Shown here in pieces: positions 1 to 64,000 of a DNA stretch of 64,000 nucleotides. The DNA lies in NCBI RefSeq assembly GCF_000058485.1, contig NC_008278.1, positions 1,606,962-1,670,961 on the forward strand, written 5' to 3'. The stretch comes from Frankia alni ACN14a. Lineage in GTDB: Bacteria; Actinomycetota; Actinomycetes; Frankiales; Frankiaceae. Below the pieces are notes generated by a model. The model worked only from the letters and a program-made list of their open reading frames with translations, had not been told where the DNA came from and ran no database searches. The translations under genes were made by a program, and so were the position numbers. Within the stretch, counting starts at the first letter, position 1. Every line of letters starts with the position of its first letter.

Positions 1-587
1 ACCTCGACGAACCCGTCCGCGCCGGTGCAGACCACGTTCATGTCGGTGTCCGCGGTGGAGTCCTCGGTGTAGGCGAGGTCGAGCATCGGCTCGCCTCGCA
101 CGACCCCGACGCTCACCGCGGCGACGCTCGTCGTGATCGCCGCCGGCCGGCCGAGCCAGCGGGCGGCATCGACCAGCGCGACGTAGGCGCCGGTGATCGC
201 GGCAGTGCGGGTGCCGCCATCGGCGAGCAGCACGTCGCAGTCGATGGCGATGGTGTTCTCGCCAAGCGCGGCCAGGTCGATGCAGGCCCGCAGGCTGCGC
301 CCGATCAACCGGGAGATCTCGTGCGTGCGCCCCCCGATCCGGCCACGCACCGACTCGCGGTCGTTGCGGGTGTTGGTGGCCCGCGGCAGCATCGAGTACT
401 CGGCTGTCACCCAGCCCAGGCCGCTGCCCTTGCGCCAGCGCGGGACGCCGGTGGTCACGGAGGCGGCGCACAGCACCCTGGTCCTGCCGGCGCTGATCAG
501 CGCCGATCCCTCGGCGTGCTCCTGCCAGCCCCGCTGGATCGTCACCTGCCGGAGATCGTCCGGTTTCCTGCCATCGACTCGTGTCAC
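1..587 (-). CDS. rph: Ribonuclease PH, C-terminus cut off by window edge
   Basis: Phosphorolytic 3'-5' exoribonuclease that trims the 3' ends of tRNA precursors. The GTG start at 587 gives [18 protein letters not shown], the classic N-terminus of the family, and 195 codons are present out of about 240 usual. The conserved substrate-binding stretch [20 protein letters not shown] and the later [17 protein letters not shown] are both visible. The reading frame is open to base 1, so the last 45 or so residues lie outside. It follows the metallo-hydrolase gene on the same strand with a 55-nt gap, and murI lies before that. This is the gene order seen in many actinobacteria, which supports the call. 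Confidence 0.95.
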
Positions 588-642
588 GCCCGCGACACTA
601 TCGGCCCGCCCCGGACCGGCCGCCCGGCCCCGCCCGAGCCGG

Positions 643-1389
643 TCAGATCTCGTAGGTGGCCCCGGGCGCGGCGATGGTCAGGTTCCCGTCGAACGCCCCG
701 GCCGCCTCCTCCTCCGAACGGGCGGCGTTGCCCCAGGGGACGAGATGGGTCAGCACCAGCCGCCCCACACCGGCCTTCTGCGCGTGCTCGCCGGCCTCCC
801 GGCCGGTGAGGTGCAGGTCGGGCGGGTTGTCCTCGTCGTCGAGGAAGGATGCCTCGCACAGGAACAGGTCGCTGTCGCGGGCGAGCCGGACGAGCCGGTC
901 ACAGGCGCCGGTGTCGCCCGAGTAGGTGAGCACCCGATCCTCCGCCGTGACCCGGACGCCGTATGCCTCGACCGGGTGCGCCACCCGGGTGAGGTCGATG
1001 CGGAACGGCCCGACGTGCAGGCAGCCGGCGCCGATGGTGCGGAAGTCGTAGATGTCGGCGAGGCTGTCGTCCGGCCACTTCTCGAACGCGCCGCACAGCC
1101 GTTCCTGGGTGTTGATCGGGCCGTAGACGGGCAGCTTGGGCGGCATGCCCTCGGGGTGGTAGCGCCGCGCGTAGGAGTTTGCCACCAGGTCCAGGCAGTG
1201 GTCGCCGTGCAGGTGGCTGAGCAGGACCGCGTCGATGTCGCGCAGGTCGCAGTGCCGCTGCAGTTCGCCCATCGACCCGTTGCCCGCGTCGAGGACGAGA
1301 CGGAACCCGTCCGACTCCACCAGGTACGACGAGCAGGCGGAGGCCGGCCCCGGGTACGTGCCGGAACATCCGAGAATGGTCAGTTTCAC
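643..1389 (-). CDS. Metallo-beta-lactamase-fold phosphodiesterase (Rv1339-like)
   Basis: A 248-aa binuclear-zinc hydrolase of the metallo-beta-lactamase fold. The zinc motif HLHGDH is at residues 59-64, and the ligands later in the fold are in TYSGDTG and LTHLVP. The N-terminus [19 protein letters not shown] resembles the arylsulfatase/tRNase Z-like branch. The position between murI and rph matches Mycobacterium tuberculosis Rv1339, whose family has been linked to cyclic-nucleotide hydrolysis; a cAMP phosphodiesterase role here is inference. The GTG start overlaps the murI stop by four bases (GTGA), so translation is probably coupled. No signal peptide is seen, so it should be cytoplasmic. 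Confidence 0.85.
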
Positions 1390-2306
1390 CGTGGCACCAC
1401 CGGGCTCTGCTGGGAGGAATCCTGATCCGCCGCGGGTCGGGCGGTCCAGACGGCTGCGGTCGAGGTCCTGGTGGCGGGTGGCGGGGACGGCACCGGAAGG
1501 GACGGCTCCCCGGAGGCCACGGCCGAGACCTGGACGAGTTCGGGCCCTAGGAACCTGCGCCCCACCCGGGTGAACAGCGTGGGGTCACCCGTGGTCAGGA
1601 AGCGGTGGCTGGGTGGCGGTAGGTCAGGGTCACGGAACAGCCCGTCCCGCGCGAGCACCCGGTAGGTGTCCTTCGCCGTCTCCTCGGCACTGCTCACCAA
1701 TGTCACGCCCTCTCCCATCACGAGGCCGATCACCCCGGTCAGCAGCGGGTAATGGGTGCATCCGAGTATCACCGTGTCGACGTCGGCTTCCTGCAACGGT
1801 GCGAGATATGCCTCGGTCAGTCCGAGTAGCTGCCGCCCAGAGGTGATACCCCGCTCGACGAAGTCCACGAACGCGGGGCAGGCGACGCCGGTCAGGTCGA
1901 CGCCCGCGGCGGCGGTGAACGCGTCGTCGTAGGCGCGGCTGCCGATCGTGGCCACCGTGCCGATGACGCCCACCCGACCGCTGCGGGTGGCCGCCACCGC
2001 GCGTCTGGTCGCCGGCATGATCACTTCAACGACCGGGACGCTGTAGCGTTCCCGCGCGTCGCGCAGGCACGCCGCGCTGGCCGTGTTGCAGGCGATCACG
2101 AGCAGCTTCACCCCCTCGTCGACCAGACGATCAAGACACTCGAGGGCGTAGCGGCGTACCTCGGCGATGGGGCGTGGTCCGTAGGGTGCCCGTCCGGTGT
2201 CGCCGAGATAGACCAACGGCTCATGCGGAAGCTGGTCCAGAATGGCGCGCGCCACCGTGAGACCGCCTACTCCGCTGTCGAACACCCCGACCGGCGCGCC
2301 GCTCAT
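1386..2306 (-). CDS. murI: Glutamate racemase
   Basis: Converts L-glutamate to D-glutamate for peptidoglycan. The 306-aa protein has the family signatures: [11 protein letters not shown] at the N-terminus (Asp10/Ser11), the first catalytic cysteine in IACNTASA (Cys73) and the second in LGCTHYPLL (Cys183). The length is slightly above the usual 260-280 aa because of a Pro/Thr-rich tail of about 35 residues. It is the first gene of the murI - metallo-hydrolase - rph cluster and overlaps the next gene by four bases. The ATG at 2306 directly precedes the conserved N-terminus, so the start is secure. Confidence 0.95.
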
Positions 2307-3227
2307 GAGCGATCAGACTAAGCCGGAAACCCGATGCTCACCCTGTGGCTGTCATCACGAAACCTTTGTCCAATACGGGACAGCATGCGCAAGTCGCACA
2401 TCGTGGCGATCTGTCCGGCGCTTCGGGTTGCCTCGCCGCGTGTCATACGTCGTTGCTACCCATGCTCCGGCCCCGGTGTGCCGGGGCCGGACGATGTGTG
2501 GCGGGGTCGACATCCCCTCGGTGGCCCCTGGCCGCAGGGGAATTCGCAAATTCCGGCCGATCGGGTCGGGAACGATCCGGTGCGGGCTCGTCCTCCCGCG
2601 ACGAAAGGTGCCCGACTGGCAGCGGCATACGGGTACAGGGACCTCAAACGGGGTGTACGCTAGAACTGCCTGTAATCGATCAGTGACTAAAAGCTATCGA
2701 CCAGGTAGGTTGAGGACGCGGCTGAGGTGTCCGGGTCGTTCCCATCCGTCCCCGAACCGCGATGCCCCAGTCGCATCCTCGAGCTCGGCGGCGTCCGGTC
2801 GAGGCATCCAGGGAGATGCCCTGACCGGCACCGTCGGGCCAATGTCCGTGCCGCGCGGGCAGCGGCGCCGGAGTGCCCCCGTCCGGCCGCCCGGTCGGGT
2901 CGCGGGTCGGTCCGCAGCGCCGCGCCGGTGGGCGCGATCCGTCCGCGTTTCAGGTTGTGGGTCGTTCCCCGCTGTCCCCCAGTGCCCCTACCATGACGAG
3001 ATGCTGTGATTGTCGCTGCCGTGGGCGGGCAGGTCATCGAGCGCCAGTGGGAGATTTCGGGGCGTCACCAGCGCCGCTGCCAGGGTCGGGTGCCGCCGCT
3101 GACCGCGGCGTCGCGGCCGCCGCCCCAGGACGGACGGAGCAAGCGGGATGATCACTGTCAAACCGCCCTCCCAGCTTGTCGGGTTGGCGTCGATCGAGGT
3201 CGTAGCCCTGTCGAGGGCGATAGGAAC
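2307..3227. other. Intergenic region between divergent genes, no convincing gene
   Basis: About 920 bp between murI (minus) and a small membrane-protein gene (plus). Open frames here have no family resemblance and poor codon quality. The only clear structure is a perfect GC hairpin at 2467-2490. AT-richer patches near 2640-2710 could hold promoters, but no convincing -10/-35 pair was identified. Confidence 0.5.
2467..2490. terminator. Perfect GC-rich hairpin in divergent intergenic region
   Basis: CCGGCCCCGG, a TGTG loop, then CCGGGGCCGG: ten perfectly paired bases with a four-base loop. There is no T tract on either side. It does not lie at the 3' end of any gene called here, so it may terminate an unannotated transcript, act in a leader, or be a protein-binding palindrome. 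Confidence 0.4.
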
Positions 3228-3611
3228 ATGGCTATGGCACGGTTCCTCGCTGCAGGCGCCGCGGGCGTCGCCCTTCTGGTGGCAGGGTTGGTCACCGTGG
3301 CGCTCGTGCTCCCACCCGCATACAGCTACCTGGTCCCGCTCGTCATCATCCTCGTCGTCGTGGGGGTCAACATCACTGCCTGGCTCGTGATCCCGCATGT
3401 TGTCGGCTCGGCGTTCGCTTCGGCGTCCGGGGCCGCCGAGCGGTCGGAGCCCGCGCACTCCGACTCCGCCGGTGGCTCGTCGTCGTTCGGCTTCGCCCCG
3501 GTCGGGTTCGACTGGCCGAGCGGTGACCTCGCCGCCGAACCCAGCGCTGACGAGTGGTCGTCATGCTGGGACTACGCCGGCCGCGACGGTGCCGACGACG
3601 ATCGCTGGTAG
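3228..3611 (+). CDS. Small membrane protein, two predicted helices
   Basis: A 127-aa protein not assigned to a known family. Two hydrophobic segments are visible: FLAAGAAGVALLVAGLVTVA near residues 6-27 and LVPLVIILVVVGVNITAWL near 35-54. A soluble acidic, Ser-rich tail follows, ending in GRDGADDDRW. The ATG at 3228 was chosen because the hydrophobic segment starts directly after it and a GGA-containing stretch precedes it; the frame is open upstream to 3006. It is divergent from murI, and the next gene converges on it from the other strand. The function cannot be inferred from the sequence. Confidence 0.6.
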   Translation: MAMARFLAAGAAGVALLVAGLVTVALVLPPAYSYLVPLVIILVVVGVNITAWLVIPHVVGSAFASASGAAERSEPAHSDSAGGSSSFGFAPVGFDWPSGDLAAEPSADEWSSCWDYAGRDGADDDRW

Positions 3612-3643
3612 GACGGGTCTGCCCAGGTCGGCGGGCGCACGGC

Positions 3644-4072
3644 TCACAGCAGCACGGTGACCAGCGCGGCCAGCCACAGCGAGGCCGCGTGTAGCGACTG
3701 GTCGGCCAGGTACATGCCGTTCATGCCGTTGTCGGCGAGCTCGGCGAAGTCGCCGCCACCCGTCCTGGTCAGCAGCCAGCGCACCGCGGCCCGGCGGTCC
3801 CACAGCGCGTGGCTGACCACCGAGATCACCAGCCCGGCGACAGCCCCGAACGCGGACAGCCGTAGGTCGAGCCCGACCGCCGCCACCGTCACCATCACCA
3901 CGACGACCGCGTGATACGCGGCCAGATGGCGTCCCAACGCCGCCCAGCCGGCCGGGCCCGGCGTCGTCTTCAACCGGGCCTGGGCGTCGGTCTGGCCCAG
4001 CACGTGATCGGCGAGCTGGTGGGCCGCGAACAGGGTCACCACCAGGACCGCGAAGGTGACGGCCCTGGTCAT
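3644..4072 (-). CDS. Integral membrane protein, DUF3307-like
   Basis: A 142-aa protein with about four hydrophobic segments. AAHQLADHVLGQTDAQA near the N-terminus recalls DUF3307-type proteins with their H-x-x-A-D motif. His residues also occur in AAYHAVVVV and VVSHALWDRR, and the C-terminus is hydrophobic. The ATG at 4072 was chosen because hydrophobic sequence begins right after it; the upstream open frame is Arg/Pro-rich and looks non-coding. It converges on the small membrane-protein gene at 3228-3611 with a 32-bp gap. The role is unknown; the family call rests on pattern similarity only. Confidence 0.6.
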   Translation of the reverse strand: MTRAVTFAVLVVTLFAAHQLADHVLGQTDAQARLKTTPGPAGWAALGRHLAAYHAVVVVMVTVAAVGLDLRLSAFGAVAGLVISVVSHALWDRRAAVRWLLTRTGGGDFAELADNGMNGMYLADQSLHAASLWLAALVTVLL

Positions 4073-4412
4073 GAGGTCGGGGCGGGACGTCGGGACGGAG
4101 CTGCGCTCATCGTCATTCCTGCTCTGCGCCCAGCGCCCGGGCGGGCCGGGCGGGCCGGGGACGGCTCGGGGCCGCTCACCGGTGCTCCGTCGGCGGGCGG
4201 CACGCGGCGGGCGGCGCCCGCCGACGCGCACCGGCGGAGTCGGCCGGGACGGCGGGTGCGAGTGCGCACCCGGACTTCCGTCGGGCCGACCGGGTGGACT
4301 CGTCGCCGTTCAGCCTGCGACCCGGCGGGCTGCGACACCGCATCCTGGGACGGCTTTCGCCGGGCCTCGCGTAGTCGGCGGCCACCCGAGCGCCCGACCC
4401 GCCGGAGTCGGG
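4073..4412. other. Intergenic, no gene seen
   Basis: About 340 bp of GC-rich DNA between two minus-strand genes. All six frames are open in places, but the translations are Arg/Pro/Gly-rich shadows. No hairpin or repeat stands out. Confidence 0.5.
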
Positions 4413-5285
4413 TCAGACGAGCCCGGCGCGGCGGCGGGAGGTCTCGGCGACCGCCGACCAGTCCTGTTCGCCCTGGCCGTGCGCGAGTGCCTCGATGAAC
4501 GCGTCACGCAGCACGCCGCCGAAGGGCAGGGGGACGTTGCGCTCCTGGCCCGCGGCCAGCGCGAGGCCGACGTCCTTGAATCCCAGCGGCAGCCGGAAGT
4601 TGACCGGCTCGTAGCTCCTCTTCCCGATCATGCCGCCGTAGCCGGCGAAGACCGGGCCGGCAAACAGGTTGTCGGTCAGCACCTCGATGAACAGGGCCGG
4701 GTCCAACCCGCCCGCCTCGATCACGGTCGTCGCCTCGGCCATCGCCTCGATGGAGCATGCGATCAGGTAGTTGCCGAGGATCTTGACCAGGTTGGCGTGC
4801 GCCGGCGCCTCGCCGACCGTCCAGGTGCGCCGGCCGAGGACGTCGAAGAGCGGCTGCACCTTGGCGATCGTCGCCGGCTCCCCGGCGGTCACGATGGTGA
4901 GGTTGCCCGCGGCCGCGGCCTCCGTCCGGCCGAACACCGGCGCGGCGAGATAGCGCAGCCCCCGTTCGGCGTACTCGCGCGCGGCGCGTTCTGCCAGGGC
5001 AGTGCTGATCGTCGCCATGTTCACGTGCAGGGCGCCGGCGGGCGCCGCGGCCAGCACTGTGGGGTCGAGCAGGCGCTCCGTCACGGCCTGGTCGTCGGCC
5101 AGCATGCTCAGCACGGTCCCGGTCGCGAACGCCTCCTCGATGCTCGCGGCGACGGCGCCGGCCGCGGCCAGCTCGGCCGCGGGCCCGGGGGAGCGGTTCC
5201 AGACCAGCACGGTGTGGCCCGCAGCGACCAGGTTGCGGGCCATGGCGACGCCCATCCCGCCCAGGCCGATGAATCCGATCCTCAT
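4413..5285 (-). CDS. NAD(P)-dependent beta-hydroxyacid dehydrogenase (3-hydroxyisobutyrate dehydrogenase family)
   Basis: A 290-aa oxidoreductase of the 6-phosphogluconate dehydrogenase/3-hydroxyisobutyrate dehydrogenase superfamily. The N-terminal Rossmann motif is RIGFIGLGGMGVAMARNL, and Asn30-Arg31 after the second strand is compatible with NADP preference. The catalytic Lys is probably Lys168, with Asn172, in NLVKILGNYL, matching the K-x3-N pattern of the family. AGNLTIVTAGE marks the middle of the cofactor domain. The substrate is not predictable; glyoxylate/succinic semialdehyde reductases and imine-reductase-like members share this architecture. The ABM monooxygenase gene lies about 100 bp upstream on the same strand, so they could be co-transcribed. 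Confidence 0.9.
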   Translation of the reverse strand: MRIGFIGLGGMGVAMARNLVAAGHTVLVWNRSPGPAAELAAAGAVAASIEEAFATGTVLSMLADDQAVTERLLDPTVLAAAPAGALHVNMATISTALAERAAREYAERGLRYLAAPVFGRTEAAAAGNLTIVTAGEPATIAKVQPLFDVLGRRTWTVGEAPAHANLVKILGNYLIACSIEAMAEATTVIEAGGLDPALFIEVLTDNLFAGPVFAGYGGMIGKRSYEPVNFRLPLGFKDVGLALAAGQERNVPLPFGGVLRDAFIEALAHGQGEQDWSAVAETSRRRAGLV

Positions 5286-5386
5286 CCGTCACGCTCCTGA
5301 CTGCCGGAATTCGGACGCTTCTGTCGGTGACACACCGCAGTCTGGCCCGCCACCGACAGGCAGAGTGGCCGGGGGTCGCCGGGCCG

Positions 5387-5707
5387 TCAGGCGTCGGTGG
5401 CGACGGGAACGCCGGTGCCGGCGGTGAAGGTGATGAACTCGATGCGCGGCGGTCCGGTCAGCAGCGACTGCCGGCCGGCGGCGAAGCGGTGCATGTGTGG
5501 CTGGTTCTCGTGCTCCTCGAAGGCATCGCGGTCCCGGTAGAGCTCGTAGAACAGCCGGGCGTTCGGGTCGCCGGCGACGCGGTGCGTCGTGTAGATCAAC
5601 GTGCGGGGCTCCCGTTCCGCGATGAGGGGCACCGTCTGCGCCACCAGGGCGTCGAACGCGTCCGCAGTGTCCGGGCGAACCTCGAAGCGCACCGTCAGAC
5701 CGAACAT
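5387..5707 (-). CDS. ABM-fold putative quinol/antibiotic monooxygenase
   Basis: A 106-aa protein of the antibiotic biosynthesis monooxygenase family, a dimeric alpha+beta barrel that needs no cofactor. Diagnostic features are the N-terminal FGLTVRFEVRPDTADAFDAL, the REPRTLIYTTHR strand, the FYELYRDRDAFEEHENQPHM stretch with its conserved H-E-x-Q-P-H-like tail, and a length near 100. Members include quinol monooxygenases such as YgiN and many of unknown substrate. The ATG at 5707 is the natural start. The upstream region has two inverted-repeat elements that may be operators. Confidence 0.85.
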   Translation of the reverse strand: MFGLTVRFEVRPDTADAFDALVAQTVPLIAEREPRTLIYTTHRVAGDPNARLFYELYRDRDAFEEHENQPHMHRFAAGRQSLLTGPPRIEFITFTAGTGVPVATDA

Positions 5708-5804
5708 GGCTCCACCTCCGCGACGCAGTCATCGGCAGCGAAGTTCTCACCGTCGCCACATTGTGAGTGACACTGTGTGACCTCACTATAGATCACTGTA
5801 ATGC

Positions 5805-5816
5805 GTCTCGCGAGAC
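5805..5816. promoter_or_regulatory. 12-bp perfect palindrome, possible operator
   Basis: GTCTCGCGAGAC is perfectly self-complementary and sits about 90 bp upstream of the ABM monooxygenase start, next to an AT-richer stretch (CACTATAGATCACTGTAATG). The size and place fit a dimeric repressor site; the regulator is unknown. Confidence 0.35.
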
Positions 5817-5821
5817 TCGCG

Positions 5822-5977
5822 TCACATCGCCGCGGCCCAACCTCGGCAGCCTTGAGTAGTCACCGGGTAGGGCCGTCCGGACCTTGACGCGGGCGGTTGC
5901 GGCGGGGTCGCACGGAACGAGTCGAATCGCTCACCTGATGCAATGAAATGATTACAATTCATCGAGTAGTCGTTCAT
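5822..5977 (-). CDS. Possible 51-aa small protein
   Basis: ATG at 5977 gives MNDYSMNCNHFIASGERFDS, continuing to a Pro/Arg-rich C-terminus. The reason to consider it is a good ribosome-binding site, AGAGGA, seven bases before the ATG, and a non-Arg-rich N-terminus that is unusual for shadow frames in this DNA. No family is recognised. It is divergent from the TGT-like gene and lies upstream of the ABM monooxygenase gene on the same strand. It could be a leader peptide or noise. Confidence 0.3.
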   Translation of the reverse strand: MNDYSMNCNHFIASGERFDSFRATPPQPPASRSGRPYPVTTQGCRGWAAAM

Positions 5978-5979
5978 TG
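5941..5979. promoter_or_regulatory. AT-rich region with overlapping inverted repeats
   Basis: CAATGAA at 5941-5947 is the inverse of TTCATTG at 5973-5979, and a nested ATGAA...TTCAT pair lies inside. The stretch is markedly AT-rich for this genome and sits just upstream of the gene starting at 6011, overlapping the start of the small minus-strand frame. This is consistent with a promoter/operator for one or both. Confidence 0.35.
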
Positions 5980-6010
5980 GTAGATCCTCTGGTGAGGCGG
6001 CGGCGTTTCG

Positions 6011-7141
6011 ATGCTCGCTCCTCGTCCGCCCGGATCGGCGGCGGCTTTCCACCCGGTCCCCGACGGATCAGTTCTGCCTTACCTCACCGACAGTGGCCTC
6101 TCCTTGCTGGACGAGGCCCTGATGATCGTCGGCGGCGCGGTTGTCGCCGGCCGATCCGACCGCTCCGTGATCGGCATCCGGTACCGGAACCAGCCTGTGC
6201 TCGTCGATCCCGCCACGTACCGCACGGCCGAGCAGGCCGCCGCGGAGGGGGACGGGGCCAGCACACCGCCGGGTCTGGACCTGACCGGCGGCGTCGCGGC
6301 TGATCTGCCGGGTGTCGGCGCGTGGCCGGGCTCGTCCGCCAGCCCGGTTCGGCTGCTGGGCGGCCCGGTCATCGCCGTGGCGGACCGGGACGCCCTTGTC
6401 CTGGCGCTGGGTGCCCCGGAGCCGGGTGTCGTGGTGCTTGCGCTGCCGCTCGGTTGGCTGCTGTCGGGAGGCCTGGACACCCTCATCAAGGAGATCATCG
6501 CGGCAGACCGGCCGGTCGCCATCGTCCTCGCCCACCGGAGCAATCCGCTCGATCGCGCCGGGACCGTGGCCGGCCTGGTGGCCCTGCTGCGGGAGACGCG
6601 ACCGGTCCCGATCGGCCTCATCCGCTGCGACGTCTCGGCCATCGGCGCGGTGGCCCACGGCGCGGCTCTCGGAGCGGTGGGGCTTCTCCCCTCGACGCGG
6701 CACCAGTCGTGGCCCGGGGGTGGAGGACGAGCCTCCTCCGATCCCCACCTGTTCGTCCCGGACCTGCTCACGTACGTCCCGGCTGGGCGGCTGCGGGAAC
6801 TGGCAGACGACCATCAGGATCGGCTGCTCGTCTGCGAGTGCCAGGCATGCGACGGCCGCAGTCTGCTGCGCTTCGCCGGCGGGCCGGGGACGATCGCCGA
6901 GCCCTCGCCCGGCAGCCGCGCGGACGGTGGGACCGGGCTGGCGGCGGCGCTGCACAATCTGCACGCCACCGAGGAGATCTCGATCCCGGTGATCGAGTCC
7001 TCGCCGGAGAAACGAGCCGCCTGCTGGAAGCGGATGTGCCTTCAGGCGGTCGACAGGCTGGTGACGGTGCGCGAACGGCGTGGTGACGGGGCCCCGGCGG
7101 TGGGGGCCTGGCTGAGGCAGTGGTGTGACCTGCCGGCGTGA
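6011..7141 (+). CDS. tRNA-guanine transglycosylase-like zinc protein, substrate unknown
   Basis: A 376-aa protein without a secure family. Near the C-terminus it carries CECQAC (Cys275, Cys277, Cys280), followed 35 residues later by LHNLHATEEISIPV (His315). This copies the zinc site of tRNA-guanine transglycosylases (C-x-C-x2-C ... IHNL), where the spacing is usually about 26. The preceding part has alternating hydrophobic strands compatible with a TIM barrel (AIVLAHRS, PIGLIRCDVS, GAVGLLPST). The catalytic Asp of TGT (the family's V-D-x-F-D region) is not apparent; the equivalent segment reads AALGAVGLLPSTRH. It may therefore be a non-catalytic or divergent paralogue of the TGT/DpdA group. 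A GAGG-type ribosome-binding site precedes the ATG. No queuosine or deazaguanine synthesis genes lie nearby. Confidence 0.55.
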   Translation: MLAPRPPGSAAAFHPVPDGSVLPYLTDSGLSLLDEALMIVGGAVVAGRSDRSVIGIRYRNQPVLVDPATYRTAEQAAAEGDGASTPPGLDLTGGVAADLPGVGAWPGSSASPVRLLGGPVIAVADRDALVLALGAPEPGVVVLALPLGWLLSGGLDTLIKEIIAADRPVAIVLAHRSNPLDRAGTVAGLVALLRETRPVPIGLIRCDVSAIGAVAHGAALGAVGLLPSTRHQSWPGGGGRASSDPHLFVPDLLTYVPAGRLRELADDHQDRLLVCECQACDGRSLLRFAGGPGTIAEPSPGSRADGGTGLAAALHNLHATEEISIPVIESSPEKRAACWKRMCLQAVDRLVTVRERRGDGAPAVGAWLRQWCDLPA

Positions 7142-7190
7142 GCCTGCACGGGAGGCCAACGCGTTTGGCCACCCGTCCGGCCGGTCCTGG

Positions 7191-7700
7191 TCAGGGGGCG
7201 GGGAGGGCGGCGAGGGCGGTGGTCACGAGGTGGCGCATGAGCGCCGGGTCCCCGCCGCGGTAGCGCCGCAGGAAGTCCTCGGGTTCGATCAGCATCCGGC
7301 CGGCGGACTCGTGGGTGGTCTCCCACGGGCCGAGCTCGGTGACCCGGGCGGTGCGGATCACCATGTAGGTCCAGTCGTCGGCGCCGAAGTAGTCGGACTC
7401 GATCACCTCGACCGGGTGCAGGACGCCGAGCCGGGCCCGGACCTCCTCCCACGCCTCCCGCCGCACGGTCTCGTCGATCGACGACTCGCCGCGCTGGACA
7501 TGCCCGCCGGGTATGTCCAGTCCGCGGGTCAGCTCGGCGACGACCAGTCGGCCGTCGTCGGCGACCGCCACCACCGACGCGCTCGTCACCCGCTCGAACG
7601 GCGGGTCCGGCGACGGCCCGAGGCACCTCAGCGTCGTTGGCGTCGTTGGGCCGTCCCGCCGGCTCCGCACCGGTCGCCGGTCCTCTCCCGCGGTGGTCAT
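7191..7700 (-). CDS. NUDIX hydrolase with slightly altered Nudix box
   Basis: A 169-aa pyrophosphohydrolase of the Nudix family. The box reads GHVQRGESSIDETVRREAWE (running on into EV). It matches G-x5-E-x7-R-E-U-x2-E-E except for one extra residue between the first Glu and the Arg-Glu pair. IPGGHV and the following strand VEVIESDYFGADDW support the fold. The ATG at 7700 has GGAG seven bases upstream; the open frame continues further but looks non-coding. The substrate is not predictable. It is divergent from the HxlR regulator at 7933. Confidence 0.85.
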   Translation of the reverse strand: MTTAGEDRRPVRSRRDGPTTPTTLRCLGPSPDPPFERVTSASVVAVADDGRLVVAELTRGLDIPGGHVQRGESSIDETVRREAWEEVRARLGVLHPVEVIESDYFGADDWTYMVIRTARVTELGPWETTHESAGRMLIEPEDFLRRYRGGDPALMRHLVTTALAALPAP

Positions 7701-7797
7701 GGCAGGACTCCTTCGGTGGCTGGTGGCTCCACGGTCCTGTCTACCGCGAGGTGCGGGGCGCCGTTGACGTTTCGGCTCATCGCGCACGGTGACTGCG

Positions 7798-7823
7798 TTA
7801 CTGGTCGCTGTTACTGGTCGCTG
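7798..7823. repeat. Perfect 13-bp tandem duplication upstream of HxlR gene
   Basis: TTACTGGTCGCTG occurs twice back to back (7798-7810, 7811-7823) in the divergent promoter region of the NUDIX and HxlR genes. Direct repeats of this size are typical of regulator half-sites, so autoregulation by the HxlR protein is possible but unproven. Confidence 0.5.
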
Positions 7824-7932
7824 GCCCGTCGGGAGGTGATAAGTTTGATTACCGGACCGACACCTTCCGCCGGTTGCCCGGGAGATTCGGGCGGCGGGGC
7901 CGGGTCGGACTGCGGAGCGTGCGGTCGAGGGG

Positions 7933-8379
7933 ATGGTCACCATGGCCGGTGCCGGGCGGGACTGTTCGATCGCCAACGCGCTCGGAGTCGTCGGGGAGCG
8001 GTGGAGCCTGCTCGCGCTGCGCGAGGTGCTGCTCGGTGAGCGCCGTTTCGACCAGATCGCCCGCAACACGGGGGCGAGCCGGGACATCCTCGCGGCGCGG
8101 CTGCGCACCCTCGTCGAGCGCGGGGTGCTGGCCAAGGTGCGGTACCAGGAGCATCCGCCGCGCTACGAGTACGTCCCCACCGAGGCCGGCCGCGCGCTGC
8201 GGCCGATCCTGCTCGGACTGATGGAGTGGGGCGACCGCTACGTCACCGACGGCCCGGGGCCTACCAGGTGGGAGCACGACTGCGGCGCCGAGCTCCATCC
8301 CGAGATGGTGTGCGGGCACTGCCACGCGCCGGTGCTGCCCGGGACGACGACCCTGGTCCGGCTCGGCCAGGTGCGCTGA
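7933..8379 (+). CDS. HxlR-family winged-helix transcriptional regulator
   Basis: A 148-aa regulator. The HxlR signature is clear: CSIANALGVVGERWSLLALR at residues 11-30, GERRFDQIARNTGASRDILA for the recognition region, and YEYVPTEAGRALRPIL for the wing. The N-terminal Cys is a possible redox or electrophile sensor as in other family members. The C-terminus adds CGAELHPEMVCGHCHAPV, a Cys/His-rich stretch that could bind zinc. The P450 gene begins 114 bp downstream on the same strand and may be a target. A 13-bp direct repeat lies about 110 bp upstream. Confidence 0.9.
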   Translation: MVTMAGAGRDCSIANALGVVGERWSLLALREVLLGERRFDQIARNTGASRDILAARLRTLVERGVLAKVRYQEHPPRYEYVPTEAGRALRPILLGLMEWGDRYVTDGPGPTRWEHDCGAELHPEMVCGHCHAPVLPGTTTLVRLGQVR

Positions 8380-8493
8380 CCGCCACCGGCGGGCATCACC
8401 CCGTGGTCGGGGATCGCGGACATCGGTGCGCGACGCCCGCCGGGTGCCGTCCCGGCCGGCCGCGCGCATCCGACCAGAGGCGGGGGGATCGGC

Positions 8494-9870
8494 GTGGTTC
8501 ACGTCCAGCCGCTGTCCGTCGCCGCAGCGGGGCCGAGCCTCGTCGCGGAGGCCGCCGCCCTGCGTGCCCGCGGGCCGGTCGCCGAGGTGACCCTGCCCGG
8601 CGGCATCCCTGCGTACGCCGTCAACGAGCACGCGCTGCTGCGCGCGTTGCTGCTCGATCCGCGCGTCAGCAAGGACCCTCGCCGTCACTGGGCGCAGTGG
8701 GACGAGGCGTGCCGCCGGCCCGAATGGGGCTGGGTCCTGCAATGGGTGGGCGTGGTGAACATGCTCAGCACCTACGGTGTCGATCATGCCCGGCTGCGCC
8801 GGCTGGTCGCGCCGAGTTTCAGCGCCCGGCGCACCGAGCTGCTGCGTCCCGCCGTGGTGGCGGTCACCGAGCGGCTGCTCGACGACCTGGCCGCCGGGTC
8901 AGCCCGGGCCGCCGGGTCCGCCGGGTCGGTCGGGTCGGTCGGGTCGGTCGGGTCCGCCGGGTCGGTCGGGTCCGCCGGGTCGGTCGGGTCCGCCCGGTCG
9001 GTCGGGTCCGCCGGGTCCGCCGGGTCGGTCGTCGACCTGGTGGGCACCTTCGCGCAGCCGCTGCCGCTGGCGGTGATCAGCGGGTTGTTCGGCATCCCGG
9101 ACCGGATGCGCCCGGACTTCGCCCACGTCGTCGAGCAGATCATGAACACGACGGTGAGCTCGGAGCAGGCCGCCGCGAACCTCGGCCGTACCCGGTCGGT
9201 CCTGGCGACCCTCGTCGAGAGGAAGGTGCGCGAACCCGGTGACGATCTGACCAGCGAGCTCATCGGTGTGCGGGACGCGGTCACCGGCGACCGGCTGGCG
9301 CACCGGGAGCTGCTCGACACCCTGCTCCTGCTCATCAGCGCCGGTCACGAGACCACCCGGCATCTGCTCGGCAACGCCGTGCACGCGCTGCTGACCCACG
9401 ATCGCCAGCTCCGTCGGCTGCGCGCCGGGGAGATCACCTGGGATCAGGTCGTCGAGGAGACGCTGCGGTGGGCGCCCAGCATCGCCAACATCCCGCTGCG
9501 CTTCGCCGTGACGGACATCGACACCGGCGCGGTGACCATCCCCGCCGGGGCGGCGATCGTCGCGGGCATCCTCGCCGCCGGGCACGACCCCGGCCACCAC
9601 GGCCCCGGGGCCAGCCGGTTCGAGCCCGGCCGGGACGCGGCCGACCACCTCGCGTTCGGGGTCGGCGTCCACCGGTGTCTGGGCGCCCCGCTGGCACGGC
9701 TGGAGGCCGGGTACGCCCTGCCCGCCCTGTTCGCCCGCTTTCCCGGCCTCGCCCTCGCCACGCCGGCGGATGACCTGCCGCAGGCCCCCTCCTTCATCGT
9801 CCACGGCTGGCAGGCCCTGCCCGTCCGGCTCGCGCCGCCCGCCCCACTGGTCACGGCATCGGCACGATGA
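8494..9870 (+). CDS. Cytochrome P450 with an internal low-complexity insertion
   Basis: A 458-aa heme monooxygenase of the bacterial soluble class. The I-helix oxygen-binding motif is [12 protein letters not shown] near residue 285. The K-helix ExxR is in [10 protein letters not shown]. The heme loop [18 protein letters not shown] places the thiolate at Cys395. Residues about 136-179 are a Gly/Ser/Val/Ala repeat of the form (GSVGSAGSV)n, absent from ordinary P450s of about 400-410 aa. It lies before the [17 protein letters not shown] segment, so it probably forms a flexible loop on the distal side. The GTG start at 8494 follows a G-rich ribosome-binding site. The substrate is unknown. The gene's 3' end overlaps the convergent gene at 9851 by 20 bp. 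Confidence 0.93.
8913..9030 (+). repeat. Minisatellite inside the P450 gene
   Basis: Roughly a dozen 9-bp units alternating GGGTCGGTC and GGGTCCGCC, kept in frame with the P450 and encoding GSV/GSA tripeptides. It is likely a slippage-prone tract whose copy number may vary between strains. Confidence 0.85.
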
Positions 9871-10618
9871 CCACGCGCGACCGATCGTGGTCGACCGCGA
9901 GCCCGGCGCAGGGCCGGCCCCGTGCCCACGGCTGACCGAATCCGCTGTCGTCGATCGACCAGGTACGCAGCCCGTAGTCGTCCAACTTCTGCCGCAGGAC
10001 CGCGACGATCTGCCCACGGGGGCGGCAGTGGTCGGCGGCGACGATGTCGACCGCCTCGCGCTGGAACGCCGCGAACCGCCGCGCGGCGTCGGACACCCCC
10101 GCGAACGGGCGGAGTTCCAGCGACGCGCAGGCATCTGTCGCGGGAAAGACGGCGATGCTCCCGTCCGCACGAAGGCAGGCCGCCGCCGGCGTGTTCGGAC
10201 CCAGCCTCGAGCCGGCACCCGCCCCTGCGCCCGTGCCCGGCCCCGGCCGTCGCCAGATGTCCCGACATGCCGCGACCGGGTCTGCCGCCGCCTGCCCACC
10301 GAGGACGGCGGTGTCGCTGGTCAGGCTGACCGCCGAGTAGCAGCCGACTGCGGTGGCCCGGGTGGCCAGCCCAGCGGGCCGCAGCCCCCAGCCGGCGGCG
10401 GCGAGGCAGCAGACGGCCAGGGCCACGGCCGGCACCAGCACCCTTCTCCGCCGCCACCAGACCCGCGAGCGCCGCAAGTACCGGGGTGGCCACGGCCACC
10501 GCGGTGCGGGTTCCTGGGACGCGCGAACGTGACGTTCGAGCAGCGCCGACCGCTGCTCCAGGCGCCGCGTGGGAATCGACCGCGGCAGCGGTGGCCGCAT
10601 GCGTCCCGGATCAGACAT
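9851..10618 (-). CDS. Single-pass membrane protein paired with an ECF sigma factor gene
   Basis: A 255-aa protein. The N-terminal 55 residues are Arg/Pro-rich and cytoplasmic, followed by one membrane helix, [20 protein letters not shown] near residue 60-79. An extracellular domain with several Cys residues follows ([43 protein letters not shown]), suggesting disulfides. Its ATG overlaps the end of the sigma-factor frame by eight bases, the usual arrangement of ECF sigma and its membrane regulator. No zinc-binding anti-sigma motif (HxxxCxxC) is seen, so it may be a non-classical anti-sigma factor or an effector. The function is inferred from context only. Confidence 0.6.
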
Positions 10619-11299
10619 CTCGCACCGCCTTCGGGCCCGGCCGATTCTTGATTGCCGTCCGATCCCAGGGCTCCGGCATGGAACCGGTCACGGCGTCGTC
10701 GGATGCCCTCGCCACCGTCGGCACGCCGTGCCGCAACCGCCTGCGGGCCCGGGCCACCCGCGAACGCACCGTCCCCACCGGAACGCCGAGGGCCACCGCC
10801 GCCTCCGGGTAGGTCAGGCCCTCCAACGCGACCAGGACGATCGCCTCCCGCGCACCGCGGTCCAGCGTCGCGAGCTCGCGAAGGATCTCCCGCATCCGCC
10901 GCTCGTCGTCCAGCCTGGCCGCGACCTCGTCGGCGTGATCCGGCTCCGCGGACGACGGTGGCAGCCGGTACAACGCCGCGTCGTACCGGTGGGCCGCCCG
11001 CCGCTGGTTGCGCATCACGTTCGTGGCCACCCCGAGCAGCCAGGGCCGCAGCGACCCGTCCCCGACCCCGACACCGACACCGTCACCACGTCGGCGCGCC
11101 GTCGCCAGGCCTCCAGGAAGACGACCGACGTCGCGTCCTCTGCGGCGCTCCACGTCCCGAGCCGGTGGAAGCAGTAAGCGTAGACCGCGTCCGCGTGCGC
11201 GCGGAACAGCCGCCCGAAGGCGGCTCCGTCCCCTCGCCCGGCCTGCTCCAGGAGGGCCTCGTCCCCGTCCCCATCGGCCTCATCCCCCGCACCCGTCAT
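10611..11299 (-). pseudogene. ECF RNA polymerase sigma factor split by a frameshift
   Basis: Two frames together make one ECF sigma factor. The upstream frame (ATG at 11299) encodes region 2: LLEQAGRGDGAAFGRLFRAH, then AEDATSVVFLEAWRRRADVV. The downstream frame encodes the rest: GSLRPWLLGVATNVMRNQRR and the region 4 helix-turn-helix EGLTYPEAAVALGVPVGTVR. The frame must change near 11060-11085, inside a repetitive TCGGTG/TCGGGG tract, and one extra base would restore it. Either the assembly is one base short in a G run, the gene is broken, or the ribosome slips -1. The intact flanks, the eight-base overlap with the downstream partner gene and the lack of other stops favour a recent lesion or sequencing error. 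Confidence 0.75.
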
Positions 11300-11519
11300 C
11301 GTCGCCCCATGCCGGGTAATGTCCGCGCCCCTCGTTCCGGTTCTCGGATGCATCCCCGCGTGCGTCTGCGCGGCGTGTGACAAGGGCGTTTCCGTCCGTT
11401 GGTCGTAGTGCGGAGGGTCGCCGGACGGCTGCGGTTCATCGGATGTCCATCGCCGGGCCCTAGCGTCCGTTGTCGGCCGTGTCGACGGTCGGTACCTGGG
11501 GAAACGACGGGAGATTCCG

Positions 11520-12881
11520 ATGCGGGAATCAGGGGGGAGTGTCGTGGCATCGAGACGACTTCGTGGATGGGCGGTCGCGGGCCTGGCACTGACGGTGCCG
11601 CTCGGCCTCGTCGCGGGGCAGGGAATCGCGTCGGCCGCTTCGGCGAGCAGCGGGTCGACCGTGCCGACGGTGGTGGCGACAGGAACACTGCCGGACACCC
11701 GACTGGCCGAGTTCTCCAACGGGCTGATCCCCGGTTCGGTGGACACCGACCGCGGCGTCAACCTCGGCGGCATCGGCAGTGATCTGTACCCGGCCGGTCG
11801 GCCGAACGAGTTCTGGACCGTCACCGACCGCGGTCCGAACGGGCAGATCAAGGTGGCCGGCAAGAACCGGCGTACCTTCCCGGTCCCCGGTTTCGACCCG
11901 GCCATCCTCAAGGTCCGTGTCGACGGATCGACCATCAAGGTCCTGGCATCCCTGCCGATCACCACCGCGCACGGAGCACCCGTCACCGGCCTGTCGAACA
12001 TCGACGGCTTCGACGAGACCCCGTACACCTGGGACGCCCAGACGAAGCTCCCGTTCAACCCGAACGGTCTGGACACGGAGGGACTCGTCCGCACGCGCAG
12101 CGGCGAGTTCTGGCTGGTGGACGAGTACAGCCCGTCCCTGCTGCGGATCAGCGCCCGCGGAAAGGTGCTGGCCCGGTACGTCCCCGCCGGCCTGAAGCTG
12201 ACCGGGACGGACTATCCCGTCATCCCGTCGCTGCCCGCGATTCTCGCCAATCGTAAGATCAACCGCGGTTTCGAGGGCATCGCGCTGGCGCCCGACGGCC
12301 GGACGCTCTACCTGGCCGTGCAGAGCCCGCTGCTGGTGCCGGACACCGATACCGGCGAGGCGTCCCGCACCACCCGGATCTTCCGGTTCGACACCGCGAA
12401 GAACACGGTGACCGGCGAGTTCGTCTACCGCCTCGAGGACGTCAGGACCTTCGACCCGAGCGCCGACGGCGACCCGTCCGCGATGAAGATCTCCTCGCTC
12501 GCAGCGGTCGACGAGCACACCCTGCTCGTCGACGAGCGCACCGACCCCGTCGCCCGCCTCTACACCGTCGACCTGCGTAAGGCCACGAACATCCTCGGCA
12601 CCACGTGGGACAGCGCCGCGACCTCGCCGTCGCTGGAGTCCCTCGCCGACCCGGCCACGGCCGGCGTCACGGTCCTGCCCAAGCGCCTCGCCGTCGACCT
12701 CGAGGCCGTCCCCGGCATGCCCGACAAGATCGAGGGCGTCGCCGTCCTCGGCCCCCGCACCATCGCCGTCGCCAACGACAACGACTTCGGCCTCGGCACC
12801 TTCGACACCTCCGGCCAGCTCAAGGATTCCGGCGTCAAGAGCAAGATCCTCCTCCTCCGCCTGAACCACCCGCTGTCCTGA
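11520..12881 (+). CDS. Secreted esterase-like phytase-family protein
   Basis: A 453-aa exported protein resembling the 'esterase-like activity of phytase' family, a beta-propeller fold. A signal peptide with Arg residues and a hydrophobic core (GWAVAGLALTVPLGLVAGQG) ends near ASAAS. Diagnostic stretches are GGIGSDLYP, FWTVTDRGPNGQ, DTEGLVRTRSGEFWLVDEYS, RGFEGIALAPDGRTLYLAVQ, and near the C-terminus KIEGVAVLGPRTIAVANDND. The GTG codon eight residues downstream also has a GGGGGGAG site and would give a tidier signal peptide, so the start is ambiguous. The substrate is unknown (phosphate or ester hydrolysis is only suggested by the family name). It is divergent from the sigma-factor gene, and a hairpin terminator follows. 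Confidence 0.85.
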   Translation: MRESGGSVVASRRLRGWAVAGLALTVPLGLVAGQGIASAASASSGSTVPTVVATGTLPDTRLAEFSNGLIPGSVDTDRGVNLGGIGSDLYPAGRPNEFWTVTDRGPNGQIKVAGKNRRTFPVPGFDPAILKVRVDGSTIKVLASLPITTAHGAPVTGLSNIDGFDETPYTWDAQTKLPFNPNGLDTEGLVRTRSGEFWLVDEYSPSLLRISARGKVLARYVPAGLKLTGTDYPVIPSLPAILANRKINRGFEGIALAPDGRTLYLAVQSPLLVPDTDTGEASRTTRIFRFDTAKNTVTGEFVYRLEDVRTFDPSADGDPSAMKISSLAAVDEHTLLVDERTDPVARLYTVDLRKATNILGTTWDSAATSPSLESLADPATAGVTVLPKRLAVDLEAVPGMPDKIEGVAVLGPRTIAVANDNDFGLGTFDTSGQLKDSGVKSKILLLRLNHPLS

Positions 12882-12918
12882 CCGGTACCTGACCGGTACC
12901 TGACGGGTACCTGACCGG
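12879..12918. repeat. 11-bp tandem repeat overlapping the stop codon
   Basis: TGACCGGTACC is repeated 3.6 times (third copy with one change), beginning at the phytase-like gene's own TGA. Each unit contains the palindrome GGTACC and a potential TGA stop. Confidence 0.8.
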
Positions 12919-12922
12919 AATC

Positions 12923-12963
12923 GGTCCGGCCTGGCGACGAACTCGTCGACGTCAGGCCGGACC
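12923..12963 (+). terminator. Hairpin terminator after the phytase-like gene
   Basis: GGTCCGGCCTG and CAGGCCGGACC form an 11-bp perfect stem around a 19-nt loop, 42 bp past the stop codon. There is no T tract, as is usual in high-GC actinobacteria. Confidence 0.65.
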
Positions 12964-13003
12964 TGGTCCGGTGCTGAGCGCCAGATGTCGCCCGCCGCTC
13001 CGG

Positions 13004-13192
13004 CTAGTCGCCGATGTCCTCACTCCACAGGGTCGGCTCCGCCTCGATGAACTCTTTCATCAGGCTGCGGCACTCCTCGTCGTCCTCGCCAATGCGGCAG
13101 ACCCCGCGCCCACCGGTGGCGGGGATTGACCGTGGCGGGGTTTTCCGCGCATCACGGCGGCACAGGGGCGTCACAGCTACGTCACGGCTCAC
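13004..13192 (-). CDS. Possible small acidic protein
   Basis: A frame of 62 codons whose last 35 residues are acidic and not Arg-rich: CRIGEDDEECRSLMKEFIEA and then EPTLWSEDIGD. That is unlike shadow translations in this DNA. The N-terminal half is Arg/Pro-rich and an internal GTG start (near VCRIGEDD) is possible. No family is recognised and no good ribosome-binding site is seen. It lies between two plus-strand genes for secreted proteins. Confidence 0.3.
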   Translation of the reverse strand: MSRDVAVTPLCRRDARKTPPRSIPATGGRGVCRIGEDDEECRSLMKEFIEAEPTLWSEDIGD

Positions 13193-13305
13193 CCAGGAGG
13201 ACCCAACCCAGGCTGAATCCGTGCGGATTATGCCCGCCCGGACCGCAGCCGTGGGTCTGGCTCCGCCGCCGGGCGGTGGTGGAAGGGCTACGTCGAGGGA
13301 GGATC

Positions 13306-14610
13306 ATGGTGAGCGCGGTAGGTGTTCGTTCGGACTCGCCGGTGCACGACGGGCGGTCGGCTGGCAGATGGCCACGCAGGCGTGGGCGCGCCATCCGGGC
13401 GGTGGCGGTGGCAGTGGGGGCCACGGCGTTGTTCGCGCCGGTGGGGCCGGCTGTGGCCGCGTCCACCGCCGCCGACCACATCGGTGCTGCGGCCTGGGGT
13501 TTCAACCCCGACGGGGCGCTGGGCGACGGGAGCACGACAACGCGCCTCACGCCCGTGCAGGTGGTCGGACTGACTGACGGCGTCACCCAGGTCGCCGCCG
13601 GCGGCTATCACAGTGTGGTGCTGCGCTCGGACGGCACGGTGTGGACCTCGGGCCTCAACCTCAACGGGGAGTTGGGTGATGGAACCACGACGGACCGCCG
13701 CACGCCGGGACCGGTGTCCGGGCTGACCGGCATCACCCAGATCGCCGCGAACAGCCATTTCACGCTCGCCCTGCGGTCCGACGGCACGGTCTGGGCCTGG
13801 GGTGCAAACAGCTACGGACAGCTGGGCGACGGCAGCACCAGGGGCCGCAACACACCGGTACAGGTCTCGGGACTGGCCGGCATCACCCAGGTGGACGCCG
13901 GCGCGGCGCATGGCCTCGCGCTACGCAACGACGGCACCGTGTGGGCCTGGGGCGACAACGAGTTCGGGCAGGTGGGCGACGGCAGCACCACCAGCCGTTC
14001 CACGCCGACGCAGGTTTCGGGGCTGACCGGCGTCACCCAGATCGCTGCCGGCGGTGGTCACAGTCTGGTGGTGCGCGGCGATGGCGCCGTCTGGGGCTGG
14101 GGCTTGAACCGGAACGGGCAGCTGGGTGACGGGACCACGAGGGACTCCACCACGGCGGTGCGAGCTGCCGGGCTGACCGGGGTCGCTCGGATTGCTGCCG
14201 GTGAGACCCACAGCCTGGCGTTGCTCGGCGGCGCCGGCCTCTCCTCCGGTCAGGTGTTCGCGTGGGGTGACAACAGCAGCGGACAACTGGGGGACCGCAC
14301 GAGGACGGACCGCGTGACGCCGGTGCGGATACCCGGACTACCGCCGGCGGGCGCCACGACCTCCGCCGCTCAGGGGTCCGGGGCCGCTCAGGGACCCAGG
14401 TCGGTCACCCAGATTGCTACCGGAAACCTCCACAGCCTGGCGCTGCTCTCGGATGGCACGGTATGGGCGTGGGGCCGTTACCCGTTGGGAGACGGCACCG
14501 AAACCACCCGCGAATCACCGGTGAAGGTGCTCGCACTGTCCGGGGTCCGTCAGGTCTCCGGCGGTGGGTTCTTCAGCATGGCGGTGCGGCTGCTACCACC
14601 CGCGAACTAG
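13306..14610 (+). CDS. Secreted RCC1-repeat beta-propeller protein
   Basis: A 434-aa exported protein. A signal sequence with a twin-Arg-containing n-region (PRRRGRAIRA) and hydrophobic core (AVAVAVGATALFAPVGPAVA) precedes seven or so RCC1 (regulator of chromosome condensation) units of about 50 residues. Each has the pattern VTQVAAGGYHSVVLRSDGTV-W-x-W-G-x-N-x2-G-Q-L-G-D-G, with T-P-x-Q/R-V in the linker. The units predict one propeller. The ATG at 13306 is preceded by GGGAGGATC, an excellent ribosome-binding site. Bacterial RCC1 proteins are often surface or extracellular binding proteins; the ligand is unknown. The tRNA-Leu gene follows convergently. Confidence 0.88.
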   Translation: MVSAVGVRSDSPVHDGRSAGRWPRRRGRAIRAVAVAVGATALFAPVGPAVAASTAADHIGAAAWGFNPDGALGDGSTTTRLTPVQVVGLTDGVTQVAAGGYHSVVLRSDGTVWTSGLNLNGELGDGTTTDRRTPGPVSGLTGITQIAANSHFTLALRSDGTVWAWGANSYGQLGDGSTRGRNTPVQVSGLAGITQVDAGAAHGLALRNDGTVWAWGDNEFGQVGDGSTTSRSTPTQVSGLTGVTQIAAGGGHSLVVRGDGAVWGWGLNRNGQLGDGTTRDSTTAVRAAGLTGVARIAAGETHSLALLGGAGLSSGQVFAWGDNSSGQLGDRTRTDRVTPVRIPGLPPAGATTSAAQGSGAAQGPRSVTQIATGNLHSLALLSDGTVWAWGRYPLGDGTETTRESPVKVLALSGVRQVSGGGFFSMAVRLLPPAN

Positions 14611-14692
14611 TCGCGCTACTTGTCCACTGCTCGCGGTCGTCGCGTGGCGCCGACCGCGAGCTAGCGACAATCCGTAGACGCTCTGGAGCGGG

Positions 14693-14773
14693 TGCGGGAG
14701 GGGGGACTTGAACCCCCACGCCCTAGGGCGGCAGGACCTAAACCTGCTGCGTCTGCCATTCCGCCACTCCCGC
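14693..14773 (-). tRNA. tRNA-Leu (anticodon UAG)
   Basis: On the minus strand, an acceptor stem GCGGGAG/CTCCCGC, a D arm with GGCGGAATGGCAGACGC, an anticodon stem GCAGG/CCTGC around the loop TTTAGGT (anticodon TAG), a long class II variable arm CGCCCTAGGGCG, and a T arm GGGGGTTCAAGTCCCCC. It is 81 nt with discriminator A; the CCA end is not encoded. It reads CUA and other CUN leucine codons. Confidence 0.96.
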
Positions 14774-15091
14774 GTGGCTTCCAGGGTAGCGAGGACCGGC
14801 ACCACGGTGGCATGGCGGCCCTCCGAAGCGTCGATCGGCGGTCACCGTGCGCTGCGAGGTCCGTCCAGATGCGTCTCGTTCTGTTTCGCGGGGTTTGAGG
14901 GGATGGGAGCCGGACACATACCGGGCCGTCAACAGGGTTCGCGTCGTCGGCCGCCATCGTTGGTCCGACGGTCGCCTTGCCGACAGGCGCGGCGGTCTCG
15001 CTGTCGCCAGCCCGACCCGCACGGGTGGTAGTCCGGCGGCAGGCTGGTGCGTGCGCCGGTCCGCGCGAGGACGACTGGGAGACGACAACAA

Positions 15092-15820
15092 ATGACCACG
15101 ACGGAGGCCCCGGGTACCGGCGGCGCGTCCACCGACACCGCCGTGCCCACCGACACCGCCGTGCCCACCGCGGACTCGACCGGCGCTGCACCCATCGACA
15201 TCCCGTCCACCTCCGTCGGCCGTGTCGTCGTCGACGTCGTTGGCGACGGGTCTGACTCGGACGACCCACCGGCCGATTCCGCTGGTATTACGGTCGCCGA
15301 GGGGCAGTCGGGCTCGGACGGTGTGCCCGCGGGTGCCGTCGACGATGACCTCGACGAGGGCGACAGAACCCGAGGTGCCCGGCGGCATCTCGCGGCGGCG
15401 GCTCCTCCTGGCGCGCACCAGACGGTGGCGGACGCGGCGGCGGCCGACGGGGCCGCGCGGATCGTGTCGCGCATGGGGCGGTCCGGGCCCCGGCACGCCG
15501 CCCAGCGTGCCCTGCTGGAGCGCAACCGGGCGCTGACGCTGATCCACTCCGGGCAGGCCACCACCGCGACCGTGGACACGCTGTGTGACACAGGCGTGCG
15601 GGTGAACGGCCGGGCCGTCGCCGAGGTGCACCTGCTCGTCGATCGGCCGGGGGGCGCGCCGTATCCGGTGGTGCGCAGCGCGGTGGTGCCCGACGCGGAC
15701 ATGGATCTCAGCCGCGCGGCGATCGCCTCCTCCGGTCGGCCACGGCGCATCCCGGTGCTGGTCGACCCGCGGCGGCCGGAGAACGTGCTGCTGCGCTGGG
15801 ATCTGCGGCCGGCGAGCTAG
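15092..15820 (+). CDS. Hypothetical protein with a C-terminal actinobacterial small beta domain
   Basis: A 242-aa protein. The first 120 residues are Thr/Ala/Asp-rich and probably disordered, with the duplicated TDTAVPTDTAVPT. The C-terminal 100 residues are ordered: ALLERNRALTLIHSGQATTA, then VDTLCDTGVRVNGRAVAEVH, and finally RRIPVLVDPRRPENVLLRWD. This G-x-A-T...V-x-D-T-G...V-N-G...V-x-V-D-P layout is common in small beta-rich domains of actinobacterial membrane-linked proteins, but no membrane helix is present here. The ATG at 15092 has GGGAG 13 bases upstream. The function is unknown. It converges on bcp across a shared hairpin. Confidence 0.65.
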   Translation: MTTTEAPGTGGASTDTAVPTDTAVPTADSTGAAPIDIPSTSVGRVVVDVVGDGSDSDDPPADSAGITVAEGQSGSDGVPAGAVDDDLDEGDRTRGARRHLAAAAPPGAHQTVADAAAADGAARIVSRMGRSGPRHAAQRALLERNRALTLIHSGQATTATVDTLCDTGVRVNGRAVAEVHLLVDRPGGAPYPVVRSAVVPDADMDLSRAAIASSGRPRRIPVLVDPRRPENVLLRWDLRPAS

Positions 15821-15861
15821 AACCCCGCGGGCCAACCCCGGCGCGCTGCGTGCACCTCCCT

Positions 15862-15906
15862 GCTTATCCAGAGGGTTCCGTGTCCGACTTATCCCTCTGG
15901 ATATGC
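15862..15906. terminator. Bidirectional hairpin terminator between convergent genes
   Basis: TATCCAGAGGG (15865-15875) pairs with CCCTCTGGATA (15893-15903), 11 perfect base pairs extended by GC after a T/T mismatch, with a 17-nt loop. It is notably AT-richer than its surroundings and lies between the convergent gene at 15092-15820 and bcp. GC-rich near-repeats (GGCGGCGGCCGGGCGGGTGG-like) follow up to 16010. Confidence 0.7.
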
Positions 15907-16010
15907 AGGCGGCGAGCGGCGGCGCGGCGCGGCGGCGGCCGGGCGGGTGGCGGCGGCGGCCGGGCAGGTGGCGGCGGCGGGTGGCGGGCGAGGGGAGCGG
16001 CGCGGGTTGG

Positions 16011-16502
16011 TCAGGCGGTGGCGAGGTTGAGGTCGCGCAGGAGCTTGGCGACGTGGCCGGTCGCGCGGACGTTGTACTGCGCCACCTCGATCCGGCCGTC
16101 GGCGCCGATGACGAACGTCGAGCGGATCACGCCGACGGTCTTCTTGCCGTACATCGTCTTCTCGCCGAACGCGCCGTAGGACTTCAGGACGCTGCGCTCC
16201 GGGTCGGACAGCAGCGGGAACGTCAGCGACTCGTTGTCGCGGAACTTCACCAGCTTCGCCGGCTTGTCGGGGGAGATCCCGAGGACGTCGATGCCGGCGT
16301 CGTTGAGCTGGGCGAGGCTGTCCCGGAAGTCGCACGCCTGCTTGGTGCAGCCCGGCGTCGACGCGGCCGGGTAGAAGTAGACGACGACGCGGCGGCCCCG
16401 CAACGACGACAGCGACACCTCGTTGCCGTCGGCGTCGGGCAGGGTGAAGTCTGGAGCGGGGTCGCCGGGGGCGAGACGGGCGGCGCTGGCGGTCTCAGTC
16501 AT
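16011..16502 (-). CDS. bcp: Thioredoxin-dependent peroxiredoxin, Bcp/PrxQ family
   Basis: Reduces hydrogen peroxide and organic peroxides at the expense of thioredoxin. The 163-aa protein shows APDFTLPDADGNEVSLSSLR, then VVVYFYPAASTPGCTKQACD, with peroxidatic Cys52 and resolving Cys57 five residues later, typical of atypical 2-Cys PrxQ. GISPDKPAKLVKFRDNESLT and RSTFVIGADGRIE complete the fold. No signal peptide is seen, so it should be cytoplasmic. It is the distal minus-strand gene after the DsbA cluster but is separated by a strong hairpin, so it is probably transcribed separately. Confidence 0.95.
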   Translation of the reverse strand: MTETASAARLAPGDPAPDFTLPDADGNEVSLSSLRGRRVVVYFYPAASTPGCTKQACDFRDSLAQLNDAGIDVLGISPDKPAKLVKFRDNESLTFPLLSDPERSVLKSYGAFGEKTMYGKKTVGVIRSTFVIGADGRIEVAQYNVRATGHVAKLLRDLNLATA

Positions 16503-16584
16503 GGCCCGAAAAGTAGTCGTGGCCTGCGCGGAACGGCAAACCGCCCCCGTCCCCCGAGGCCAGGGAGCAGCACGCGCGGCCGCG

Positions 16585-16621
16585 GCCGGCCGTTCCTTCC
16601 AGGGGGAAGGAGACGGCCGGC
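16585..16621 (-). terminator. Terminator of the Sco1-MauE-DsbA cluster
   Basis: GCCGGCCGTTCCTTCC and GGAAGGAGACGGCCGGC form a 16-bp stem with one bulged base and a loop of about four bases, 40 bp beyond the DsbA stop codon and before bcp. Confidence 0.7.
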
Positions 16622-16660
16622 GCGGCGCGGGCTGGCCGTTCGCCCTGGCCGGGGACCCGG

Positions 16661-17644
16661 TCAGCTCGCGGCGGTGACGGCGGCGCGGAAGCCGTCGGGG
16701 GTGAGCTGGGTGCCGGAGAGCTGCTTGCCGCCGATTTCGACGGTCGGCGTCTGCGCGACGCCGGCCTTCGACGCGTCGCTGTCGACCTTGGCGACGTAGC
16801 CGTCGTAGGTGCCGTTGTTGACGGCGTCCTTGTAGGCCTGCGAGGTCAGGCCGGCCTTGGCACCGAGCGTGAGCAGGGTGTCGTTGGTGAAGCCGCCGGT
16901 CTTCTCCTCCGGCTGGTTGGCGTACAGAACGTCGTGAAGCTGGCGGAACCTGCCCTCGTTCGCCGCGGCGGCCGCCGCGTTCGCCGCCCGCTTCGACTCG
17001 GGACCGAGGAACGACATCATGTGATAGTCAATCTTGATCTTGCCCTGATCGAGCAGGGCGCGGATCGTCGGGCCGGTCTGCGTCTCCAGCGCCCCGCAGG
17101 CGGGGCACTGGAAGTCCTCGTACAGGTCCACCGTCACGGGGGCGGACGCCTGGCCGACGATGATGCCGTTGTCGCGCCCGGTGGCCGTGGCCGGCAGCAC
17201 GACCGGCTTCGACTCCTCCCGCGAGTTCTGCACGGCAAAGCCGATCACGCCGGCGACGATGAGCACCACGACGACCACCCCGGCGACGATCAGATTGCGC
17301 CGGCGCCGTTCCTGAGCCGCCGCCGCAGCCCGGGCGGCCGCGGCCTTGGCCCGCCGGTCCTCGGCGCCCGCCTTGCCCCGCCGAGCCGGACCCGATCCGC
17401 CACCGGCTGCCCCCGCGGAGCTCGGCCCTGCCGCCGCTCTCGTCCCGGCACCGCCGCGGGCGCCGGCACTGCCTTCGGAGCTGACAGCGCCTCCGGAGCT
17501 GACAGCGTCTCCGGAGCTGGCGCCGCCTTCGGAGCCGGCCGCGGAGCTGGCGGCGGATCGGCCGGCGGACCTGGTCGCGGTCGGGACGTTGCGGCCGTTC
17601 CCGCCCTTGCCGCGGGTCTTAGAACTCGAAGCCATCTGTGTCAC
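16661..17644 (-). CDS. Membrane-anchored DsbA-family thiol-disulfide protein
   Basis: A 327-aa protein. About 115 N-terminal residues are Ala/Ser/Gly-rich, basic and probably disordered. One membrane helix follows, NLIVAGVVVVVLIVAGVIGF. An extracytoplasmic thioredoxin-fold domain comes next, with APVTVDLYEDFQCPACGALE carrying the CPAC active site, and VAQTPTVEIGGKQLSGTQLT with the cis-Pro loop. This matches the actinobacterial DsbA/DSBA-like oxidoreductases. Its start overlaps the MauE/DoxX gene by 26 bases; MASSS four residues later is an alternative start. With MauE and Sco1 upstream it forms an extracytoplasmic redox module, likely electron- or disulfide-exchange partners. Confidence 0.9.
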   Translation of the reverse strand: MTQMASSSKTRGKGGNGRNVPTATRSAGRSAASSAAGSEGGASSGDAVSSGGAVSSEGSAGARGGAGTRAAAGPSSAGAAGGGSGPARRGKAGAEDRRAKAAAARAAAAAQERRRRNLIVAGVVVVVLIVAGVIGFAVQNSREESKPVVLPATATGRDNGIIVGQASAPVTVDLYEDFQCPACGALETQTGPTIRALLDQGKIKIDYHMMSFLGPESKRAANAAAAAANEGRFRQLHDVLYANQPEEKTGGFTNDTLLTLGAKAGLTSQAYKDAVNNGTYDGYVAKVDSDASKAGVAQTPTVEIGGKQLSGTQLTPDGFRAAVTAAS

Positions 17645-18158
17645 TCCTGGAACGGTCGTTGACCGGCTTGTCGAGGATGCGGTCCACGGCGAGGTAGCCG
17701 CCGGGCCGCCAGGCGAGCAGCGCGGCCGCGGCGAGCAGCAGGCTGTCGCGGACCAGCTCGGAGGTGTAGTGCGTGGGGGCGTCGGCCGTCAGGTCGCCGC
17801 CGGAGGAGAAGCAGCCGCAGTCGATGCGCAGGCCGCGGGCCGCCGCCGAGGCGATGGCCGCGATGTAGACGGCGAACATCAGCGCCGACACCAGCGCGGT
17901 CACCCGCACCGCGAGTCCCACGACGAGCAGCACGCCGAGGGCGATCTCCAGAAACGGCACGCCGTAGGCCACCGGCTGCACCAGCGCCTCGGGCAGGATG
18001 CGAAACGCCCGCACCGAGCGCAGCATGCCGTCCGGATCGTTGACCTTCAGCAGGCCGGCGACGAGCCAGACGGCGCCGAGGGCCAGACGCAGGACGGTGG
18101 AGATGCCCCGGCTCGCCGGCTGCGTCGGCGTGGTGAGGCGGTAGGCAATCGTGTTCAT
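17619..18158 (-). CDS. MauE/DoxX-family redox membrane protein
   Basis: A 179-aa integral membrane protein with four predicted helices: LRLALGAVWLVAGLLKVNDP, YGVPFLEIALGVLLVVGLAV, TALVSALMFAVYIAAIASAA, and a C-terminal one near DSLLLAAAALLAWRPGGY. LKVNDPDGM and the Cys pair DCGCFSSGG are characteristic of MauE-type DoxX proteins, which in many bacteria work with thioredoxin-like partners. The ATG overlaps the Sco1 stop by four bases (ATGA) and its 3' end overlaps the DsbA gene, so the three genes are translationally coupled. Confidence 0.88.
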   Translation of the reverse strand: MNTIAYRLTTPTQPASRGISTVLRLALGAVWLVAGLLKVNDPDGMLRSVRAFRILPEALVQPVAYGVPFLEIALGVLLVVGLAVRVTALVSALMFAVYIAAIASAAARGLRIDCGCFSSGGDLTADAPTHYTSELVRDSLLLAAAALLAWRPGGYLAVDRILDKPVNDRSRSDTDGFEF

Positions 18159-19060
18159 GACCGGGCTTCTGGTCCGGACCGCTCGGCGGTCAGCTTGGGC
18201 AGGTCGTCGATGTAGGCCTGGACGCCCGTGCCCGCCAGGTACAGCGCGCGGATCCGGTCGTCCCGGGAGAAGGCGATCACCTGGGAGCCGTGGGTGACCA
18301 GAACGGAACCGTCGGCCTGGACCTCGGGCTTCTCCAGGGGGACGCCCAGGGCCTCGGCCTCGGTCTGGATCCGGTCGAACGTGCCACGGACACCGATGAA
18401 GGTCGCGTCGAACTGCCTAAGCCAACGACTGAGAACCGGCCCGGTATCCCGATCAGGATCGGACGTCACGAAAACGACCGCGATCTGCTGCCGTACGTCC
18501 GGTTTGACCTCGGTGAGTGCCGAGGAGATGTCCGCCATCGTCGTCGGGCAGACGTCGGGGCAGTGCGTGTAGCCGAAGAACAGCAGGGTGACCTTTCCCT
18601 TCGTCCGTTCCCGCAGGTCGAAGGGACGTCCGTCGGTATCGGTCAGATTCAGGGCGGGTTTGGCCAGCCGCTGCGCCGGAACGGTGCCGTGCAGACCGTC
18701 ATCGCCCCCGTCGCCCGCGTCGACGACGGTCACCCCGTTGTTCGTTCCGGAACCGGCGCAGGCGGTGACCAGCAACAGCGACGAGACGGCCAACGCCGAC
18801 CCGAGGATGGCGAACAGTCGCCGCGGCCGTCGCCGACCGGCCGCCGGCGACGGCTGGGCGAGCAGCGACGGCTGAACGGCCGCGGCGGCCGAGCCGGCAG
18901 AGGAGGGCTGGCCGGCCGGGGAGGGCTGGCCGGCCGGGGAGGGCTGGGTGGCCGGGGGCGGCCCGATCGGGGGGGACAGGGGAACGGGTGGGACCGCGTG
19001 GCGGGAGGTGGACCGGCCGAGGCGGACGGGGACCTCGCGACGGGGACGGATCAGGGACAT
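18155..19060 (-). CDS. Sco1/SenC-family copper lipoprotein
   Basis: A 301-aa protein. The N-terminus is a Pro-rich cytoplasmic stretch with the repeat SPAGQPSPAGQPSSAG, then a hydrophobic segment ending in the lipobox LVTAC. The extracytoplasmic thioredoxin-fold domain has FFGYTHCPDVCPTTMADI with the CxxxC copper site and VTHGSQVIAF supplying the third ligand His. This is the Sco family, which delivers copper to the CuA centre of cytochrome oxidase or acts as a thiol reductase. The ATG at 19060 has GGAG five bases upstream. It is the first gene of the Sco1-MauE-DsbA cluster. Confidence 0.92.
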   Translation of the reverse strand: MSLIRPRREVPVRLGRSTSRHAVPPVPLSPPIGPPPATQPSPAGQPSPAGQPSSAGSAAAAVQPSLLAQPSPAAGRRRPRRLFAILGSALAVSSLLLVTACAGSGTNNGVTVVDAGDGGDDGLHGTVPAQRLAKPALNLTDTDGRPFDLRERTKGKVTLLFFGYTHCPDVCPTTMADISSALTEVKPDVRQQIAVVFVTSDPDRDTGPVLSRWLRQFDATFIGVRGTFDRIQTEAEALGVPLEKPEVQADGSVLVTHGSQVIAFSRDDRIRALYLAGTGVQAYIDDLPKLTAERSGPEARS

Positions 19061-19299
19061 GACACTCCAGGAGCGGGCGCCGCAGGCGCGCGGGATCGCC
19101 ACCGGCCGGCGGCGGGCGTGATCAAAGATGATCGACGTACAAGCCGTGGGTGACGGGCTGACGGACTGATGAGGCAAAGCGGGACGCGCGGCGACGCCAC
19201 AGACGGCCCGTGCAGGCAACAGACGGCCCGCACAGGTAGCCAGACGGCGGCACAGGCAACGCAGCGATGCCCCACCGCCCGGCCCGCGGCGCAGCGCAG

Positions 19300-20217
19300 C
19301 TAGACCGCGGCGACCCGCCACGCATCCCGGAACGATCTGATGGCGAGCGGCACCGGCGGGCCGCGCCGAGCGACGGCATGACGCAGCAACAGCAGGCGCG
19401 GGCGCCCCCTCGATCCCGCTCGCCCGATCGGCGCGAACCGCAGGGCCGGCGCCGCACGCGGCGAGGTCGCCTGGAGGGTGGGCAGCCGGCACGCCAGCAG
19501 CCGACCGGCGGCCACCAACACCTCCGCGCCGCGTCGGGCCCACCAGAACATCAGCGCCGCGGCCAGGGCGTGGGCGAGCAGCATCGCCAGGGCGGCCGCG
19601 CCGGCCGAGGCGGACGCGGGAACGAACGCAGCCAGGCCGTCGACGTGACGGTGGCCCGCGGCCGACGCGTCGGCTGAACCGGTCCCGGCCGCGACCCGAC
19701 GGGCGGCCGCCAGCAGCGCCGGATCGACGTGCGCCAGCCCGGAACCGGCCTCCTGCGCGGGAGCAGTTGGCCCGGGGCGCAGCGCCGAGCCGACCACTGC
19801 CCTGGCGGCCTGCACCGCCGATGCGGCGCCGGCGCGGCCATCGTGGCAGAGGAGCACGCCGAGCAGGCGATCGCCGCGCGCAGCCTGTGGCGCGGCCCCG
19901 CAGCCGACCGCGGCGAGCGCCGCGTGCAGGAGGCCCTGGACGGCGAGCAGGCCGCCGAAGGTCCGCGGCCCGCCGATCCGTCGGCGCGGGCCGTGCTGGT
20001 GCCGGGCCGCGGGTGCGGCCCGGCGGCCGGCCAGGACCGGTCGGACGATCTCGGCCGCGATGGCGAGCAGGACGGCGACCAGCGCGACGAGGAACAGCCG
20101 GCGGGTCGGCGGCGCCTGGCCGGTCAGCGGAAGGTGAGCGAGCAGTGCCCAGGCCACCGCCGGCACCGCGAACGCGGCTCCGGCGAGAGCGCCGCGAGGG
20201 ACCACGGCGCAGAGCAC
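19300..20217 (-). CDS. Putative integral membrane protein near the copper/redox genes
   Basis: About 305 aa with several hydrophobic segments: GALAGAAFAVPAVAWALLAH, RLFLVALVAVLLAIAAEIVR, FGGLLAVQGLLHAALAAVGC, and AALAMLLAHALAAALMFWWA. His residues lie within or next to the helices (LLHAAL, GHRHVDG, LAHALAA). Actinobacterial membrane proteins of this pattern often accompany copper-handling genes, so copper involvement is plausible, but that is inference. The start is uncertain: GTG at 20217 or 20205 begins the hydrophobic part, and the open frame extends further into Arg/Pro/His repeats that look non-coding. It lies 240 bp upstream of the Sco1 gene on the same strand. Confidence 0.6.
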   Translation of the reverse strand: MLCAVVPRGALAGAAFAVPAVAWALLAHLPLTGQAPPTRRLFLVALVAVLLAIAAEIVRPVLAGRRAAPAARHQHGPRRRIGGPRTFGGLLAVQGLLHAALAAVGCGAAPQAARGDRLLGVLLCHDGRAGAASAVQAARAVVGSALRPGPTAPAQEAGSGLAHVDPALLAAARRVAAGTGSADASAAGHRHVDGLAAFVPASASAGAAALAMLLAHALAAALMFWWARRGAEVLVAAGRLLACRLPTLQATSPRAAPALRFAPIGRAGSRGRPRLLLLRHAVARRGPPVPLAIRSFRDAWRVAAV

Positions 20218-20600
20218 GCCGCCGCGCTGTGGGCGGTGCGGGCGGTGCGGGCGGTGTGGGCGCGGTTGATGCCGCGGGTGCGGGGGGTCAGGACTGGGCG
20301 GCCCGGGGCGATGCCCTCCCGGGTCAGACCGTTGCCGACCGCCGCGCACAGCCCTCAGCGTAATGTCCGGCGCCTCGCGATCCCCGGTCAGTCCGGCCCG
20401 CCGTCGGCGAGCCGGTCGACGGCCTGGGCTGATCCACGGACGCGGGCCGGGGGCGACAGGTCGGAGGCAGGCGCCGAAGTGGGGGCAAGCCGGCACGCGG
20501 GGGCAAACGTGAGAGACCTCCTGGCGACCACTCGACGTTTCGCCTCGCCGGGGGGTGGTCGGTCTGGCACGATCAGAACAGGCCGGCCGCACCCGAGGGG

Positions 20601-20660
20601 GTCGCACCTGGCAGGGGCGCACCCGGCAGGGCCGCGCCCAGCAGGGCCGCACCTGACGGG
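20601..20660. repeat. 15-bp tandem repeat, four units
   Basis: Four imperfect 15-bp units of the form GNCGCACCTGGCAGG between the membrane-protein gene and the DUF3618 gene, ending about 80 bp upstream of the latter's start. Confidence 0.75.
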
Positions 20661-20738
20661 GTCGTCCGCGGTGCGGCGTCGAGCGATCGGCGCGCACCGT
20701 GACCGCCGCCATCCGCACCGGACGAGAGGGCAACATTC

Positions 20739-21155
20739 GTGCCGCAGGACCCGGCCGTCATCCAGCGGCAGATCGAGGAGACCCGCGCCGAACTGGCCGA
20801 GACGATCGACTCGATCGCCGAGATCGTCAGTCCACGCCGGATCGCCGAGCGCACGCAGGAGCAGCTCCGGATCAGGGCTGCCGAGCTGCGGCAGCGCTAC
20901 GGCCCCGCGCTCGGGCTCGGCCCGGGCCCGGACGCGCCGCAACTACCCGCGGGTCCCGGCACGACGGCCGGCGGGGTGCTGGTCCCCGGCGGGGGCCGGG
21001 CCGGCGGGTCCGGGGTGAACCGGCTGTCCCAGAGCGGCGGCGTGACCCTCGTGCGGGTCGTGCGGTGGGATCGGGTGGCCCTGGTCGGCGGGGGTCTGCT
21101 GCTGTTCGCCGGCGGGGTACGGCGCCGGCGGCGGCGGTCCTCCCGCCGCGCATGA
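20739..21155 (+). CDS. DUF3618-domain protein
   Basis: A 138-aa protein. DPAVIQRQIEETRAELAETI followed by DSIAEIVSPRRIAERTQEQL is the DUF3618 signature, an amphipathic helix found in actinobacterial envelope-associated proteins. A Gly/Pro-rich linker and one hydrophobic segment (VALVGGGLLLFAGGV) follow, ending in an Arg-rich tail, so it is probably a membrane protein with its C-terminus inside. The GTG start is fixed by the domain boundary. Its stop overlaps the ATG of the phosphatase gene (ATGA), so the two are translated together. The family function is unknown. Confidence 0.85.
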   Translation: MPQDPAVIQRQIEETRAELAETIDSIAEIVSPRRIAERTQEQLRIRAAELRQRYGPALGLGPGPDAPQLPAGPGTTAGGVLVPGGGRAGGSGVNRLSQSGGVTLVRVVRWDRVALVGGGLLLFAGGVRRRRRRSSRRA

Positions 21156-21754
21156 CCGCACAGGTCCCGCCGGGCCGGGTGGTGCTGCTGCGCCACGGGG
21201 AGACCGAGTGGAGCCGGCTCGGTCGGCACACGGGCCGCACGGACGTCGAGCTCACCGCCGAGGGGGAACGCCAGGCCGCCGGGCAGGCCGCTCGGCTGTC
21301 GACGTGGTCCTTCGGGCTCGTCGCAACCAGCCCGCGGCTGCGGGCTCGACGCACCGCCGACCTCGCCGGCCTCGTCACCACCTCCGAGACCGCGCGGGAG
21401 TGCTGGGACGACCTGGCCGAATGGGACTACGGCGACTACGAGGGAATCACCACGGCGACGATCCGTGAGACGGTGCCCGGCTGGACGGTGTGGACCGCGC
21501 CGGTGCCCGGTGGTGAGACCGCCGAGCAGGTCGGCGCGCGGGCCGACGCGGTGCTGGACCGGCTGCGCCCCTGGCTGGGGCGCGGCGACGTCGCGCTCGT
21601 CGGGCACGGGCACATGCTGCGGGTGCTCGCCGCCCGCTGGCTCGGTCTGCCGCCCCGGGCAGGGGCGTACTTCGTGCTGAACGCGGGTGGGCTGTCGGTG
21701 CTCGGTCACGAGCACGAGGCGCCGGTGGTCGAGGCCCTCAACCTGCCGGCCTGA
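21152..21754 (+). CDS. Histidine phosphatase (phosphoglycerate mutase-like)
   Basis: A 200-aa protein of the histidine phosphatase superfamily. VVLLRHGETEWSRLGRHTGR carries the RHG catalytic motif, VATSPRLRARRTADL has the second Arg, and VALVGHGHMLRVLAARWLGL has the second catalytic His. AEWDYGDYEGIT is typical of the cofactor-dependent mutase-like phosphatases. It is probably a broad phosphatase rather than a glycolytic mutase, because the length and the DYGDYEG region fit the CobC/GpmB side. It starts inside the DUF3618 stop codon. Confidence 0.92.
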   Translation: MTAQVPPGRVVLLRHGETEWSRLGRHTGRTDVELTAEGERQAAGQAARLSTWSFGLVATSPRLRARRTADLAGLVTTSETARECWDDLAEWDYGDYEGITTATIRETVPGWTVWTAPVPGGETAEQVGARADAVLDRLRPWLGRGDVALVGHGHMLRVLAARWLGLPPRAGAYFVLNAGGLSVLGHEHEAPVVEALNLPA

Positions 21755-21790
21755 CCCCGTGCCGCGTCGGCCCCCGCCGCCGGGCGTGCG

Positions 21791-23026
21791 CTACAGGTTC
21801 CCGCTGCGCCGCAGGCCGGCCAGGGCGACGATCCCGGGCAGGACCGGCAGCCAGAAGCTGATCACCCGGTAGACGAGGACGGCGGCAAGCATGGTCGCGG
21901 CGTCGCCGCCGGCGGCCGCCAGCCCGAAGGCCAGCGCGGGTTCGAGCGCGCCCACCCCGCCGGCCGTCGGCGCCGCGCCGGCCACCATGGAGCCGACGAG
22001 GTAGACGGTGGCCACCGACATCACCGAGATGCTGGCCCCGAAGGCCCAGACCGTGCAGGCCAGCGCCAGGATCTGGAACAGGCGGGTGCCGGCCTGGGAC
22101 AGCAGCAGGACCGTGGCGCGTCCGGGGGAGTGCGCGAGGACCGACAGATGAGCGCGGAAGGCCCGGACGGCGGGACGCGCCATCGCCCGCACCCGCGGAT
22201 GGGCGACGGTCCCGGTCACGAGCGCGCAGACGACCACGCAGCCGAGCAGCACCGGGCCCGCGCCGATCCCCTCGAGGGTGGACCGGACCGGGCTGACCAC
22301 CGCCGCGCCGATCCCCGAATCGCTGAGCGTCCCGGCCACGATGACGATGCCGGCCAGGTGGGAGACCGCGCCCGCGGCCTTGATCGACGCGACGGCGGCG
22401 AGCGCCGCGGGCCGGGTCATCCCGCGCTTCTCCAGGAACCGCAGGTGGACCGCGATGGCGCCGAGGCCGGCGGGGACGATCCGGTTCGCCGCCGCGGCGG
22501 CCACCTGGACGCCCGTCACCGTGCGCAGCTGCACTCGCAGGCCGCTGGCCGCGCGCATGGACAGGCCGTTGGCGACGTAGAACAGCGCCGTGCAGCAGGC
22601 ACACGCGGCGAGCCAGTGCCATCGCGGGGCGGGCACCCCGGACAGCCGGGAGACGGCGTCCCCGCGGAAGCGCACCGCCAGCACGACCAGCAGCGCCGCG
22701 ACGACGATCCCGCACAGCAGGGGCCGGCGCCGGGACCGCGCCAGGCCGACGGCGAGGGGCTCGTCGAAGACGTGCCGGTCGGGGTCGACGGCACCGGCCG
22801 GGTGTTCCGCCGGCACGGCCCCGACGTTCTCGGGCCTGGCCGGGCGGCGGCGCTGGCGGGGCAGCGTCTCGGGCGGGTCGGTCGGTACGGGGGCGCTCTC
22901 CGCGCCGAGCAGGACCGGGATCTCTATGACAACCCCCGTAGGGCCGGAGCAGTGGTCACGGTCGTGACGATGGAGACGCAGGTCACGGTACGCGAGTTGG
23001 CTGAACAACACCTGAAGCATCCGCAT
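21791..23026 (-). CDS. Flippase-like membrane protein (LPG synthase transmembrane-domain family)
   Basis: A 411-aa integral membrane protein. The N-terminal 90 residues are hydrophilic, followed by about seven or eight helices. AANRIVPAGLGAIAVHLRFL and VYLVGSMVAGAAPTAGGVGA, continuing LEPALAFGL, are hallmark stretches of the lysylphosphatidylglycerol synthase TM region/flippase-like family (the P-x-P/A-G-G-x-G-x-x-E motif). Members move or help attach lipids across membranes. The catalytic aminoacyltransferase domain of MprF is absent. The start is uncertain within the hydrophilic N-terminus; ATG at 23026 is the longest choice. It converges on the phosphatase gene. Confidence 0.85.
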   Translation of the reverse strand: MRMLQVLFSQLAYRDLRLHRHDRDHCSGPTGVVIEIPVLLGAESAPVPTDPPETLPRQRRRPARPENVGAVPAEHPAGAVDPDRHVFDEPLAVGLARSRRRPLLCGIVVAALLVVLAVRFRGDAVSRLSGVPAPRWHWLAACACCTALFYVANGLSMRAASGLRVQLRTVTGVQVAAAAANRIVPAGLGAIAVHLRFLEKRGMTRPAALAAVASIKAAGAVSHLAGIVIVAGTLSDSGIGAAVVSPVRSTLEGIGAGPVLLGCVVVCALVTGTVAHPRVRAMARPAVRAFRAHLSVLAHSPGRATVLLLSQAGTRLFQILALACTVWAFGASISVMSVATVYLVGSMVAGAAPTAGGVGALEPALAFGLAAAGGDAATMLAAVLVYRVISFWLPVLPGIVALAGLRRSGNL

Positions 23027-23207
23027 TGTCGGCCTGACTAACTCCGGTCGTCGGCGCAGGGAGCGGACAAATCATCCGATGGTGCCGGTGCGGGCCACGA
23101 GGTCGGCCGCCACGGCTTCGCGGTAGGAAACATGTGGGAGATATGTGCAGAAATGCCGCTTTAACACTTCTTCGGCTGGTCGATGCCGGGCGGCGTTCGA
23201 AGCTCCG

Positions 23208-23654
23208 TCAGGAGCCGCAGGCTACCTCCAGCGAATCCTCCTGACGTGGCGGATCCGGCTGGCGGGGAAGATCGAACCAGACCTGCTTGCCCGGCCCCTG
23301 GCCGTCCAGGATGTCGACGACACCCCACTGCAGGGCCAGCGCGGCGACCAGGTGCATGCCCCGGCCGGACTCGTCGTCCTCGCCGGCGGGCTTCAGCGCC
23401 GGATGCTGCGCGGTCCCGTCGTCGACGGCGATGCGGATCCGGTCGGCCTGCAGCTCGACGCTCAGGCACAGCGCGCTGCGGTCGCCGACGAACCGCACGG
23501 CGTTTGTCACGACCTCGCTGACGAGGAGCTGCGCGACGTCGACGGTCTCGGGGCGGCTCCAGGCGGCGAGCAGTTCGGCGACCAGGCGGCGGGCCCGTCC
23601 GGCGGCCCGGGGATCGGCGGGCAGGTCGAAGCGTGCGGTCAGTGCCTCGGCCAC
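23208..23654 (-). CDS. Anti-sigma-type ATP-binding regulatory protein (RsbW/SpoIIAB-like)
   Basis: A 148-aa single-domain GHKL ATPase. AQLLVSEVVTNAVRFVGDRS contains the N-box (SEVVTNAV). RIAVDDGTAQHP is a modified G1 box (D-D-G), and GRGMHLVAALALQWGVV the G2 box (G-R-G-M). This short serine/threonine kinase-like form is abundant in actinobacteria as an anti-sigma or switch protein. The GTG at 23654 has an AGGTGAGG site. No sigma factor or anti-anti-sigma gene is adjacent, so its partner is unknown. Confidence 0.88.
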   Translation of the reverse strand: MAEALTARFDLPADPRAAGRARRLVAELLAAWSRPETVDVAQLLVSEVVTNAVRFVGDRSALCLSVELQADRIRIAVDDGTAQHPALKPAGEDDESGRGMHLVAALALQWGVVDILDGQGPGKQVWFDLPRQPDPPRQEDSLEVACGS

Positions 23655-23896
23655 GCCTCACCTTCCGTGGAATCGGGCGGGACGGTTCCGTCGTCCGTTG
23701 CCGTCCTCGCGCCAGGCGAGCTGCCCGGCGACGCGTACCTGCCACACCGCTCGCCACCTCAAACCTGCACCGTCCGTGGCCCTCGGTCGCCTTGACGACC
23801 ACGTGCCGCATCTGGATACCGCGCGACGGGACCTTCCGCGGCACGACGCGCCGCGGGCACGGCTCGGCATGCGGCGCAGCGGGGTCCACCGGGGGC

Positions 23897-26668
23897 TCAG
23901 ATGACGTCGATGCCGTCCAGCACGGATTCGCGGCGTGCCAACCAGGCCTGGGTGACCTCGTCCACCTGCGCCTGGTCGATGCGCGCGGCCGCCGCGGACA
24001 GCTCGGCCTCCCGGCCTGACGCGGTCTCCGACCGGTCCGGGAGCCTGTCCGGCCGGTCCGGGAGGTCACCCGGCCGGCGCGGCGGTTCCGCCCGCCCCGG
24101 GCGCCCCGGGCGGGGGTCCGGCCCGCGGCCCGGCGGATTCGGCGTGCCGGACCCGCCCGCCCCGATCGGACGGTCGCGGCCGGGACTCCCCGGGCGTGGC
24201 TCGCCCATCGCCGCACCTACCGGGCCCGCGGCGGGCGCCGGGTAGGACGATCGGCCGTTCGGTGGGGGCGCGCCGGTGGGGGGCCCGGCCCGGTCCGGCG
24301 CAGGTGCCTGCCCTCGACCCCACCGCTCCCGCGGGTCCGGGGCCGCCCATCCCTGGCCGTCCTGGCCGGGACGACCGGGCAGATCGCCGTCCGCGTGCCC
24401 GCCCGCGGGCCGACGCTCGAGGGGGACGTCGCCGTGGTGCGACGGCGGGCCACCGCCGAGCGTGGCAGACCGTTCTCGGTCGGCCCCCGGCGGCAGGGGG
24501 TGGCGGCGGGGGGTGGCCGTACCACCGCCCCCGGCGCGGCCGGGCGAGAGCCGCGATCCGTCCTGGTTCGGGCCGCCTCCCGGATTGGCCCGCATGCGTG
24601 GCCCCTCCGCTCGGCCGGGCCCGCCCGGTCCGTCCGGGCGTCCCGGGCCGCCCGAAGCATCGGACCGGCCCATTCCCGCCGGGCCGGCGGCGTCGCGTCC
24701 TCGAGGCGGGCCGGGCACGTCGCCGGCCGGGTCCGCCGGGCCACGGGCCGCCGGGCCGCCGGCGCGGGTCGGCTGCGCGTGCTGGCCGGGCGACCAGGTG
24801 CCGCTCGCCCGCGCCGCCGCCATCTCGACCGGGCCGGAGATCGGCGGTGCGGGGCGGGACGCCGGCACTGCCACCCGATCGGGATATCCGGGCGGCGCGC
24901 TGTGATCGACCGGCCGGGCCTGGCTCGGGAAGGCGTCCGGCGGTCCGTCCGGCCGCTGGCCGGCTACGCCGCCGCCCGCCAACCGGGGCTGAGCGCCGGT
25001 CGGGCGCGCCGGGACGTCGAGCGGTGGGACCGGTCGGCCGGCGGCGGGCACGGGCGGTGCCAGGCCCGGCAGCGCCGAGCCGTATCCGTCCGGCCGCTCC
25101 CGGCCGGCATCCCCCACGATCGGAACCGCGCCCGTGGCCCGCGGCTGCGCCGAGGACGGCCTGCCCGTCGCCGTGGGCGCCGGCGCGAAGCCGGATGCCC
25201 CGGGTTGGCGCGTTCCCGGTGAGGGCGGTGTGGTGCCGGGCAGGTTCGGCGGCCCGGCCGCCGGCCGGGCCGCCGTGCCGTTCGGGTGGGCCGCCGTGCC
25301 GTTCGGGTGGGCCGCCGTGCCGTTCGGGTGGGCCGCCGTGCCGTTCGGGTGGGCCGCCGTGCCGTTCGGGTGGGCCGCCGTGCCGTTCGGGTGGGCCGCG
25401 TAGTGGCGTCCCGAAACCGTGTCGTCGCGGCCGGCATCCGCGGCCGGTCGCCGGCCCACCTCGGCGATCCCGGGCAGCCTGGGCGTCGCGCCGGTCGGGT
25501 GGGGCAGGCCGGGTGGTGCCGGGATCCGCGGTGTCGCGCCTGTCGGCCGGGCCGGGGTCGGCTGCCCGGGCGCGACCGCCGACGGGTAGCCGGCATAGCC
25601 GTCACGGGCGTGGTCCGGCGAATACCCGTCACGGGCTCGGTCCGGGGACCGGTCGGCGTCGCCGGGCATGGTCCCGCCGTACGCCGCGACCGCCGGCAGC
25701 GTGCCGCCGGGCCGACCCGGCGCGGAGAGCGGCGGCGAGGGCGGGGGCGATGGCGGCGGCGTGGGCGGGCCAGGGCGGGCGGGTGGCGGCGGGCCGGCGG
25801 GTCGGGTGCCCGGCAGGCGCGACGGCGCCGCGACCTCGGCCGGGGAACGGCCCGGACCAGGCGGCGGGACGGAGCCGCGGTCCCGTCCGGCATCCGGATG
25901 GGTGTCGATGCCGCGATCGTCGCGGCCCCGCCCGGCGCGCGGTCGACTCTCCTGGTACGGCCCGCCCGCATCGTGATCGTCGAAGCGCCGGTCGTCGGGT
26001 CGCCGGTCGTCGAAGCGCCGGTCGTCGAAGGCGCGGTCGTCGGGCCGCGGGTTGTCGAAGTTCGGGTCGTGGAAGCTCTGGTCGCTGACGCTGCGGGGGC
26101 CGAACCGCCGGTCGTCCGACCGTTGGTCGTCGAACTCCGGCTCGCCGGACCGCGGCTCGCTGAACTGCGGCTCGCTGAACCGCGGCTCGTCGAACCGCGG
26201 CTCGTCGAAGCGCTGGTCCTCGGCTCCGCGATCGGAGCGGCCGTCTCGGCTCTGTTCCCGGTCGTCGTACCCGGCAGCCGGGTAGCCGGCAGCCGACGGG
26301 GACGAGGGGCGGCCAGCGGCGGGCGCGGTGGCATGGGCGACCGCGAGGGTGCCGCGCTCGGCGCTCTGGGCCTCGGTCTCGTCGTAGCCCGGCTCGGTCT
26401 CGCCGTTCTGGCCGCCGTCCCCGGCGTCCTGCGAGATGCCGGTGATGGCCATGATCGAGGCGCAGGGCCAGAGCCGGTCGCAGCTCAGACAGAGATCAAA
26501 CTCGTTCGGTTGATGTAGATCGATGAGCGTGATCAGAGAGTGGATGTGCTCTATGATCTTCGGTCCGACCAGAACGGGCCCACGCGCGATGACGTCGAGC
26601 TCGGAGCGCAAACGCCCGTGATATTGCTCGACGTCGGCAAGGCGCGGATCGTCCATCACAGGCAGCAT
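23897..26668 (-). CDS. Very large proline-rich repeat protein with a conserved N-terminal Cys domain
   Basis: About 923 aa, not assignable to a known family. The first 85 residues are ordered: DPRLADVEQYHGRLRSELDV, then a helix GPKIIEHIHSLITLIDLH, then CLSCDRLWPCASI with three Cys that could bind metal. After that the protein is low-complexity: charged repeats of the FDEPRFDEP and DDRRFDD type at about residues 150-230, then Pro/Gly/Ala-rich sequence. Six exact AAHPNGT heptads are encoded by 21-bp units. A short ordered C-terminus follows, LSAAAARIDQAQVDEVTQAW and LARRESVLDGIDVI. It lies 220 bp downstream of a gene with a similar tail and is likely co-transcribed. No signal peptide is seen, so it may be a cytoplasmic scaffold, but that is speculation. 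Confidence 0.7.
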   Translation of the reverse strand: MLPVMDDPRLADVEQYHGRLRSELDVIARGPVLVGPKIIEHIHSLITLIDLHQPNEFDLCLSCDRLWPCASIMAITGISQDAGDGGQNGETEPGYDETEAQSAERGTLAVAHATAPAAGRPSSPSAAGYPAAGYDDREQSRDGRSDRGAEDQRFDEPRFDEPRFSEPQFSEPRSGEPEFDDQRSDDRRFGPRSVSDQSFHDPNFDNPRPDDRAFDDRRFDDRRPDDRRFDDHDAGGPYQESRPRAGRGRDDRGIDTHPDAGRDRGSVPPPGPGRSPAEVAAPSRLPGTRPAGPPPPARPGPPTPPPSPPPSPPLSAPGRPGGTLPAVAAYGGTMPGDADRSPDRARDGYSPDHARDGYAGYPSAVAPGQPTPARPTGATPRIPAPPGLPHPTGATPRLPGIAEVGRRPAADAGRDDTVSGRHYAAHPNGTAAHPNGTAAHPNGTAAHPNGTAAHPNGTAAHPNGTAARPAAGPPNLPGTTPPSPGTRQPGASGFAPAPTATGRPSSAQPRATGAVPIVGDAGRERPDGYGSALPGLAPPVPAAGRPVPPLDVPARPTGAQPRLAGGGVAGQRPDGPPDAFPSQARPVDHSAPPGYPDRVAVPASRPAPPISGPVEMAAARASGTWSPGQHAQPTRAGGPAARGPADPAGDVPGPPRGRDAAGPAGMGRSDASGGPGRPDGPGGPGRAEGPRMRANPGGGPNQDGSRLSPGRAGGGGTATPRRHPLPPGADRERSATLGGGPPSHHGDVPLERRPAGGHADGDLPGRPGQDGQGWAAPDPRERWGRGQAPAPDRAGPPTGAPPPNGRSSYPAPAAGPVGAAMGEPRPGSPGRDRPIGAGGSGTPNPPGRGPDPRPGRPGRAEPPRRPGDLPDRPDRLPDRSETASGREAELSAAAARIDQAQVDEVTQAWLARRESVLDGIDVI
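25269..25394 (-). repeat. Six perfect 21-bp units inside the proline-rich gene
   Basis: On the plus strand GCCGCCGTGCCGTTCGGGTGG is repeated six times without change; on the coding strand each unit encodes AAHPNGT. The perfect identity at third positions points to recent expansion. Confidence 0.95.
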
Positions 26669-26889
26669 GCACCATAGCGGGCGAGAGGGTGCGAACGGCG
26701 TAGAACCATGGGGGGTGCCGTCACGGCTGACTCACGGTCCGCGTCCGACGAACGGTGCGGGGCGACGCTGACGGTCTTCTCCTCCTCACCTGCCGTGAGC
26801 GTGATGGCGGGCCACCTGGTCGAGGGATGCGCGGTCACGTCCCGCCCGAGGCCCGGGAGTCGCAGCGGCGCGGCGCGGCTAATCGCTGA

Positions 26890-27552
26890 TCAGGAGCGGT
26901 CCGGCCGGACCTCGTCGGTGCGCCGAACCTGGCGCATCAGACCCTCCTGTAGACGGGCGAATTCCTCTATGTAGGGACTTTCGACCTGTCCGGGGGCACC
27001 TCCGGGCTCCTTGCCCGGTCCGGATCGATCAAATGGCTCGAATCCCGCGAACTGACCGCCACCGTTCGGTGACATCCGGTCGGGCTGACCGTCGAAGGCG
27101 GGGTAATGGCCGCCGGGCGCGGGACCGCCCCGGTCGGTCGGCGCGTCGTAGCCGGGACCGTACGGAGGCAGGCTGCCGCCGCCTGGCGCGCCGGCGCGAT
27201 CCTGGCCGTTGTCGAACGCGGGGTAATGCGTGCCGTTCTGGGCGGCGTTCCGCTCGGCGGAACCGCCGTCGTAGGCGAATCCCGAGCCATTGGGGGTGGC
27301 GCTACCAGGGGCGATCGAGAGTGGTGCACCGCGCAGACCATCACCGGACGCCTCCGGCTGCTCCGAGGCCATAAAGCTCTCGGTCGCCGGGTAGATGCGG
27401 GCGGAGAGGCTGACCGACATCGGGTCGCTGCCGTAGGTGATGACGTCGACCTGATCCTCCGCGCTGATCCCGCCGTTACGGGCCAGATCGACGAAGCGGA
27501 ACAGATCGGCCCAGCGCAGACCATCGAGATCGACACTGATGCGCAATGCCAT
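26890..27552 (-). CDS. Hypothetical protein, partner of the proline-rich protein
   Basis: A 220-aa protein of unknown family. Residues 1-60 are ordered: MALRISVDLDGLRWADLFRF and VDLARNGGISAEDQVDVITY, then SVSLSARIYP. The middle is Gly/Pro/Asn-rich with the recurring phrase HYPAFD (three times in variants). The C-terminus SPYIEEFARLQEGLMRQVRR is a predicted helix. The layout, ordered head, disordered middle, helical tail, mirrors the 923-aa protein downstream, and both may assemble together. The ATG at 27552 follows a GGGATGGGG stretch. The function is unknown. Confidence 0.65.
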   Translation of the reverse strand: MALRISVDLDGLRWADLFRFVDLARNGGISAEDQVDVITYGSDPMSVSLSARIYPATESFMASEQPEASGDGLRGAPLSIAPGSATPNGSGFAYDGGSAERNAAQNGTHYPAFDNGQDRAGAPGGGSLPPYGPGYDAPTDRGGPAPGGHYPAFDGQPDRMSPNGGGQFAGFEPFDRSGPGKEPGGAPGQVESPYIEEFARLQEGLMRQVRRTDEVRPDRS

Positions 27553-27800
27553 GGTGGTGCCCCATCCCTGAGGTTCGTGACGTGCCGACGGTTACCTGGG
27601 CGCCAACGGACGATCGAGAGGTGCCACGGCACGCCGCCCGTCAGCGCCAGCCCGGGCAGCGATGGGCGGCAGCTTATACCGCGTTGGGGGACCATTCCCC
27701 ATCCGGGGAGGTTTCGCAGGGCTCTGCGCCGAAAGCGCTCGATGCCGGCAACGCCGATTGAGTGCATCACCTCGTTACCCCAGGTCAATCGGTCGCACGA

Positions 27801-27860
27801 TGGCGATCCGGATGGGTGTGCGGCGATCCGGATCGGTGTGCGGCGATCCGGGTCGGTGCG
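27801..27860. repeat. 20-bp tandem repeat, three units
   Basis: Three units of CGGCGATCCGGATCGGTGTG with a few changes, in the intergenic region (27553-28020) between the divergent proline-rich cluster and the GroES-like gene. The remainder of that 470-bp gap shows no gene. Confidence 0.8.
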
Positions 27861-28020
27861 CCGACACCGCGGACGCCGAACCGGGGCGGCGCGGCGCCGG
27901 GCCGTACGCCCGAGATGGACGGCGACCGGATCCGTCGGACGCACCCACGGTGCGCCGTCCGCACGCAAAGACCGCCGGGGGGTGCCGCGAGCCCGGCGCG
28001 GGCGGGTAGTGTCCGACCCT

Positions 28021-28413
28021 GTGAGCGTTGTGTCCGGCGGTGTCAACGGGGGCGGCGGCGCGGCCGGGGCGGGCACGCAGGCGGGTGTCATGCAGGCCGG
28101 CGCGCTGCCGATCAGGCTTCTTCATGACCGGGTGCTCGTCGAGCCCCGGGAGGACGCGGTGGACCGGCGGTCGAAGGCCGGCATCGTCATCCCGCCCACG
28201 GCGCACATGGGCAAGCGGTTGTCGTGGGCCGACGTCGTCGGGGTGGGGACCGCGGTGCGGACCATCCAGGTCGGCGACCGGGTGCTGTTCGATCCCGAGG
28301 ACCGCGCCGAGGTCGAGCTGCACTCGACCACCTACGTCCTGCTGCGGGAGCGGGACGTGCACGCCGTCGCGGCCGAGCGGCTCGACGACGGGCTCGCCGG
28401 TCTCTATCTCTGA
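28021..28413 (+). CDS. GroES-like co-chaperonin
   Basis: About 130 aa. LPIRLLHDRVLVEPREDAVD and RRSKAGIVIPPTAHMGKRLS, then GDRVLFDPEDRAEVELHSTT and YVLLRERDVHAV, follow the GroES fold with its mobile loop (S-K-A-G-I-V-I-P). Canonical GroES proteins are about 97-104 aa; here a Gly-rich N-terminal stretch is added if the GTG at 28021 is used, while the ATG at 28090 (MQAGALPI) would give a normal length. No groEL lies nearby, so it is probably a secondary co-chaperonin-like protein. Confidence 0.88.
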   Translation: MSVVSGGVNGGGGAAGAGTQAGVMQAGALPIRLLHDRVLVEPREDAVDRRSKAGIVIPPTAHMGKRLSWADVVGVGTAVRTIQVGDRVLFDPEDRAEVELHSTTYVLLRERDVHAVAAERLDDGLAGLYL

Positions 28414-28856
28414 GTCCTCGCCCCGGGGCGAGGGCAACCCGGCCGGGTGTGCAGGCGCCATCCGCCGACCACCCGGCGCTGCCCCCGGGCCCGAGTGGTG
28501 TACGGTGCCGCATCGATCGGGATGGAGGCGATCCGCCCGGGTCGTGACGTCCGGTCGTGAATGTGGTGGGAGCGACACCGCGCCGACGGCCCCCTGTCTG
28601 GCCTGACGCGGTTGCGCCCCGTATCCTTCGCTCGGCTTTGGAGATCCGCGTTCCGGCCGGGACCCTTGGATGTGGCGGAGGCACCGGGAATGCGGACATA
28701 AGGCACTGCATCCCCCATCCTCGGGGTCATTGCGTACCGTAGCCAGCCGATGTCCCGGGGTGCCGTGTTGAATGGCTCCCCGTGTTCGGCGGGAACCATC
28801 ACCCGCGGGTTGGCATAACCCCTGGGTGAACGACGGCAGGGAAAGGAAGGAGACGC
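28414..28856. other. Upstream region of the DUF4193 gene, no gene seen
   Basis: About 440 bp with no convincing frame. It is slightly less GC-rich than its flanks from 28600 on and should hold the promoter of the DUF4193 gene, but no clear -10/-35 pair could be assigned. Confidence 0.45.
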
Positions 28857-29156
28857 ATGGCTCGTGACTTCGACGCTCGGCGAAGCACGGATGTCGAGGA
28901 GGACGAGCTCCAGGAGCAGAGCCTGGAGACGCTCAAGGCGCAGCGCGCGGGCGCCGCGGCGGACCTCGGGGACGACATGGACGCCCTCGAGGCCGAACTG
29001 GACCTGCCCGACGCCGAGGTCCGCGACGAGGAACTGTCGCTGCGGGTGCTTCCTCGGCAGGCGGACGAGTTCACCTGCACCCAGTGCTTTCTGGTGCAGC
29101 ACCGCAGTCAGCTTGCGGATCCGCGCCGTATCGTCTGCTCGGACTGCGCGGCCTGA
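28857..29156 (+). CDS. DUF4193 family zinc-ribbon-like protein
   Basis: A 99-aa protein matching the actinobacterial DUF4193 family. It starts MARDFDARRSTDVEEDELQE, has the acidic middle DDMDALEAELDLPDAEVRDE, and ends with a four-Cys element, FTCTQCFLVQHRSQLADP then IVCSDCAA, which looks like a zinc ribbon. A strong ribosome-binding site (GGAAGGAGA) precedes the ATG. The family is nearly universal in actinobacteria, often near dut and DUF3093 genes, which are not present here. The role is unknown; it may act with RNA polymerase or nucleic acids, which is speculative. Confidence 0.93.
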   Translation: MARDFDARRSTDVEEDELQEQSLETLKAQRAGAAADLGDDMDALEAELDLPDAEVRDEELSLRVLPRQADEFTCTQCFLVQHRSQLADPRRIVCSDCAA

Positions 29157-29291
29157 CAGGGCCGGGGGATCGGCGGTCGGCACGGTGCAACGCCAGTTGC
29201 GGCGGCCGACACGGCGGGCGTCACGACCGATCCGACGCCCCCGGTCGGCCCGCCGCGGCCCCCGTCCGGTCCGCCAGTACCAGTGACGCCG

Positions 29292-29345
29292 GCACCGCCC
29301 TGATCACCAGCACTGCCCTGATCACCAGCACTGCCCTGATCACCA
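29292..29345. repeat. 18-bp tandem repeat, three units
   Basis: GCACTGCCCTGATCACCA three times (first unit with one change), between the DUF4193 gene and the next frame. Each unit contains the palindrome TGATCA. Confidence 0.9.
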
Positions 29346-29432
29346 GCACCGCCAGCACCGGGGGAGGGCCGCGACGGGGATGACCCCGGCGGGGCGCGAA
29401 CCCACGCCGGGCGGCGTGCCGCGACCGCGTTC

Positions 29433-29909
29433 GTGACCGTGGCCGCCGTCCTGCTCGTCTACTGTCGTCTGCCGATCGACGAGGCGGCCCGGGGCGTGGC
29501 GCTCGCCGGCCGCCTCGTGATCCTCGCTGTCGGTCTCGGCCTGCCGGGGTGGCTGATCCTGGGCCAGCTCGCCGCCGGCCGGCAGGGCACCCCCTACCAG
29601 CGGCGCGGCACCTGGTTGTTCGTCAACATCTGCCGTGCTGTTCGCCGCCGCCGGCGCCGCGCTACGGGCATCGAGAGCCGTCCGGCGCGAGTCGCGGGGC
29701 TGATCGGTACACCCGAACGCGGGTCCCTGACCTGGTGCCCCCGCTCCTCGTCGGCTCGCCGCCGAGCTGTCCACCGTTGGCGGCGTCGCGGATGTCGGCT
29801 CGGGGAACGGTCACACGCCGAGTTGTCCGGGCCCGTCCGGCCTGCCCAGTGCTTGGCCCGCGATGGTGTCACCGCCGGTGGACAACAGGTTGCCCATACG
29901 GCTGAGTAG
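29433..29909 (+). CDS. Possible remnant of an ion-channel-type membrane protein
   Basis: The N-terminal 55 residues have two membrane-like segments, VTVAAVLLVYCRLPIDEAAR and GRLVILAVGLGLPGWLILGQ, then GTPYQRR. This resembles the start of actinobacterial two-helix ion-channel proteins (…VLLVYYxLPL…Q…PY). The selectivity-filter region is missing: after residue 65 the translation turns Arg-rich and looks out of frame. It may be a truncated or frameshifted gene, or chance. The 18-bp repeats just upstream may have disturbed the region. There is no good ribosome-binding site. Confidence 0.3.
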   Translation: MTVAAVLLVYCRLPIDEAARGVALAGRLVILAVGLGLPGWLILGQLAAGRQGTPYQRRGTWLFVNICRAVRRRRRRATGIESRPARVAGLIGTPERGSLTWCPRSSSARRRAVHRWRRRGCRLGERSHAELSGPVRPAQCLARDGVTAGGQQVAHTAE

Positions 29910-29952
29910 CTGTACCACTACCAAGGGTAACTTGCCGTGGGGGTGGTGTGGA

Positions 29953-32900
29953 ATGCTCGACGAACAGTCACGGGTGCCCGGTGCTGTCCCGCCCCGTCCC
30001 GTTGCAGCCGCCCACCGGGCCCCTCTCGGCTCGGCCGAGGGCGCCCCCGGTCTGGGCCCTGTGCCTGGTCTGGGCCCGGTGCCCGGTCGGGACTCCCTGC
30101 CCGGTCGGGACTCCCTGCCCGGACCGAGCGGCGTCATCCCCGATCCGGATCAGGACGGGGCTCGTCCGGACGAGACCGTGAGCCGTCCGGGCGGCCGTGC
30201 GGCGCCCCGGCCCGTCGTGACCGCCGGCCTGCCCCTGGTACGCGGTCACTTCGTCGTGCCGACACCCCCGCCCGACTGCCTCGACCGGCCCCGACTGCGC
30301 CAGGCACTCGACGAGGCCGTGAGGCGTCCGCTCACCGTGGTCCGGGCCCCGGTCGGGTGGGGCAAGACGACGCTGCTCGCCGGTTGGGCCGCCGCTCGGC
30401 CCGCGCAGCCACCGCTCGTCTGGATCCGGGTTGATCCGGCGGCGACGCCGGCCGTTCCCGGCGGTCCGACTGTGCCGTTGTGGCCGCAGCTGCTGCACGG
30501 TCTCGGCCGCGCCGGGCTCATCCCGGCCGGCGCCGACCTCGCCCGTCCCGGCGCCGCCGCGGCGCACCACCCGTCCGACCACGGCTACCGGCAGCTCGCC
30601 AACCTGCTCGCGGACCTGCCGGCGCCGTTCGTGCTCGTCCTCGACGACGTCCACCTCCTGCGCGGGGGCAGCGACCTCGACGGGCTGGAGCTCCTGGTCA
30701 ACGAGGCCGGTGAGCGTGCCCGGACGATCCTGGTGGGTCGGACGGTGCCGGTGGCGCTGCACCGGCTGCGCGCCGCCGGGCACGTCACCGAGATCGATGC
30801 CGACGCGCTGGCGTTCACCCGGTCCGAGGCCGCGGATCTCCTGCGGGCGCAGGGGGTGTCGGCGACGGCGGCGCTGGTCGGCGGCCTGCTGCACGCCACC
30901 GAAGGATGGCCGGCCGGCGTGCGCCTGGCGGCGGGCGCCCTGGGGCGCGGGGCGGCAGCCCGACTCGGCGGCGCGCTCGGCGCAGAGCGCGCCGGTGGCC
31001 GGGCCGGAGCGTCCTCGCCGTGGGCGTCGTCGGCCTCCGCGCCGCAGTGGGCGCCGTTCGGGGGGCGGCTGCGGGCTGCGGATCCGGATCCGCCGTCGGC
31101 CTCGCTGGTCGCGATACCGGAGATCGCCGAGTTCCTGCGCGCCGAACTGCTCGCCCGCCAACCCCCGGCGGTCCACCGCTTTCTGCTGCGTACCAGCGTG
31201 CTGGAGTCGATGACCGGTCCGCTCGCCGACGCCGTGGTGGGCGAGGCGGACCTTGCCATCCCGTCGCAGGTCCTCGCGGAGATCGAGCAACAGTCGGGCT
31301 TCGTGGTGGCGCACCGCGACGGGATCCGGTTCCGATACCACCGGCTGTTCGCCGCGCTGCTGCGCGCCGAGCTGACCCGGGACCGCACGGAGGACGTCGA
31401 CGAGCTGCATCTGCGAGCGGCGCTGTGGTTCGCCGCGCACCGCCGGCCGGCCGAGGCGGTGCGGCATGCGGCGTGGGCCGGGGACTGGTGGTACGCGTCC
31501 TGCCTGCTCGTCGACGGCGTCGGGGTGGTGGACGCGCTGTCCGGCGGCGCGCTCGGGCTCGAACCGACCCTCGCGACGATGCCGGCGTCGTGGGCATCGT
31601 GGGCGCCCGAATGCGCGCTGGTCGCCGCGGTCGGGCATCTCCGTCACGGCCGGGTGGCGAAGGCGACCCGGTGCCTGGAGATGGCGCGCGCGGCGATCGC
31701 GGCGGCGGCGGTTCCCCGGCGTCGTTCGCTGTCCACCCAGGCTGATCTCGTCGAGCTGCGTCGGGCCGAGTTGGCGGGAGCGGGCGAGGAGATGCTCGGG
31801 GTGGCGCGTCGCCTGCTGCGCGGCGGCCCGGAAGGCGGCGCCGGCCAGCGGCGGGGTGCCGGCCGGCGGGTGGGCGTGCCCTCGCGCGCCGGCGACCCCG
31901 CCCGCAGCGACGGGCAGGCCACCGGCCCCGCCGATCGGCCCGCCGGGCGTGGCGACCTGCCGTCATCCGCTCGCGTCGCACCGACCCTGGCCCGTGGTGA
32001 GGGTGGTCGGCCGGACCGCCGGGGCCCGGCGTGGCCGCTCGGCTCGTCCGACCTGGACGACGATCGTCTCGGCGGGATCGTCACGGCGCTGGCCTGGTGC
32101 GGGCGGGGGCGGGCAGAGCTGTGGCTCGGCCGGGCCGAGCCTGCGGTGGACGCGTTGACCGAGGCGGTCGAGACGGCCCGGCTGGCGGGCGCCCGGATGG
32201 TCGAGATGTCCGCGGCCGGCGCGTTGGCACTCGCCTACGCGCTGCGAGGCCGGCTTCGTCTGGCCGAGTCGGCGGCCGCGGTGGTCTTCGCCGCGGTCGG
32301 AGAGCCGAGCGACCGCCCCGCCGAGGCGACCCGTCCCGTGACCACGGTGGGAGGGGGCGACGTGACGACTGGTTCCGTCTCCGTGCTCGCCGAGGAGCTC
32401 TGCGCGACCGAAGGTGATGGGGTCGTCGCCTGTCCGCCGGGAGTGACCGGTGTGGTCGAGGCACATCTCGCGATGGCGATGGTGGCCATCGCCCGGGCCG
32501 ACGGGGAGCGGGCGGTCGGCCATCTCCAGGCTGCCCGGTCCGGGCTGGGGCCTGGGCACCCGCCGCATCTGTTCGATCTCGTGGTCGTGCTGGACGCGCG
32601 GTCACGGTGCCGGCGGGGTCGTCCGGACGACGTTCGTGCCGCCCGCCGCCTGCTCGGCGGGCGGGGCCATCCGGCCGGGCCGCCGCTGTGTGTGTCGCTG
32701 TGGCAGGCCGTCGAGGTCGACCTGCTGCTCGCGGTCGGCAACGCCCAGGCCGCGCGGCAGGTGCTGGGGCGCCCCGTCGACGGCCGGCGCCCGGACCACG
32801 TCCTGGCGCTGGCCATGGCACGGGCTGATCTTGGGTGCGCGGATCTGGACGCGGCCGAGAACGCGGTCGCCGGCCTGCTGCGCGCCGACGGCGGCGGGGG

Positions 32901-34173
32901 CGGTCCGGTCGTCGCCGCCTGCGCGCTCGCGGCCGTCGCGGCTGCCCGCCGAAACGATCATGCTCGGGCAACCGGGCTGCTCGCCCGGGCCCTGATCCTC
33001 GCCGAGGACGAGGGACTGGCCGCGCCTTTTCTCGATCTTGGCGATGAACTGCTGGCGCTGCTCGACGCGCATCCGGGGCTGGCCGCCGCCCATCCCGAGT
33101 TCGTCGACACCCTGCGTGCCGCGGCCGCGTCGGCCGCGAGTGCCGCGGCATGGCGGGCGGCGCCCGGCGACCGACCGGGCGGTGGAGCGATGTCGGCAGG
33201 CGGAGCCGCTTCGGCAGGCGGAGCCCCTTCGGGAGGCGGAGCCCCTTCGGCAGGCGGAGTTTCTGCGACGGGCGGAGTCGCCGCGCCCAGTGGACCTGCC
33301 GCGCTCGGCGGGCTCGGCCGGGCAGGCGCAGGTGGCCTGGTGGGTGCAGATGGCCTGGTGGGTGCAGATGGTCTGGTGGGCGGAGCCGGCCGGGCGAGCG
33401 GAGGTGGGCCGGCCGGCGGGCCCGGTGCGGGCGGCACCTGGGTGGTCGCGGAGGCCGAGATCCCCCCGAGGCCCGGCGTCGACCAGCGCCGGATCGCGCC
33501 GGAGACCGGGACACGGGGTTCGAGCGTGCTGGTGCCCGCTCCAGCCCGGTCGGTCCCGCCGGCCCGGCCCGCGGCCGCGGGCGGTCGGCTGCCCTGGCCG
33601 GCATCCGGCGACACGCCGCCGGGGCGAGCCGGCGCCGGCCACGGTGGCGGTTCCCGGCCGAGCGGGGGGTACGCGCCGCCGCCCGGCCGGTCGGAGCCCG
33701 AGCGGGGGACGCCCGTCGTCGGCTCGCCCAAGGCACCGGGCGTCGGTGGCCCGCCGGCGGTGGGAGCGGGCTCGCCCCACCTCCGGGGCGGTGCGCGCGG
33801 CAGCACGGGCGCCCCCGACTGGCGCCGCCCGCCGCCGCCCGGGTCCCCCGGCGGCGCGTATCCGGGTCCGCACCTGGGCCCGGTCCGTGGAACGCCACCG
33901 CGCGCGTCAGCGCCCGAGGCGTCGGACCGGTGGTCCCGGGAACCGGCCCGGCGGCGGCCCGGCGGGGGCCCGGCGGCCGGCGACCGCCTCAGCGATCGGG
34001 AGCTCGCGGTTCTCAGTTATCTGCCGACGATGCTGACGACCGCCGAGATCGCAGCCGAGCTCTACGTTTCGGTGAACACCGTCAAGACGCACCTGAAGAG
34101 CATTTACCGCAAGCTCGACGTGCCGCGGCGCCGGGACGCGGTGCACCGCGCCCGCGAACTCCACCTGCTCTGA
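29953..34173 (+). CDS. Giant LAL/MalT-type LuxR regulator
   Basis: About 1406 aa. The N-terminal 95 residues are Pro/Gly-rich with PGRDSLPGRDSLPG. A STAND-type ATPase follows: Walker A APVGWGKTTLLAGW near residue 133, Walker B FVLVLDDVHLL, and the GGLLHATEGWPAGVRLAAGA winged-helix-like region typical of MalT. A long helical repeat region follows. Residues about 1075-1340 are low complexity (runs of SAGGAPSGGG and LVGADGLVGADG). The C-terminal LuxR helix-turn-helix LSDRELAVLSYLPTMLTTAE, then NTVKTHLKSIYRKLDV, binds DNA. The ATG at 29953 was preferred, but the frame is open upstream to 29863. Such proteins often activate secondary-metabolite clusters; the lipid synthase locus 4.5 kb downstream is a candidate target by position only. 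Confidence 0.9.
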   Translation: MLDEQSRVPGAVPPRPVAAAHRAPLGSAEGAPGLGPVPGLGPVPGRDSLPGRDSLPGPSGVIPDPDQDGARPDETVSRPGGRAAPRPVVTAGLPLVRGHFVVPTPPPDCLDRPRLRQALDEAVRRPLTVVRAPVGWGKTTLLAGWAAARPAQPPLVWIRVDPAATPAVPGGPTVPLWPQLLHGLGRAGLIPAGADLARPGAAAAHHPSDHGYRQLANLLADLPAPFVLVLDDVHLLRGGSDLDGLELLVNEAGERARTILVGRTVPVALHRLRAAGHVTEIDADALAFTRSEAADLLRAQGVSATAALVGGLLHATEGWPAGVRLAAGALGRGAAARLGGALGAERAGGRAGASSPWASSASAPQWAPFGGRLRAADPDPPSASLVAIPEIAEFLRAELLARQPPAVHRFLLRTSVLESMTGPLADAVVGEADLAIPSQVLAEIEQQSGFVVAHRDGIRFRYHRLFAALLRAELTRDRTEDVDELHLRAALWFAAHRRPAEAVRHAAWAGDWWYASCLLVDGVGVVDALSGGALGLEPTLATMPASWASWAPECALVAAVGHLRHGRVAKATRCLEMARAAIAAAAVPRRRSLSTQADLVELRRAELAGAGEEMLGVARRLLRGGPEGGAGQRRGAGRRVGVPSRAGDPARSDGQATGPADRPAGRGDLPSSARVAPTLARGEGGRPDRRGPAWPLGSSDLDDDRLGGIVTALAWCGRGRAELWLGRAEPAVDALTEAVETARLAGARMVEMSAAGALALAYALRGRLRLAESAAAVVFAAVGEPSDRPAEATRPVTTVGGGDVTTGSVSVLAEELCATEGDGVVACPPGVTGVVEAHLAMAMVAIARADGERAVGHLQAARSGLGPGHPPHLFDLVVVLDARSRCRRGRPDDVRAARRLLGGRGHPAGPPLCVSLWQAVEVDLLLAVGNAQAARQVLGRPVDGRRPDHVLALAMARADLGCADLDAAENAVAGLLRADGGGGGPVVAACALAAVAAARRNDHARATGLLARALILAEDEGLAAPFLDLGDELLALLDAHPGLAAAHPEFVDTLRAAAASAASAAAWRAAPGDRPGGGAMSAGGAASAGGAPSGGGAPSAGGVSATGGVAAPSGPAALGGLGRAGAGGLVGADGLVGADGLVGGAGRASGGGPAGGPGAGGTWVVAEAEIPPRPGVDQRRIAPETGTRGSSVLVPAPARSVPPARPAAAGGRLPWPASGDTPPGRAGAGHGGGSRPSGGYAPPPGRSEPERGTPVVGSPKAPGVGGPPAVGAGSPHLRGGARGSTGAPDWRRPPPPGSPGGAYPGPHLGPVRGTPPRASAPEASDRWSREPARRRPGGGPAAGDRLSDRELAVLSYLPTMLTTAEIAAELYVSVNTVKTHLKSIYRKLDVPRRRDAVHRARELHLL

Positions 34174-34237
34174 GCCGGTCCTGGGCCTGCCGCGAGCCGG
34201 TCCAGGACCTGACGCGCTGAAGACGGCCTCGGTCGAC

Positions 34238-34747
34238 TCAGATCCCGGCTTCGTCGCGGTGCTCGACCGGCTCGTCGGCTTCGGCCCGGTCGCCGAACAC
34301 GTGTTGTTCCAGCCTGAGATACGGGTGTCGCGCAAGGTCCGGATACGGCTCCGAGAATGCGTCCGCGTCCGCAGCCGAGACGGGGAACGAGGCGGCGACG
34401 CCGGGCGCATCTGGAACGGTCAGGGAATCGACGGGTGCGGGCCGCACGATTCCCCCCTGTCGGCCGTCGGCCATCGGGATCGTCCGACGCGGCGGCCGAC
34501 CGCCCGCCGGGCCCCGGCCGTCGGCGTCGGCGGGCCAACTGCGCAGGCCGGCGCCGCGTTCGCGAGTCGCGGCCCGCGTCGGGAGTGGCACGACGGCGCG
34601 GAGCACGCAGATGACCGAGATGACGATCCCCGCGACCATCAGAATCAGCCCCAGAACCGGGAGATCTACCCCGACTACTCGCCATGTCAGGGCATATCGC
34701 AACGTGGCACCCACCACAACCAGGAAGACCGACAGACCCAGGGTCAT
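34238..34747 (-). CDS. Small membrane protein, DUF6458-like
   Basis: A 169-aa protein. Two hydrophobic segments, LGLSVFLVVVGATLRYALTW and LPVLGLILMVAGIVISVICV, lie at the N-terminus, separated by RVVGVDL; this matches the short DUF6458-type pattern (start, helix, V-G-V-D, helix). The rest is hydrophilic, ending in HPYLRLEQHVFGDRAEADEP. The ATG at 34747 is supported by GAGGTGA eight bases upstream. It converges on the LAL regulator gene with a 64-bp gap. The function is unknown. Confidence 0.7.
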   Translation of the reverse strand: MTLGLSVFLVVVGATLRYALTWRVVGVDLPVLGLILMVAGIVISVICVLRAVVPLPTRAATRERGAGLRSWPADADGRGPAGGRPPRRTIPMADGRQGGIVRPAPVDSLTVPDAPGVAASFPVSAADADAFSEPYPDLARHPYLRLEQHVFGDRAEADEPVEHRDEAGI

Positions 34748-35422
34748 CAGTTGTTCACCTCGTTCGTCCCGCGCGCGGGGCGGTGGCGGACCGGGATGGT
34801 CGCCGGTCGCCCGGCTTCGGCGGGAGGGCATCGGTGGCGCGAGACCGTACCGGGTCTTCGCGAATGCGGCGGGATGCGTCGTGGGCGTGGGACCTCGCGG
34901 GGGACCGGCGGAGGTGCACCTGCCGAAACGGTGGGACGCTTATATCAATACCCTCGGTGACGATGGCCCATGCTGGCGAGGCACTTAGTGGGTGGGTGGT
35001 CACCCATTGTGGAGGGTGACGGGCAGCGGGAACGTTTCGCGTCCGTGGCGCCGTCTGCCCGTCGACGGGCTGGATCCCGGCCTGGGCGGGGCGAGCGGGG
35101 GGCCGCAGGGCCCGCATACCGCTAGCGAGGTGGCCCGTTTAGGGGATGGTTCCGGGAGGGAAAAATCACGCGAAGTGGTCGCTTCACGCGCGAGGGTGGC
35201 GGCCCGGGAAATATATGGCCGGGTTGGGGGCGCGATTCTCCCACCGAAGCGGTGGGTTTGGCTCGAGCGCGCATGAGGGGCGCGGGCAACTGGTGGCGTA
35301 GCGAGGGAGGTGGGCCCTACGCTTGCCGAACATGTCCATCTTCACCGGAAATTCACCCGGTGGCATCGCCACAGCCGGGCTACCGCCCGGTTTGATTCTG
35401 AGTCTGACCCCCGGAGGCACGC
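34748..35422. other. Intergenic region upstream of the second LuxR gene
   Basis: About 675 bp with no convincing gene. It contains AT-richer spots (CTTATATCAATACC near 34939, GAAATATATGG near 35209) that could be promoters, and a near-palindrome TGGGTGGTCACCCA at 34993-35006 that could be an operator. None can be assigned with confidence. Confidence 0.4.
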
Positions 35423-36568
35423 GTGACCGACCGAGTTCCCCGCTCGACCGATGCTATCGGCGAGGACGCGCCCCATCGGCCGCGAATCGGCGTGACCGTG
35501 GACACATCCACCGAGATAGGCATGGCGGGTCACATCGCCAGGCGAGCCTCGGCGAGCTCACCCGCTCCGCCGACGACCCCACATCGCGCGGCGCCAGCAC
35601 GGCACCCCGCACCGACCACGAGCACGGGAAGCGCTGCTGCTCGTCAATTGTCGCATCCCCGCTCCGGGCCCCCGTTGACCGGGTCCCCCATGGGACGCGG
35701 TGAGGTCCCGGGCGCGCCCGCCGCCCGGACCGCTCCGGGTGCGCCGATGCGCCCCGGCATGGCCGCCCGCGCGGGCGCCCCGATGCCGCGGGACCTCGCA
35801 CTCGGCGCGGCCGAGCTGCGCGGCATCCTGCGCGTCGTGGAGGACTGCGAGCGTGCCTCCTCGCTCGCCTCCTTCCGTGAACTGGCCCTCGACGGCATGG
35901 CCCGCCACCTGGGCTATCGCCATTCGGCCTTCTTCCTGGGCTCCTCGATCGAGACGGCGTTCCAGGACGCCCGGCCCACCGGCCGGGGCCTCGCCCTGCG
36001 CCTCGCCGGCCCGTACATGGAGCGTTACCGGGAGCTGGAGGCGCTGAGCAACCCGGAAAGCCTGCGTTCGGTCCGCGAGCGTGGCCTCGCCACCCTCGAC
36101 GACCTGGGCGTTCCGGAGCGTCCCGAGGTGCGGATGCGCCTCGAGCGCTTCCTGCGCGCGCACGGCATCCACGCCAAGCTGCTCGTGCGCCTGTTCGGCC
36201 CGTCGAACGTGGGCGCGCTTATTTCCCTGCTGGACTCGCGGCCGGGCGCGTTCGGCCCGCGGGACCGGGCGGTCGGCGCCGTCCTCGGCCGCCATCTCGG
36301 CAACCTGCTGCGCTTCTACATCCGTACCGATCCCGGCCCGTCCGTCGCGGGACGGCTGTCCGCCCGCGAGCGGGACGTGGTGCGACTCGTCGCCGAGGGC
36401 CGGTCCAACCGGCAGGTCGCCGAGGCGCTGTGCATCAGCATCGACACGGTCAAGCACCACCTCACCCACGCTCTCGTGGCGACGGGATGCTCGAACCGCA
36501 CGCAGCTCGCCATCGCCTGGCAACGCGAGACCAGCGCGTTCGCGCCCCCCAGCCCGCCCCGGCCCTGA
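35423..36568 (+). CDS. LuxR-family transcriptional regulator with a GAF/autoinducer-like sensor region
   Basis: A 381-aa regulator. The first 110 residues are Pro/Ala/Ser-rich and probably disordered. Residues about 125-300 form a sensor-like domain beginning AAELRGILRVVEDCERASSL, with SFRELALDGMARHLGYRHSA and NVGALISLLDSRPGAFGPRD, recalling GAF or autoinducer-binding folds. The helix-turn-helix is at about 311-367: LSARERDVVRLVAEGRSNRQ, then VAEALCISIDTVKHHLTHAL. The GTG start has a perfect GGAGG site nine bases before it. It is the last gene before the 2-kb leader of the lipid synthase operon, so it is a candidate pathway regulator; the link is positional. Confidence 0.9.
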   Translation: MTDRVPRSTDAIGEDAPHRPRIGVTVDTSTEIGMAGHIARRASASSPAPPTTPHRAAPARHPAPTTSTGSAAARQLSHPRSGPPLTGSPMGRGEVPGAPAARTAPGAPMRPGMAARAGAPMPRDLALGAAELRGILRVVEDCERASSLASFRELALDGMARHLGYRHSAFFLGSSIETAFQDARPTGRGLALRLAGPYMERYRELEALSNPESLRSVRERGLATLDDLGVPERPEVRMRLERFLRAHGIHAKLLVRLFGPSNVGALISLLDSRPGAFGPRDRAVGAVLGRHLGNLLRFYIRTDPGPSVAGRLSARERDVVRLVAEGRSNRQVAEALCISIDTVKHHLTHALVATGCSNRTQLAIAWQRETSAFAPPSPPRP

Positions 36569-36717
36569 CTCGCCGGTTGAGGAACTGACCCGACCGTCGG
36601 AGCTCCCCGACAGCGTCCGGACGCGGCGGGTCACGGTTCGAGGTCGCGCGTCCGCGGCCCGCTGCCGCCCCGGCACCCTGCCCCCGCCCCTTGCCGCCGC
36701 TCCCACCCCGGACTCTG

Positions 36718-36792
36718 GATGTCGGACCTCGGAGGTCGGGCTCCGATGTCGGACCTCGGAGGTCGGGCTCCAAGTCGGACCTCGGAGGCCGG
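36718..36792. repeat. 27-bp tandem repeat carrying a palindrome
   Basis: Two perfect 27-bp units (36718-36744, 36745-36771) and most of a third. Each has GACCTCGGAGGTC, a 6+1+6 inverted repeat (imperfect in the last unit). Regular spacing of palindromes looks like a cluster of binding sites. Confidence 0.8.
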
Positions 36793-37325
36793 TGCTTGGC
36801 TGCGGCGGCGGTCCTCATGCCGGCCGGTCGTCCACCGGTCGGCACAACGCCGGGCCTGCCCGGCAGCCTTACCAGGCCGGACATGCCCGGCGAGGAGACC
36901 GGCCCGTGCCGCGACGGCGTGGGCGCCAGGTGCCCATCGACCCATGGGGCCCGCAGGCCGGTCGGCCCGCCCACAGGGCGGAAGTCCGGCGCACCGACGC
37001 GACGCGACGCGCCACGGGCGCGCCTCGACAACTGAGTTCCGACGAACCGCGGGTGGCGCGGGCCGAGACCGGCCGCGCCACCCGCGGTCGCGTCATGTCC
37101 GGGGTTCGCCCGGCCCGGGCGGCCCCGGTGTCCCGCTCCACGCGCGGCGCCGCGCCCTGTCTGCTGCCGCCGACCCTTCCGGTCGTCCTGAGTTCCCGCG
37201 CAGCGCCGTCGGCGGCCGCCCGTTCCTGTCCGCTGCCGTTCGTACCGCCTGTCACTGCGGTCGCGCCGCCAATGCCCAGAACGAAGCCCGAGCCGAGCCG
37301 AGCTGTGGCGTGGCGGGTGGCGGAC

Positions 37326-37377
37326 TGCGGTGCGTTCTGCACGGTCTGAGCCTGAGGATCGTGCGGAACGCACCGCA
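37326..37377. repeat. Dispersed palindromic element, copy A
   Basis: Left arm TGCGGTGCGTTCTGCACG, a 16-nt loop, right arm CGTGCGGAACGCACCGCA: 18 pairs with a single G-T wobble. The arms and loop (GTCTGAGCCTGAGGAT) closely match the copy at 57065-57120. Confidence 0.85.
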
Positions 37378-38624
37378 ACGCGCTTCCCGCGCGCAGCTCG
37401 GGTAACCGCCCGTGGTGGATCGCCGCCGCGCCTTGCCCGGGTGGGGGCCTCGGATACCGTCCGCCCCGCCCCGAGAACCGGGGCCGCCGAGGAAGCGCTG
37501 GCCGGGGCCCCATCGGCGGGCTCGGCCGGTTCCATCTCGCCCGATTGGCGTAGATCATTATTTTTGTGGCTTCTGCGTAAGATGCGCGTCATGCCCCATC
37601 TGTGGGATGCTGGTCCTCGCTGGTCGTAGCAGGCAGGTCCGGTTGGGTGGCACGGTGATGAGCGCCGACATCTTTCCGCTCGGCCTCGCTTGCGGCTGAT
37701 GGCACACTGTGACTAGGTTGACCCGTGTCCCTCGCTAGCCGGGTGGGGCCCGAAGGGGCCACCCGACCGCCGGTGACTGACCCGGCCGGCGGTTACCACG
37801 ATCGATTTCCGGATGCTCCACACCCGTGGTTCGATACCTCCCGCGGTGCCAGTCTCGCTTCCGTTTTTTTGTGGGCTTGCGAGTGCCGGTACCTGTCCGC
37901 GGAATGTGGCCTCGACTGTTCATCACCCCTTTAGCCGACCGAAGTCGAATGGAAACCGCCGGGTTCGGCGGTCCGGGATACCGCCCTGCGTGCTACCAAT
38001 TTGTGACCTCCGCCGATCGTCACCGGGATTGATGAGGTCGCCCGGTGCACATCCGCGCGGGCTCTGCGTAATCCCGATCCGCGACATCACCGGCGATGTC
38101 CGGCGGCGAGGGAACCGCTGGGCCGAAGGGGTCCCGACCAGGTCACGGCGATCACGGCCGCTCTCCAACGCGTGTGTGATCGCGACTTTGGCCTGCCACC
38201 GTGCAGTGCTCCGGACCGAGCCGACTAGTATTCCGCGCACGTTGACGGTGTCGGATCGGCTAAGCAGGTCGGTCGCCCCGACGGTCCGGCGCATCAGTTC
38301 CGCGAGAGTTGTTGGGGGTCCGTTCGCTTTCCGCGTAGTCAGTGCAGATGTAGCTTCCCCGGGACGTCTGTCGCCCAGCGGCACCGGCCAGGAGGTCACC
38401 GATGATGTGGACGATCCCGTCGTCCGGAACGTGTCCATCACGTTGGTTTGGTGGGTGTGCCTCTTGTCCTGGATATGGCCTTGTGGTGACTCGGGGACGG
38501 GCCGCGCGTCGGGAGCGCGGGACCGGTCGGACGATCGGACGGCCTCGGCGGGCCCTGTGACCCGGACTAGTTCGTCCCCCTCATCACCCTGCCCCCGGCC
38601 GCGACCTGCCAGGAGGACCTGCCG

Positions 38625-41600
38625 ATGACCACCGCACCCCGCGTGTCACCCGAGGCCTCCCCGGCCGGCTCCGACGCGCTTGACCCCCTCGACCCCCTCG
38701 ACGCACGCGAGCTTGTCGTCGTGATCACACCGTTCGCCGAGCCCGCCGCCGCTCTCGTCGCCGCCGTCACGCGGGCCGGAGGTCTCGGCGTCCTCGACCT
38801 GGGGCGCTCGGCGCGGGTGGCGCGCGCCGCCCTGCGGGATGCGATCCGCTGGACGCCGGGACACTTCGGGGTGCGGGTCGCCGCCGACTGCCCGGTCGAC
38901 CCGGACGAGCTGCCCGACGCGGTGGATCTCGTGGTGCTCGCCCCCCGACCGGACGGTTCCTCGGCCGGCGATCCCGCCGCGGCGGGCGGCCCGGGAACCG
39001 ACCGGCGCTGGGAGCCGGCGGAGCTGATCCGGCGGGGCCGGCGGGTGTGGGCGGAGGTGACCTCGGTCGCGCAGGCCCGGGGCGCGGTCGCGGCCGGCGC
39101 GGTCGGGCTCGTCGCGCGGGGCAACGAGTCCGGCGGTGTCGTCGGTGACCTGACCACGTTCACCCTGCTGCAGCACCTGCTTGCTGCCGGGCTGCGGGAC
39201 GGCGCGGGCGGCGCGGTGCCCGTCTTCGCCGCCGGGGGGATCGGCCCCGCGACGGCCGCGGCGGCGGTGGCGGGCGGTGCGGCGGGGGTCGTGCTCGACT
39301 CCCAGCTAGCCCTGGTCCGCGAGGTGGAGCTGCCCGAGCAGGTGGCCGCCGCCGTGCGGGCCATGGACGGCAGCGAGACGATCCTGCACGCCGGGCACCG
39401 GCTCTACGTCCGGCCCGATCTGCCCATCGCCGCCCTCGCCGGCCGGCTGGAGCGGCCCGCCGCGGACCTGCGGGACACCGGCGGCGAACTCGCCTCGGAC
39501 GGCGCTGTCACCGCCGCCGCGGTCACTGCTCCCGCGGCCGCCGCGGTCGCGGCCCGGCTTGGCGCCCGGGACCTGGTCGAACAGTTCCTCCCGATCGGCC
39601 AGGACGGCGCCTTCGCCGCCACGCTGGCCGACCGGCACGTCAGCGCCGCCGGGGTGGTGCGGGCGGTGCGCGAGGGCATCCGGGACGGCATCGCGGCCGC
39701 CACCCGCACCCGGCCGCTGGCCGTCGGCGCGCCGTTCGCGGCCGCGCGGGGGCTGCGGCATCCCGTCGCGCAGGGACCGATGACCCGGGTCAGCGACCGG
39801 GCGGCGTTCGCCCGCGCGATCGCCGACGAGGGCGGCCTGCCGTTCCTCGCCCTGGCGCTCATGAGCGGCGAGGACTGCCGCACGCTGCTGACGGAGACCG
39901 CCGAGCTGCTCCAGGACGCGCCGTGGGGGGTGGGCGTGCTCGGTTTCGCCCCGGCGGCCCTGCGCAACGCACAGCTCGCCGCCGTGCGCGACATCCGCCC
40001 GCCGTGCGCGATCGTGGCCGGCGGCCGGCCGGCGCAGGCGGCGCCGCTGGAGGCGGCCGGTATCGACACGTTCCTGCACGTGCCGTCCCCGGGCCTGCTG
40101 CACCGGTTCCTGGCCGACGGGGCCCGAAAGTTCGTCTTCGAGGGGCGGGAGTGCGGCGGCCACGTCGGGCCGCGGGCGAGCTTCCCCCTGTGGGAGGCGC
40201 AGATCGCGGGGCTGCTCGCGTTCGGTGAGAGCGACCAGGCCGGCCCGGACTTCTTCGCCGGCCTGCACCTGCTGTTCGCCGGCGGGGTGCACGACGCCCG
40301 TTCGGCGGCCATGGTCGCCGCCGCGGCGGCCCCGCTCGCCGAACGGGGCGCCGGCATCGGCGTGCTGATGGGCACGGCGTACCTGTTCACCGACGAGGCC
40401 GTCGCCTCCGGCGCGATCCTGCCCGGCTTCCAACAGGCCGCCCTCGACTGCGAGCGCACGGTGCTGCTGGAGACCTCTCCGGGGCACGCCACCCGGTGCG
40501 TCGAGTCCGCCTACGTCCACACCTTCCTCGACCGCCGCCGTGAGCTGCTCGCCGCCGCCACCCCCCGCCAGCAGATGTGGGAGGAGCTGGAGGCGCTCAA
40601 CCTCGGCCGGCTGCGGGTGGCCAGCAAGGGGTTGCTCCGCGACGGCGCCGAGGTCGTCCAGGTCGACCCGGCGGTGCAGGCTCGGGACGGCATGTTCATG
40701 ATCGGCCAGGTGGCGGCCCTGCGCTCGGACCGCACGAGCGTCGCCGCCCTGCACGACGAGGTGACCACGCGGGCCACCGCCGGTCTCGCCGACCGGGCCG
40801 CCGAACTCGGCGTGCCGGCCGGGCAGGAGCCCGCGGTCGGGTCGGCCGACGGCACGCGACGCCCGGCGGGCGGCGAGGGAGACGAGGCGGACATGGCGGG
40901 TGAGGGTACCGGTGCGGGCGTGGATGCGGGTGTGGGTGTGGCGGCTACGGTGGCGACGGTGACGGCGACGGCGACGGCGGGCTCCCGTCCCGCCGGCCAG
41001 CCTCTCGACATCGCGATCGTCGGGATGTCCGCGATCTTCCCCGACGCTCCCGACCTCGCCACGTTCTGGGCGAACGTCGTCGCCGGCAACGACGCGATTC
41101 GCGAGGTGTCCGCCGATCGCTGGGATCCCGAGGTGTACTACTCCGCCGACGCGGTGGTGAAGGACGCCGGGCGCCGCACCCCGTCGAAGTGGGGCGGTTT
41201 CCTCCCGCAGGTCCCGTTCGACGCGCTGGCCTACGGCATCCCGCCGCGGTCGCTGCGCAGCATCGAGACCAGCCAGCTGCTCGCCCTCGAGGTCGCCACC
41301 CGCGCGCTGCGTAGCGCCGGCTACGACACCGGGCAGAAGGCGGCCGGCGAGGGTCGGCCGTTCGACCGCTCCCGCGCCTCGGTCGTCTTCGGCACCGAGG
41401 CCGGCACCGACCTGTCCGGCGCCTACGGGCTGCGCTCGCTGTGGCCGGGCCTGCTCGGGCAGTTGCCCGCCGAGCTCGAGGAGTTCCTGCCGGAGCTGGA
41501 CGAGGACTCCTTCCCCGGCATGCTGGCGAACGTCATCGCCGGGCGGGTGGCCAACCGGCTCGACCTCGGCGGGGTGAACTTCACCGTCGACGCGGCGTGC

Positions 41601-44600
41601 GCCTCGTCGCTGGCCGCGCTCGACGCCGGCTGCAAGGAGCTGCTCGCCGGCAGCTCCGACCTGGTGCTCTGCGGCGGGGTGGACACTCACGCCGGCGCCC
41701 ACGACTTCCTGCTGTTCTCCTCGGTGCACGCGCTGTCGCCGCAGGGTCGCTGCCGCAGCTTCGACTCCGGCGCGGACGGGACCAGCCTGGGCGAGGGCGT
41801 CGCCGTCGTCGTGCTCAAGCGGCTCGCCGACGCCGAGCGCGACGGCGACCGCATCCACGCGGTCATCCGGGCCGTCGCCGGCTCCTCCGACGGCCGCGCG
41901 CTCGGGCTGACCGCGCCACGCAAGGCCGGCCAGGTGCTCTCCCTGGAACGGGCCTACGCGCGGGCCGGCATCTCGCCGAGGGACGTCGGCCTGCTGGAGG
42001 CGCATGCCACCGGTACGGTCGTCGGCGACCGTACCGAGCTCGCCACCCTCACCGAGGTGTTCACCGACCACGGCGCCACCCCCGGCCAGTGCGCGGTCGG
42101 CTCGGTGAAGTCGCAGATCGGGCACACCAAGTGCGCCGCCGGCCTGGCCGGGCTGATCAAGGTGGCGAAGGCGGTCGAGACCGGCGTGCGCCCGCCGACC
42201 CTGCACATCGACACCCCCAACGCCTTCTGGGACGGCGAGACCAGCCCGTTCTACTTCGACGAGACCGCCAAGCCCTGGGCGGCACCCGCCGGCCAGCGCC
42301 ACGCCGGGGTGTCGGCGTTCGGTTTCGGTGGGACCAACTTCCACGTCGTGCTGTCCGCCTATGACGGCGGCCCGGAACCCGCCCACGGCCTGGACCACTG
42401 GCCCGCGGAGCTGTTCGCGGTGCGCGGCGCCGACCGGGCGGCCGCCGGCCGGGCGCTGGATCGCCTCGCCGCCCTGGTCACGACGAACGACGGTGCCGGG
42501 CGGCCGTTCCGCCTGCGGGACCTGGCCCGCACCACCTGCGCGGCCGGTGGCGGCCCGGTGCAGGTCGCGTTCGTCGCCGAGGATCTCGACGGGTTGCCCG
42601 CCGCCATCGAGGCGGCGCGGACGTTCACGGCGAACCCGCGCGCCGGGCTGTTCGTCCGCGACGACGCCGAGCCGGGCGAGACCGCCTTCCTGTTCCCCGG
42701 CCAGGGCAGCCAGCGGCCGGGCATGCTCGCGGATCTGTTCGTCGCCTTCCCCCGGCTGCGTGCCGTGCTCGACCTGGCCCCCCAGTGGGCCGACACGATG
42801 TTCCCGCCGGCCGCGTTCACCCGGGAGCAGAAGGCCGAGCAGGCGGCGGCGATCACCGACACGCGGGCGGCCCAGCCGACGCTCGGCCTCGCCGGCCTGG
42901 CCGTGCACGATCTGCTCACCGGGCTCGGTGTCCGTCCGGACCACGTTGGCGGGCACTCCTACGGTGAACTGGTCGCCCTGTGCGCCGCCGGCGCCCTCGA
43001 CCGAGCCGACCTCGTCGGCCTGAGCGAGGCGCGGGCCGCCGCGATCCTCGCCGCGGCGGGGGACGACCCGGGCACGATGGCCGCCGTCCAGGCGTCCGTC
43101 GAACGCGTGCGCGAGGCGCTCGACGGCGTCGCGGCCGACGCCGTCGTCGCGAACCACAACGCCCCGCGGCAGAGCGTGATCTCCGGGCCGACCGCCGCCG
43201 TGGCCGAGGCCGTGGCCGCCCTCGGCCGCGCCGGCCTCACCGCCCGGCCGATCCCGGTGGCCTGCGCGTTCCACAGCCCGGTCGTGGCCGCGGCCGCCGG
43301 GGCGCTCGCCGACCGCCTCGACGCCCTCGACGTCGCCGCGCCGGCGCTGCCGGTGTGGTCCAACACGACCGCCCAGCCGTATCCGACGGCACCGGAGCAG
43401 GTGCGGGCGACGCTCGCCGGCCAGGTGGCGGCACCGGTGCGGTTCGTCGAGCAGATCGAGGCGATGTACGCGGCCGGCGTGCGGACCTTCGTCGAAGCCG
43501 GCCCCGGTCGGGTGCTCTCGCAGCTCGTCGGCAAGATCCTCGCCGGGCGGCCGCACCGGGTCGTGGCCACCGACGTCGCGGGGGAGCCGGGGCTGCGCCG
43601 GTTGCTGCTCGCGCTCGCCGAGCTCGCCGCGGCCGGCGTCGGTGTCGACCCGGCGCCCCTGTTCACCGGTCGCGACGCCCGGGTGGTGAGCGACGCGGAG
43701 GTGCCGCGCCGGCCCGGCTGGCTGATCGACGGGGCCTACGTGCGCACCGCCGACGGCCGCTTCCTGCCGGGCGCCCTGCGACCGCCGACCCGACTGGCCC
43801 TCGCCGCCGGCCCAGAGGCGGCCGCCGCGGTGGCCTCCGCGGGGCCCGGCCTCGCGGCGCCGTCGGAGATCCCTGCGGCAGGCTCCCAGGCGGCAGCGTC
43901 CCCCGCGGTGGCGTCCCCCGCGACGGTGGCACGGACCGCTGCGGCGGTGTCCGAAACGGCGGTGTCCGAAACGGCGGTGTCCGAAACGGCGGCGTCCGGA
44001 GCGGCGGTGGCCGGCGCGGCCCGTCCGGCTCCGGCGGCGCGGGCAGCTCCTGGCGGGGAGCGTCCGGAGATCGCGGGCGTGCGCGGATTCGTCCCGCAGG
44101 ACCCGGCGCCACCGTTCGTTCCCGTTGACCCGACAGACGATGCGGCGGTCCTCGCCGCCGCACTGCCCGAGCTTGGAGGTGGCGGCCCGGTGGACGCCGT
44201 GGTGTTGGAGTTCCTGCGGACCACCCGAGAGCTGGTCGCGGCGCAGCGCGACGTGGTGCTGGGCTACCTGGGCTACGACCCGACCGGTGCCGGCCGCCAG
44301 GCGTCGCGTGACGGCGTCGACGGCGTCGACCGCTTCGTGGCCACCTCCGCGGTCCCCCGCCAGGCCCAGCCGGAGCAGGCGCGAAGCACCGCCGCGCCGG
44401 TGACTCCCGCGGTGCCCAGGCCGGCCTCCGCGCCGGACGCGGCGGACGCGGCGCTGCCCCCGGTCGGCGCCCCCGCGGCAGGCGGCGTCCCCGCGGCAGG
44501 CGGCGTCCCCGCGGCGTCGGCGGCGCGGTCGGCGGTGGTGGAGCGGTCGGCGGTGTCGGATGCGGTGGTGGGGGTGATCGGGGAGCAGACGGGTTATCCG

Positions 44601-47084
44601 GTGGAGATGTTGGAGCCGGATCTGGATCTGGAGGCTGATCTGTCGATCGACTCGATCAAGCGGACGGAGATCCTGGGGGAGTTGGCGCAGCGGTTGGGGC
44701 TGGTGGAGGCGGGTTCGGGGGAGTTGGACGAGGAGGTCGTCGAGGAGCTGGCGGCGATCAAGACCGTCCGCGGCATCGTCGACTGGGTGATGGACCGCTT
44801 CGCCGCCGCCGGCGGCTCCGCGGCTCCGGCGGCGTCGTCCGGCCCGGCCACGTCGAACGGAACCCACGTCGGTGCGGTGACGGGCTGGTCCGCCTCGGCG
44901 GCCTCGAGCGCCGCCCATGCCGGGGCAGGCGGTGGTGCCACGGCATCCACGGTCCGGGTCGGTTCGAACGGCACGCACACCTCGGCCGCTGTGGCGCCGG
45001 TGGTCCGCTCCGCGCCGGTGGTCCGCTCCGCGCCGGTGGTCCACTCCGCGCCGGTGGTCCACTCCGCGCCGCCGGCGCGGTCGGCGGTGGTGGAGCGGTC
45101 GGCGGTGTCGGATGCGGTGGTGGGGGTGATCGGGGAGCAGACGGGTTATCCGGTGGAGATGTTGGAGCCGGATCTGGATCTTGAGGCTGATCTGTCGATC
45201 GACTCGATCAAGCGGACGGAGATCCTGGGGGAGTTGGCGCAGCGGTTGGGGCTGGTGGAGGCGGGCTCGGGGGAGTTGGACGAGGAGGTCGTCGAGGAGC
45301 TGGCGGCGATCAAGACCGTCCGCGGCATCGTCGACTGGATCGTCGGTTCGACCACCGGCGGGACCGAGCCCGGCGCCTCCACCACCGACGAGTCCGTCGG
45401 ATCTCCCGAGTCCGTCGGATCTCCCGAGTCCGTCGGGTCTTCTGCGTCCGAGGGATCTCGCGTGTCCGCCGGGAGATCCCCGGGCGCCGGGTCCGACGGG
45501 GTCGGCGACCCGCTCGGGGCGATGGCGCTGCGGCGCTTCGTCGTCGAGCCGGAGATCCTGCCCGCGCCGGCCGGCACGGCGCCGGCCGACCTCGCCGGCT
45601 CCCGCTTCCTCCTGGTGGAGGGTGGTCTCGGGGTCGGCCTGGCGCTCGCCACCCGGTTGGAGCAGGCAGGCGCCGAGGCACGGATTCTCGCCGCCGCCGA
45701 CGCCGGCCTCGTCGACCAGATCCGGGCCGGTGCCGGCGCCGACGGTCTCGTCTGGATCGCGTCGGCCGACCCTGGCGCGGACGAGCACGCGATCCTGCCC
45801 GGCGCGTTCCCCGCCCTACGGGCCGCGGCCCTGGGCGGCAGCCGGCGGGTGCTCGTCGTCACCGGCAACGGCGGTCGGTTCGGCCGGTCCCGCGCCGCCG
45901 CCCCCGGCGCGACGGCCAACCCGAGCGCGGTCGACGCCCTGGAGTTCGCCCGTCGGGCCGACGCCGGGGAGTTCGTCGTCCGTCCGACGCCGGGTGCGGG
46001 GCTCGCCGGCCTCGTCCGCACGATCGCCCGGGAGGTCCCCGGCCTGGCGCTGCGTCTGGTCGACGTCGAGCCGAAGGACGAGCCCCGCCGGATCGCGGAC
46101 AGCCTGCTCGTCGAGCTGCTCACCCCGGGCGGGCCGCTGGTCGTGGGTTACCGGGACGGGGCGCGCGCCACCCTGCGGGTGCGGCCCGCGCCTGCCGATG
46201 GGGCCGGCGAGCTGCCCGTCGGGCTGGGCCCGTCCTCCGTCGTGCTGCTCACCGGCGGCGCCCGGGGCATCACCGCGGCGGTCGCCGTCGAGCTCGCCCG
46301 GCGCAGCGGGTGCGCCGTCGAGCTGGTCGGGCGCACCGCGGCGCCCACGGGGCCGGAGGACCCCGCCACCGCGGGCGCGGCCGACGCCCCGGCGCTGCGC
46401 CGCGCGCTGATCGAGACCGGCGTGCGCCGCCCGGCCGAGATCGAGGCCCGGGTCTCCCGGCTGCTCGCCGAGCGGGAGGTGCGGGCGACGTTGGCGACCC
46501 TGCAAAGCCTCGCGTCCTCGGTGCGTTACCACGCGGTGGACGTGCGCGACGGCGCGGCCGTCGCCGCCGTGGTGGCCGACGTCTACGCCCGCCACGGTCG
46601 CCTCGACGGGCTGGTGCACGGCGCGGGCGTCCTCGCCGACCGGCTGTTGCGCGACAAGACGCCCGAGTCGTTCGACCGGGTCTACCGGACGAAGGTCGAC
46701 GGCGCCCGGGCCCTGCTCGCCGCGGTGCGCGACGACGTCGGCTTCGTCGCCCTGTTCGGCAGCGTGGCGGGCGTGTTCGGCAACCGCGGCCAGGCCGACT
46801 ACGCCGCCGCGAACGACGCCCTCGACACGCTCGCGGGGGCGGCGGCCGGCCGCTTCGCCGGCCGGGTCGTCAGCGTCGACTGGGGCCCCTGGGCGTCGCC
46901 GGCCACCGCCGCGGGTGGCGGGATGGTCTCCGCGGAGCTCGCCCGCGAGTACGCCCGCCGCGGCATCGGCCTGATCGACCCGGCCGACGGCGTCGCCGCG
47001 CTGCTGCGCGAGCTGGCCGGCCCGCCCGACGGACCGGCGCAGGTCGTCTACATGTGCGCCGAGGCGGAGGCGTTCGATGCGTGA
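38625..47084 (+). CDS. PUFA-synthase-like megasynthase: PfaD-like reductase region, KS, AT, two ACPs, KR
   Basis: A 2819-aa multidomain synthase. Residues about 25-290 and 340-720 resemble nitronate monooxygenase/PfaD flavin enoyl reductase barrels (VFAAGGIGPATAAAAVAGGA, VAQGPMTRVSD, FEGRECGGHVGPRASFPLWE). Then come KS from about 794 (catalytic Cys992 in AACASS, His1127 in EAHATGT, His1167 in IGHTKCAAG), AT with Ser1445 in GHSYGE, and two ACPs with phosphopantetheine sites Ser2010 and Ser2194 in SIDSIKR. KR is last (TGGARGI near 2543, Tyr2726 in GQADYAAAN). KS-AT-ACP2-KR is the PfaA order of polyunsaturated fatty acid and related lipid synthases; carrying the PfaD-type part at the N-terminus is unusual. 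All catalytic residues are present. Linkers hold short peptide repeats. AGGAGG precedes the ATG. The next gene overlaps by eight bases. Confidence 0.92.
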   Translation: MTTAPRVSPEASPAGSDALDPLDPLDARELVVVITPFAEPAAALVAAVTRAGGLGVLDLGRSARVARAALRDAIRWTPGHFGVRVAADCPVDPDELPDAVDLVVLAPRPDGSSAGDPAAAGGPGTDRRWEPAELIRRGRRVWAEVTSVAQARGAVAAGAVGLVARGNESGGVVGDLTTFTLLQHLLAAGLRDGAGGAVPVFAAGGIGPATAAAAVAGGAAGVVLDSQLALVREVELPEQVAAAVRAMDGSETILHAGHRLYVRPDLPIAALAGRLERPAADLRDTGGELASDGAVTAAAVTAPAAAAVAARLGARDLVEQFLPIGQDGAFAATLADRHVSAAGVVRAVREGIRDGIAAATRTRPLAVGAPFAAARGLRHPVAQGPMTRVSDRAAFARAIADEGGLPFLALALMSGEDCRTLLTETAELLQDAPWGVGVLGFAPAALRNAQLAAVRDIRPPCAIVAGGRPAQAAPLEAAGIDTFLHVPSPGLLHRFLADGARKFVFEGRECGGHVGPRASFPLWEAQIAGLLAFGESDQAGPDFFAGLHLLFAGGVHDARSAAMVAAAAAPLAERGAGIGVLMGTAYLFTDEAVASGAILPGFQQAALDCERTVLLETSPGHATRCVESAYVHTFLDRRRELLAAATPRQQMWEELEALNLGRLRVASKGLLRDGAEVVQVDPAVQARDGMFMIGQVAALRSDRTSVAALHDEVTTRATAGLADRAAELGVPAGQEPAVGSADGTRRPAGGEGDEADMAGEGTGAGVDAGVGVAATVATVTATATAGSRPAGQPLDIAIVGMSAIFPDAPDLATFWANVVAGNDAIREVSADRWDPEVYYSADAVVKDAGRRTPSKWGGFLPQVPFDALAYGIPPRSLRSIETSQLLALEVATRALRSAGYDTGQKAAGEGRPFDRSRASVVFGTEAGTDLSGAYGLRSLWPGLLGQLPAELEEFLPELDEDSFPGMLANVIAGRVANRLDLGGVNFTVDAACASSLAALDAGCKELLAGSSDLVLCGGVDTHAGAHDFLLFSSVHALSPQGRCRSFDSGADGTSLGEGVAVVVLKRLADAERDGDRIHAVIRAVAGSSDGRALGLTAPRKAGQVLSLERAYARAGISPRDVGLLEAHATGTVVGDRTELATLTEVFTDHGATPGQCAVGSVKSQIGHTKCAAGLAGLIKVAKAVETGVRPPTLHIDTPNAFWDGETSPFYFDETAKPWAAPAGQRHAGVSAFGFGGTNFHVVLSAYDGGPEPAHGLDHWPAELFAVRGADRAAAGRALDRLAALVTTNDGAGRPFRLRDLARTTCAAGGGPVQVAFVAEDLDGLPAAIEAARTFTANPRAGLFVRDDAEPGETAFLFPGQGSQRPGMLADLFVAFPRLRAVLDLAPQWADTMFPPAAFTREQKAEQAAAITDTRAAQPTLGLAGLAVHDLLTGLGVRPDHVGGHSYGELVALCAAGALDRADLVGLSEARAAAILAAAGDDPGTMAAVQASVERVREALDGVAADAVVANHNAPRQSVISGPTAAVAEAVAALGRAGLTARPIPVACAFHSPVVAAAAGALADRLDALDVAAPALPVWSNTTAQPYPTAPEQVRATLAGQVAAPVRFVEQIEAMYAAGVRTFVEAGPGRVLSQLVGKILAGRPHRVVATDVAGEPGLRRLLLALAELAAAGVGVDPAPLFTGRDARVVSDAEVPRRPGWLIDGAYVRTADGRFLPGALRPPTRLALAAGPEAAAAVASAGPGLAAPSEIPAAGSQAAASPAVASPATVARTAAAVSETAVSETAVSETAASGAAVAGAARPAPAARAAPGGERPEIAGVRGFVPQDPAPPFVPVDPTDDAAVLAAALPELGGGGPVDAVVLEFLRTTRELVAAQRDVVLGYLGYDPTGAGRQASRDGVDGVDRFVATSAVPRQAQPEQARSTAAPVTPAVPRPASAPDAADAALPPVGAPAAGGVPAAGGVPAASAARSAVVERSAVSDAVVGVIGEQTGYPVEMLEPDLDLEADLSIDSIKRTEILGELAQRLGLVEAGSGELDEEVVEELAAIKTVRGIVDWVMDRFAAAGGSAAPAASSGPATSNGTHVGAVTGWSASAASSAAHAGAGGGATASTVRVGSNGTHTSAAVAPVVRSAPVVRSAPVVHSAPVVHSAPPARSAVVERSAVSDAVVGVIGEQTGYPVEMLEPDLDLEADLSIDSIKRTEILGELAQRLGLVEAGSGELDEEVVEELAAIKTVRGIVDWIVGSTTGGTEPGASTTDESVGSPESVGSPESVGSSASEGSRVSAGRSPGAGSDGVGDPLGAMALRRFVVEPEILPAPAGTAPADLAGSRFLLVEGGLGVGLALATRLEQAGAEARILAAADAGLVDQIRAGAGADGLVWIASADPGADEHAILPGAFPALRAAALGGSRRVLVVTGNGGRFGRSRAAAPGATANPSAVDALEFARRADAGEFVVRPTPGAGLAGLVRTIAREVPGLALRLVDVEPKDEPRRIADSLLVELLTPGGPLVVGYRDGARATLRVRPAPADGAGELPVGLGPSSVVLLTGGARGITAAVAVELARRSGCAVELVGRTAAPTGPEDPATAGAADAPALRRALIETGVRRPAEIEARVSRLLAEREVRATLATLQSLASSVRYHAVDVRDGAAVAAVVADVYARHGRLDGLVHGAGVLADRLLRDKTPESFDRVYRTKVDGARALLAAVRDDVGFVALFGSVAGVFGNRGQADYAAANDALDTLAGAAAGRFAGRVVSVDWGPWASPATAAGGGMVSAELAREYARRGIGLIDPADGVAALLRELAGPPDGPAQVVYMCAEAEAFDA
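44521..45338 (+). repeat. Near-identical tandem ACP-coding duplication
   Basis: 266-bp copies at 44521-44786 and 45073-45338, 552 bp apart and differing at only about two bases. They use G- and T-ending codons (TTG, GGG, GTT) in a gene that otherwise prefers C-ending codons, so identity extends to silent sites. The intervening 286 bp encode a Ser/Ala/Val linker. Confidence 0.93.
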
Positions 47085-50000
47085 CCCCGGGGGCGGGTCC
47101 GGGGCACCGCCGATCGCCGTGGTGGGGATGTCCGCGCTGTTCCCGGGCGCCGGCGATCTCGACACGTTCTGGCGCAACATCGTCGGCGGGGTCGACGCGA
47201 TCCAGGCGCTCCCGCCGGATCGCTTCGACGTCGACGACTACTTCCCGCCCGAGCGGCCGCCCGCCGCGCCGGGCACGCGGCGGGACGCGGGCACGGAGGC
47301 GGGCCCGGGACCGATCGGTGCCGCGGACGGCTTCTACTGCCGGCGCGGCGGCTTCGTCGACGAGTTCGCGACGTTCGACCCGACGGCGTTCGGCATCGTG
47401 CCCAACGCCGTCGACTGGGCCGAGCCGGACCAGCTGCTGGCGCTGCGCCTCGCCGCCGAGGCGATCACGGACGCCGGTGGGCCCGACGGGCTCGGCGACG
47501 CCGAGCGGGTGGGCGTGGTGCTGGGTCGCGGGGGCTACGTGGGATCCGGGGTGGCCCGGCTCGAACAGCGGGTGCGCACCTCCCGCCAGCTCGTCACCAC
47601 CCTGCGTGAGGTCCTGCCGGACCTGCCCGCCGACGCGGTCGAACGCGTCCGCGAGGCGTTCGTCGCCCAGCTCGGCCCGGCCCGGCCCGAGGCGTCGATC
47701 GGTCTGGTGCCCAACCTCGCCGCGTCCCGCATCGCCAACCGGCTCGACCTGCGCGGTCCCGCCTACACCGTGGACGCGGCCTGCGCGTCGTCGCTCATCG
47801 CCGTCGAGATGGCGATGCGTGATCTCGGCTCCGGCCGCACCGACACGATGATCGTCGGCGGCGCCCACCTCGTCCACGAACCGTCGTTCTGGAGCGTGTT
47901 CTCCCTGCTGCGGGCGCTGTCGCCGAGCGAGGCGATCCGCCCGTTCGACCGGCGGGCGGACGGCATCCTCATCGGCGAGGGCGTCGGCATGCTCGTGCTG
48001 CGCCGGCTGGCCGACGCCCGCCGCGACGGCGACCGCATCTACGCGGTGCTGCGCGGGGCCGGCACGTCGAGCGACGGCCGCTCCGCCTCCCTGATGGCCC
48101 CCGCCGCCGACGGGCAGACCCTCGCCGTGCGACGCGCCTGGGCGGACGCCGGGCTCGACCCGACGGCACCCGGCGCGATCGGCCTGGTCGAAGCGCACGG
48201 CACGGCCACCCCGACCGGCGACGCGGTGGAGCTCGCCACCCTGGGCCGGATCTTCGGCACGGCGGCCAACGCCGGCACGGGCGGCGCGGGGCGGGCGGAC
48301 ATCGGCATCGGCTCGGTCAAGTCCATGATCGGCCATGCGATGCCGGCGGCGGGCGCGGCCGGCCTGATCAAGACGGCACTCGCCCTGCACCACCGGGTGC
48401 TGCCGCCGACCCTGCACTGCGACGAGCCGCACGCCGCCTTCGCCGGCAGCCGGTTCGCGCCGGTGCGGGCGGCGACCGACTGGGACACCCCGGCGGGCGG
48501 CGGTCCCCGTCGCGCCGGCGTGAACGCCTTCGGCTTCGGCGGCATCAACGCCCATCTCGTCGTCGAGGAGGCGCCGCCGACCGCCCCGGCGACCCCGGCC
48601 CGCACCTTCCCCGCTGCCACCCCGGCTGCCACTCCCGCCGTCACCTCTGTCGCCGCCCCGGCGGGTTCGCCAGACGCGACCGCGCCGGTGGCGACCGTCA
48701 CGCCGGTGGCGACTGCCGCGTCGGTGGCGGCGGCGCGGGTGGTCGATCCGGACGCGGAGGCGGTCCTGTTGCTCGCCGGGAGCAGCCCGGCGCAGCTGCT
48801 CGCCCAGCTCGACGTCGACGACGCGCAGCTGCTCGACCGGGACGACGCGGCGAACCCGCCCGCCGGCGGCCCCTGGCGGCTCGCCCTGGTGGCGCCGAAC
48901 CCGCGCCGGCTCGCCCTGGCCCGCACGGTCGTGGGGCGGGGCAACCCGTGGCGAGGGCGCAACGACCTGTGGTTCACCCCGGCCGGCCTGCTCGACCCCG
49001 CCCGGGCCGACGGGACGCCCGTCGGGCGCACGGCGTTCCTGTTCTGCGGCCTGGAGGACAAGTTCTCCCCGCGCATCGACGACGTCTGCGCGCACTTCGG
49101 GCTGGCCCGCCCGGCCCTCGACGACACCGGGATGCTCGGCCGGCACGGCGTCGCGAGCGTCGAGGTGGGGCGGATCCTCGACGAGGCGCTGCGGCGCCTC
49201 GGGATCGTCCCGGACCTCGTCGGCGGGCACAGCATCGGCGAGTGGAACGCGATGATCAGCGGGGGGCTCATCACCGGCGAGTCCACCGACGCGTTCATCG
49301 CCGGCTTCGACCCGGCCGTGCTGGAGGTGCCCGGGGTCGTCTTCGGGGCTCTGGGCTGCGGCGCCGCGCGTGCCGCGGAGGTCATCGCCGACCTCGGTGA
49401 GGTCGTCGTCTCCCACGACAACTGCCCGCACCAGTCGATCATCTGCGGACGTGAGGCGAGCGTGCGCACGGCCCTGGAGCGGCTGCGCCGCGACGGCGTG
49501 CTCGGGCAGGTCCTGCCGTTCCGCTCCGGCTTCCACTCCCCGTTCCTGAAGCCCTACCTGGACCGGCTGCGGACCAACCTCGCCGGCGTCACCCTCGTCG
49601 AGGCGACGGTCCCGATCTGGTCGGCGACGACGGTCGCGCCCTACCCGCGCGACCACGACGCCGTCCGGGCGCTCGCGCTGCGCCACCTCGTCGAGCCCGT
49701 ACGGTTCCGGGAACTCGTCCGCCGGCTGCACGACACCGGCGTGCGCGCCTTCGTCCAGGTCGGCGTGGGCAGCGTCGCCGGGTTCGTCGACAACACGCTG
49801 CCCGGACACGACCACATCGCGCTGGTCACGAACTCCCCGAAACGGTCCGGTCTGGACCAGTTGCGCCGGGTGGCCGCCGCGCTGTGGGTGGAGGGCGCGG
49901 CCCCGCGGCTCGACCTGCTGCCCTGCCGCACCCGCCCGGAGCCACCCGCCACCCCGGCGACGGCGCCGGCCGGCGAGCCGACCCTGGGCCCGGTTCAGGC

Positions 50001-52515
50001 CCCCGTTCTGGTTCCGACTCCGGCCGCGGCCTCGCAAGCGGCCCCGACGCCCGCCGCCGGGAGGCCCATCGAGCTGCCGCGGCGCCGGGGCACCCCCGTG
50101 CGGCTCACCCTCGGCACGCCGTTGGTGCGTCTTGGACCCGCGGCCGCGGACCTCCTCGCACCGGATCTCCATGCCCGGGATCTCCATGCCCGGGATCTCC
50201 TCGTCCCGGATCTCCCTGCCCCGGATCTCCCTGGATCCGCGGGCCCGGCCCTCCGCGGACCGGTGGGCGCCGATCTCCCCGGCCCGGACCTTCCGAGTCC
50301 GGACCACGCGGATCCGGCTCTGCCTGTTCTGCGCGCCGCCGGTAGCCATCCGGTTCTCGACGAGCTGCGGGCGGCGCTTGCCGACGCCGGTGCGGTGATG
50401 TCCGCGGTCGTCGACCGGTGGGCGCTCGGCCCCACCGCCCCGCCGGGCTCGCCGCCACGACGCCGTGGTGGGCCCGCGGCCGGCGCAGTGGGCACCGTGC
50501 CCGCAGCCGGTGGGTCCGGCGGCGTGCCGGCGCCCCGGGGAGCCGGCACAACCGCCTCCCGGGGACCCGGCGCGGCCGCACCCGCCCGTCGTGCCGAGCC
50601 CGCCGGCCGTGCCGAGCCCGCCGGCCGTGCCGAGCTCGCCGGCCGCGCCGCGGCCGGAGCCGGCGCGGCTGCCGCGGTCGAGTCCGGTGGTGGTTCGGCA
50701 CCCGGGCCGCGGACGGTCCGTCGCCGGTTGTCGCTGGCATCGATGCCGCACATCATCGACCACTGCTTCTACCGGCAGCCGCCGGGTTGGCGCGACCTGT
50801 CCGACCTGTTCCCGGTCGTGCCGATGACCGAGGTACTCGAACTCATGATCGCGCACGCCGCGGCGCTGATGCCGGGCCGGGTGCCGATCGGCATGCGGGA
50901 CGTCCGGGCGCTGCGTTGGCTCGCGATCGAGCCCGCCGTGGAGGTGGCGGTCACCCTCACCCCGGCGGGGGCGGACGCGGTCCGGGTGACCATCGAGGGG
51001 TACGCCCGTGGGACGGTCGTGTTCGCCGACGGCTATCCGCCGTCCCCGCGGACGACCGCGGCCACCGCGGACCTGCCGGTGGGCCCGACCGGGCCGATCC
51101 TCCCCGGCGAGCAGCCCTCCCGCCACCAGGGCAGCGACCTCTACGGCGGTCACTTCCTCTTCCACGGCCCCGGATACCAGGGCATCCACCGCATCGAGGG
51201 GATCGGCGCGACCGGGATCCGCGGACGGCTGCGGGTGCCGGCCGCCTCCGGTGCGCTGCTGGACAACGCCGGGCAGCTCTTCGGCTACTGGGCGATGGAG
51301 AACCTGCCCGAGGATTCGCTGCTGCTCCCGCAGTCGGTGTCCGACCTGCGCTTCTACGGCCCGGCGCCGGTGGCGGGCGACCTGGTCGACTGCGTCGTGC
51401 GGATCCGGCAGGTCGCCGACCGCACGGTGACCGCCGACCTCGAACTGCGTCGCCTGGACGGGTCGCTGTGGGCGGTGGTGTCGGCCTGGACCGATCGGCG
51501 GTTCGCCAACGACGACGTGCTCTGGGCGATGGTCCGCGCCCCGGAGCTGCACACCGTGGCCCAGCCCTCGGGCGAGGGCTGGGTGGTCGCGCTCGACCGC
51601 TGGTCCGATTCGGCCTCACGCGAGCTGATCGTGCGTCACTATGCCGACTCCGCCGACCGGGCCCGGCTCGCGGGACTCAACCCGCGGGCGGCGCGCGGCT
51701 GGCTGCTGGGGCGCATCGCCGTCCAGGACGCCGTGCGGCGCTGGCTGTGGGCGCGCGGCGCGGGGCCCGTCTGGGGGATCGAGGTCCGGATCGAGCACGA
51801 CGAGCTGGGCGCCCCCCTGGTCGGCGCCCTGCCGGCGCGGCCGGGCATCCCGGCCGGCGACCCCCCGCGGGTGTCGCTGGCCCACAAACCGGAACTGGCG
51901 GTGGCGCTGGTGTCCGCGGACGGGCCGGTCGGCATCGACATCGAGCAGATCGTCGCCCGGGCGCCCGGCGTCGAGCTGGCGGCCCTCGCCCCCGTCGAAC
52001 GCGACCTGCTCGACCGGGTCGCCGGCGACGATCCGGGACGCCGGGCGCTGTGGTTCACCCGGCTGTGGGCGGCGAAGGAGGCGGCGGCGAAGGCCGAGGG
52101 CACCGGGCTCGCGGGCCGGCCGCGCCAGTTCGTCGTCGACGGTCCGCACCGGCCCGGACGGGCCTGGGCGGCGACCGACTGGGCCGGGCAGGCTCCGCCC
52201 GAACTGGTCCGGGTCACCGTCTACGGGGAGGGTCCCGACGGGCCGCTCCCGCGGGGCTCCCGGTGGGTGGCATTGCGTACGGTGGACGCCTCCGGCCGGA
52301 TCCGGCCGGACGGCGGCGAACCCGGGGCCCCCGATCCGGACCCGGGCGGCGTCGGCGGCCGGGCCGTGGCGAGGGACGTGCGTTCCGCCACCGTCATCGG
52401 TCAGGATGCTGCGCGTGACGGCGCCCCCGCCCGGCGGGCCGGTGCCGCGACCTATGTCGTCGCCTGGACCTCACCCGAGGTCGAGGCGAACGGCCTTCCC
52501 AGCGAGAAGGAGTAG
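47077..52515 (+). CDS. Second lipid synthase: KS, AT, dehydratase, phosphopantetheinyl transferase
   Basis: An 1812-aa protein. The KS at residues 10-500 has Cys236 (AACASS), His374 (EAHGTA) and His420 (IGHAM), all catalytic. The AT region is from about 650, with Ser719 in GHSIGEW. A Pro/Leu-rich linker includes the LHARDLHARDLLVPDLPAPD run. A double-hotdog dehydratase at about 1220-1520 has His1229 in IIDHCFY and Asp1396 in LLDNAGQ. A C-terminal 4'-phosphopantetheinyl transferase at 1550-1770 has VSLAH, GIDIE (Asp1621) and WAAKEAAAK (Lys1667, Glu1668). It parallels PfaC/PfaE functions in one chain and can activate the ACPs of its own pathway. The ATG overlaps the first synthase by eight bases. 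The AT sequence is divergent (FLFCGLEDKFSPRIDDV), so its acyl substrate is unclear. Confidence 0.9.
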   Translation: MRDPGGGSGAPPIAVVGMSALFPGAGDLDTFWRNIVGGVDAIQALPPDRFDVDDYFPPERPPAAPGTRRDAGTEAGPGPIGAADGFYCRRGGFVDEFATFDPTAFGIVPNAVDWAEPDQLLALRLAAEAITDAGGPDGLGDAERVGVVLGRGGYVGSGVARLEQRVRTSRQLVTTLREVLPDLPADAVERVREAFVAQLGPARPEASIGLVPNLAASRIANRLDLRGPAYTVDAACASSLIAVEMAMRDLGSGRTDTMIVGGAHLVHEPSFWSVFSLLRALSPSEAIRPFDRRADGILIGEGVGMLVLRRLADARRDGDRIYAVLRGAGTSSDGRSASLMAPAADGQTLAVRRAWADAGLDPTAPGAIGLVEAHGTATPTGDAVELATLGRIFGTAANAGTGGAGRADIGIGSVKSMIGHAMPAAGAAGLIKTALALHHRVLPPTLHCDEPHAAFAGSRFAPVRAATDWDTPAGGGPRRAGVNAFGFGGINAHLVVEEAPPTAPATPARTFPAATPAATPAVTSVAAPAGSPDATAPVATVTPVATAASVAAARVVDPDAEAVLLLAGSSPAQLLAQLDVDDAQLLDRDDAANPPAGGPWRLALVAPNPRRLALARTVVGRGNPWRGRNDLWFTPAGLLDPARADGTPVGRTAFLFCGLEDKFSPRIDDVCAHFGLARPALDDTGMLGRHGVASVEVGRILDEALRRLGIVPDLVGGHSIGEWNAMISGGLITGESTDAFIAGFDPAVLEVPGVVFGALGCGAARAAEVIADLGEVVVSHDNCPHQSIICGREASVRTALERLRRDGVLGQVLPFRSGFHSPFLKPYLDRLRTNLAGVTLVEATVPIWSATTVAPYPRDHDAVRALALRHLVEPVRFRELVRRLHDTGVRAFVQVGVGSVAGFVDNTLPGHDHIALVTNSPKRSGLDQLRRVAAALWVEGAAPRLDLLPCRTRPEPPATPATAPAGEPTLGPVQAPVLVPTPAAASQAAPTPAAGRPIELPRRRGTPVRLTLGTPLVRLGPAAADLLAPDLHARDLHARDLLVPDLPAPDLPGSAGPALRGPVGADLPGPDLPSPDHADPALPVLRAAGSHPVLDELRAALADAGAVMSAVVDRWALGPTAPPGSPPRRRGGPAAGAVGTVPAAGGSGGVPAPRGAGTTASRGPGAAAPARRAEPAGRAEPAGRAELAGRAAAGAGAAAAVESGGGSAPGPRTVRRRLSLASMPHIIDHCFYRQPPGWRDLSDLFPVVPMTEVLELMIAHAAALMPGRVPIGMRDVRALRWLAIEPAVEVAVTLTPAGADAVRVTIEGYARGTVVFADGYPPSPRTTAATADLPVGPTGPILPGEQPSRHQGSDLYGGHFLFHGPGYQGIHRIEGIGATGIRGRLRVPAASGALLDNAGQLFGYWAMENLPEDSLLLPQSVSDLRFYGPAPVAGDLVDCVVRIRQVADRTVTADLELRRLDGSLWAVVSAWTDRRFANDDVLWAMVRAPELHTVAQPSGEGWVVALDRWSDSASRELIVRHYADSADRARLAGLNPRAARGWLLGRIAVQDAVRRWLWARGAGPVWGIEVRIEHDELGAPLVGALPARPGIPAGDPPRVSLAHKPELAVALVSADGPVGIDIEQIVARAPGVELAALAPVERDLLDRVAGDDPGRRALWFTRLWAAKEAAAKAEGTGLAGRPRQFVVDGPHRPGRAWAATDWAGQAPPELVRVTVYGEGPDGPLPRGSRWVALRTVDASGRIRPDGGEPGAPDPDPGGVGGRAVARDVRSATVIGQDAARDGAPARRAGAATYVVAWTSPEVEANGLPSEKE

Positions 52516-52520
52516 CGATC

Positions 52521-52865
52521 ATGTCTGTTCAGGGGACGGCGGGACCGGTCGGCGCGGGCCGGGCGCAGACCGAGACGCGGGTGCTCGGCGAGGTCACCGA
52601 GGACCTGCGCGAGGTCATCGGCGAGGAGTACGTGATCGACATGGACATCACCATGGAGACCACGTTCAGCCAGGACCTGGAGCTGGAGAGCATCGAGTTC
52701 GTGGCGCTCGCCGACCGGCTGCGGGAGCGCTACGGCGAGGCCGTCGACTTCGTCGGCTTCCTCGCCAGGATGGACGTCGACCAGGTGATCAACATGCGGG
52801 TCGGTGAGGTCGTCCGGTTCATCGTCGACAGCCTGCCGGCGCCCGCGACCGCCGGATCCGCCTGA
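52521..52865 (+). CDS. Stand-alone acyl carrier protein
   Basis: A 114-aa protein. VLGEVTEDLREVIGEEYVID and TTFSQDLELESIEFVALADR show the ACP four-helix pattern with the phosphopantetheine Ser57 in LESIEF. The motif is E-S-I rather than the common D-S-L. It differs clearly from the tandem ACPs in the first synthase, so it probably has a separate role, such as starter loading or chain transfer to the hydrolase. The ribosome-binding site GAAGGAG sits in the end of the upstream gene, five bases away. Confidence 0.9.
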   Translation: MSVQGTAGPVGAGRAQTETRVLGEVTEDLREVIGEEYVIDMDITMETTFSQDLELESIEFVALADRLRERYGEAVDFVGFLARMDVDQVINMRVGEVVRFIVDSLPAPATAGSA

Positions 52866-52893
52866 CGGCCGCTCGGCGCATCCGGTCCCGACC

Positions 52894-52947
52894 GACCGGC
52901 ATCCCGCATACGACTGGCATCCCGCATACGACTGGCATCCCACATCG
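52894..52947. repeat. 18-bp tandem repeat, three units
   Basis: GACTGGCATCCCGCATAC with minor changes, three times, filling most of the 99-bp gap between the ACP and hydrolase genes, directly before the latter's ribosome-binding site. Confidence 0.9.
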
Positions 52948-52964
52948 ACAAGGAGGCAAGGACC

Positions 52965-53867
52965 GTGGCTGAGGTCATCGCGAACGGCGTCCGCCTGCAC
53001 GTGCAGCGGCTCGAACCCCGCGGGGGCGCGTCCGCGGACTCGCCGATCGTCGTCATGGTGCACGGCATGGTGATGGACAACATCTCCAGCTTCTACTTCT
53101 CGCTGGGCACCTGCCTGGCCGACGCCGGCTGCGACGTCATCTGCTACGACCTGCGCGGTCACGGCCGCAGCGAGCGCACCCCCGGCGGCTACCGCCTCGC
53201 CGACTCGATGGCCGACCTTGCCGGGCTGCTCGACGTCCTCGGGGTGGACCGCCCGGTGCACGTCGTCGGCAACAGCTACGGCGCGACGCTGGCCCTGGCG
53301 TTCGGGTTGGAGTTCACCGCCCGCGTCGCGAGCCTGACGCTCATCGAGCCGCCGTTCCTCATCGAGGGCCTGGGCGAGGAGATGGCCCGGTCGCTGAGCC
53401 AGATCCTCGTCGCGATGACCGACGACGAGGTCGAGGAGTGGCTCGACAACGGCGCCGGCCGGGCGATCACCAAGGCCACCCGGGCCGCCCAGCGGCTGCT
53501 GTCCGACACGACGATCGCCACCGACATGCTGGCGACGCCGGCGTTCTCCGCCGAGGCGCTCGCCGCGCTGCCGATTCCGGTGCTCGCCGTCTACGGGGAG
53601 AACTCCGACATCATCGGGCAGGCCGCCGGGCTCGCCGCCCTCGTCCCCGAGTGCACCCTGATCGTGCTGGAGCACCACACCCACATGGTGCTGCGCGAGG
53701 CCACCGGCTACCTGCGCAGCCTGCTGGCCTGGTGGCTGTTCGACCGGCGCACGCCCCCGCCGCCCTACGTCCGTGACACCGAACGGCGCTTCGCCACGCC
53801 CGAGTGGGTGACACAGATGGTGCCGCCGCCCGACCTGAACGCCGGGCGCCGCCCGGCGGTGGGCTGA
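52965..53867 (+). CDS. Alpha/beta hydrolase, possible chain-release thioesterase
   Basis: A 300-aa alpha/beta hydrolase. VMVHGMVMDN is the oxyanion-hole strand, YDLRGHGRSE the next conserved turn, and VVGNSYGATLAL the nucleophile elbow with Ser104. Late in the chain PVLAVYGENSDIIG and HHTHMVLREA supply the acid and the catalytic His. No signal peptide is seen. In the middle of the lipid operon it most likely hydrolyses or transfers the finished acyl chain from the carrier protein; a plain esterase cannot be excluded. The GTG start follows AAGGAGGCAAGGACC. Confidence 0.9.
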   Translation: MAEVIANGVRLHVQRLEPRGGASADSPIVVMVHGMVMDNISSFYFSLGTCLADAGCDVICYDLRGHGRSERTPGGYRLADSMADLAGLLDVLGVDRPVHVVGNSYGATLALAFGLEFTARVASLTLIEPPFLIEGLGEEMARSLSQILVAMTDDEVEEWLDNGAGRAITKATRAAQRLLSDTTIATDMLATPAFSAEALAALPIPVLAVYGENSDIIGQAAGLAALVPECTLIVLEHHTHMVLREATGYLRSLLAWWLFDRRTPPPPYVRDTERRFATPEWVTQMVPPPDLNAGRRPAVG

Positions 53868-53877
53868 GGAGCCGGCC

Positions 53878-55068
53878 GTGAGCCGCGTCCTGTTCGTCGT
53901 GCCGCCGCTGACCGGGCACGTGAACCCGGCCGTGGGGATCGCCGGAGAGCTCGCCGACCGCGGTCACGCCGTCGCCGTCGCCGGTCACGCGGGCGTGATC
54001 GGCGGGCTGGTCCCGCCGGGGCTGCCGCTGCTGGCGCTGCCGGAGACGCTCAGCGAGGCCGACCGCGCCGACATCGTCACCCGCTCCCGGGCGCTGCGCG
54101 GCCCGGCGTCGCTGAAGTTCCTGTGGGAGGACTTCCTGCTGCCGCTGGCCGCGGCGATGGAGCCGGCCGTGGACGCGGCCATCGACGCGTTCCGCCCGGA
54201 TGTGCTGGTCATCGACCAGCAGGCGGTCGGCGCGGCGCTGGTCGCCCGCCGTCGGCGGCTGCACTGGGCCACCCTCGCCACGACGTCCGCCGAGTTCGAC
54301 GACCCGTACGGGGTGCTGGCCGGGCTCGGCCAGTGGGTCGCCGACCTGCTGCAGGAGTTTCAGCTCGCCCACGGCGTGCCCGTCGGCGAGGCCTCCGCCG
54401 TCGACCTGCGGTTCTCCGACGAGCTCACCCTCGTCGCGTCCGTGCGGGAGCTGCTGCGTACCCCCGAGATGCCCCGCCACGTCGCCTTCGTCGGCAGCCT
54501 GGTCGGCCGGCGGGCGCAGACCTCCTCCTTCCCCTGGGAGTGGCTCGACCCGGACCGTGACGCGGTGCTCGTCTCCCTCGGCACGGTGACCCGGGAAGCC
54601 GGCGGGCGGTTCCTGCGGGCCGCCGCGGAGGGCCTGCTGGGCCTGGCGGGACGGGCACAGGCCGTCATCGTCGCCCCGCCCGGCCTCGTCGACGACCTGG
54701 CCGCCGCCGCCCCCGACGACCTGCTCGTCGCCCCGTTCGTGCCGCAGGTCGAGCTGATGCCGAAGCTGGCCGCGGTGGTCTGCCACGCCGGCAACAACAC
54801 GGTCTGCGAGGCGCTGTCCCGCGGAGTTCCGCTGGTCGTCGCCCCGGTCCGCGACGACCAACCGATCATCGGCGAGCAGGTCGTGCGCAGCGGCGCGGGC
54901 TTACGGATCAAGTTCGGCCGGGCCGGACCGGCGGCCGTGCGCGGCGCGGTGACGTCTCTGCTCGACGAGCCCGGCCACCGTCAGGCCGCCGGGCGGCTGC
55001 GCGACGCCTTCGCCGCGGCGGGAGGGGTTGCGGCCGCCGCCGACCGGCTTGAGAAACTCGCCGCATGA
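53878..55068 (+). CDS. UGT/MGT-family glycosyltransferase
   Basis: A 396-aa GT-B glycosyltransferase of family 1. The N-terminal acceptor domain begins RVLFVVPPLTGHVNPAVGIA with the catalytic-type His in TGHVNP. The C-terminal donor domain has VLVSLGTVTREAGG, then FVPQVELMPKLAAVVCHAGN with the HAGNNTVCEAL donor-binding motif and APVRDDQPIIGEQV. This class adds NDP-activated sugars to lipids, polyketides and macrolides, so the product of this operon is probably glycosylated. The GTG start has GAGGAG just before it and lies 10 bp after the hydrolase stop. Confidence 0.93.
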   Translation: MSRVLFVVPPLTGHVNPAVGIAGELADRGHAVAVAGHAGVIGGLVPPGLPLLALPETLSEADRADIVTRSRALRGPASLKFLWEDFLLPLAAAMEPAVDAAIDAFRPDVLVIDQQAVGAALVARRRRLHWATLATTSAEFDDPYGVLAGLGQWVADLLQEFQLAHGVPVGEASAVDLRFSDELTLVASVRELLRTPEMPRHVAFVGSLVGRRAQTSSFPWEWLDPDRDAVLVSLGTVTREAGGRFLRAAAEGLLGLAGRAQAVIVAPPGLVDDLAAAAPDDLLVAPFVPQVELMPKLAAVVCHAGNNTVCEALSRGVPLVVAPVRDDQPIIGEQVVRSGAGLRIKFGRAGPAAVRGAVTSLLDEPGHRQAAGRLRDAFAAAGGVAAAADRLEKLAA

Positions 55069-55120
55069 CGTTTCGCCGGCGTGGTGGCGCCGCGGTCGGG
55101 CCGGTACGGGGCTGACCGCC

Positions 55121-56983
55121 GTGCTCGACTGGCTGCCGGTCCTGGTCTGCGTCGGCCTGCTCATCAACGGGGTGCGGCTGCGTGGCCGGCTGCGCCGCCT
55201 GGAGACCGTGCCCGCCTCCGGCCGGCCGGTGGACCCGTCGCACGAGTTCCTCGTCGCCGACGGGGTGCAGCTGACCGACAGCGGGCGGCGCGCGGCCAGC
55301 TACCACGCCAGCCGGGACAAACTCGACGTCCTCGATCTCGTGCCCGCGGACCTCACCGTCGAACGTGCCCTCGACCTGGCCCGCATGGTCGACACCCGCA
55401 CCTACCGCACCGACCGGTGCGTGCCCGGCCGCGGCGCCTTCCAGGCGCTGCTGGTCCGCTCGGAGATCCTCGACCGGGCCGGCATCACCCGCCGCGACGG
55501 CTTCGACCCGGTGGAACTCGTCGACATCACCGAACGGCTGAAGACCTTCGCGTCCGGGTCGACCGACCTCGCCGTCCTCCCGGGGCTGCGCGCGGCCCGG
55601 GAGGACGCCGCGATGCGCGTGCGGGTCCAGCAGCGGGCCTATCGGTTCACCCGGCGCAACCAGCTCTTCCCGTTCGTGCCGCAGCTTGCCACCGCCATCG
55701 GCGTGCACGTCAACCGGCCGTGGGGACTCGCGGCCACGGCGCTGTTCTGGTTCCAGCCGTTCTTCGTCTGCGCCGGCCGGGTGCCGCTGTCCCCCCGCGA
55801 CCTGATCCGCTCCCCGATCGTGCGCATCCTCAGCGGGCTGCTGTTCGTCATCGACTCGGTGCGCGCCGGTCGCGCGCAGGCCGCGCGGGCCGCCGAGGCC
55901 AAGGCCGCCGGGCTGCCCGCCGATCCGGTCAAGCACGCGGCGAAGCAGCGTACGGCGGCCAGCCGGGCCTCCTACGGCCGCGACGTCCGCGCCGGCCTGG
56001 CCCGGTTCCTGCGCCGCGCCCGGGCGGACTGCCCGTGGTGCGGTTCGGTGGAGCTGGCCACCCGGCTCGACTCGCCCGACATGTTCCTGCGCAAACCCGG
56101 CCGGTTCCGCCTCGACGGCTGCCGGCGCTGCGGGCACGTGTTCCTCAACCCGGGGCTGAGTCCCGCCGGCCGCGAGTTCTACGACCGGGACCGGTACGAC
56201 GGCCTGCGCACCGGCATCGCCGAGCAGGCCCTGGCGGTGATCGCCCGCGACCGCCGCGGGCAGGCCGCCGCCGTGCGCCCGTTCACCGTCCCGCGCACCT
56301 GGCTGGACGTCGGCTCCCGCTACGGCCACTTCCCCAACGCGGCCCGCGAGGTGTGGCCGGCGACGGTGTTCGACGGGGTCGACACGTTCGCCGGGTTGGA
56401 CGAGGGCCTGCGGCGCGGCTGGCTCGACCATGCCCACCACGGCCGGCTGCCCGACGTCGTCGAGGCGGTCGCCGGCCGCTACGACGTCATCAGCATGTTC
56501 GGCTACCTGGAACGCGCCGACGACCCGTCCGCGGAGCTCGACGCCGTCGCCAAGGCGTTACCGCCCGGCGGCCACATGCTGTGCGAGCTGGCGAACCCCG
56601 AGTGCCACCAGGCCCGCTGGCTCGGCCGGTTCTGGGCCGGCTGGGCGGTGCCGGAGCGGGCGCATCTCATCCCCGTCGACAACCTGCTCGCGGCGCTGGA
56701 GGACCGGGGGCTGCGGCCCGTGCTGGTGCGGTTCGCCGCCAGCCGTGGCCTCGGCGACCTCTCCGCCGCCCTGCTGCTCGTCGTCGCCGCCATCGCGCCG
56801 CGTCCCATGCCCTGGCTGCGCCAGGCCGCCGGGCCCGCCCACCTGGTGGCCTGGGGCGCCATGATGGCGGTGGTCAGCCCCCTGCTGATCACCGCCCGGC
56901 TCCTCGACCGGCTCGCCCGCCGTTACGTCCACGGCGCCGGCTTCGCGGGCACCTACCTGGTGATCGCCCGCAAGGAGGTCTGA
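55121..56983 (+). CDS. Membrane-linked zinc-ribbon methyltransferase fusion
   Basis: About 620 aa. There is an N-terminal hydrophobic segment (LPVLVCVGLLINGVRL), then an unassigned 250-residue domain (HASRDKLDVLDLVPADLTVE, GRGAFQALLVRSEILDRAGI) with a hydrophobic part near LAATALFWFQPFFVCAG. A four-Cys zinc ribbon follows (CPWCG near 303, CRRCG near 336), then a class I SAM-dependent methyltransferase (WLDVGSRYGHFPNAAREVWP, YDVISMFGYLERADDPSAEL, GGHMLCELANPE) and two C-terminal hydrophobic segments. Zinc ribbon plus methyltransferase resembles sugar C-methyltransferases. The N-terminal domain is not recognised. GTG at 55121 is chosen because upstream sequence is not protein-like; the frame opens at 55028. 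As the last operon gene, it may methylate the lipid's sugar at the membrane. Confidence 0.8.
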   Translation: MLDWLPVLVCVGLLINGVRLRGRLRRLETVPASGRPVDPSHEFLVADGVQLTDSGRRAASYHASRDKLDVLDLVPADLTVERALDLARMVDTRTYRTDRCVPGRGAFQALLVRSEILDRAGITRRDGFDPVELVDITERLKTFASGSTDLAVLPGLRAAREDAAMRVRVQQRAYRFTRRNQLFPFVPQLATAIGVHVNRPWGLAATALFWFQPFFVCAGRVPLSPRDLIRSPIVRILSGLLFVIDSVRAGRAQAARAAEAKAAGLPADPVKHAAKQRTAASRASYGRDVRAGLARFLRRARADCPWCGSVELATRLDSPDMFLRKPGRFRLDGCRRCGHVFLNPGLSPAGREFYDRDRYDGLRTGIAEQALAVIARDRRGQAAAVRPFTVPRTWLDVGSRYGHFPNAAREVWPATVFDGVDTFAGLDEGLRRGWLDHAHHGRLPDVVEAVAGRYDVISMFGYLERADDPSAELDAVAKALPPGGHMLCELANPECHQARWLGRFWAGWAVPERAHLIPVDNLLAALEDRGLRPVLVRFAASRGLGDLSAALLLVVAAIAPRPMPWLRQAAGPAHLVAWGAMMAVVSPLLITARLLDRLARRYVHGAGFAGTYLVIARKEV

Positions 56984-57064
56984 ACCTCCGCTGGCCGACC
57001 CGTCGCGGCCGACGGCATCAGCGTGACAACCACACGACCGCGTGCCGAGCCCGGGCCGGGGCCG

Positions 57065-57120
57065 ATTGCGGTGCGTTGTGCACGGTCGGAGCCCGCGAAT
57101 CGTGCACATCGCACCGCAAT
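57065..57120. repeat. Dispersed palindromic element, copy B
   Basis: Left arm ATTGCGGTGCGTTGTGCACG, 16-nt loop (GTCGGAGCCCGCGAAT), right arm CGTGCACATCGCACCGCAAT: 20 pairs with one mismatch. It lies between the convergent lipid operon and thiamin operon and could also act as a bidirectional terminator. Confidence 0.85.
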
Positions 57121-57156
57121 GCTGCCCGCGCACCGCAATGCTGCCCGCGCACCGCA
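57111..57156. repeat. 19-bp tandem repeat running out of palindrome copy B
   Basis: GCACCGCAATGCTGCCCGC twice, then a partial third unit. The first unit shares its GCACCGCAAT with the right arm of the palindrome, so the repeat arose from or next to it. Confidence 0.85.
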
Positions 57157-57239
57157 TGCGGCCGCCGAGGGAAGGCGGCAGGGCGGCACCCGCGCTGCTC
57201 GCCGCCGGAGCCGGGCTTCCGCCGCGCGGCCGGGGCCGG

Positions 57240-57956
57240 TCAGATCGGCCAGGTCTCGCGGCGCCAGGCGGCGTCCCAGAACATCCACTCGTAGCGTGCC
57301 GTCACCGCGAAGTGGTCCGCGGCCCGCACCAGTTCCGGCTCCGACGCGAATGCGCCGACCCGGTCGGTGAGGGCGACGACCCGGTCCGCCACCGCCTGGA
57401 ACGCCGGATCACCGTAGGCGGCGATCCACCGCGCGTACACCGGGTCGGGGGAGGAGTCGGCGAGCAGCCGCGCGCCGACCCGGGCGTAGATCCAGTAACA
57501 CGGCAGCACCGCGGCGAGCCCCTCCAGGAACGAGCCGCCGTAGACGGTCGCGAGCAGGTAGCTGGTGTACGCGCGGGTCGTCGGCGCCACCGTCGCCACG
57601 CCGCCCGGCGGGGTGCCACCCGGCGCGGGGTCACCGGGCGCGGGGCCGCCGAGCGCGTCGAGGAGGTCGACGTGCATGGCCTGCTCGGCGGCGACCGCCT
57701 CGGCGGCGTCGTTCGCGAGTGCCCGCACGTCGTCCTCGGTGGGCGCCTTGGCCGCGCAGACGGCCAGGGCCCGGGCGTAGTCCCGCAGGTAGTGCGCGTC
57801 CTGGATGACGAAGTGCGCGAACGCGGCCCGCGGCAGGGTGCCGTCCGTGAGGCCGGTGAGGAACGGATGGCGCAGGATCGCCTCGTAGACGGGCTCGGTG
57901 GACGCCCACAGTCGCGCGCTGAACAGCGGCGAGGGCGTGCCCTGCGCCGCGGTCAC
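57240..57956 (-). CDS. tenA: TenA-type aminopyrimidine aminohydrolase (thiaminase II family)
   Basis: A 238-aa TenA-family enzyme that releases 4-amino-5-hydroxymethyl-2-methylpyrimidine from degraded thiamin (aminomethylpyrimidine), feeding thiamin salvage. The family pattern is clear: FAHFVIQDAHYLRDYARALA with Asp53, EQAMHVDLL, the catalytic Cys153 in VLPCYWIYARVG, and a C-terminal YEWMFWDAAW. A Pro/Gly-rich insertion (APGDPAPGGTPPGG) sits between the central helices. The GTG start overlaps the stop of the binding-protein gene (GTGA). As the last gene of a riboswitch-led ABC transporter operon it acts on the imported pyrimidine. Confidence 0.93.
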   Translation of the reverse strand: MTAAQGTPSPLFSARLWASTEPVYEAILRHPFLTGLTDGTLPRAAFAHFVIQDAHYLRDYARALAVCAAKAPTEDDVRALANDAAEAVAAEQAMHVDLLDALGGPAPGDPAPGGTPPGGVATVAPTTRAYTSYLLATVYGGSFLEGLAAVLPCYWIYARVGARLLADSSPDPVYARWIAAYGDPAFQAVADRVVALTDRVGAFASEPELVRAADHFAVTARYEWMFWDAAWRRETWPI

Positions 57957-58969
57957 GGCTTGGGCAGGTAGTCGTTGGTGACGACGTCCGCCGTCGGGAC
58001 CGTGGCCTTGATCAGTCCCTCGGAGTGCATCCAGCGGATGAACGACGTCCAGGCGCCCGTGTCCATCCGGCCGAAGCCGGCCGGGTTGCGCAGCAGCGGG
58101 GCCGTCGCCTGGACCATCTTCGGCAGCAGCTTGGGGTCGTACCCGTCGGCGACGCCCGACAACGTCTTCTCCGCCTTCGCCGGGTCGTCGAGGGCTCGCG
58201 CGTTGCCCGCCGCGGTCGCGCGCAGGAAGTCGCGGACGAGGGTCGCGTACGCCGGGTCGCTGGCGAGCCGGCTGCGCCGGGCGACGACGACCAGCTCGTC
58301 GTACTGCGGCACCCCGGCCTCGGTCACCGGGATGATCTTCGGGGCCAGGCCGCGGTCGGCGAGGGTGACGCCCTCGACGTTGCGGTAGGCACCGAGGGTG
58401 GCCTGCACCTTTTTGGAGATCATGGCGGGCAGCAGGTCGGCGCCGACGTCGACGCGGTGGATCGCAGCGGGGTCGAAGTGGTTGGCCTTCGCGATCGCGT
58501 CGAGAAAGGCCTCGTCGGTGCGCAGCCCCGAGGTGCCGACCGTGGCCCCGGCCAGGTCGGCCGGCTTCGTGATGCCGGCCGAACCCACGGCCATGATTGA
58601 GTTCAGGGCGGTGGGGATGAGGGCGCCGACGGCGACGACGTCGAGCTTCTCGACCCCGGCGATGACCACTTCGGGTTCGTAGGAGATGCCCAGGTCGACG
58701 GTGCCGGTGCTGACGAGCTTGAGCGGGTCGGACGGATCCGACGGCGAACGCAGGGTGACGTTCAGCCCGGCGTCGGTGTAGTCGCCGGCGTCCTGCGCCG
58801 AGTACAGCGCGAGGTGGTCCGGGTTGGGCTCCCAGTCGAGCAGCACCGTGGTGGCCCGGCGCTGGGCGCCGGACGAGCCGTCGGAGCCGCAGGCCGTGAC
58901 GGCCGCGAGCGTGACGGCGGCGAGTGCGGCCGCCATCATGGTCAGCCGGCGGGAGCTCGGCGAGATCAT
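57953..58969 (-). CDS. thiY: ABC transporter substrate-binding lipoprotein (ThiY/NMT1 family)
   Basis: A 338-aa lipoprotein: signal sequence MISPSSRRLTMMAAALAAVT with a lipobox ending at ACGSDG. The mature part starts with VLLDWEPNPDHLALYSAQDA, the NMT1/ThiY signature (W-x-P-N-x-x-H). TVDLGISYEPEVV and GATVGTSGLRTDEAFLDAI are further conserved stretches. It is expected to bind a pyrimidine precursor of thiamin such as N-formyl-aminomethylpyrimidine. Its ATG overlaps the permease stop by four bases and its stop overlaps the tenA start. Confidence 0.9.
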   Translation of the reverse strand: MISPSSRRLTMMAAALAAVTLAAVTACGSDGSSGAQRRATTVLLDWEPNPDHLALYSAQDAGDYTDAGLNVTLRSPSDPSDPLKLVSTGTVDLGISYEPEVVIAGVEKLDVVAVGALIPTALNSIMAVGSAGITKPADLAGATVGTSGLRTDEAFLDAIAKANHFDPAAIHRVDVGADLLPAMISKKVQATLGAYRNVEGVTLADRGLAPKIIPVTEAGVPQYDELVVVARRSRLASDPAYATLVRDFLRATAAGNARALDDPAKAEKTLSGVADGYDPKLLPKMVQATAPLLRNPAGFGRMDTGAWTSFIRWMHSEGLIKATVPTADVVTNDYLPKP

Positions 58970-59730
58970 CGGTGGTTCCCTTCTCGGGTGGGACTGCGGT
59001 GCCAGGGGACGAGCAGCCGTTCGGCGCCGTTCACGATCGCGAACAGGGCCACGGACATCGCGGTGAGCAGCACGATCGCGGCGAACACCAGCGCGGACTG
59101 GAGCTGGGGGACACCCTGGCGCATCACGTGGCCCAGCCCGTCGGAGGCGCCCGAGTACTCGCCGAACACCGCGCCGGTCGCCGCGTAGGCGGCGGCGAGG
59201 CGCAGGCCGGTGAACACCGAGGGCAGCGCCGCCGGGAACTCCACCCGGGTGAAGATGGCGACCCGTCGACCGTGCAGCGTCCGCATCATCCGGACGAGCT
59301 CCGGATCCACCGAGGCGAGGCCGTCGAGGGTGCCGACCACCACCGGGAAGAAGCAGATGAGCGCCACCAGGATGAGCTTCGGGGTGATGCTGTAGCCGAA
59401 GATGATCGCCAGGATCGGGGCGAGGACGACGACGGGGACCGTCTGGGAGCCGATGAGCAACGGGTACAGCGCTCGGCGGGCCGCGGCGGAGAAGTGCAGC
59501 GCGCAGCCGAGCGCGAGCCCGCCGGCGACCGAGAGGGCGAAGCCGAGGACGATCTCCGTCCCGGTGACCCAGGTGGCGCTGCGCAGGGTGCTGTCCCACC
59601 GGTCGGCCAGCGTCGTCGCCACCTGGTCCGGCGCCGGCAGGATGTACTCCTCGACGTGCAGCACCCGGGTGACGAACTCCCAGGCGCCGAGCAGCACGAT
59701 GCCGACGAGGACGCTCGGCCACAACCGCAT
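58966..59730 (-). CDS. thiX: ABC transporter permease (ThiX-like)
   Basis: A 254-aa permease with about six helices, beginning LWPSVLVGIVLLGAWEFVTR. The cytoplasmic EAA-type loop that contacts the ATPase is FPAALPSVFTGLRLAAAYAA. It belongs to the SsuC/TauC/ThiX group. A TTG codon three residues upstream overlaps the ATPase stop codon and is an alternative start. The flanking genes for ATPase, binding protein and TenA make a thiamin-pyrimidine importer the natural assignment. Confidence 0.9.
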   Translation of the reverse strand: MRLWPSVLVGIVLLGAWEFVTRVLHVEEYILPAPDQVATTLADRWDSTLRSATWVTGTEIVLGFALSVAGGLALGCALHFSAAARRALYPLLIGSQTVPVVVLAPILAIIFGYSITPKLILVALICFFPVVVGTLDGLASVDPELVRMMRTLHGRRVAIFTRVEFPAALPSVFTGLRLAAAYAATGAVFGEYSGASDGLGHVMRQGVPQLQSALVFAAIVLLTAMSVALFAIVNGAERLLVPWHRSPTREGNHR

Positions 59731-59735
59731 CGCGG

Positions 59736-60572
59736 TCAACGGGCGCTCTCCAGGTGGGCGAGGACGCTGTCGCGCAACGCGATGAATGCGGGGTCCGCGA
59801 GCCGGGCCCGCCGCGCCGCGGCGCCGGTGCCGGCGTAGGGCGGCACGTCGACGGAGGCGACGATCCGGCCGGGGCGGGCCGACATCACCACCACCCGGTC
59901 GCACAGCAGCAGCGCCTCCTCGACGTCGTGGGTGACGAGCACGACGGTGCGGGGCTCGTCGGCGAGCATCGCGCGCAGCCAGTCCTGCAGGTCCGCCCGG
60001 GTGATCGAGTCGAGGGCGCCGAACGGCTCGTCGAGCAGCAGCACCGGCTTGTCCGCGGCCACCGTGCGCAGGAACGAGACCCGCTGGCGCATCCCGCCGG
60101 AGAGCTGCGCCGGCCGGTGGTCGGCGAACTCGGCGAGGCCGAACCGGTCGAGCAGCGGCCTGACCCGTTGCGACGCCTCCCGGCGGGTCAGGCCCTGGTT
60201 CTCCAGCGGGATGCGCGCGTTGGCGAGCACCCCGCGCCAGGGCAGCAACAGGTCGCGCTGGGGCATCCAGGCGCAGCGGGCCAGCCGCCCCGGCGCGTCC
60301 GCGGCGCCGAGCACGTCGATGGTGCCGGCATCCGGGCCGGTCAGCCCACAGATCATCGACAGCAGCGTCGACTTGCCGCACCCGCTCGGGCCGACGACGC
60401 CCAGGCGGCCGTTGGGGGGAACGGACAGGTCCGCGCCGGCCACCGCGGTGATGTCGCCGAATCGCTTGGCGACCCCACGCAGCTCCACACCCGGCCCCGC
60501 CGGCCGGCGGGGATCGCCCGGCGCCGGCTCCGGCGCCGGGGCCGTCGGCGGGACCGATCGGCGTGCGAACAC
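59736..60572 (-). CDS. thiZ: ABC transporter ATP-binding protein (ThiZ-like)
   Basis: A 278-aa ATPase. Walker A is GPSGCGKSTLLSMI, the Q-loop WMPQRDLLLPW, the signature LSGGMRQRVSFLRT, Walker B VLLLDEPFGALDS, and the switch His lies in VLVTHDVEEAL. It is of the SsuB/TauB/ThiZ class. GTG at 60572 is favoured by GGAG six bases upstream and by the start of recognisable sequence; the open frame continues upstream without similarity. It is the first protein gene after the TPP riboswitch, but about 560 nt from it. The permease follows within a few bases. Confidence 0.93.
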   Translation of the reverse strand: MFARRSVPPTAPAPEPAPGDPRRPAGPGVELRGVAKRFGDITAVAGADLSVPPNGRLGVVGPSGCGKSTLLSMICGLTGPDAGTIDVLGAADAPGRLARCAWMPQRDLLLPWRGVLANARIPLENQGLTRREASQRVRPLLDRFGLAEFADHRPAQLSGGMRQRVSFLRTVAADKPVLLLDEPFGALDSITRADLQDWLRAMLADEPRTVVLVTHDVEEALLLCDRVVVMSARPGRIVASVDVPPYAGTGAAARRARLADPAFIALRDSVLAHLESAR

Positions 60573-61127
60573 GACATCTCCTCTCTGCTGCGGTGCTGCT
60601 GTCCTACGGCGGCTGCCAGCAGGTGCGTGTCGGTGCACTCGGGGCCACTCGTGGACCGGCCCCGAGTGTCGGGCGGCGGGCGCCTGGACGAGCGCCGCGG
60701 CGAACCGTCCGCGCGGCAACCGGTCCGACGCGGCCGGCCCGGAGGCAACCGGTCCGCGGCGATCGGTGGATTGCGGACCGGCCGGGCGGCGACCAACCGG
60801 TGAGGCGGGCCTGTCCTGCACGGAGCCGGTGACCGCCGACGGCCCCGGCTGCCTGCACCCGGCCGGGCGCTGCCACGCCGGCGCGGGCCGCCGCTGCGCG
60901 CCGCCCGGTGGCGGGAAGGGGACGGGGTGCCCCCGGCGCCCGGTCGGACCGCGAGAGCGCCCCCGCCGGCGGAGCGGGACCCTAGCGCGCCGTCGGGCCG
61001 CCCGGGTCGATGGCGCCGGGGGGCGGTGCCGGGGGACGGTGCGGCGGCGCGGGGCGGGTGAACATGGGCGGGCACGGCAGCGGCCGCCCGCGACGGATGG
61101 AGACGATCCGAGCCCGACGCGCCACGG
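60573..61127 (-). other. Long leader between the TPP riboswitch and the first transporter gene
   Basis: About 555 nt, extremely GC-rich, with no conserved gene. It contains only the small frame described at 60982-61131. The rest (60573-60981) shows Arg/Pro/Gly-type translations in every frame. No single dominant terminator hairpin was recognised by eye. Confidence 0.5.
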
Positions 61128-61131
61128 CCAT
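60982..61131 (-). CDS. Possible 49-aa leader ORF starting at the riboswitch 3' edge
   Basis: ATG at 61131 follows GTAGGGAGTG, so the GGGAG at the 3' end of the riboswitch core would be its ribosome-binding site. The frame runs MAVARRARIVSIRRGRPLPC and then Pro-rich sequence to a TAG. The protein itself is not recognised. If translated, it would be directly gated by the TPP-bound fold, and translation through it could influence the downstream transporter genes. It may simply be fortuitous. Confidence 0.3.
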   Translation of the reverse strand: MAVARRARIVSIRRGRPLPCPPMFTRPAPPHRPPAPPPGAIDPGGPTAR

Positions 61132-61236
61132 CACTCCCTACGCCGGAATTACCCGGACAGGTTCAGGCGGTCGGCGGCGCCGGGCTTCTGCCCAGCCGCC
61201 CTCTCAGCCTCCTCGGGTGGAAGCTCCCGCAACGTT
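61128..61236 (-). promoter_or_regulatory. TPP riboswitch (THI element)
   Basis: Read on the minus strand, the conserved parts appear in order: CGGGAGCTTCC with GGAGGCTGAGAGGG (P2 and the invariant CTGAGA), a variable GC-rich arm (GGCGGCTGGGCAGAAGCC), then GACCGCCTGAACCTGTCCGG with the ACCTG motif, GGGTAATTCCGGC and the terminal GTAGGGAG. GCTTCC pairs with GGAGGC. This senses thiamin pyrophosphate and should lower expression of the downstream transporter and tenA genes when thiamin is plentiful. The orientation matches the operon. Confidence 0.95.
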
Positions 61237-61301
61237 CGCTCAAAGTTACGGCAAGATCAGGCCGCCGCCAACCCCTCCGCCTGCGGGCGGTGGCCGCCTC
61301 G

Positions 61302-62231
61302 TCAGGAGGCCAGGGCCCGCTGGGGGCGATCCGTCGGCGGCACCCAGCCCCGCTCGCGCAGGGCCCCGGCGACGATCTCGGCCGCGTCGTCCGGTGCGGT
61401 CCGCAGCAGGTGCGCCGGCAGCCGGATCAGGGTGTCCTGACCGGAACCACACTGGGTGACCGGCTGCTTCGCGGTCGGTTCGACCGCGACCTCGACGCGC
61501 ACCCGCCACGGCTCATAACGCACGGTGAGCCGTGAGGTCGGCTCGTCCGCCGGACCCTCGACCCGGTAGCCCGCGGGGGGCAGCTCGCGCCGCCGCTCGA
61601 TCCGGCGGAACATGATCTCGGTGAGGTGCGGCGCGTCCGCACCGAGTCGATCCAGCGTCTCGGCGATCAGCGTGCGGCGGCTGATCGGGCCGCGCCGCGA
61701 CAACGCCTCGCGCAGGCCGCGGACGGTGACGATCTGCTGGTGCACGGCGTCGGCGAGGACATCCTGCGCCAGGCTCCGGGACGCGGCCCACTCCGCCATG
61801 TCGATCAGGGAGCGGGCCGGGGTGGTCCGCGGGGGCAGTCGGAGCGGGTCGATCTCGCTGGATCTCAGGCGCGCGCTGTGCCGCAGCAGCACCCCCGGCG
61901 GAGCGCTGACGCGGCGGTCGGTCGGGACGAGCACGGTCACCGGCTGGGGGTCATGGCCGACCAGCCCGGCGAGCGCCGCCGCGCATCCGCCCGCCAGCAC
62001 CGCCTCCGGCCCGATGGCCTGCACCGCGGCCCACAGGTGCTGCGGGCCGGCGGTGGGGGTGACGTCGGTGATCAGGACGCCGCGGAAGGGCTGCCGCCAG
62101 CGGCCGTCGTCGAGGCGCCGGCGGATCTCGGTGCGGGGGAGGCCGGCGGCGACCGCGTCGCGGATCGTGATCACGCCGGCCTGCGGTGTGGCGATCTCCT
62201 GCCAGGAGAGTCGGCCAGGGTTATGGGCCAT
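61302..62231 (-). CDS. AbiEi-antitoxin-like DNA-binding-type protein
   Basis: About 309 aa. The N-terminal part, ATPQAGVITIRDAVAAGLPR then TEIRRRLDDGRWRQPFRGVL, is the winged-helix domain found in type IV AbiEi-like antitoxins and many free-standing actinobacterial proteins. The middle (AVLAGGCAAALAGLVGHDPQ, VLLRHSARL, LPPRTTPARSLIDMAEWAAS) follows the same family's C-terminal half, although the usual endonuclease-like tail motif is weak. No AbiEii nucleotidyltransferase toxin gene lies next to it, so it is probably an orphan regulator. ATG at 62231 starts just before the domain; an ATG at 62303 is also open. An AT-rich region upstream (62240-62320) is a likely promoter. Confidence 0.7.
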   Translation of the reverse strand: MAHNPGRLSWQEIATPQAGVITIRDAVAAGLPRTEIRRRLDDGRWRQPFRGVLITDVTPTAGPQHLWAAVQAIGPEAVLAGGCAAALAGLVGHDPQPVTVLVPTDRRVSAPPGVLLRHSARLRSSEIDPLRLPPRTTPARSLIDMAEWAASRSLAQDVLADAVHQQIVTVRGLREALSRRGPISRRTLIAETLDRLGADAPHLTEIMFRRIERRRELPPAGYRVEGPADEPTSRLTVRYEPWRVRVEVAVEPTAKQPVTQCGSGQDTLIRLPAHLLRTAPDDAAEIVAGALRERGWVPPTDRPQRALAS

Positions 62232-62329
62232 GAGAAGACGATGACGGTTGTTCTTCTGTTGGGCCAGCGTCTTTTTCCAATTGTGGATAACTACTTGAAG
62301 CACCTAGCTGTTCACGGAATGTCGACTAT

Positions 62330-64000
62330 TCACGCAGGGTTCGGCGGCTGCTCGCCGAGGCGCCGCCGGCCCCTGCGCGGCGGCCGCCCGTCGTCGCGCG
62401 GCCGCCCGTCGGCCGGTGGGTCCGCCACGGGCCGCCCGTACCCGCCAGCCGGCGGGTACGGGCCTGGCGCCGGCTGCTCGCCGATCGGCACCCAGCCGCC
62501 GGTCATCCTCCCGGGGCCGGGGCCGGCGGGTGCGGGGCCGGTGGGGGGGCCGGGCCGCGGGGACGGTGGGGCCAGCCGGTAGGCCGACTCCTGCGCGGCC
62601 GCAGCGAGGTCCGGGTAGGTCCCGGACGTCGCGGTGGCGATTGGACGCGGCCGGGCCCCGTCCGTCCGGCCCGCCCACCCCCCGACCGGAAGCTGCGCCG
62701 ACGGGGCGGCGGGCACGGCGAGGCGAACCGCACCCGGCGCCCGGCCGGCCGGCTGCGCCCCCGCGGCCCCGGCCGCACCCCGGGCCGACCAGCGGTCCAC
62801 CGGTGAGACCCGGGGCAGCAGCACCGTGCCGGGATTGCAGTCGCCCGGAGTCACCCGGCCCGGCCCGTCGACCGGGCTGATGAGCAGGAAGGCGGTGGTC
62901 GGCAGGGTCTGCACGGTGGTGGGCTCGATGAGGAACTCGTACACCCGCTGGGTGGTGCTGCCGTCGTTCGTCGAGTCGCTGACCGACGTGTTCGTCGTGC
63001 GCTGCCAGGTCTGCGAGCGTGACGTCGTCACGGACTCCTGCCAGCCGGTGTTCGTCGAGGTGTTCTGCAGCCAGGGCAGCAGGCGGGTGCGGTCGTAGGT
63101 CCGGCTCGACCCGCCGCTGGTGCCGGTGGTGTCCGAGGTGCCGTCGGAGTAGCCGACGCTGTCGCTGTCGCCGGTGGTGAAGCTCCGCCCGACCTGCGTG
63201 GTCACCTGGGACATGACGAACCTGTGACCGCGGCCGATGAACTCCGCCGCGGTCGTCGCGTCCTTGCCGTTGCCGAGCCGCATGATGATCGTTGACCCGC
63301 CCTGGCTGCCCAGGACCCGTTCGGCGTCGTCGGCGAGGCGCTCGAAGAGGAGCACGAGGCGCACCCCGGCGATCTCGGCGTGCCGGGCGAGGCCGCCCAG
63401 CACCGGTCGACCGAGATGGTCCGCGCCGGCGACGACGAGCATGTCCCGCCCGGCGGCGGGGGCGAGCTCGCGGCGGCGGAGCTGGTGGAGCACCGCCTGG
63501 ATGACCAGCCGGTCGGCGAGCTCCTTGTGGTGCGTCGACGACGTGCGGCTGGAGGTCGCCAGCACCCGCAGCCCCTGGACCGGCCACCAGGTGGCCAGCC
63601 GGCGCAGACCCCCGGCACCCCGGCCGCCGCCCACAGCCGCCCGCGCGGCGGCCGCGGCCGAGGCGTCCGGCGGGCAGAGTGCCTCCAGCGAGGAACGCAG
63701 GTACCGCAGCTCGTCGGGGATCCGTTCGCCGCGGCCGAAGGCGTTCATCCGGCCGACGAGCGCGCCGGCCTCGGCCGTCGACAACGCCGCGGCCGCCGTG
63801 CCGTCGTCGAGACCCTCCAGCACGCGCAGGCCCTCGGCCAGCCGGCGGAAGGTCAGCCGCTCGCCGAGGACCTGACCCACCGTGGTCACCAGGTCGGCGT
63901 GCAGCGCCCGCCGGTGATGGTCCTGATCGCCCTCGCGGGTCGGGCCGAAGGCGTCCGCGACGAGCTCACCGGCCTCCCGCGGGCCGAGCCCGTCGAGCAG
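62330..64000 (-). CDS. C-terminal part of a large protein, conjugation-type ATPase candidate (N-terminus beyond window)
   Basis: 557 codons are open to the window edge, so the N-terminus is missing. Visible blocks: GRDMLVVAGADHLGRPVLGG, then IAGVRLVLLFERLADDAERV, TIIMRLGNGKDATTAAEFIG, and GRGHRFVMSQVTTQVGRSFT. This succession (a hydrophobic Walker-B-like strand, then R-L-G-N and E-F-I-G-x-G-H) resembles the end of TraD/HerA-like ATPases annotated in actinobacteria. A Ser/Thr-rich stretch full of TS repeats follows (SDGTSDTTGTSGGSS), then a 170-residue Pro/Gly/Ala tail. No Walker A is in the visible part. The ATPase assignment is tentative. Confidence 0.5.
   Translation of the reverse strand: MLDGLGPREAGELVADAFGPTREGDQDHHRRALHADLVTTVGQVLGERLTFRRLAEGLRVLEGLDDGTAAAALSTAEAGALVGRMNAFGRGERIPDELRYLRSSLEALCPPDASAAAAARAAVGGGRGAGGLRRLATWWPVQGLRVLATSSRTSSTHHKELADRLVIQAVLHQLRRRELAPAAGRDMLVVAGADHLGRPVLGGLARHAEIAGVRLVLLFERLADDAERVLGSQGGSTIIMRLGNGKDATTAAEFIGRGHRFVMSQVTTQVGRSFTTGDSDSVGYSDGTSDTTGTSGGSSRTYDRTRLLPWLQNTSTNTGWQESVTTSRSQTWQRTTNTSVSDSTNDGSTTQRVYEFLIEPTTVQTLPTTAFLLISPVDGPGRVTPGDCNPGTVLLPRVSPVDRWSARGAAGAAGAQPAGRAPGAVRLAVPAAPSAQLPVGGWAGRTDGARPRPIATATSGTYPDLAAAAQESAYRLAPPSPRPGPPTGPAPAGPGPGRMTGGWVPIGEQPAPGPYPPAGGYGRPVADPPADGRPRDDGRPPRRGRRRLGEQPPNPA

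Follow-up and report, generated by a model that had tools for sequence, protein, structure and literature searches.

Frankia alni ACN14a is listed by name under the Type M secondary lipid synthases, with the product uncharacterised (PMC3098273, Shulse and Allen 2011), and an arrangement of a fused pfaDA with a fused pfaBC-PPTase is described in a passage worded for Renibacterium (PMC13291983). No paper naming a Type M product was found in the literature searched, most subscription papers lying outside its coverage. In the available text of PMC3098273 no mention was found of a tailoring cassette, a tandem reductase or a kinship with Type P, some of which its Figure 1 may show.

Several other systems are comparable. 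The Type P (ars, phenolic-lipid) fatty acid synthases make chains of C22-26 (PMC3098273), given as C23-C25 for the ars lipids, which are structural in Azotobacter cysts (PMC4824345); Beijerinckia indica, whose Type P proteins are compared below, was not found to make phenolic lipids (PMC3098273). The thraustochytrid polyunsaturated fatty acid (PUFA) synthase has an ERb/ERc heterodimer – two TIM-barrel reductases, both with the catalytic His, on two subunits (PMC13311796). The PUFA synthases (Pfa, Types A, B and L) have in common with Type M a core of ketosynthase (KS), acyltransferase (AT), several acyl carrier proteins (ACPs) and ketoreductase (KR), and also have PfaD, a FabA-type dehydratase (DH) and a chain-length factor. 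Heterocyst glycolipid synthases (Hgl, Type F) release their chain reductively, by a thioester reductase.

Gene content of the Frankia alni locus

The window is the whole stretch of 64,000 nucleotides that was analysed. Its genome agrees with ACN14a in gene positions, with nifH at 7420649 against 7420646 and five other ORFs differing by 0-6 bases. Six genes on its plus strand, at 38625-56983 (genome positions 1645586-1663944), encode two iterative synthases, an ACP, a hydrolase, a glycosyltransferase (GT) and a zinc-ribbon methyltransferase (MT). This block comprises Frankia alni's Type M secondary lipid synthase and a tailoring cassette. The features are as follows:

30061..34173, +, LuxR-type regulator of the large ATPase (MalT-like) kind; GerE domain; possible regulator, outside the enzymatic unit
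35675..36568, +, LuxR-type regulator; GerE domain; possible regulator
38625..47084, +, synthase 1, 2819 aa; two reductase barrels-KS-AT-ACP-ACP-KR
38706..39434, +, reductase barrel 1; NMO 41.0 bits (cut-off 28); motif I Met and motif III His lost
39741..40784, +, reductase barrel 2, FabK-like; NMO 45.4 bits (cut-off 28); QGPM and ECGGH motifs kept
41007..42209, +, ketosynthase 1 (KS1); Pfam; Cys and both His motifs present
42687..43541, +, acyltransferase 1 (AT1); Pfam; GHSYGE
44574..44801, +, ACP repeat 1; DSIK
45105..45347, +, ACP repeat 2; DSIK; identical to repeat 1 over 88 residues; Pfam
46239..46895, +, ketoreductase; Pfam; SVAG...Y motif
47077..52515, +, synthase 2, 1812 aa; KS-AT-DH-PPTase; 8-base overlap with synthase 1
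47110..48420, +, ketosynthase 2 (KS2); intact; lineage separate from KS1
49153..49764, +, acyltransferase 2 (AT2); Pfam; GHSIGEW
50713..51483, +, polyketide-type double hot-dog dehydratase; PS-DH 35.3 bits (cut-off 23.7)
51925..52143, +, 4'-phosphopantetheinyl transferase (PPTase), ACP activator; PF01648 42.9 bits
52521..52865, +, free-standing ACP; 5-bp gap after synthase 2; Pfam PP-binding
52965..53867, +, alpha/beta hydrolase; 99-bp gap after the ACP; Pfam; candidate thioesterase/transacylase for release
53878..55068, +, GT, family-1 (macrolide-type); 10-bp gap after the hydrolase; Pfam
55121..56983, +, MT, zinc-ribbon SAM methyltransferase, 620 aa; 52-bp gap; Pfam Methyltransf_23

The original prediction of six adjacent genes on one strand was correct in gene ends and order, the junctions ranging from -8 to 99 bp, as was its placing of the PPTase at the C-terminus of the second synthase. 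Homologues favour the MT start at 55121 over an upstream TTG at 55028. Synthase 1 is a fused reductase-KS-AT-ACP-KR protein and synthase 2 a fused KS-AT-DH-PPTase protein, the pair of fusions that marks Type M, in the layout worded for Renibacterium (PMC13291983). The fusion layout is of limited novelty, both Type M (PMC3098273) and the fused arrangement (PMC13291983) being already in print.

Pfam detected KS, AT, two ACPs and KR in synthase 1, and KS, AT and the PPTase in synthase 2; the PS-DH dehydratase and the two NMO barrels were seen only on scans of separate segments and are unlisted at E 0.001 in whole-protein searches. The motifs of the KS, AT, ACP, KR, DH and PPTase domains are all present. 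Each of the six genes has a dN/dS of 0.09-0.37 against three Frankia loci; for synthase 1 the shorter ORFs called in L006 and L008 limited the comparison to 1980 and 2052 codons. Pfam showed no thioester reductase and no cyclase domain in the six genes, and no type III polyketide synthase was found among them or the neighbours scanned. The families of the regulators at 30061..34173 and 35675..36568 are present in 8 and 7 Frankiaceae loci respectively, window included.

Tandem reductase and kinship with Type P

On sequence evidence, the reductase of synthase 1 is a tandem of two FabK-like barrels and not a PfaD. Neither barrel matched the PfaD family model TIGR02814 at E 1. Two genuine PfaD proteins encoded at other sites in this genome, serving as positive controls, scored 624.3 and 630.6 bits, the cut-off being 449.25. 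A PfaD-like reductase moved to the N-terminus of synthase 1 had been expected: the position is right, but the enzyme type is not. Barrel 2 matches FabK structures by sequence and keeps the motif III His in 41 of 43 aligned rows and the motif I Met in all 43. In barrel 1 the His is present in one of the 43 rows and the Met in none, and this barrel is apparently catalytically dead. As in the thraustochytrid ERb/ERc there are two TIM-barrel reductases, but here a single chain carries both, one after the other, and the first lacks the His. Set beside the reductase dimers studied in PUFA synthases, the live-dead tandem is their counterpart on one chain.

Judged by alignment, the nearest relative of a characterised type is the Type P synthase, which shares with Type M both the live-dead tandem and the dehydratase-activator pair. 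In Beijerinckia and Methylosinus, the Type P systems compared (not Azotobacter), two NMO-like barrels, the first without the catalytic His, precede KS-AT-ACPs-KR, as in Type M. A 2674-aa protein of Beijerinckia indica is 49% identical to synthase 1 in the second barrel, 44% in KS-AT and 31% in the first barrel, and its 629-aa DH-PPTase protein is 30% identical to the end of synthase 2 over 515 columns. The corresponding values for Methylosinus are 51%, 46%, 34% and 30%, and extending its protein into the open frame upstream of the annotated start reveals barrel 1 there too. In a tree of KS domains, Type M KS1 groups with Type P, and eight other KS form a separate clade (100/99); support for the Type M and Type P clade, which includes one long-branch row, is only moderate (92/79).

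The two types also differ. The DH-PPTase is homologous, but it is a separate protein in Type P and is fused to KS-AT in Type M. In Type P, type III polyketide synthase genes lie alongside and no KS-AT precedes the DH-PPTase; the Type M locus has the reverse. The GT of the Beijerinckia Type P locus is GT4-like, of another family than the Type M enzyme. The structure 7zma was considered as a close relative of the KS and set aside; its score came partly from its having two KS domains, it gave no closer lead, and a literature search turned up no paper on it.

Conservation of the tailoring genes

A synthase was present in 60 loci. Setting aside the window, L117 and 11 loci whose synthase ORF was single or broken or whose flank was short, 47 remained, each with both synthases and at least 5.5 kb downstream. 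Downstream of the synthases in these 47 outside loci, as read by an ORF caller based on codon usage, whose training set was the synthase and tailoring matches themselves, the ACP was found in all 47, the hydrolase in 45 and the MT in 23. A caller based on GC per codon position was discarded, as it chose antisense ORFs inside the synthases. The GT was present in 42 loci, which are not independent of one another, and a sulfotransferase in the other five, all from one family (Micromonosporaceae); every locus had one or the other and none had both. The sulfotransferases were identified by Pfam in two of the five and by a PAPS-type GRCGST motif in all five.

From gene order, GT and sulfotransferase occupy one fixed slot, and the exchange between them may have been a single event. 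Because one of these enzymes follows the synthases and the ACP in all 47 loci, the prediction that the product is a decorated lipid is well supported. The claim that the tailoring genes form one conserved "secondary lipid" unit with the synthases stands, as does that for the GT, its place being taken by the sulfotransferase in five loci; the MT, also proposed as conserved, is a less constant member. In the literature searched, this synthase type has had no product assigned to it since its listing in 2011; the conserved cassette now points to a specific one, predicted to be a long-chain glycoside or, in the Micromonosporaceae, a sulfate.

The cluster is not confined to Frankia. The same five- or six-gene core is found across many genera, among them Streptomyces, Actinomadura and Amycolatopsis, and one whole copy lies on a Streptomyces plasmid. 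ABC or MFS transporters adjoin some clusters. The reductase region is patchy in the class, present in 42 of 296 genomes (25 of the 42 are Frankiaceae). Among 35 Frankiaceae genomes, 32 have the GT, 30 the MT, 32 the reductase region and 25 NifH; the carriers include genomes of about 5 Mb, and two of about 3 Mb lack the locus.

The tailoring proteins keep many of their characteristic residues. The free ACP carries ESI instead of DSL (Glu in 55 of 55 homologues, Ser in 54). The hydrolase nucleophile is Ser in 50 and Cys in 5 of 56 homologues, with the His in all 56; the acid residue of the triad was not pinned down in this alignment. Donor-site residues of the GT are kept in 45-51 of 51 homologues, and the four Cys of the MT zinc ribbon in 31 of 31. 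The N-terminal region of the MT (about 300 aa) had no Pfam match, and a PHROGs search with this protein gave no result.

Predicted product and competing explanations

The most probable product is a very-long-chain hydroxy-acyl glycolipid of actinomycete envelopes, serving the envelope generally or exported, to which a probability of about 0.5 is given. The PPTase would arm the ACPs. A long, mostly saturated chain would then be built by KS1-AT1 together with the KR, synthase 2's dehydratase and barrel 2, with the dead barrel 1 as its support; if the ars enzymes are a guide, the chain may be C22-C26. KS2-AT2, which takes the place of the type III polyketide synthases of Type P operons, would add the last one or few units and leave them incompletely reduced, so that a hydroxyl remains. 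This terminal role of KS2 is a guess; KS2 might instead be a second condensing domain of the usual kind, working in the same cycle. The chain would be handed to the free ACP and released or transferred by the hydrolase. The GT would glycosylate the hydroxyl (sulfated instead in the Micromonosporaceae), and the MT would methylate the sugar or the lipid. Such a lipid would serve filamentous actinomycetes generally and not act as a nitrogen-fixation device. A broader view is tentative: Type M may be an ars-related synthase, sharing the live-dead tandem with Type P, in which a second KS-AT has replaced the type III polyketide synthase beside a head-group socket, occupied by a GT in most of the actinomycetes seen and by a sulfotransferase in the Micromonosporaceae, and may stand for widespread, undescribed very-long-chain hydroxy-acyl glycolipids and sulfolipids.

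The strongest competitor, although rather unlikely, is a secreted glycosylated specialised metabolite, such as a signal or antibiotic, for which the GT and transporters would provide activity or self-protection. The best NCBIfam model for the GT is a macrolide GT subfamily (131.1 bits, below the cut-off of 260), and a macrolide-type GT fits such a metabolite as well as a membrane lipid; the transporters, the plasmid copy and the patchy distribution also fit secondary metabolism. Against this are the near-universal presence in Frankiaceae, down to the genomes of about 5 Mb though not the two of about 3 Mb, the constancy of the core over many genera, and the kinship with the ars enzymes, whose lipids are structural (PMC4824345). 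Alternatively, KS2-AT2 might leave an unreduced beta-keto end that the hydrolase-like protein cyclises to a pyrone-, tetronate- or resorcinol-like head before glycosylation or sulfation, giving an analogue of the phenolic lipids that needs no type III polyketide synthase. The position of KS2-AT2, the single KR for two KS domains and the sulfotransferase/GT exchange, which suits an enol or phenol acceptor as well, agree with this, but the six proteins show no cyclase domain and the hydrolase keeps its nucleophile and His in nearly all homologues, in keeping with plain release; a cyclised head is considered doubtful. A polyunsaturated fatty acid or polyene from a true Pfa-type synthase is equally improbable. 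The PUFA pattern originally proposed was right about the KS-AT-ACPn-KR core, and PfaA is the best NCBIfam model for synthase 1, but the score of 925.4 bits is under the cut-off of 1010.1, which another synthase of the same genome passes (1042). The dehydratase is of the polyketide type (PS-DH) and not the FabA type, which was detected at another locus as a control; by Pfam, synthase 2 has no chain-length factor (second KS-like domain), and synthase 1 has two ACPs against the 4-6 in tandem of Type A Pfa. The PfaD, dehydratase and PfaA cut-off tests all ruled against the PUFA reading.

A heterocyst-glycolipid-like lipid of the nitrogen-fixing Frankia vesicle, a role suggested in the original prediction, is the least probable of these alternatives. 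Block and Hgl share the logic of a glycosylated long acyl chain, Type M is conserved in all three Frankia genomes finished by 2011 (PMC3098273), and the GT is present in 24 of 25 nifH-bearing Frankiaceae genomes. However, it is also in 8 of the 10 without nifH, and the cluster occurs in the other genera; since Frankiaceae carry the locus almost universally whether or not they have nifH, a vesicle lipid specific to nitrogen fixation is unlikely. Unlike Hgl, the block has no thioester reductase, and it has a dehydratase, while Type F lacks DH/I (PMC3098273). The locus lies in the stretch between 1300029 and 1792140 that has no entry in the printed list of symbiosis-conserved genes in PMC10252897 (108 genes, in clusters 1-3 not 4), the main text of the nodule proteome paper has no FRAAL15xx string, and the vesicle envelope is described as hopanoid (PMC5745019). 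On the independence of the locus from nifH and its absence from the printed list, the vesicle was rejected as the main reading. A locus 131 kb downstream, at 1.79-1.81 Mb of the same genome, encodes a thioester reductase, PfaD and PfaA, and its PfaD, FRAAL1675 by position, is in the PMC10252897 list. This locus is the better candidate for a heterocyst-glycolipid-like pathway, and the nif comparison redirects the search for such vesicle lipids in Frankia to it.

Layout and gene integrity of the locus

The six genes lie at 1645586-1663944 of the genome, with junctions of -8, 5, 99, 10 and 52 bp between them. The tight, single-strand array of the original prediction was confirmed.

Features of the six-gene locus (window 38625-56983)
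+ strand, synthase 1: reductase-KS-AT-ACP-ACP-KR (domain scan)
+ strand, synthase 2: KS-AT-DH-PPTase (domain scan)
+ strand, downstream of synthase 2: free ACP, alpha/beta hydrolase, family-1 glycosyltransferase (GT), zinc-ribbon methyltransferase (MT)

The KS, AT, KR, ACP, DH and PPTase motifs were all found in the synthases. Of 56 hydrolase homologues, 50 have Ser and 5 have Cys as the nucleophile, all 56 retain the His, and at the one column examined for the acid residue 28 have Asp. GT donor-site residues are conserved in 45-51 of 51 homologues, and all four zinc Cys of the MT are retained in 31 of 31. The dN/dS of the six genes relative to three Frankia loci was 0.09-0.37.

In the free ACP (window 52521-52865), ESI replaces the DSL of ordinary ACPs, and the Glu is conserved in 55 of 55 homologues. 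The ACP repeats of synthase 1 (window 44500-45400) share one run of 88 identical residues, which suggests recent duplication or gene conversion.

The tandem reductase and kinship with Type P synthases

The N-terminal reductase of synthase 1 had been read as a relocated PfaD. This identification is not upheld – the PfaD family model matched neither of the two tandem halves (barrel 1 and barrel 2) at E 1, yet two other proteins encoded by this genome scored 624.3 and 630.6 bits against it (cut-off 449.25). Scanned as separate segments, both halves exceeded the NMO cut-off, and direct comparison of the two gave a match (E 5e-8, for that single pair of sequences). By sequence comparison, the closest solved structures to the barrels are FabK reductases. 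In barrel 2, all 43 rows have the flavin Met and 41 have the motif III His; in barrel 1 the His is found in one of the 43 rows and the Met in none. Two tandem barrels are also found in both of the Type P (ars phenolic-lipid fatty acid synthase) proteins compared, from Beijerinckia (31% to Frankia barrel 1, E 3e-19) and Methylosinus (34%, E 2e-23), in whose printed sequences the motif III His of barrel 1 is replaced by Gln and Arg, respectively. Because the Type M synthase (the secondary lipid class of this locus) and the two Type P synthases all have tandem barrels with the His lost from the first, the dead barrel looks like an ancient feature common to both classes. In Methylosinus, the synthase seems to start earlier than annotated.

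Of the CHARACTERISED types, Type P is the closest relative. A plasmid protein search with residues 351-1250 of synthase 1 (barrel 2 and KS1) gave 39 records, four of which covered at least 80% of the query at one place: two from Streptomyces, one from Methylosinus and one from Beijerinckia indica. Passages of PMC3098273 place B. indica among the Type P hosts and state that phenolic lipids were not found in B. indica itself. Its cluster encodes a 2674-aa protein with the domain order of synthase 1 and a DH-PPTase protein of 629 aa, along with two type III polyketide synthases and a glycosyltransferase. Identity between synthase 1 and the 2674-aa protein is 44-49% over KS-AT and barrel 2 and 35% over KR. 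The DH-PPTase protein aligns at 30% with residues 1213-1685 of synthase 2, which thus resembles a KS-AT fused to an ArsD-like DH-PPTase. ArsD is termed a phosphopantetheinyl transferase, and the ArsA product described as C23-C25 fatty acids, in passages of PMC4824345; the Type P chain is given as C22-26 in those of PMC3098273.

A tree of 37 KS domains, which does not include Azotobacter ArsA, places Type M KS1 with Type P (92/79, with one long-branch row within). Eight other KS form a separate clade (100/99), and for five of them the DNA examined also encodes a PfaD relative. KS2 forms a lineage of its own (98/97). The Beijerinckia Type P cluster has type III polyketide synthases, whereas the Frankia locus has KS2-AT2 at that place.

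The Type P clusters of Beijerinckia (L122) and Methylosinus (L123) are on plasmids, each with genes for a glycosyltransferase and for ABC/periplasmic-adaptor export close by, which suggests phenolic lipids that are glycosylated and then exported.

Tailoring genes and the proposed pathway

A scan of genome contigs confirmed 165 relatives, and the best 80 of these gave 79 retained loci. ORFs were called in 61 loci – the 55 of the 79 that are at least 20 kb, the window, and five further genome regions – and a synthase was present in 60 of these. Tailoring genes were counted in 47 loci outside the window in which both synthases are present and followed by 5.5 kb or more of sequence (L019, L027, L040, L045, L061, L063, L065, L073, L119, L120 and L121 were excluded); the loci are mutually related, so the counts are not independent events. 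The ACP was found in all 47, the hydrolase in 45, the MT in 23 and an ABC exporter in 2. A GT was found in 42 and a sulfotransferase in 5; every locus had one of the two and none had both. The expectation that the tailoring genes would be conserved with the synthases thus held for the GT, with a sulfotransferase in the other five loci, and more weakly for the MT.

The GT form occurs in genera including Streptomyces, Actinomadura, Amycolatopsis, Allokutzneria, Crossiella, Kitasatospora and Frankia, and a plasmid of Streptomyces sp. NBC_01243 has the six-gene order as annotated. The sulfotransferase loci are exclusively from Micromonosporaceae (L038, L041, L042, L050 and L075; Pfam on two). Since either a sugar or a sulfate occupies the one slot, these sequences point to a hydroxyl as the acceptor.

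Parts, order, motifs, kinship and slot swap are shown at the level of sequence. Chain length and saturation would be those of Type P, and the GT/sulfotransferase swap would imply one remaining hydroxyl. KS2 may serve as the terminal extender, given its position where Type P has type III polyketide synthases. The hydrolase would release the chain, and methylation would follow glycosylation. The strongest rival explanation is that the product is a secreted specialised metabolite.

The synthase system itself is already known, as the ACN14a synthase was listed under Type M in 2011 (PMC3098273, in passages naming Frankia alni ACN14a as host) and a Renibacterium synthase of the same layout is in print, described in passages of PMC13291983 as uncharacterised as of June 2026. 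Four points were not found in the passages of the literature examined: the cassette and the switch between GT and sulfotransferase in it, the tandem reductase with one live and one dead barrel, the kinship of both synthases with Type P, and the independence from nif.

A second Type M cluster of the same genome (L117:1649-19352; genome 3143500-3163400, - strand) has both synthases, the ACP, hydrolase and GT, and an ABC exporter where the MT would be. A solitary zinc-ribbon MT paralogue of 668 aa (L118:7737-9743) likewise has a long N-terminal region. In L041 (23079-27056) and the four other Micromonosporaceae loci, the sulfotransferase is followed 3' by a protein of some 600 aa that looks secreted, with no Pfam match (Pfam on L041 only), and then by a PHB-depolymerase-like esterase.

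Nitrogen fixation and other loci

The locus is not a nitrogen-fixation gene set. Among 35 Frankiaceae genomes, the reductase region was found in 32 (plus one with a KS piece near a contig start), the GT in 32, the MT in 30 and NifH in 25. The GT is present in eight of the ten genomes without nifH and missing from the other two, one of 3.0 Mb and one, 63% complete, of 3.2 Mb. Genome G025 (nifH-bearing, 100% complete) has neither GT nor MT – its first synthase is present, and the second is absent from the next 4.3 kb. In a class-wide sample the reductase region was matched in 42 of 296 genomes, 25 of them Frankiaceae. The printed list of 108 genes common to clusters 1-3 and absent from cluster 4 (PMC10252897) has nothing between 1300029 and 1792140; that paper also notes that Frankia lacks a proven transformation protocol. 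The main text of a nodule proteome study (PMC8951365) contains no FRAAL15xx string, the range expected for the locus by interpolation, and describes secondary-metabolite proteins as mostly undetected or underabundant. The heterocyst- or vesicle-type logic first proposed is therefore set aside as the main reading, as the locus does not track nifH.

A better heterocyst-like candidate, put forward as a lead and not as an assigned function, may be L126:6751-17210 (genome 1794750-1805209), where genes for a thioester reductase, for a PfaD and for a synthase of the PfaA type follow one another. The synthase exceeds the PfaA cut-off, and the PfaD is by position FRAAL1675, which is on the printed list of genes conserved in symbiotic Frankia (PMC10252897). 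FRAAL names were assigned by position (ORFs 1792140, 1796231, 3471734, 3473914 and 3475554 for FRAAL1671, 1675, 3194, 3195 and 3196, 0-6 bases off). Ten regions from nine other genomes and one more from G031 were sampled, mainly chosen by KS matches. The trio was found at 54-76% identity in G006, G017 and G018, each nifH-bearing; another PfaD-bearing synthase type was found instead in G002 and G034 (nifH-bearing) and in G014, G027 and G032 (nifH-less), and neither in two sampled regions. As this is a sample and not a survey, it is the printed list that connects the trio with nif.

The KS of the trio groups with a KS from an Azospirillum lipoferum plasmid (100/98) that adjoins a PfaD relative. 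A second PfaD-bearing synthase (L128:8293-19558 and L129:1555-3384; genome 3464292-3477383) comes with an acetyl-CoA carboxylase gene and a dehydratase of the FabA type. At this locus, FRAAL3194-3196 are on the printed symbiosis-conserved list (PMC10252897); its synthase nonetheless has relatives in three sampled nifH-less genomes.

Elsewhere in the window, a minus-strand ORF of 923 aa (23897-26668; DNA about 82% G+C, tandem repeats of a 21-bp unit at 25267-25399) had no Pfam match at E 1e-5 and may not be a gene. A thiamine-precursor uptake set (57240-60488, - strand) encodes a TenA-like protein, an NMT1/THI5-like binding protein, a permease and an ATPase; a ThiC gene lies immediately past the cluster in L018 (Pfam), and L016 and L059 have a member of that family there. 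At 11595-14610, a gene for a phytase-like esterase precedes one for an RCC1-repeat protein.
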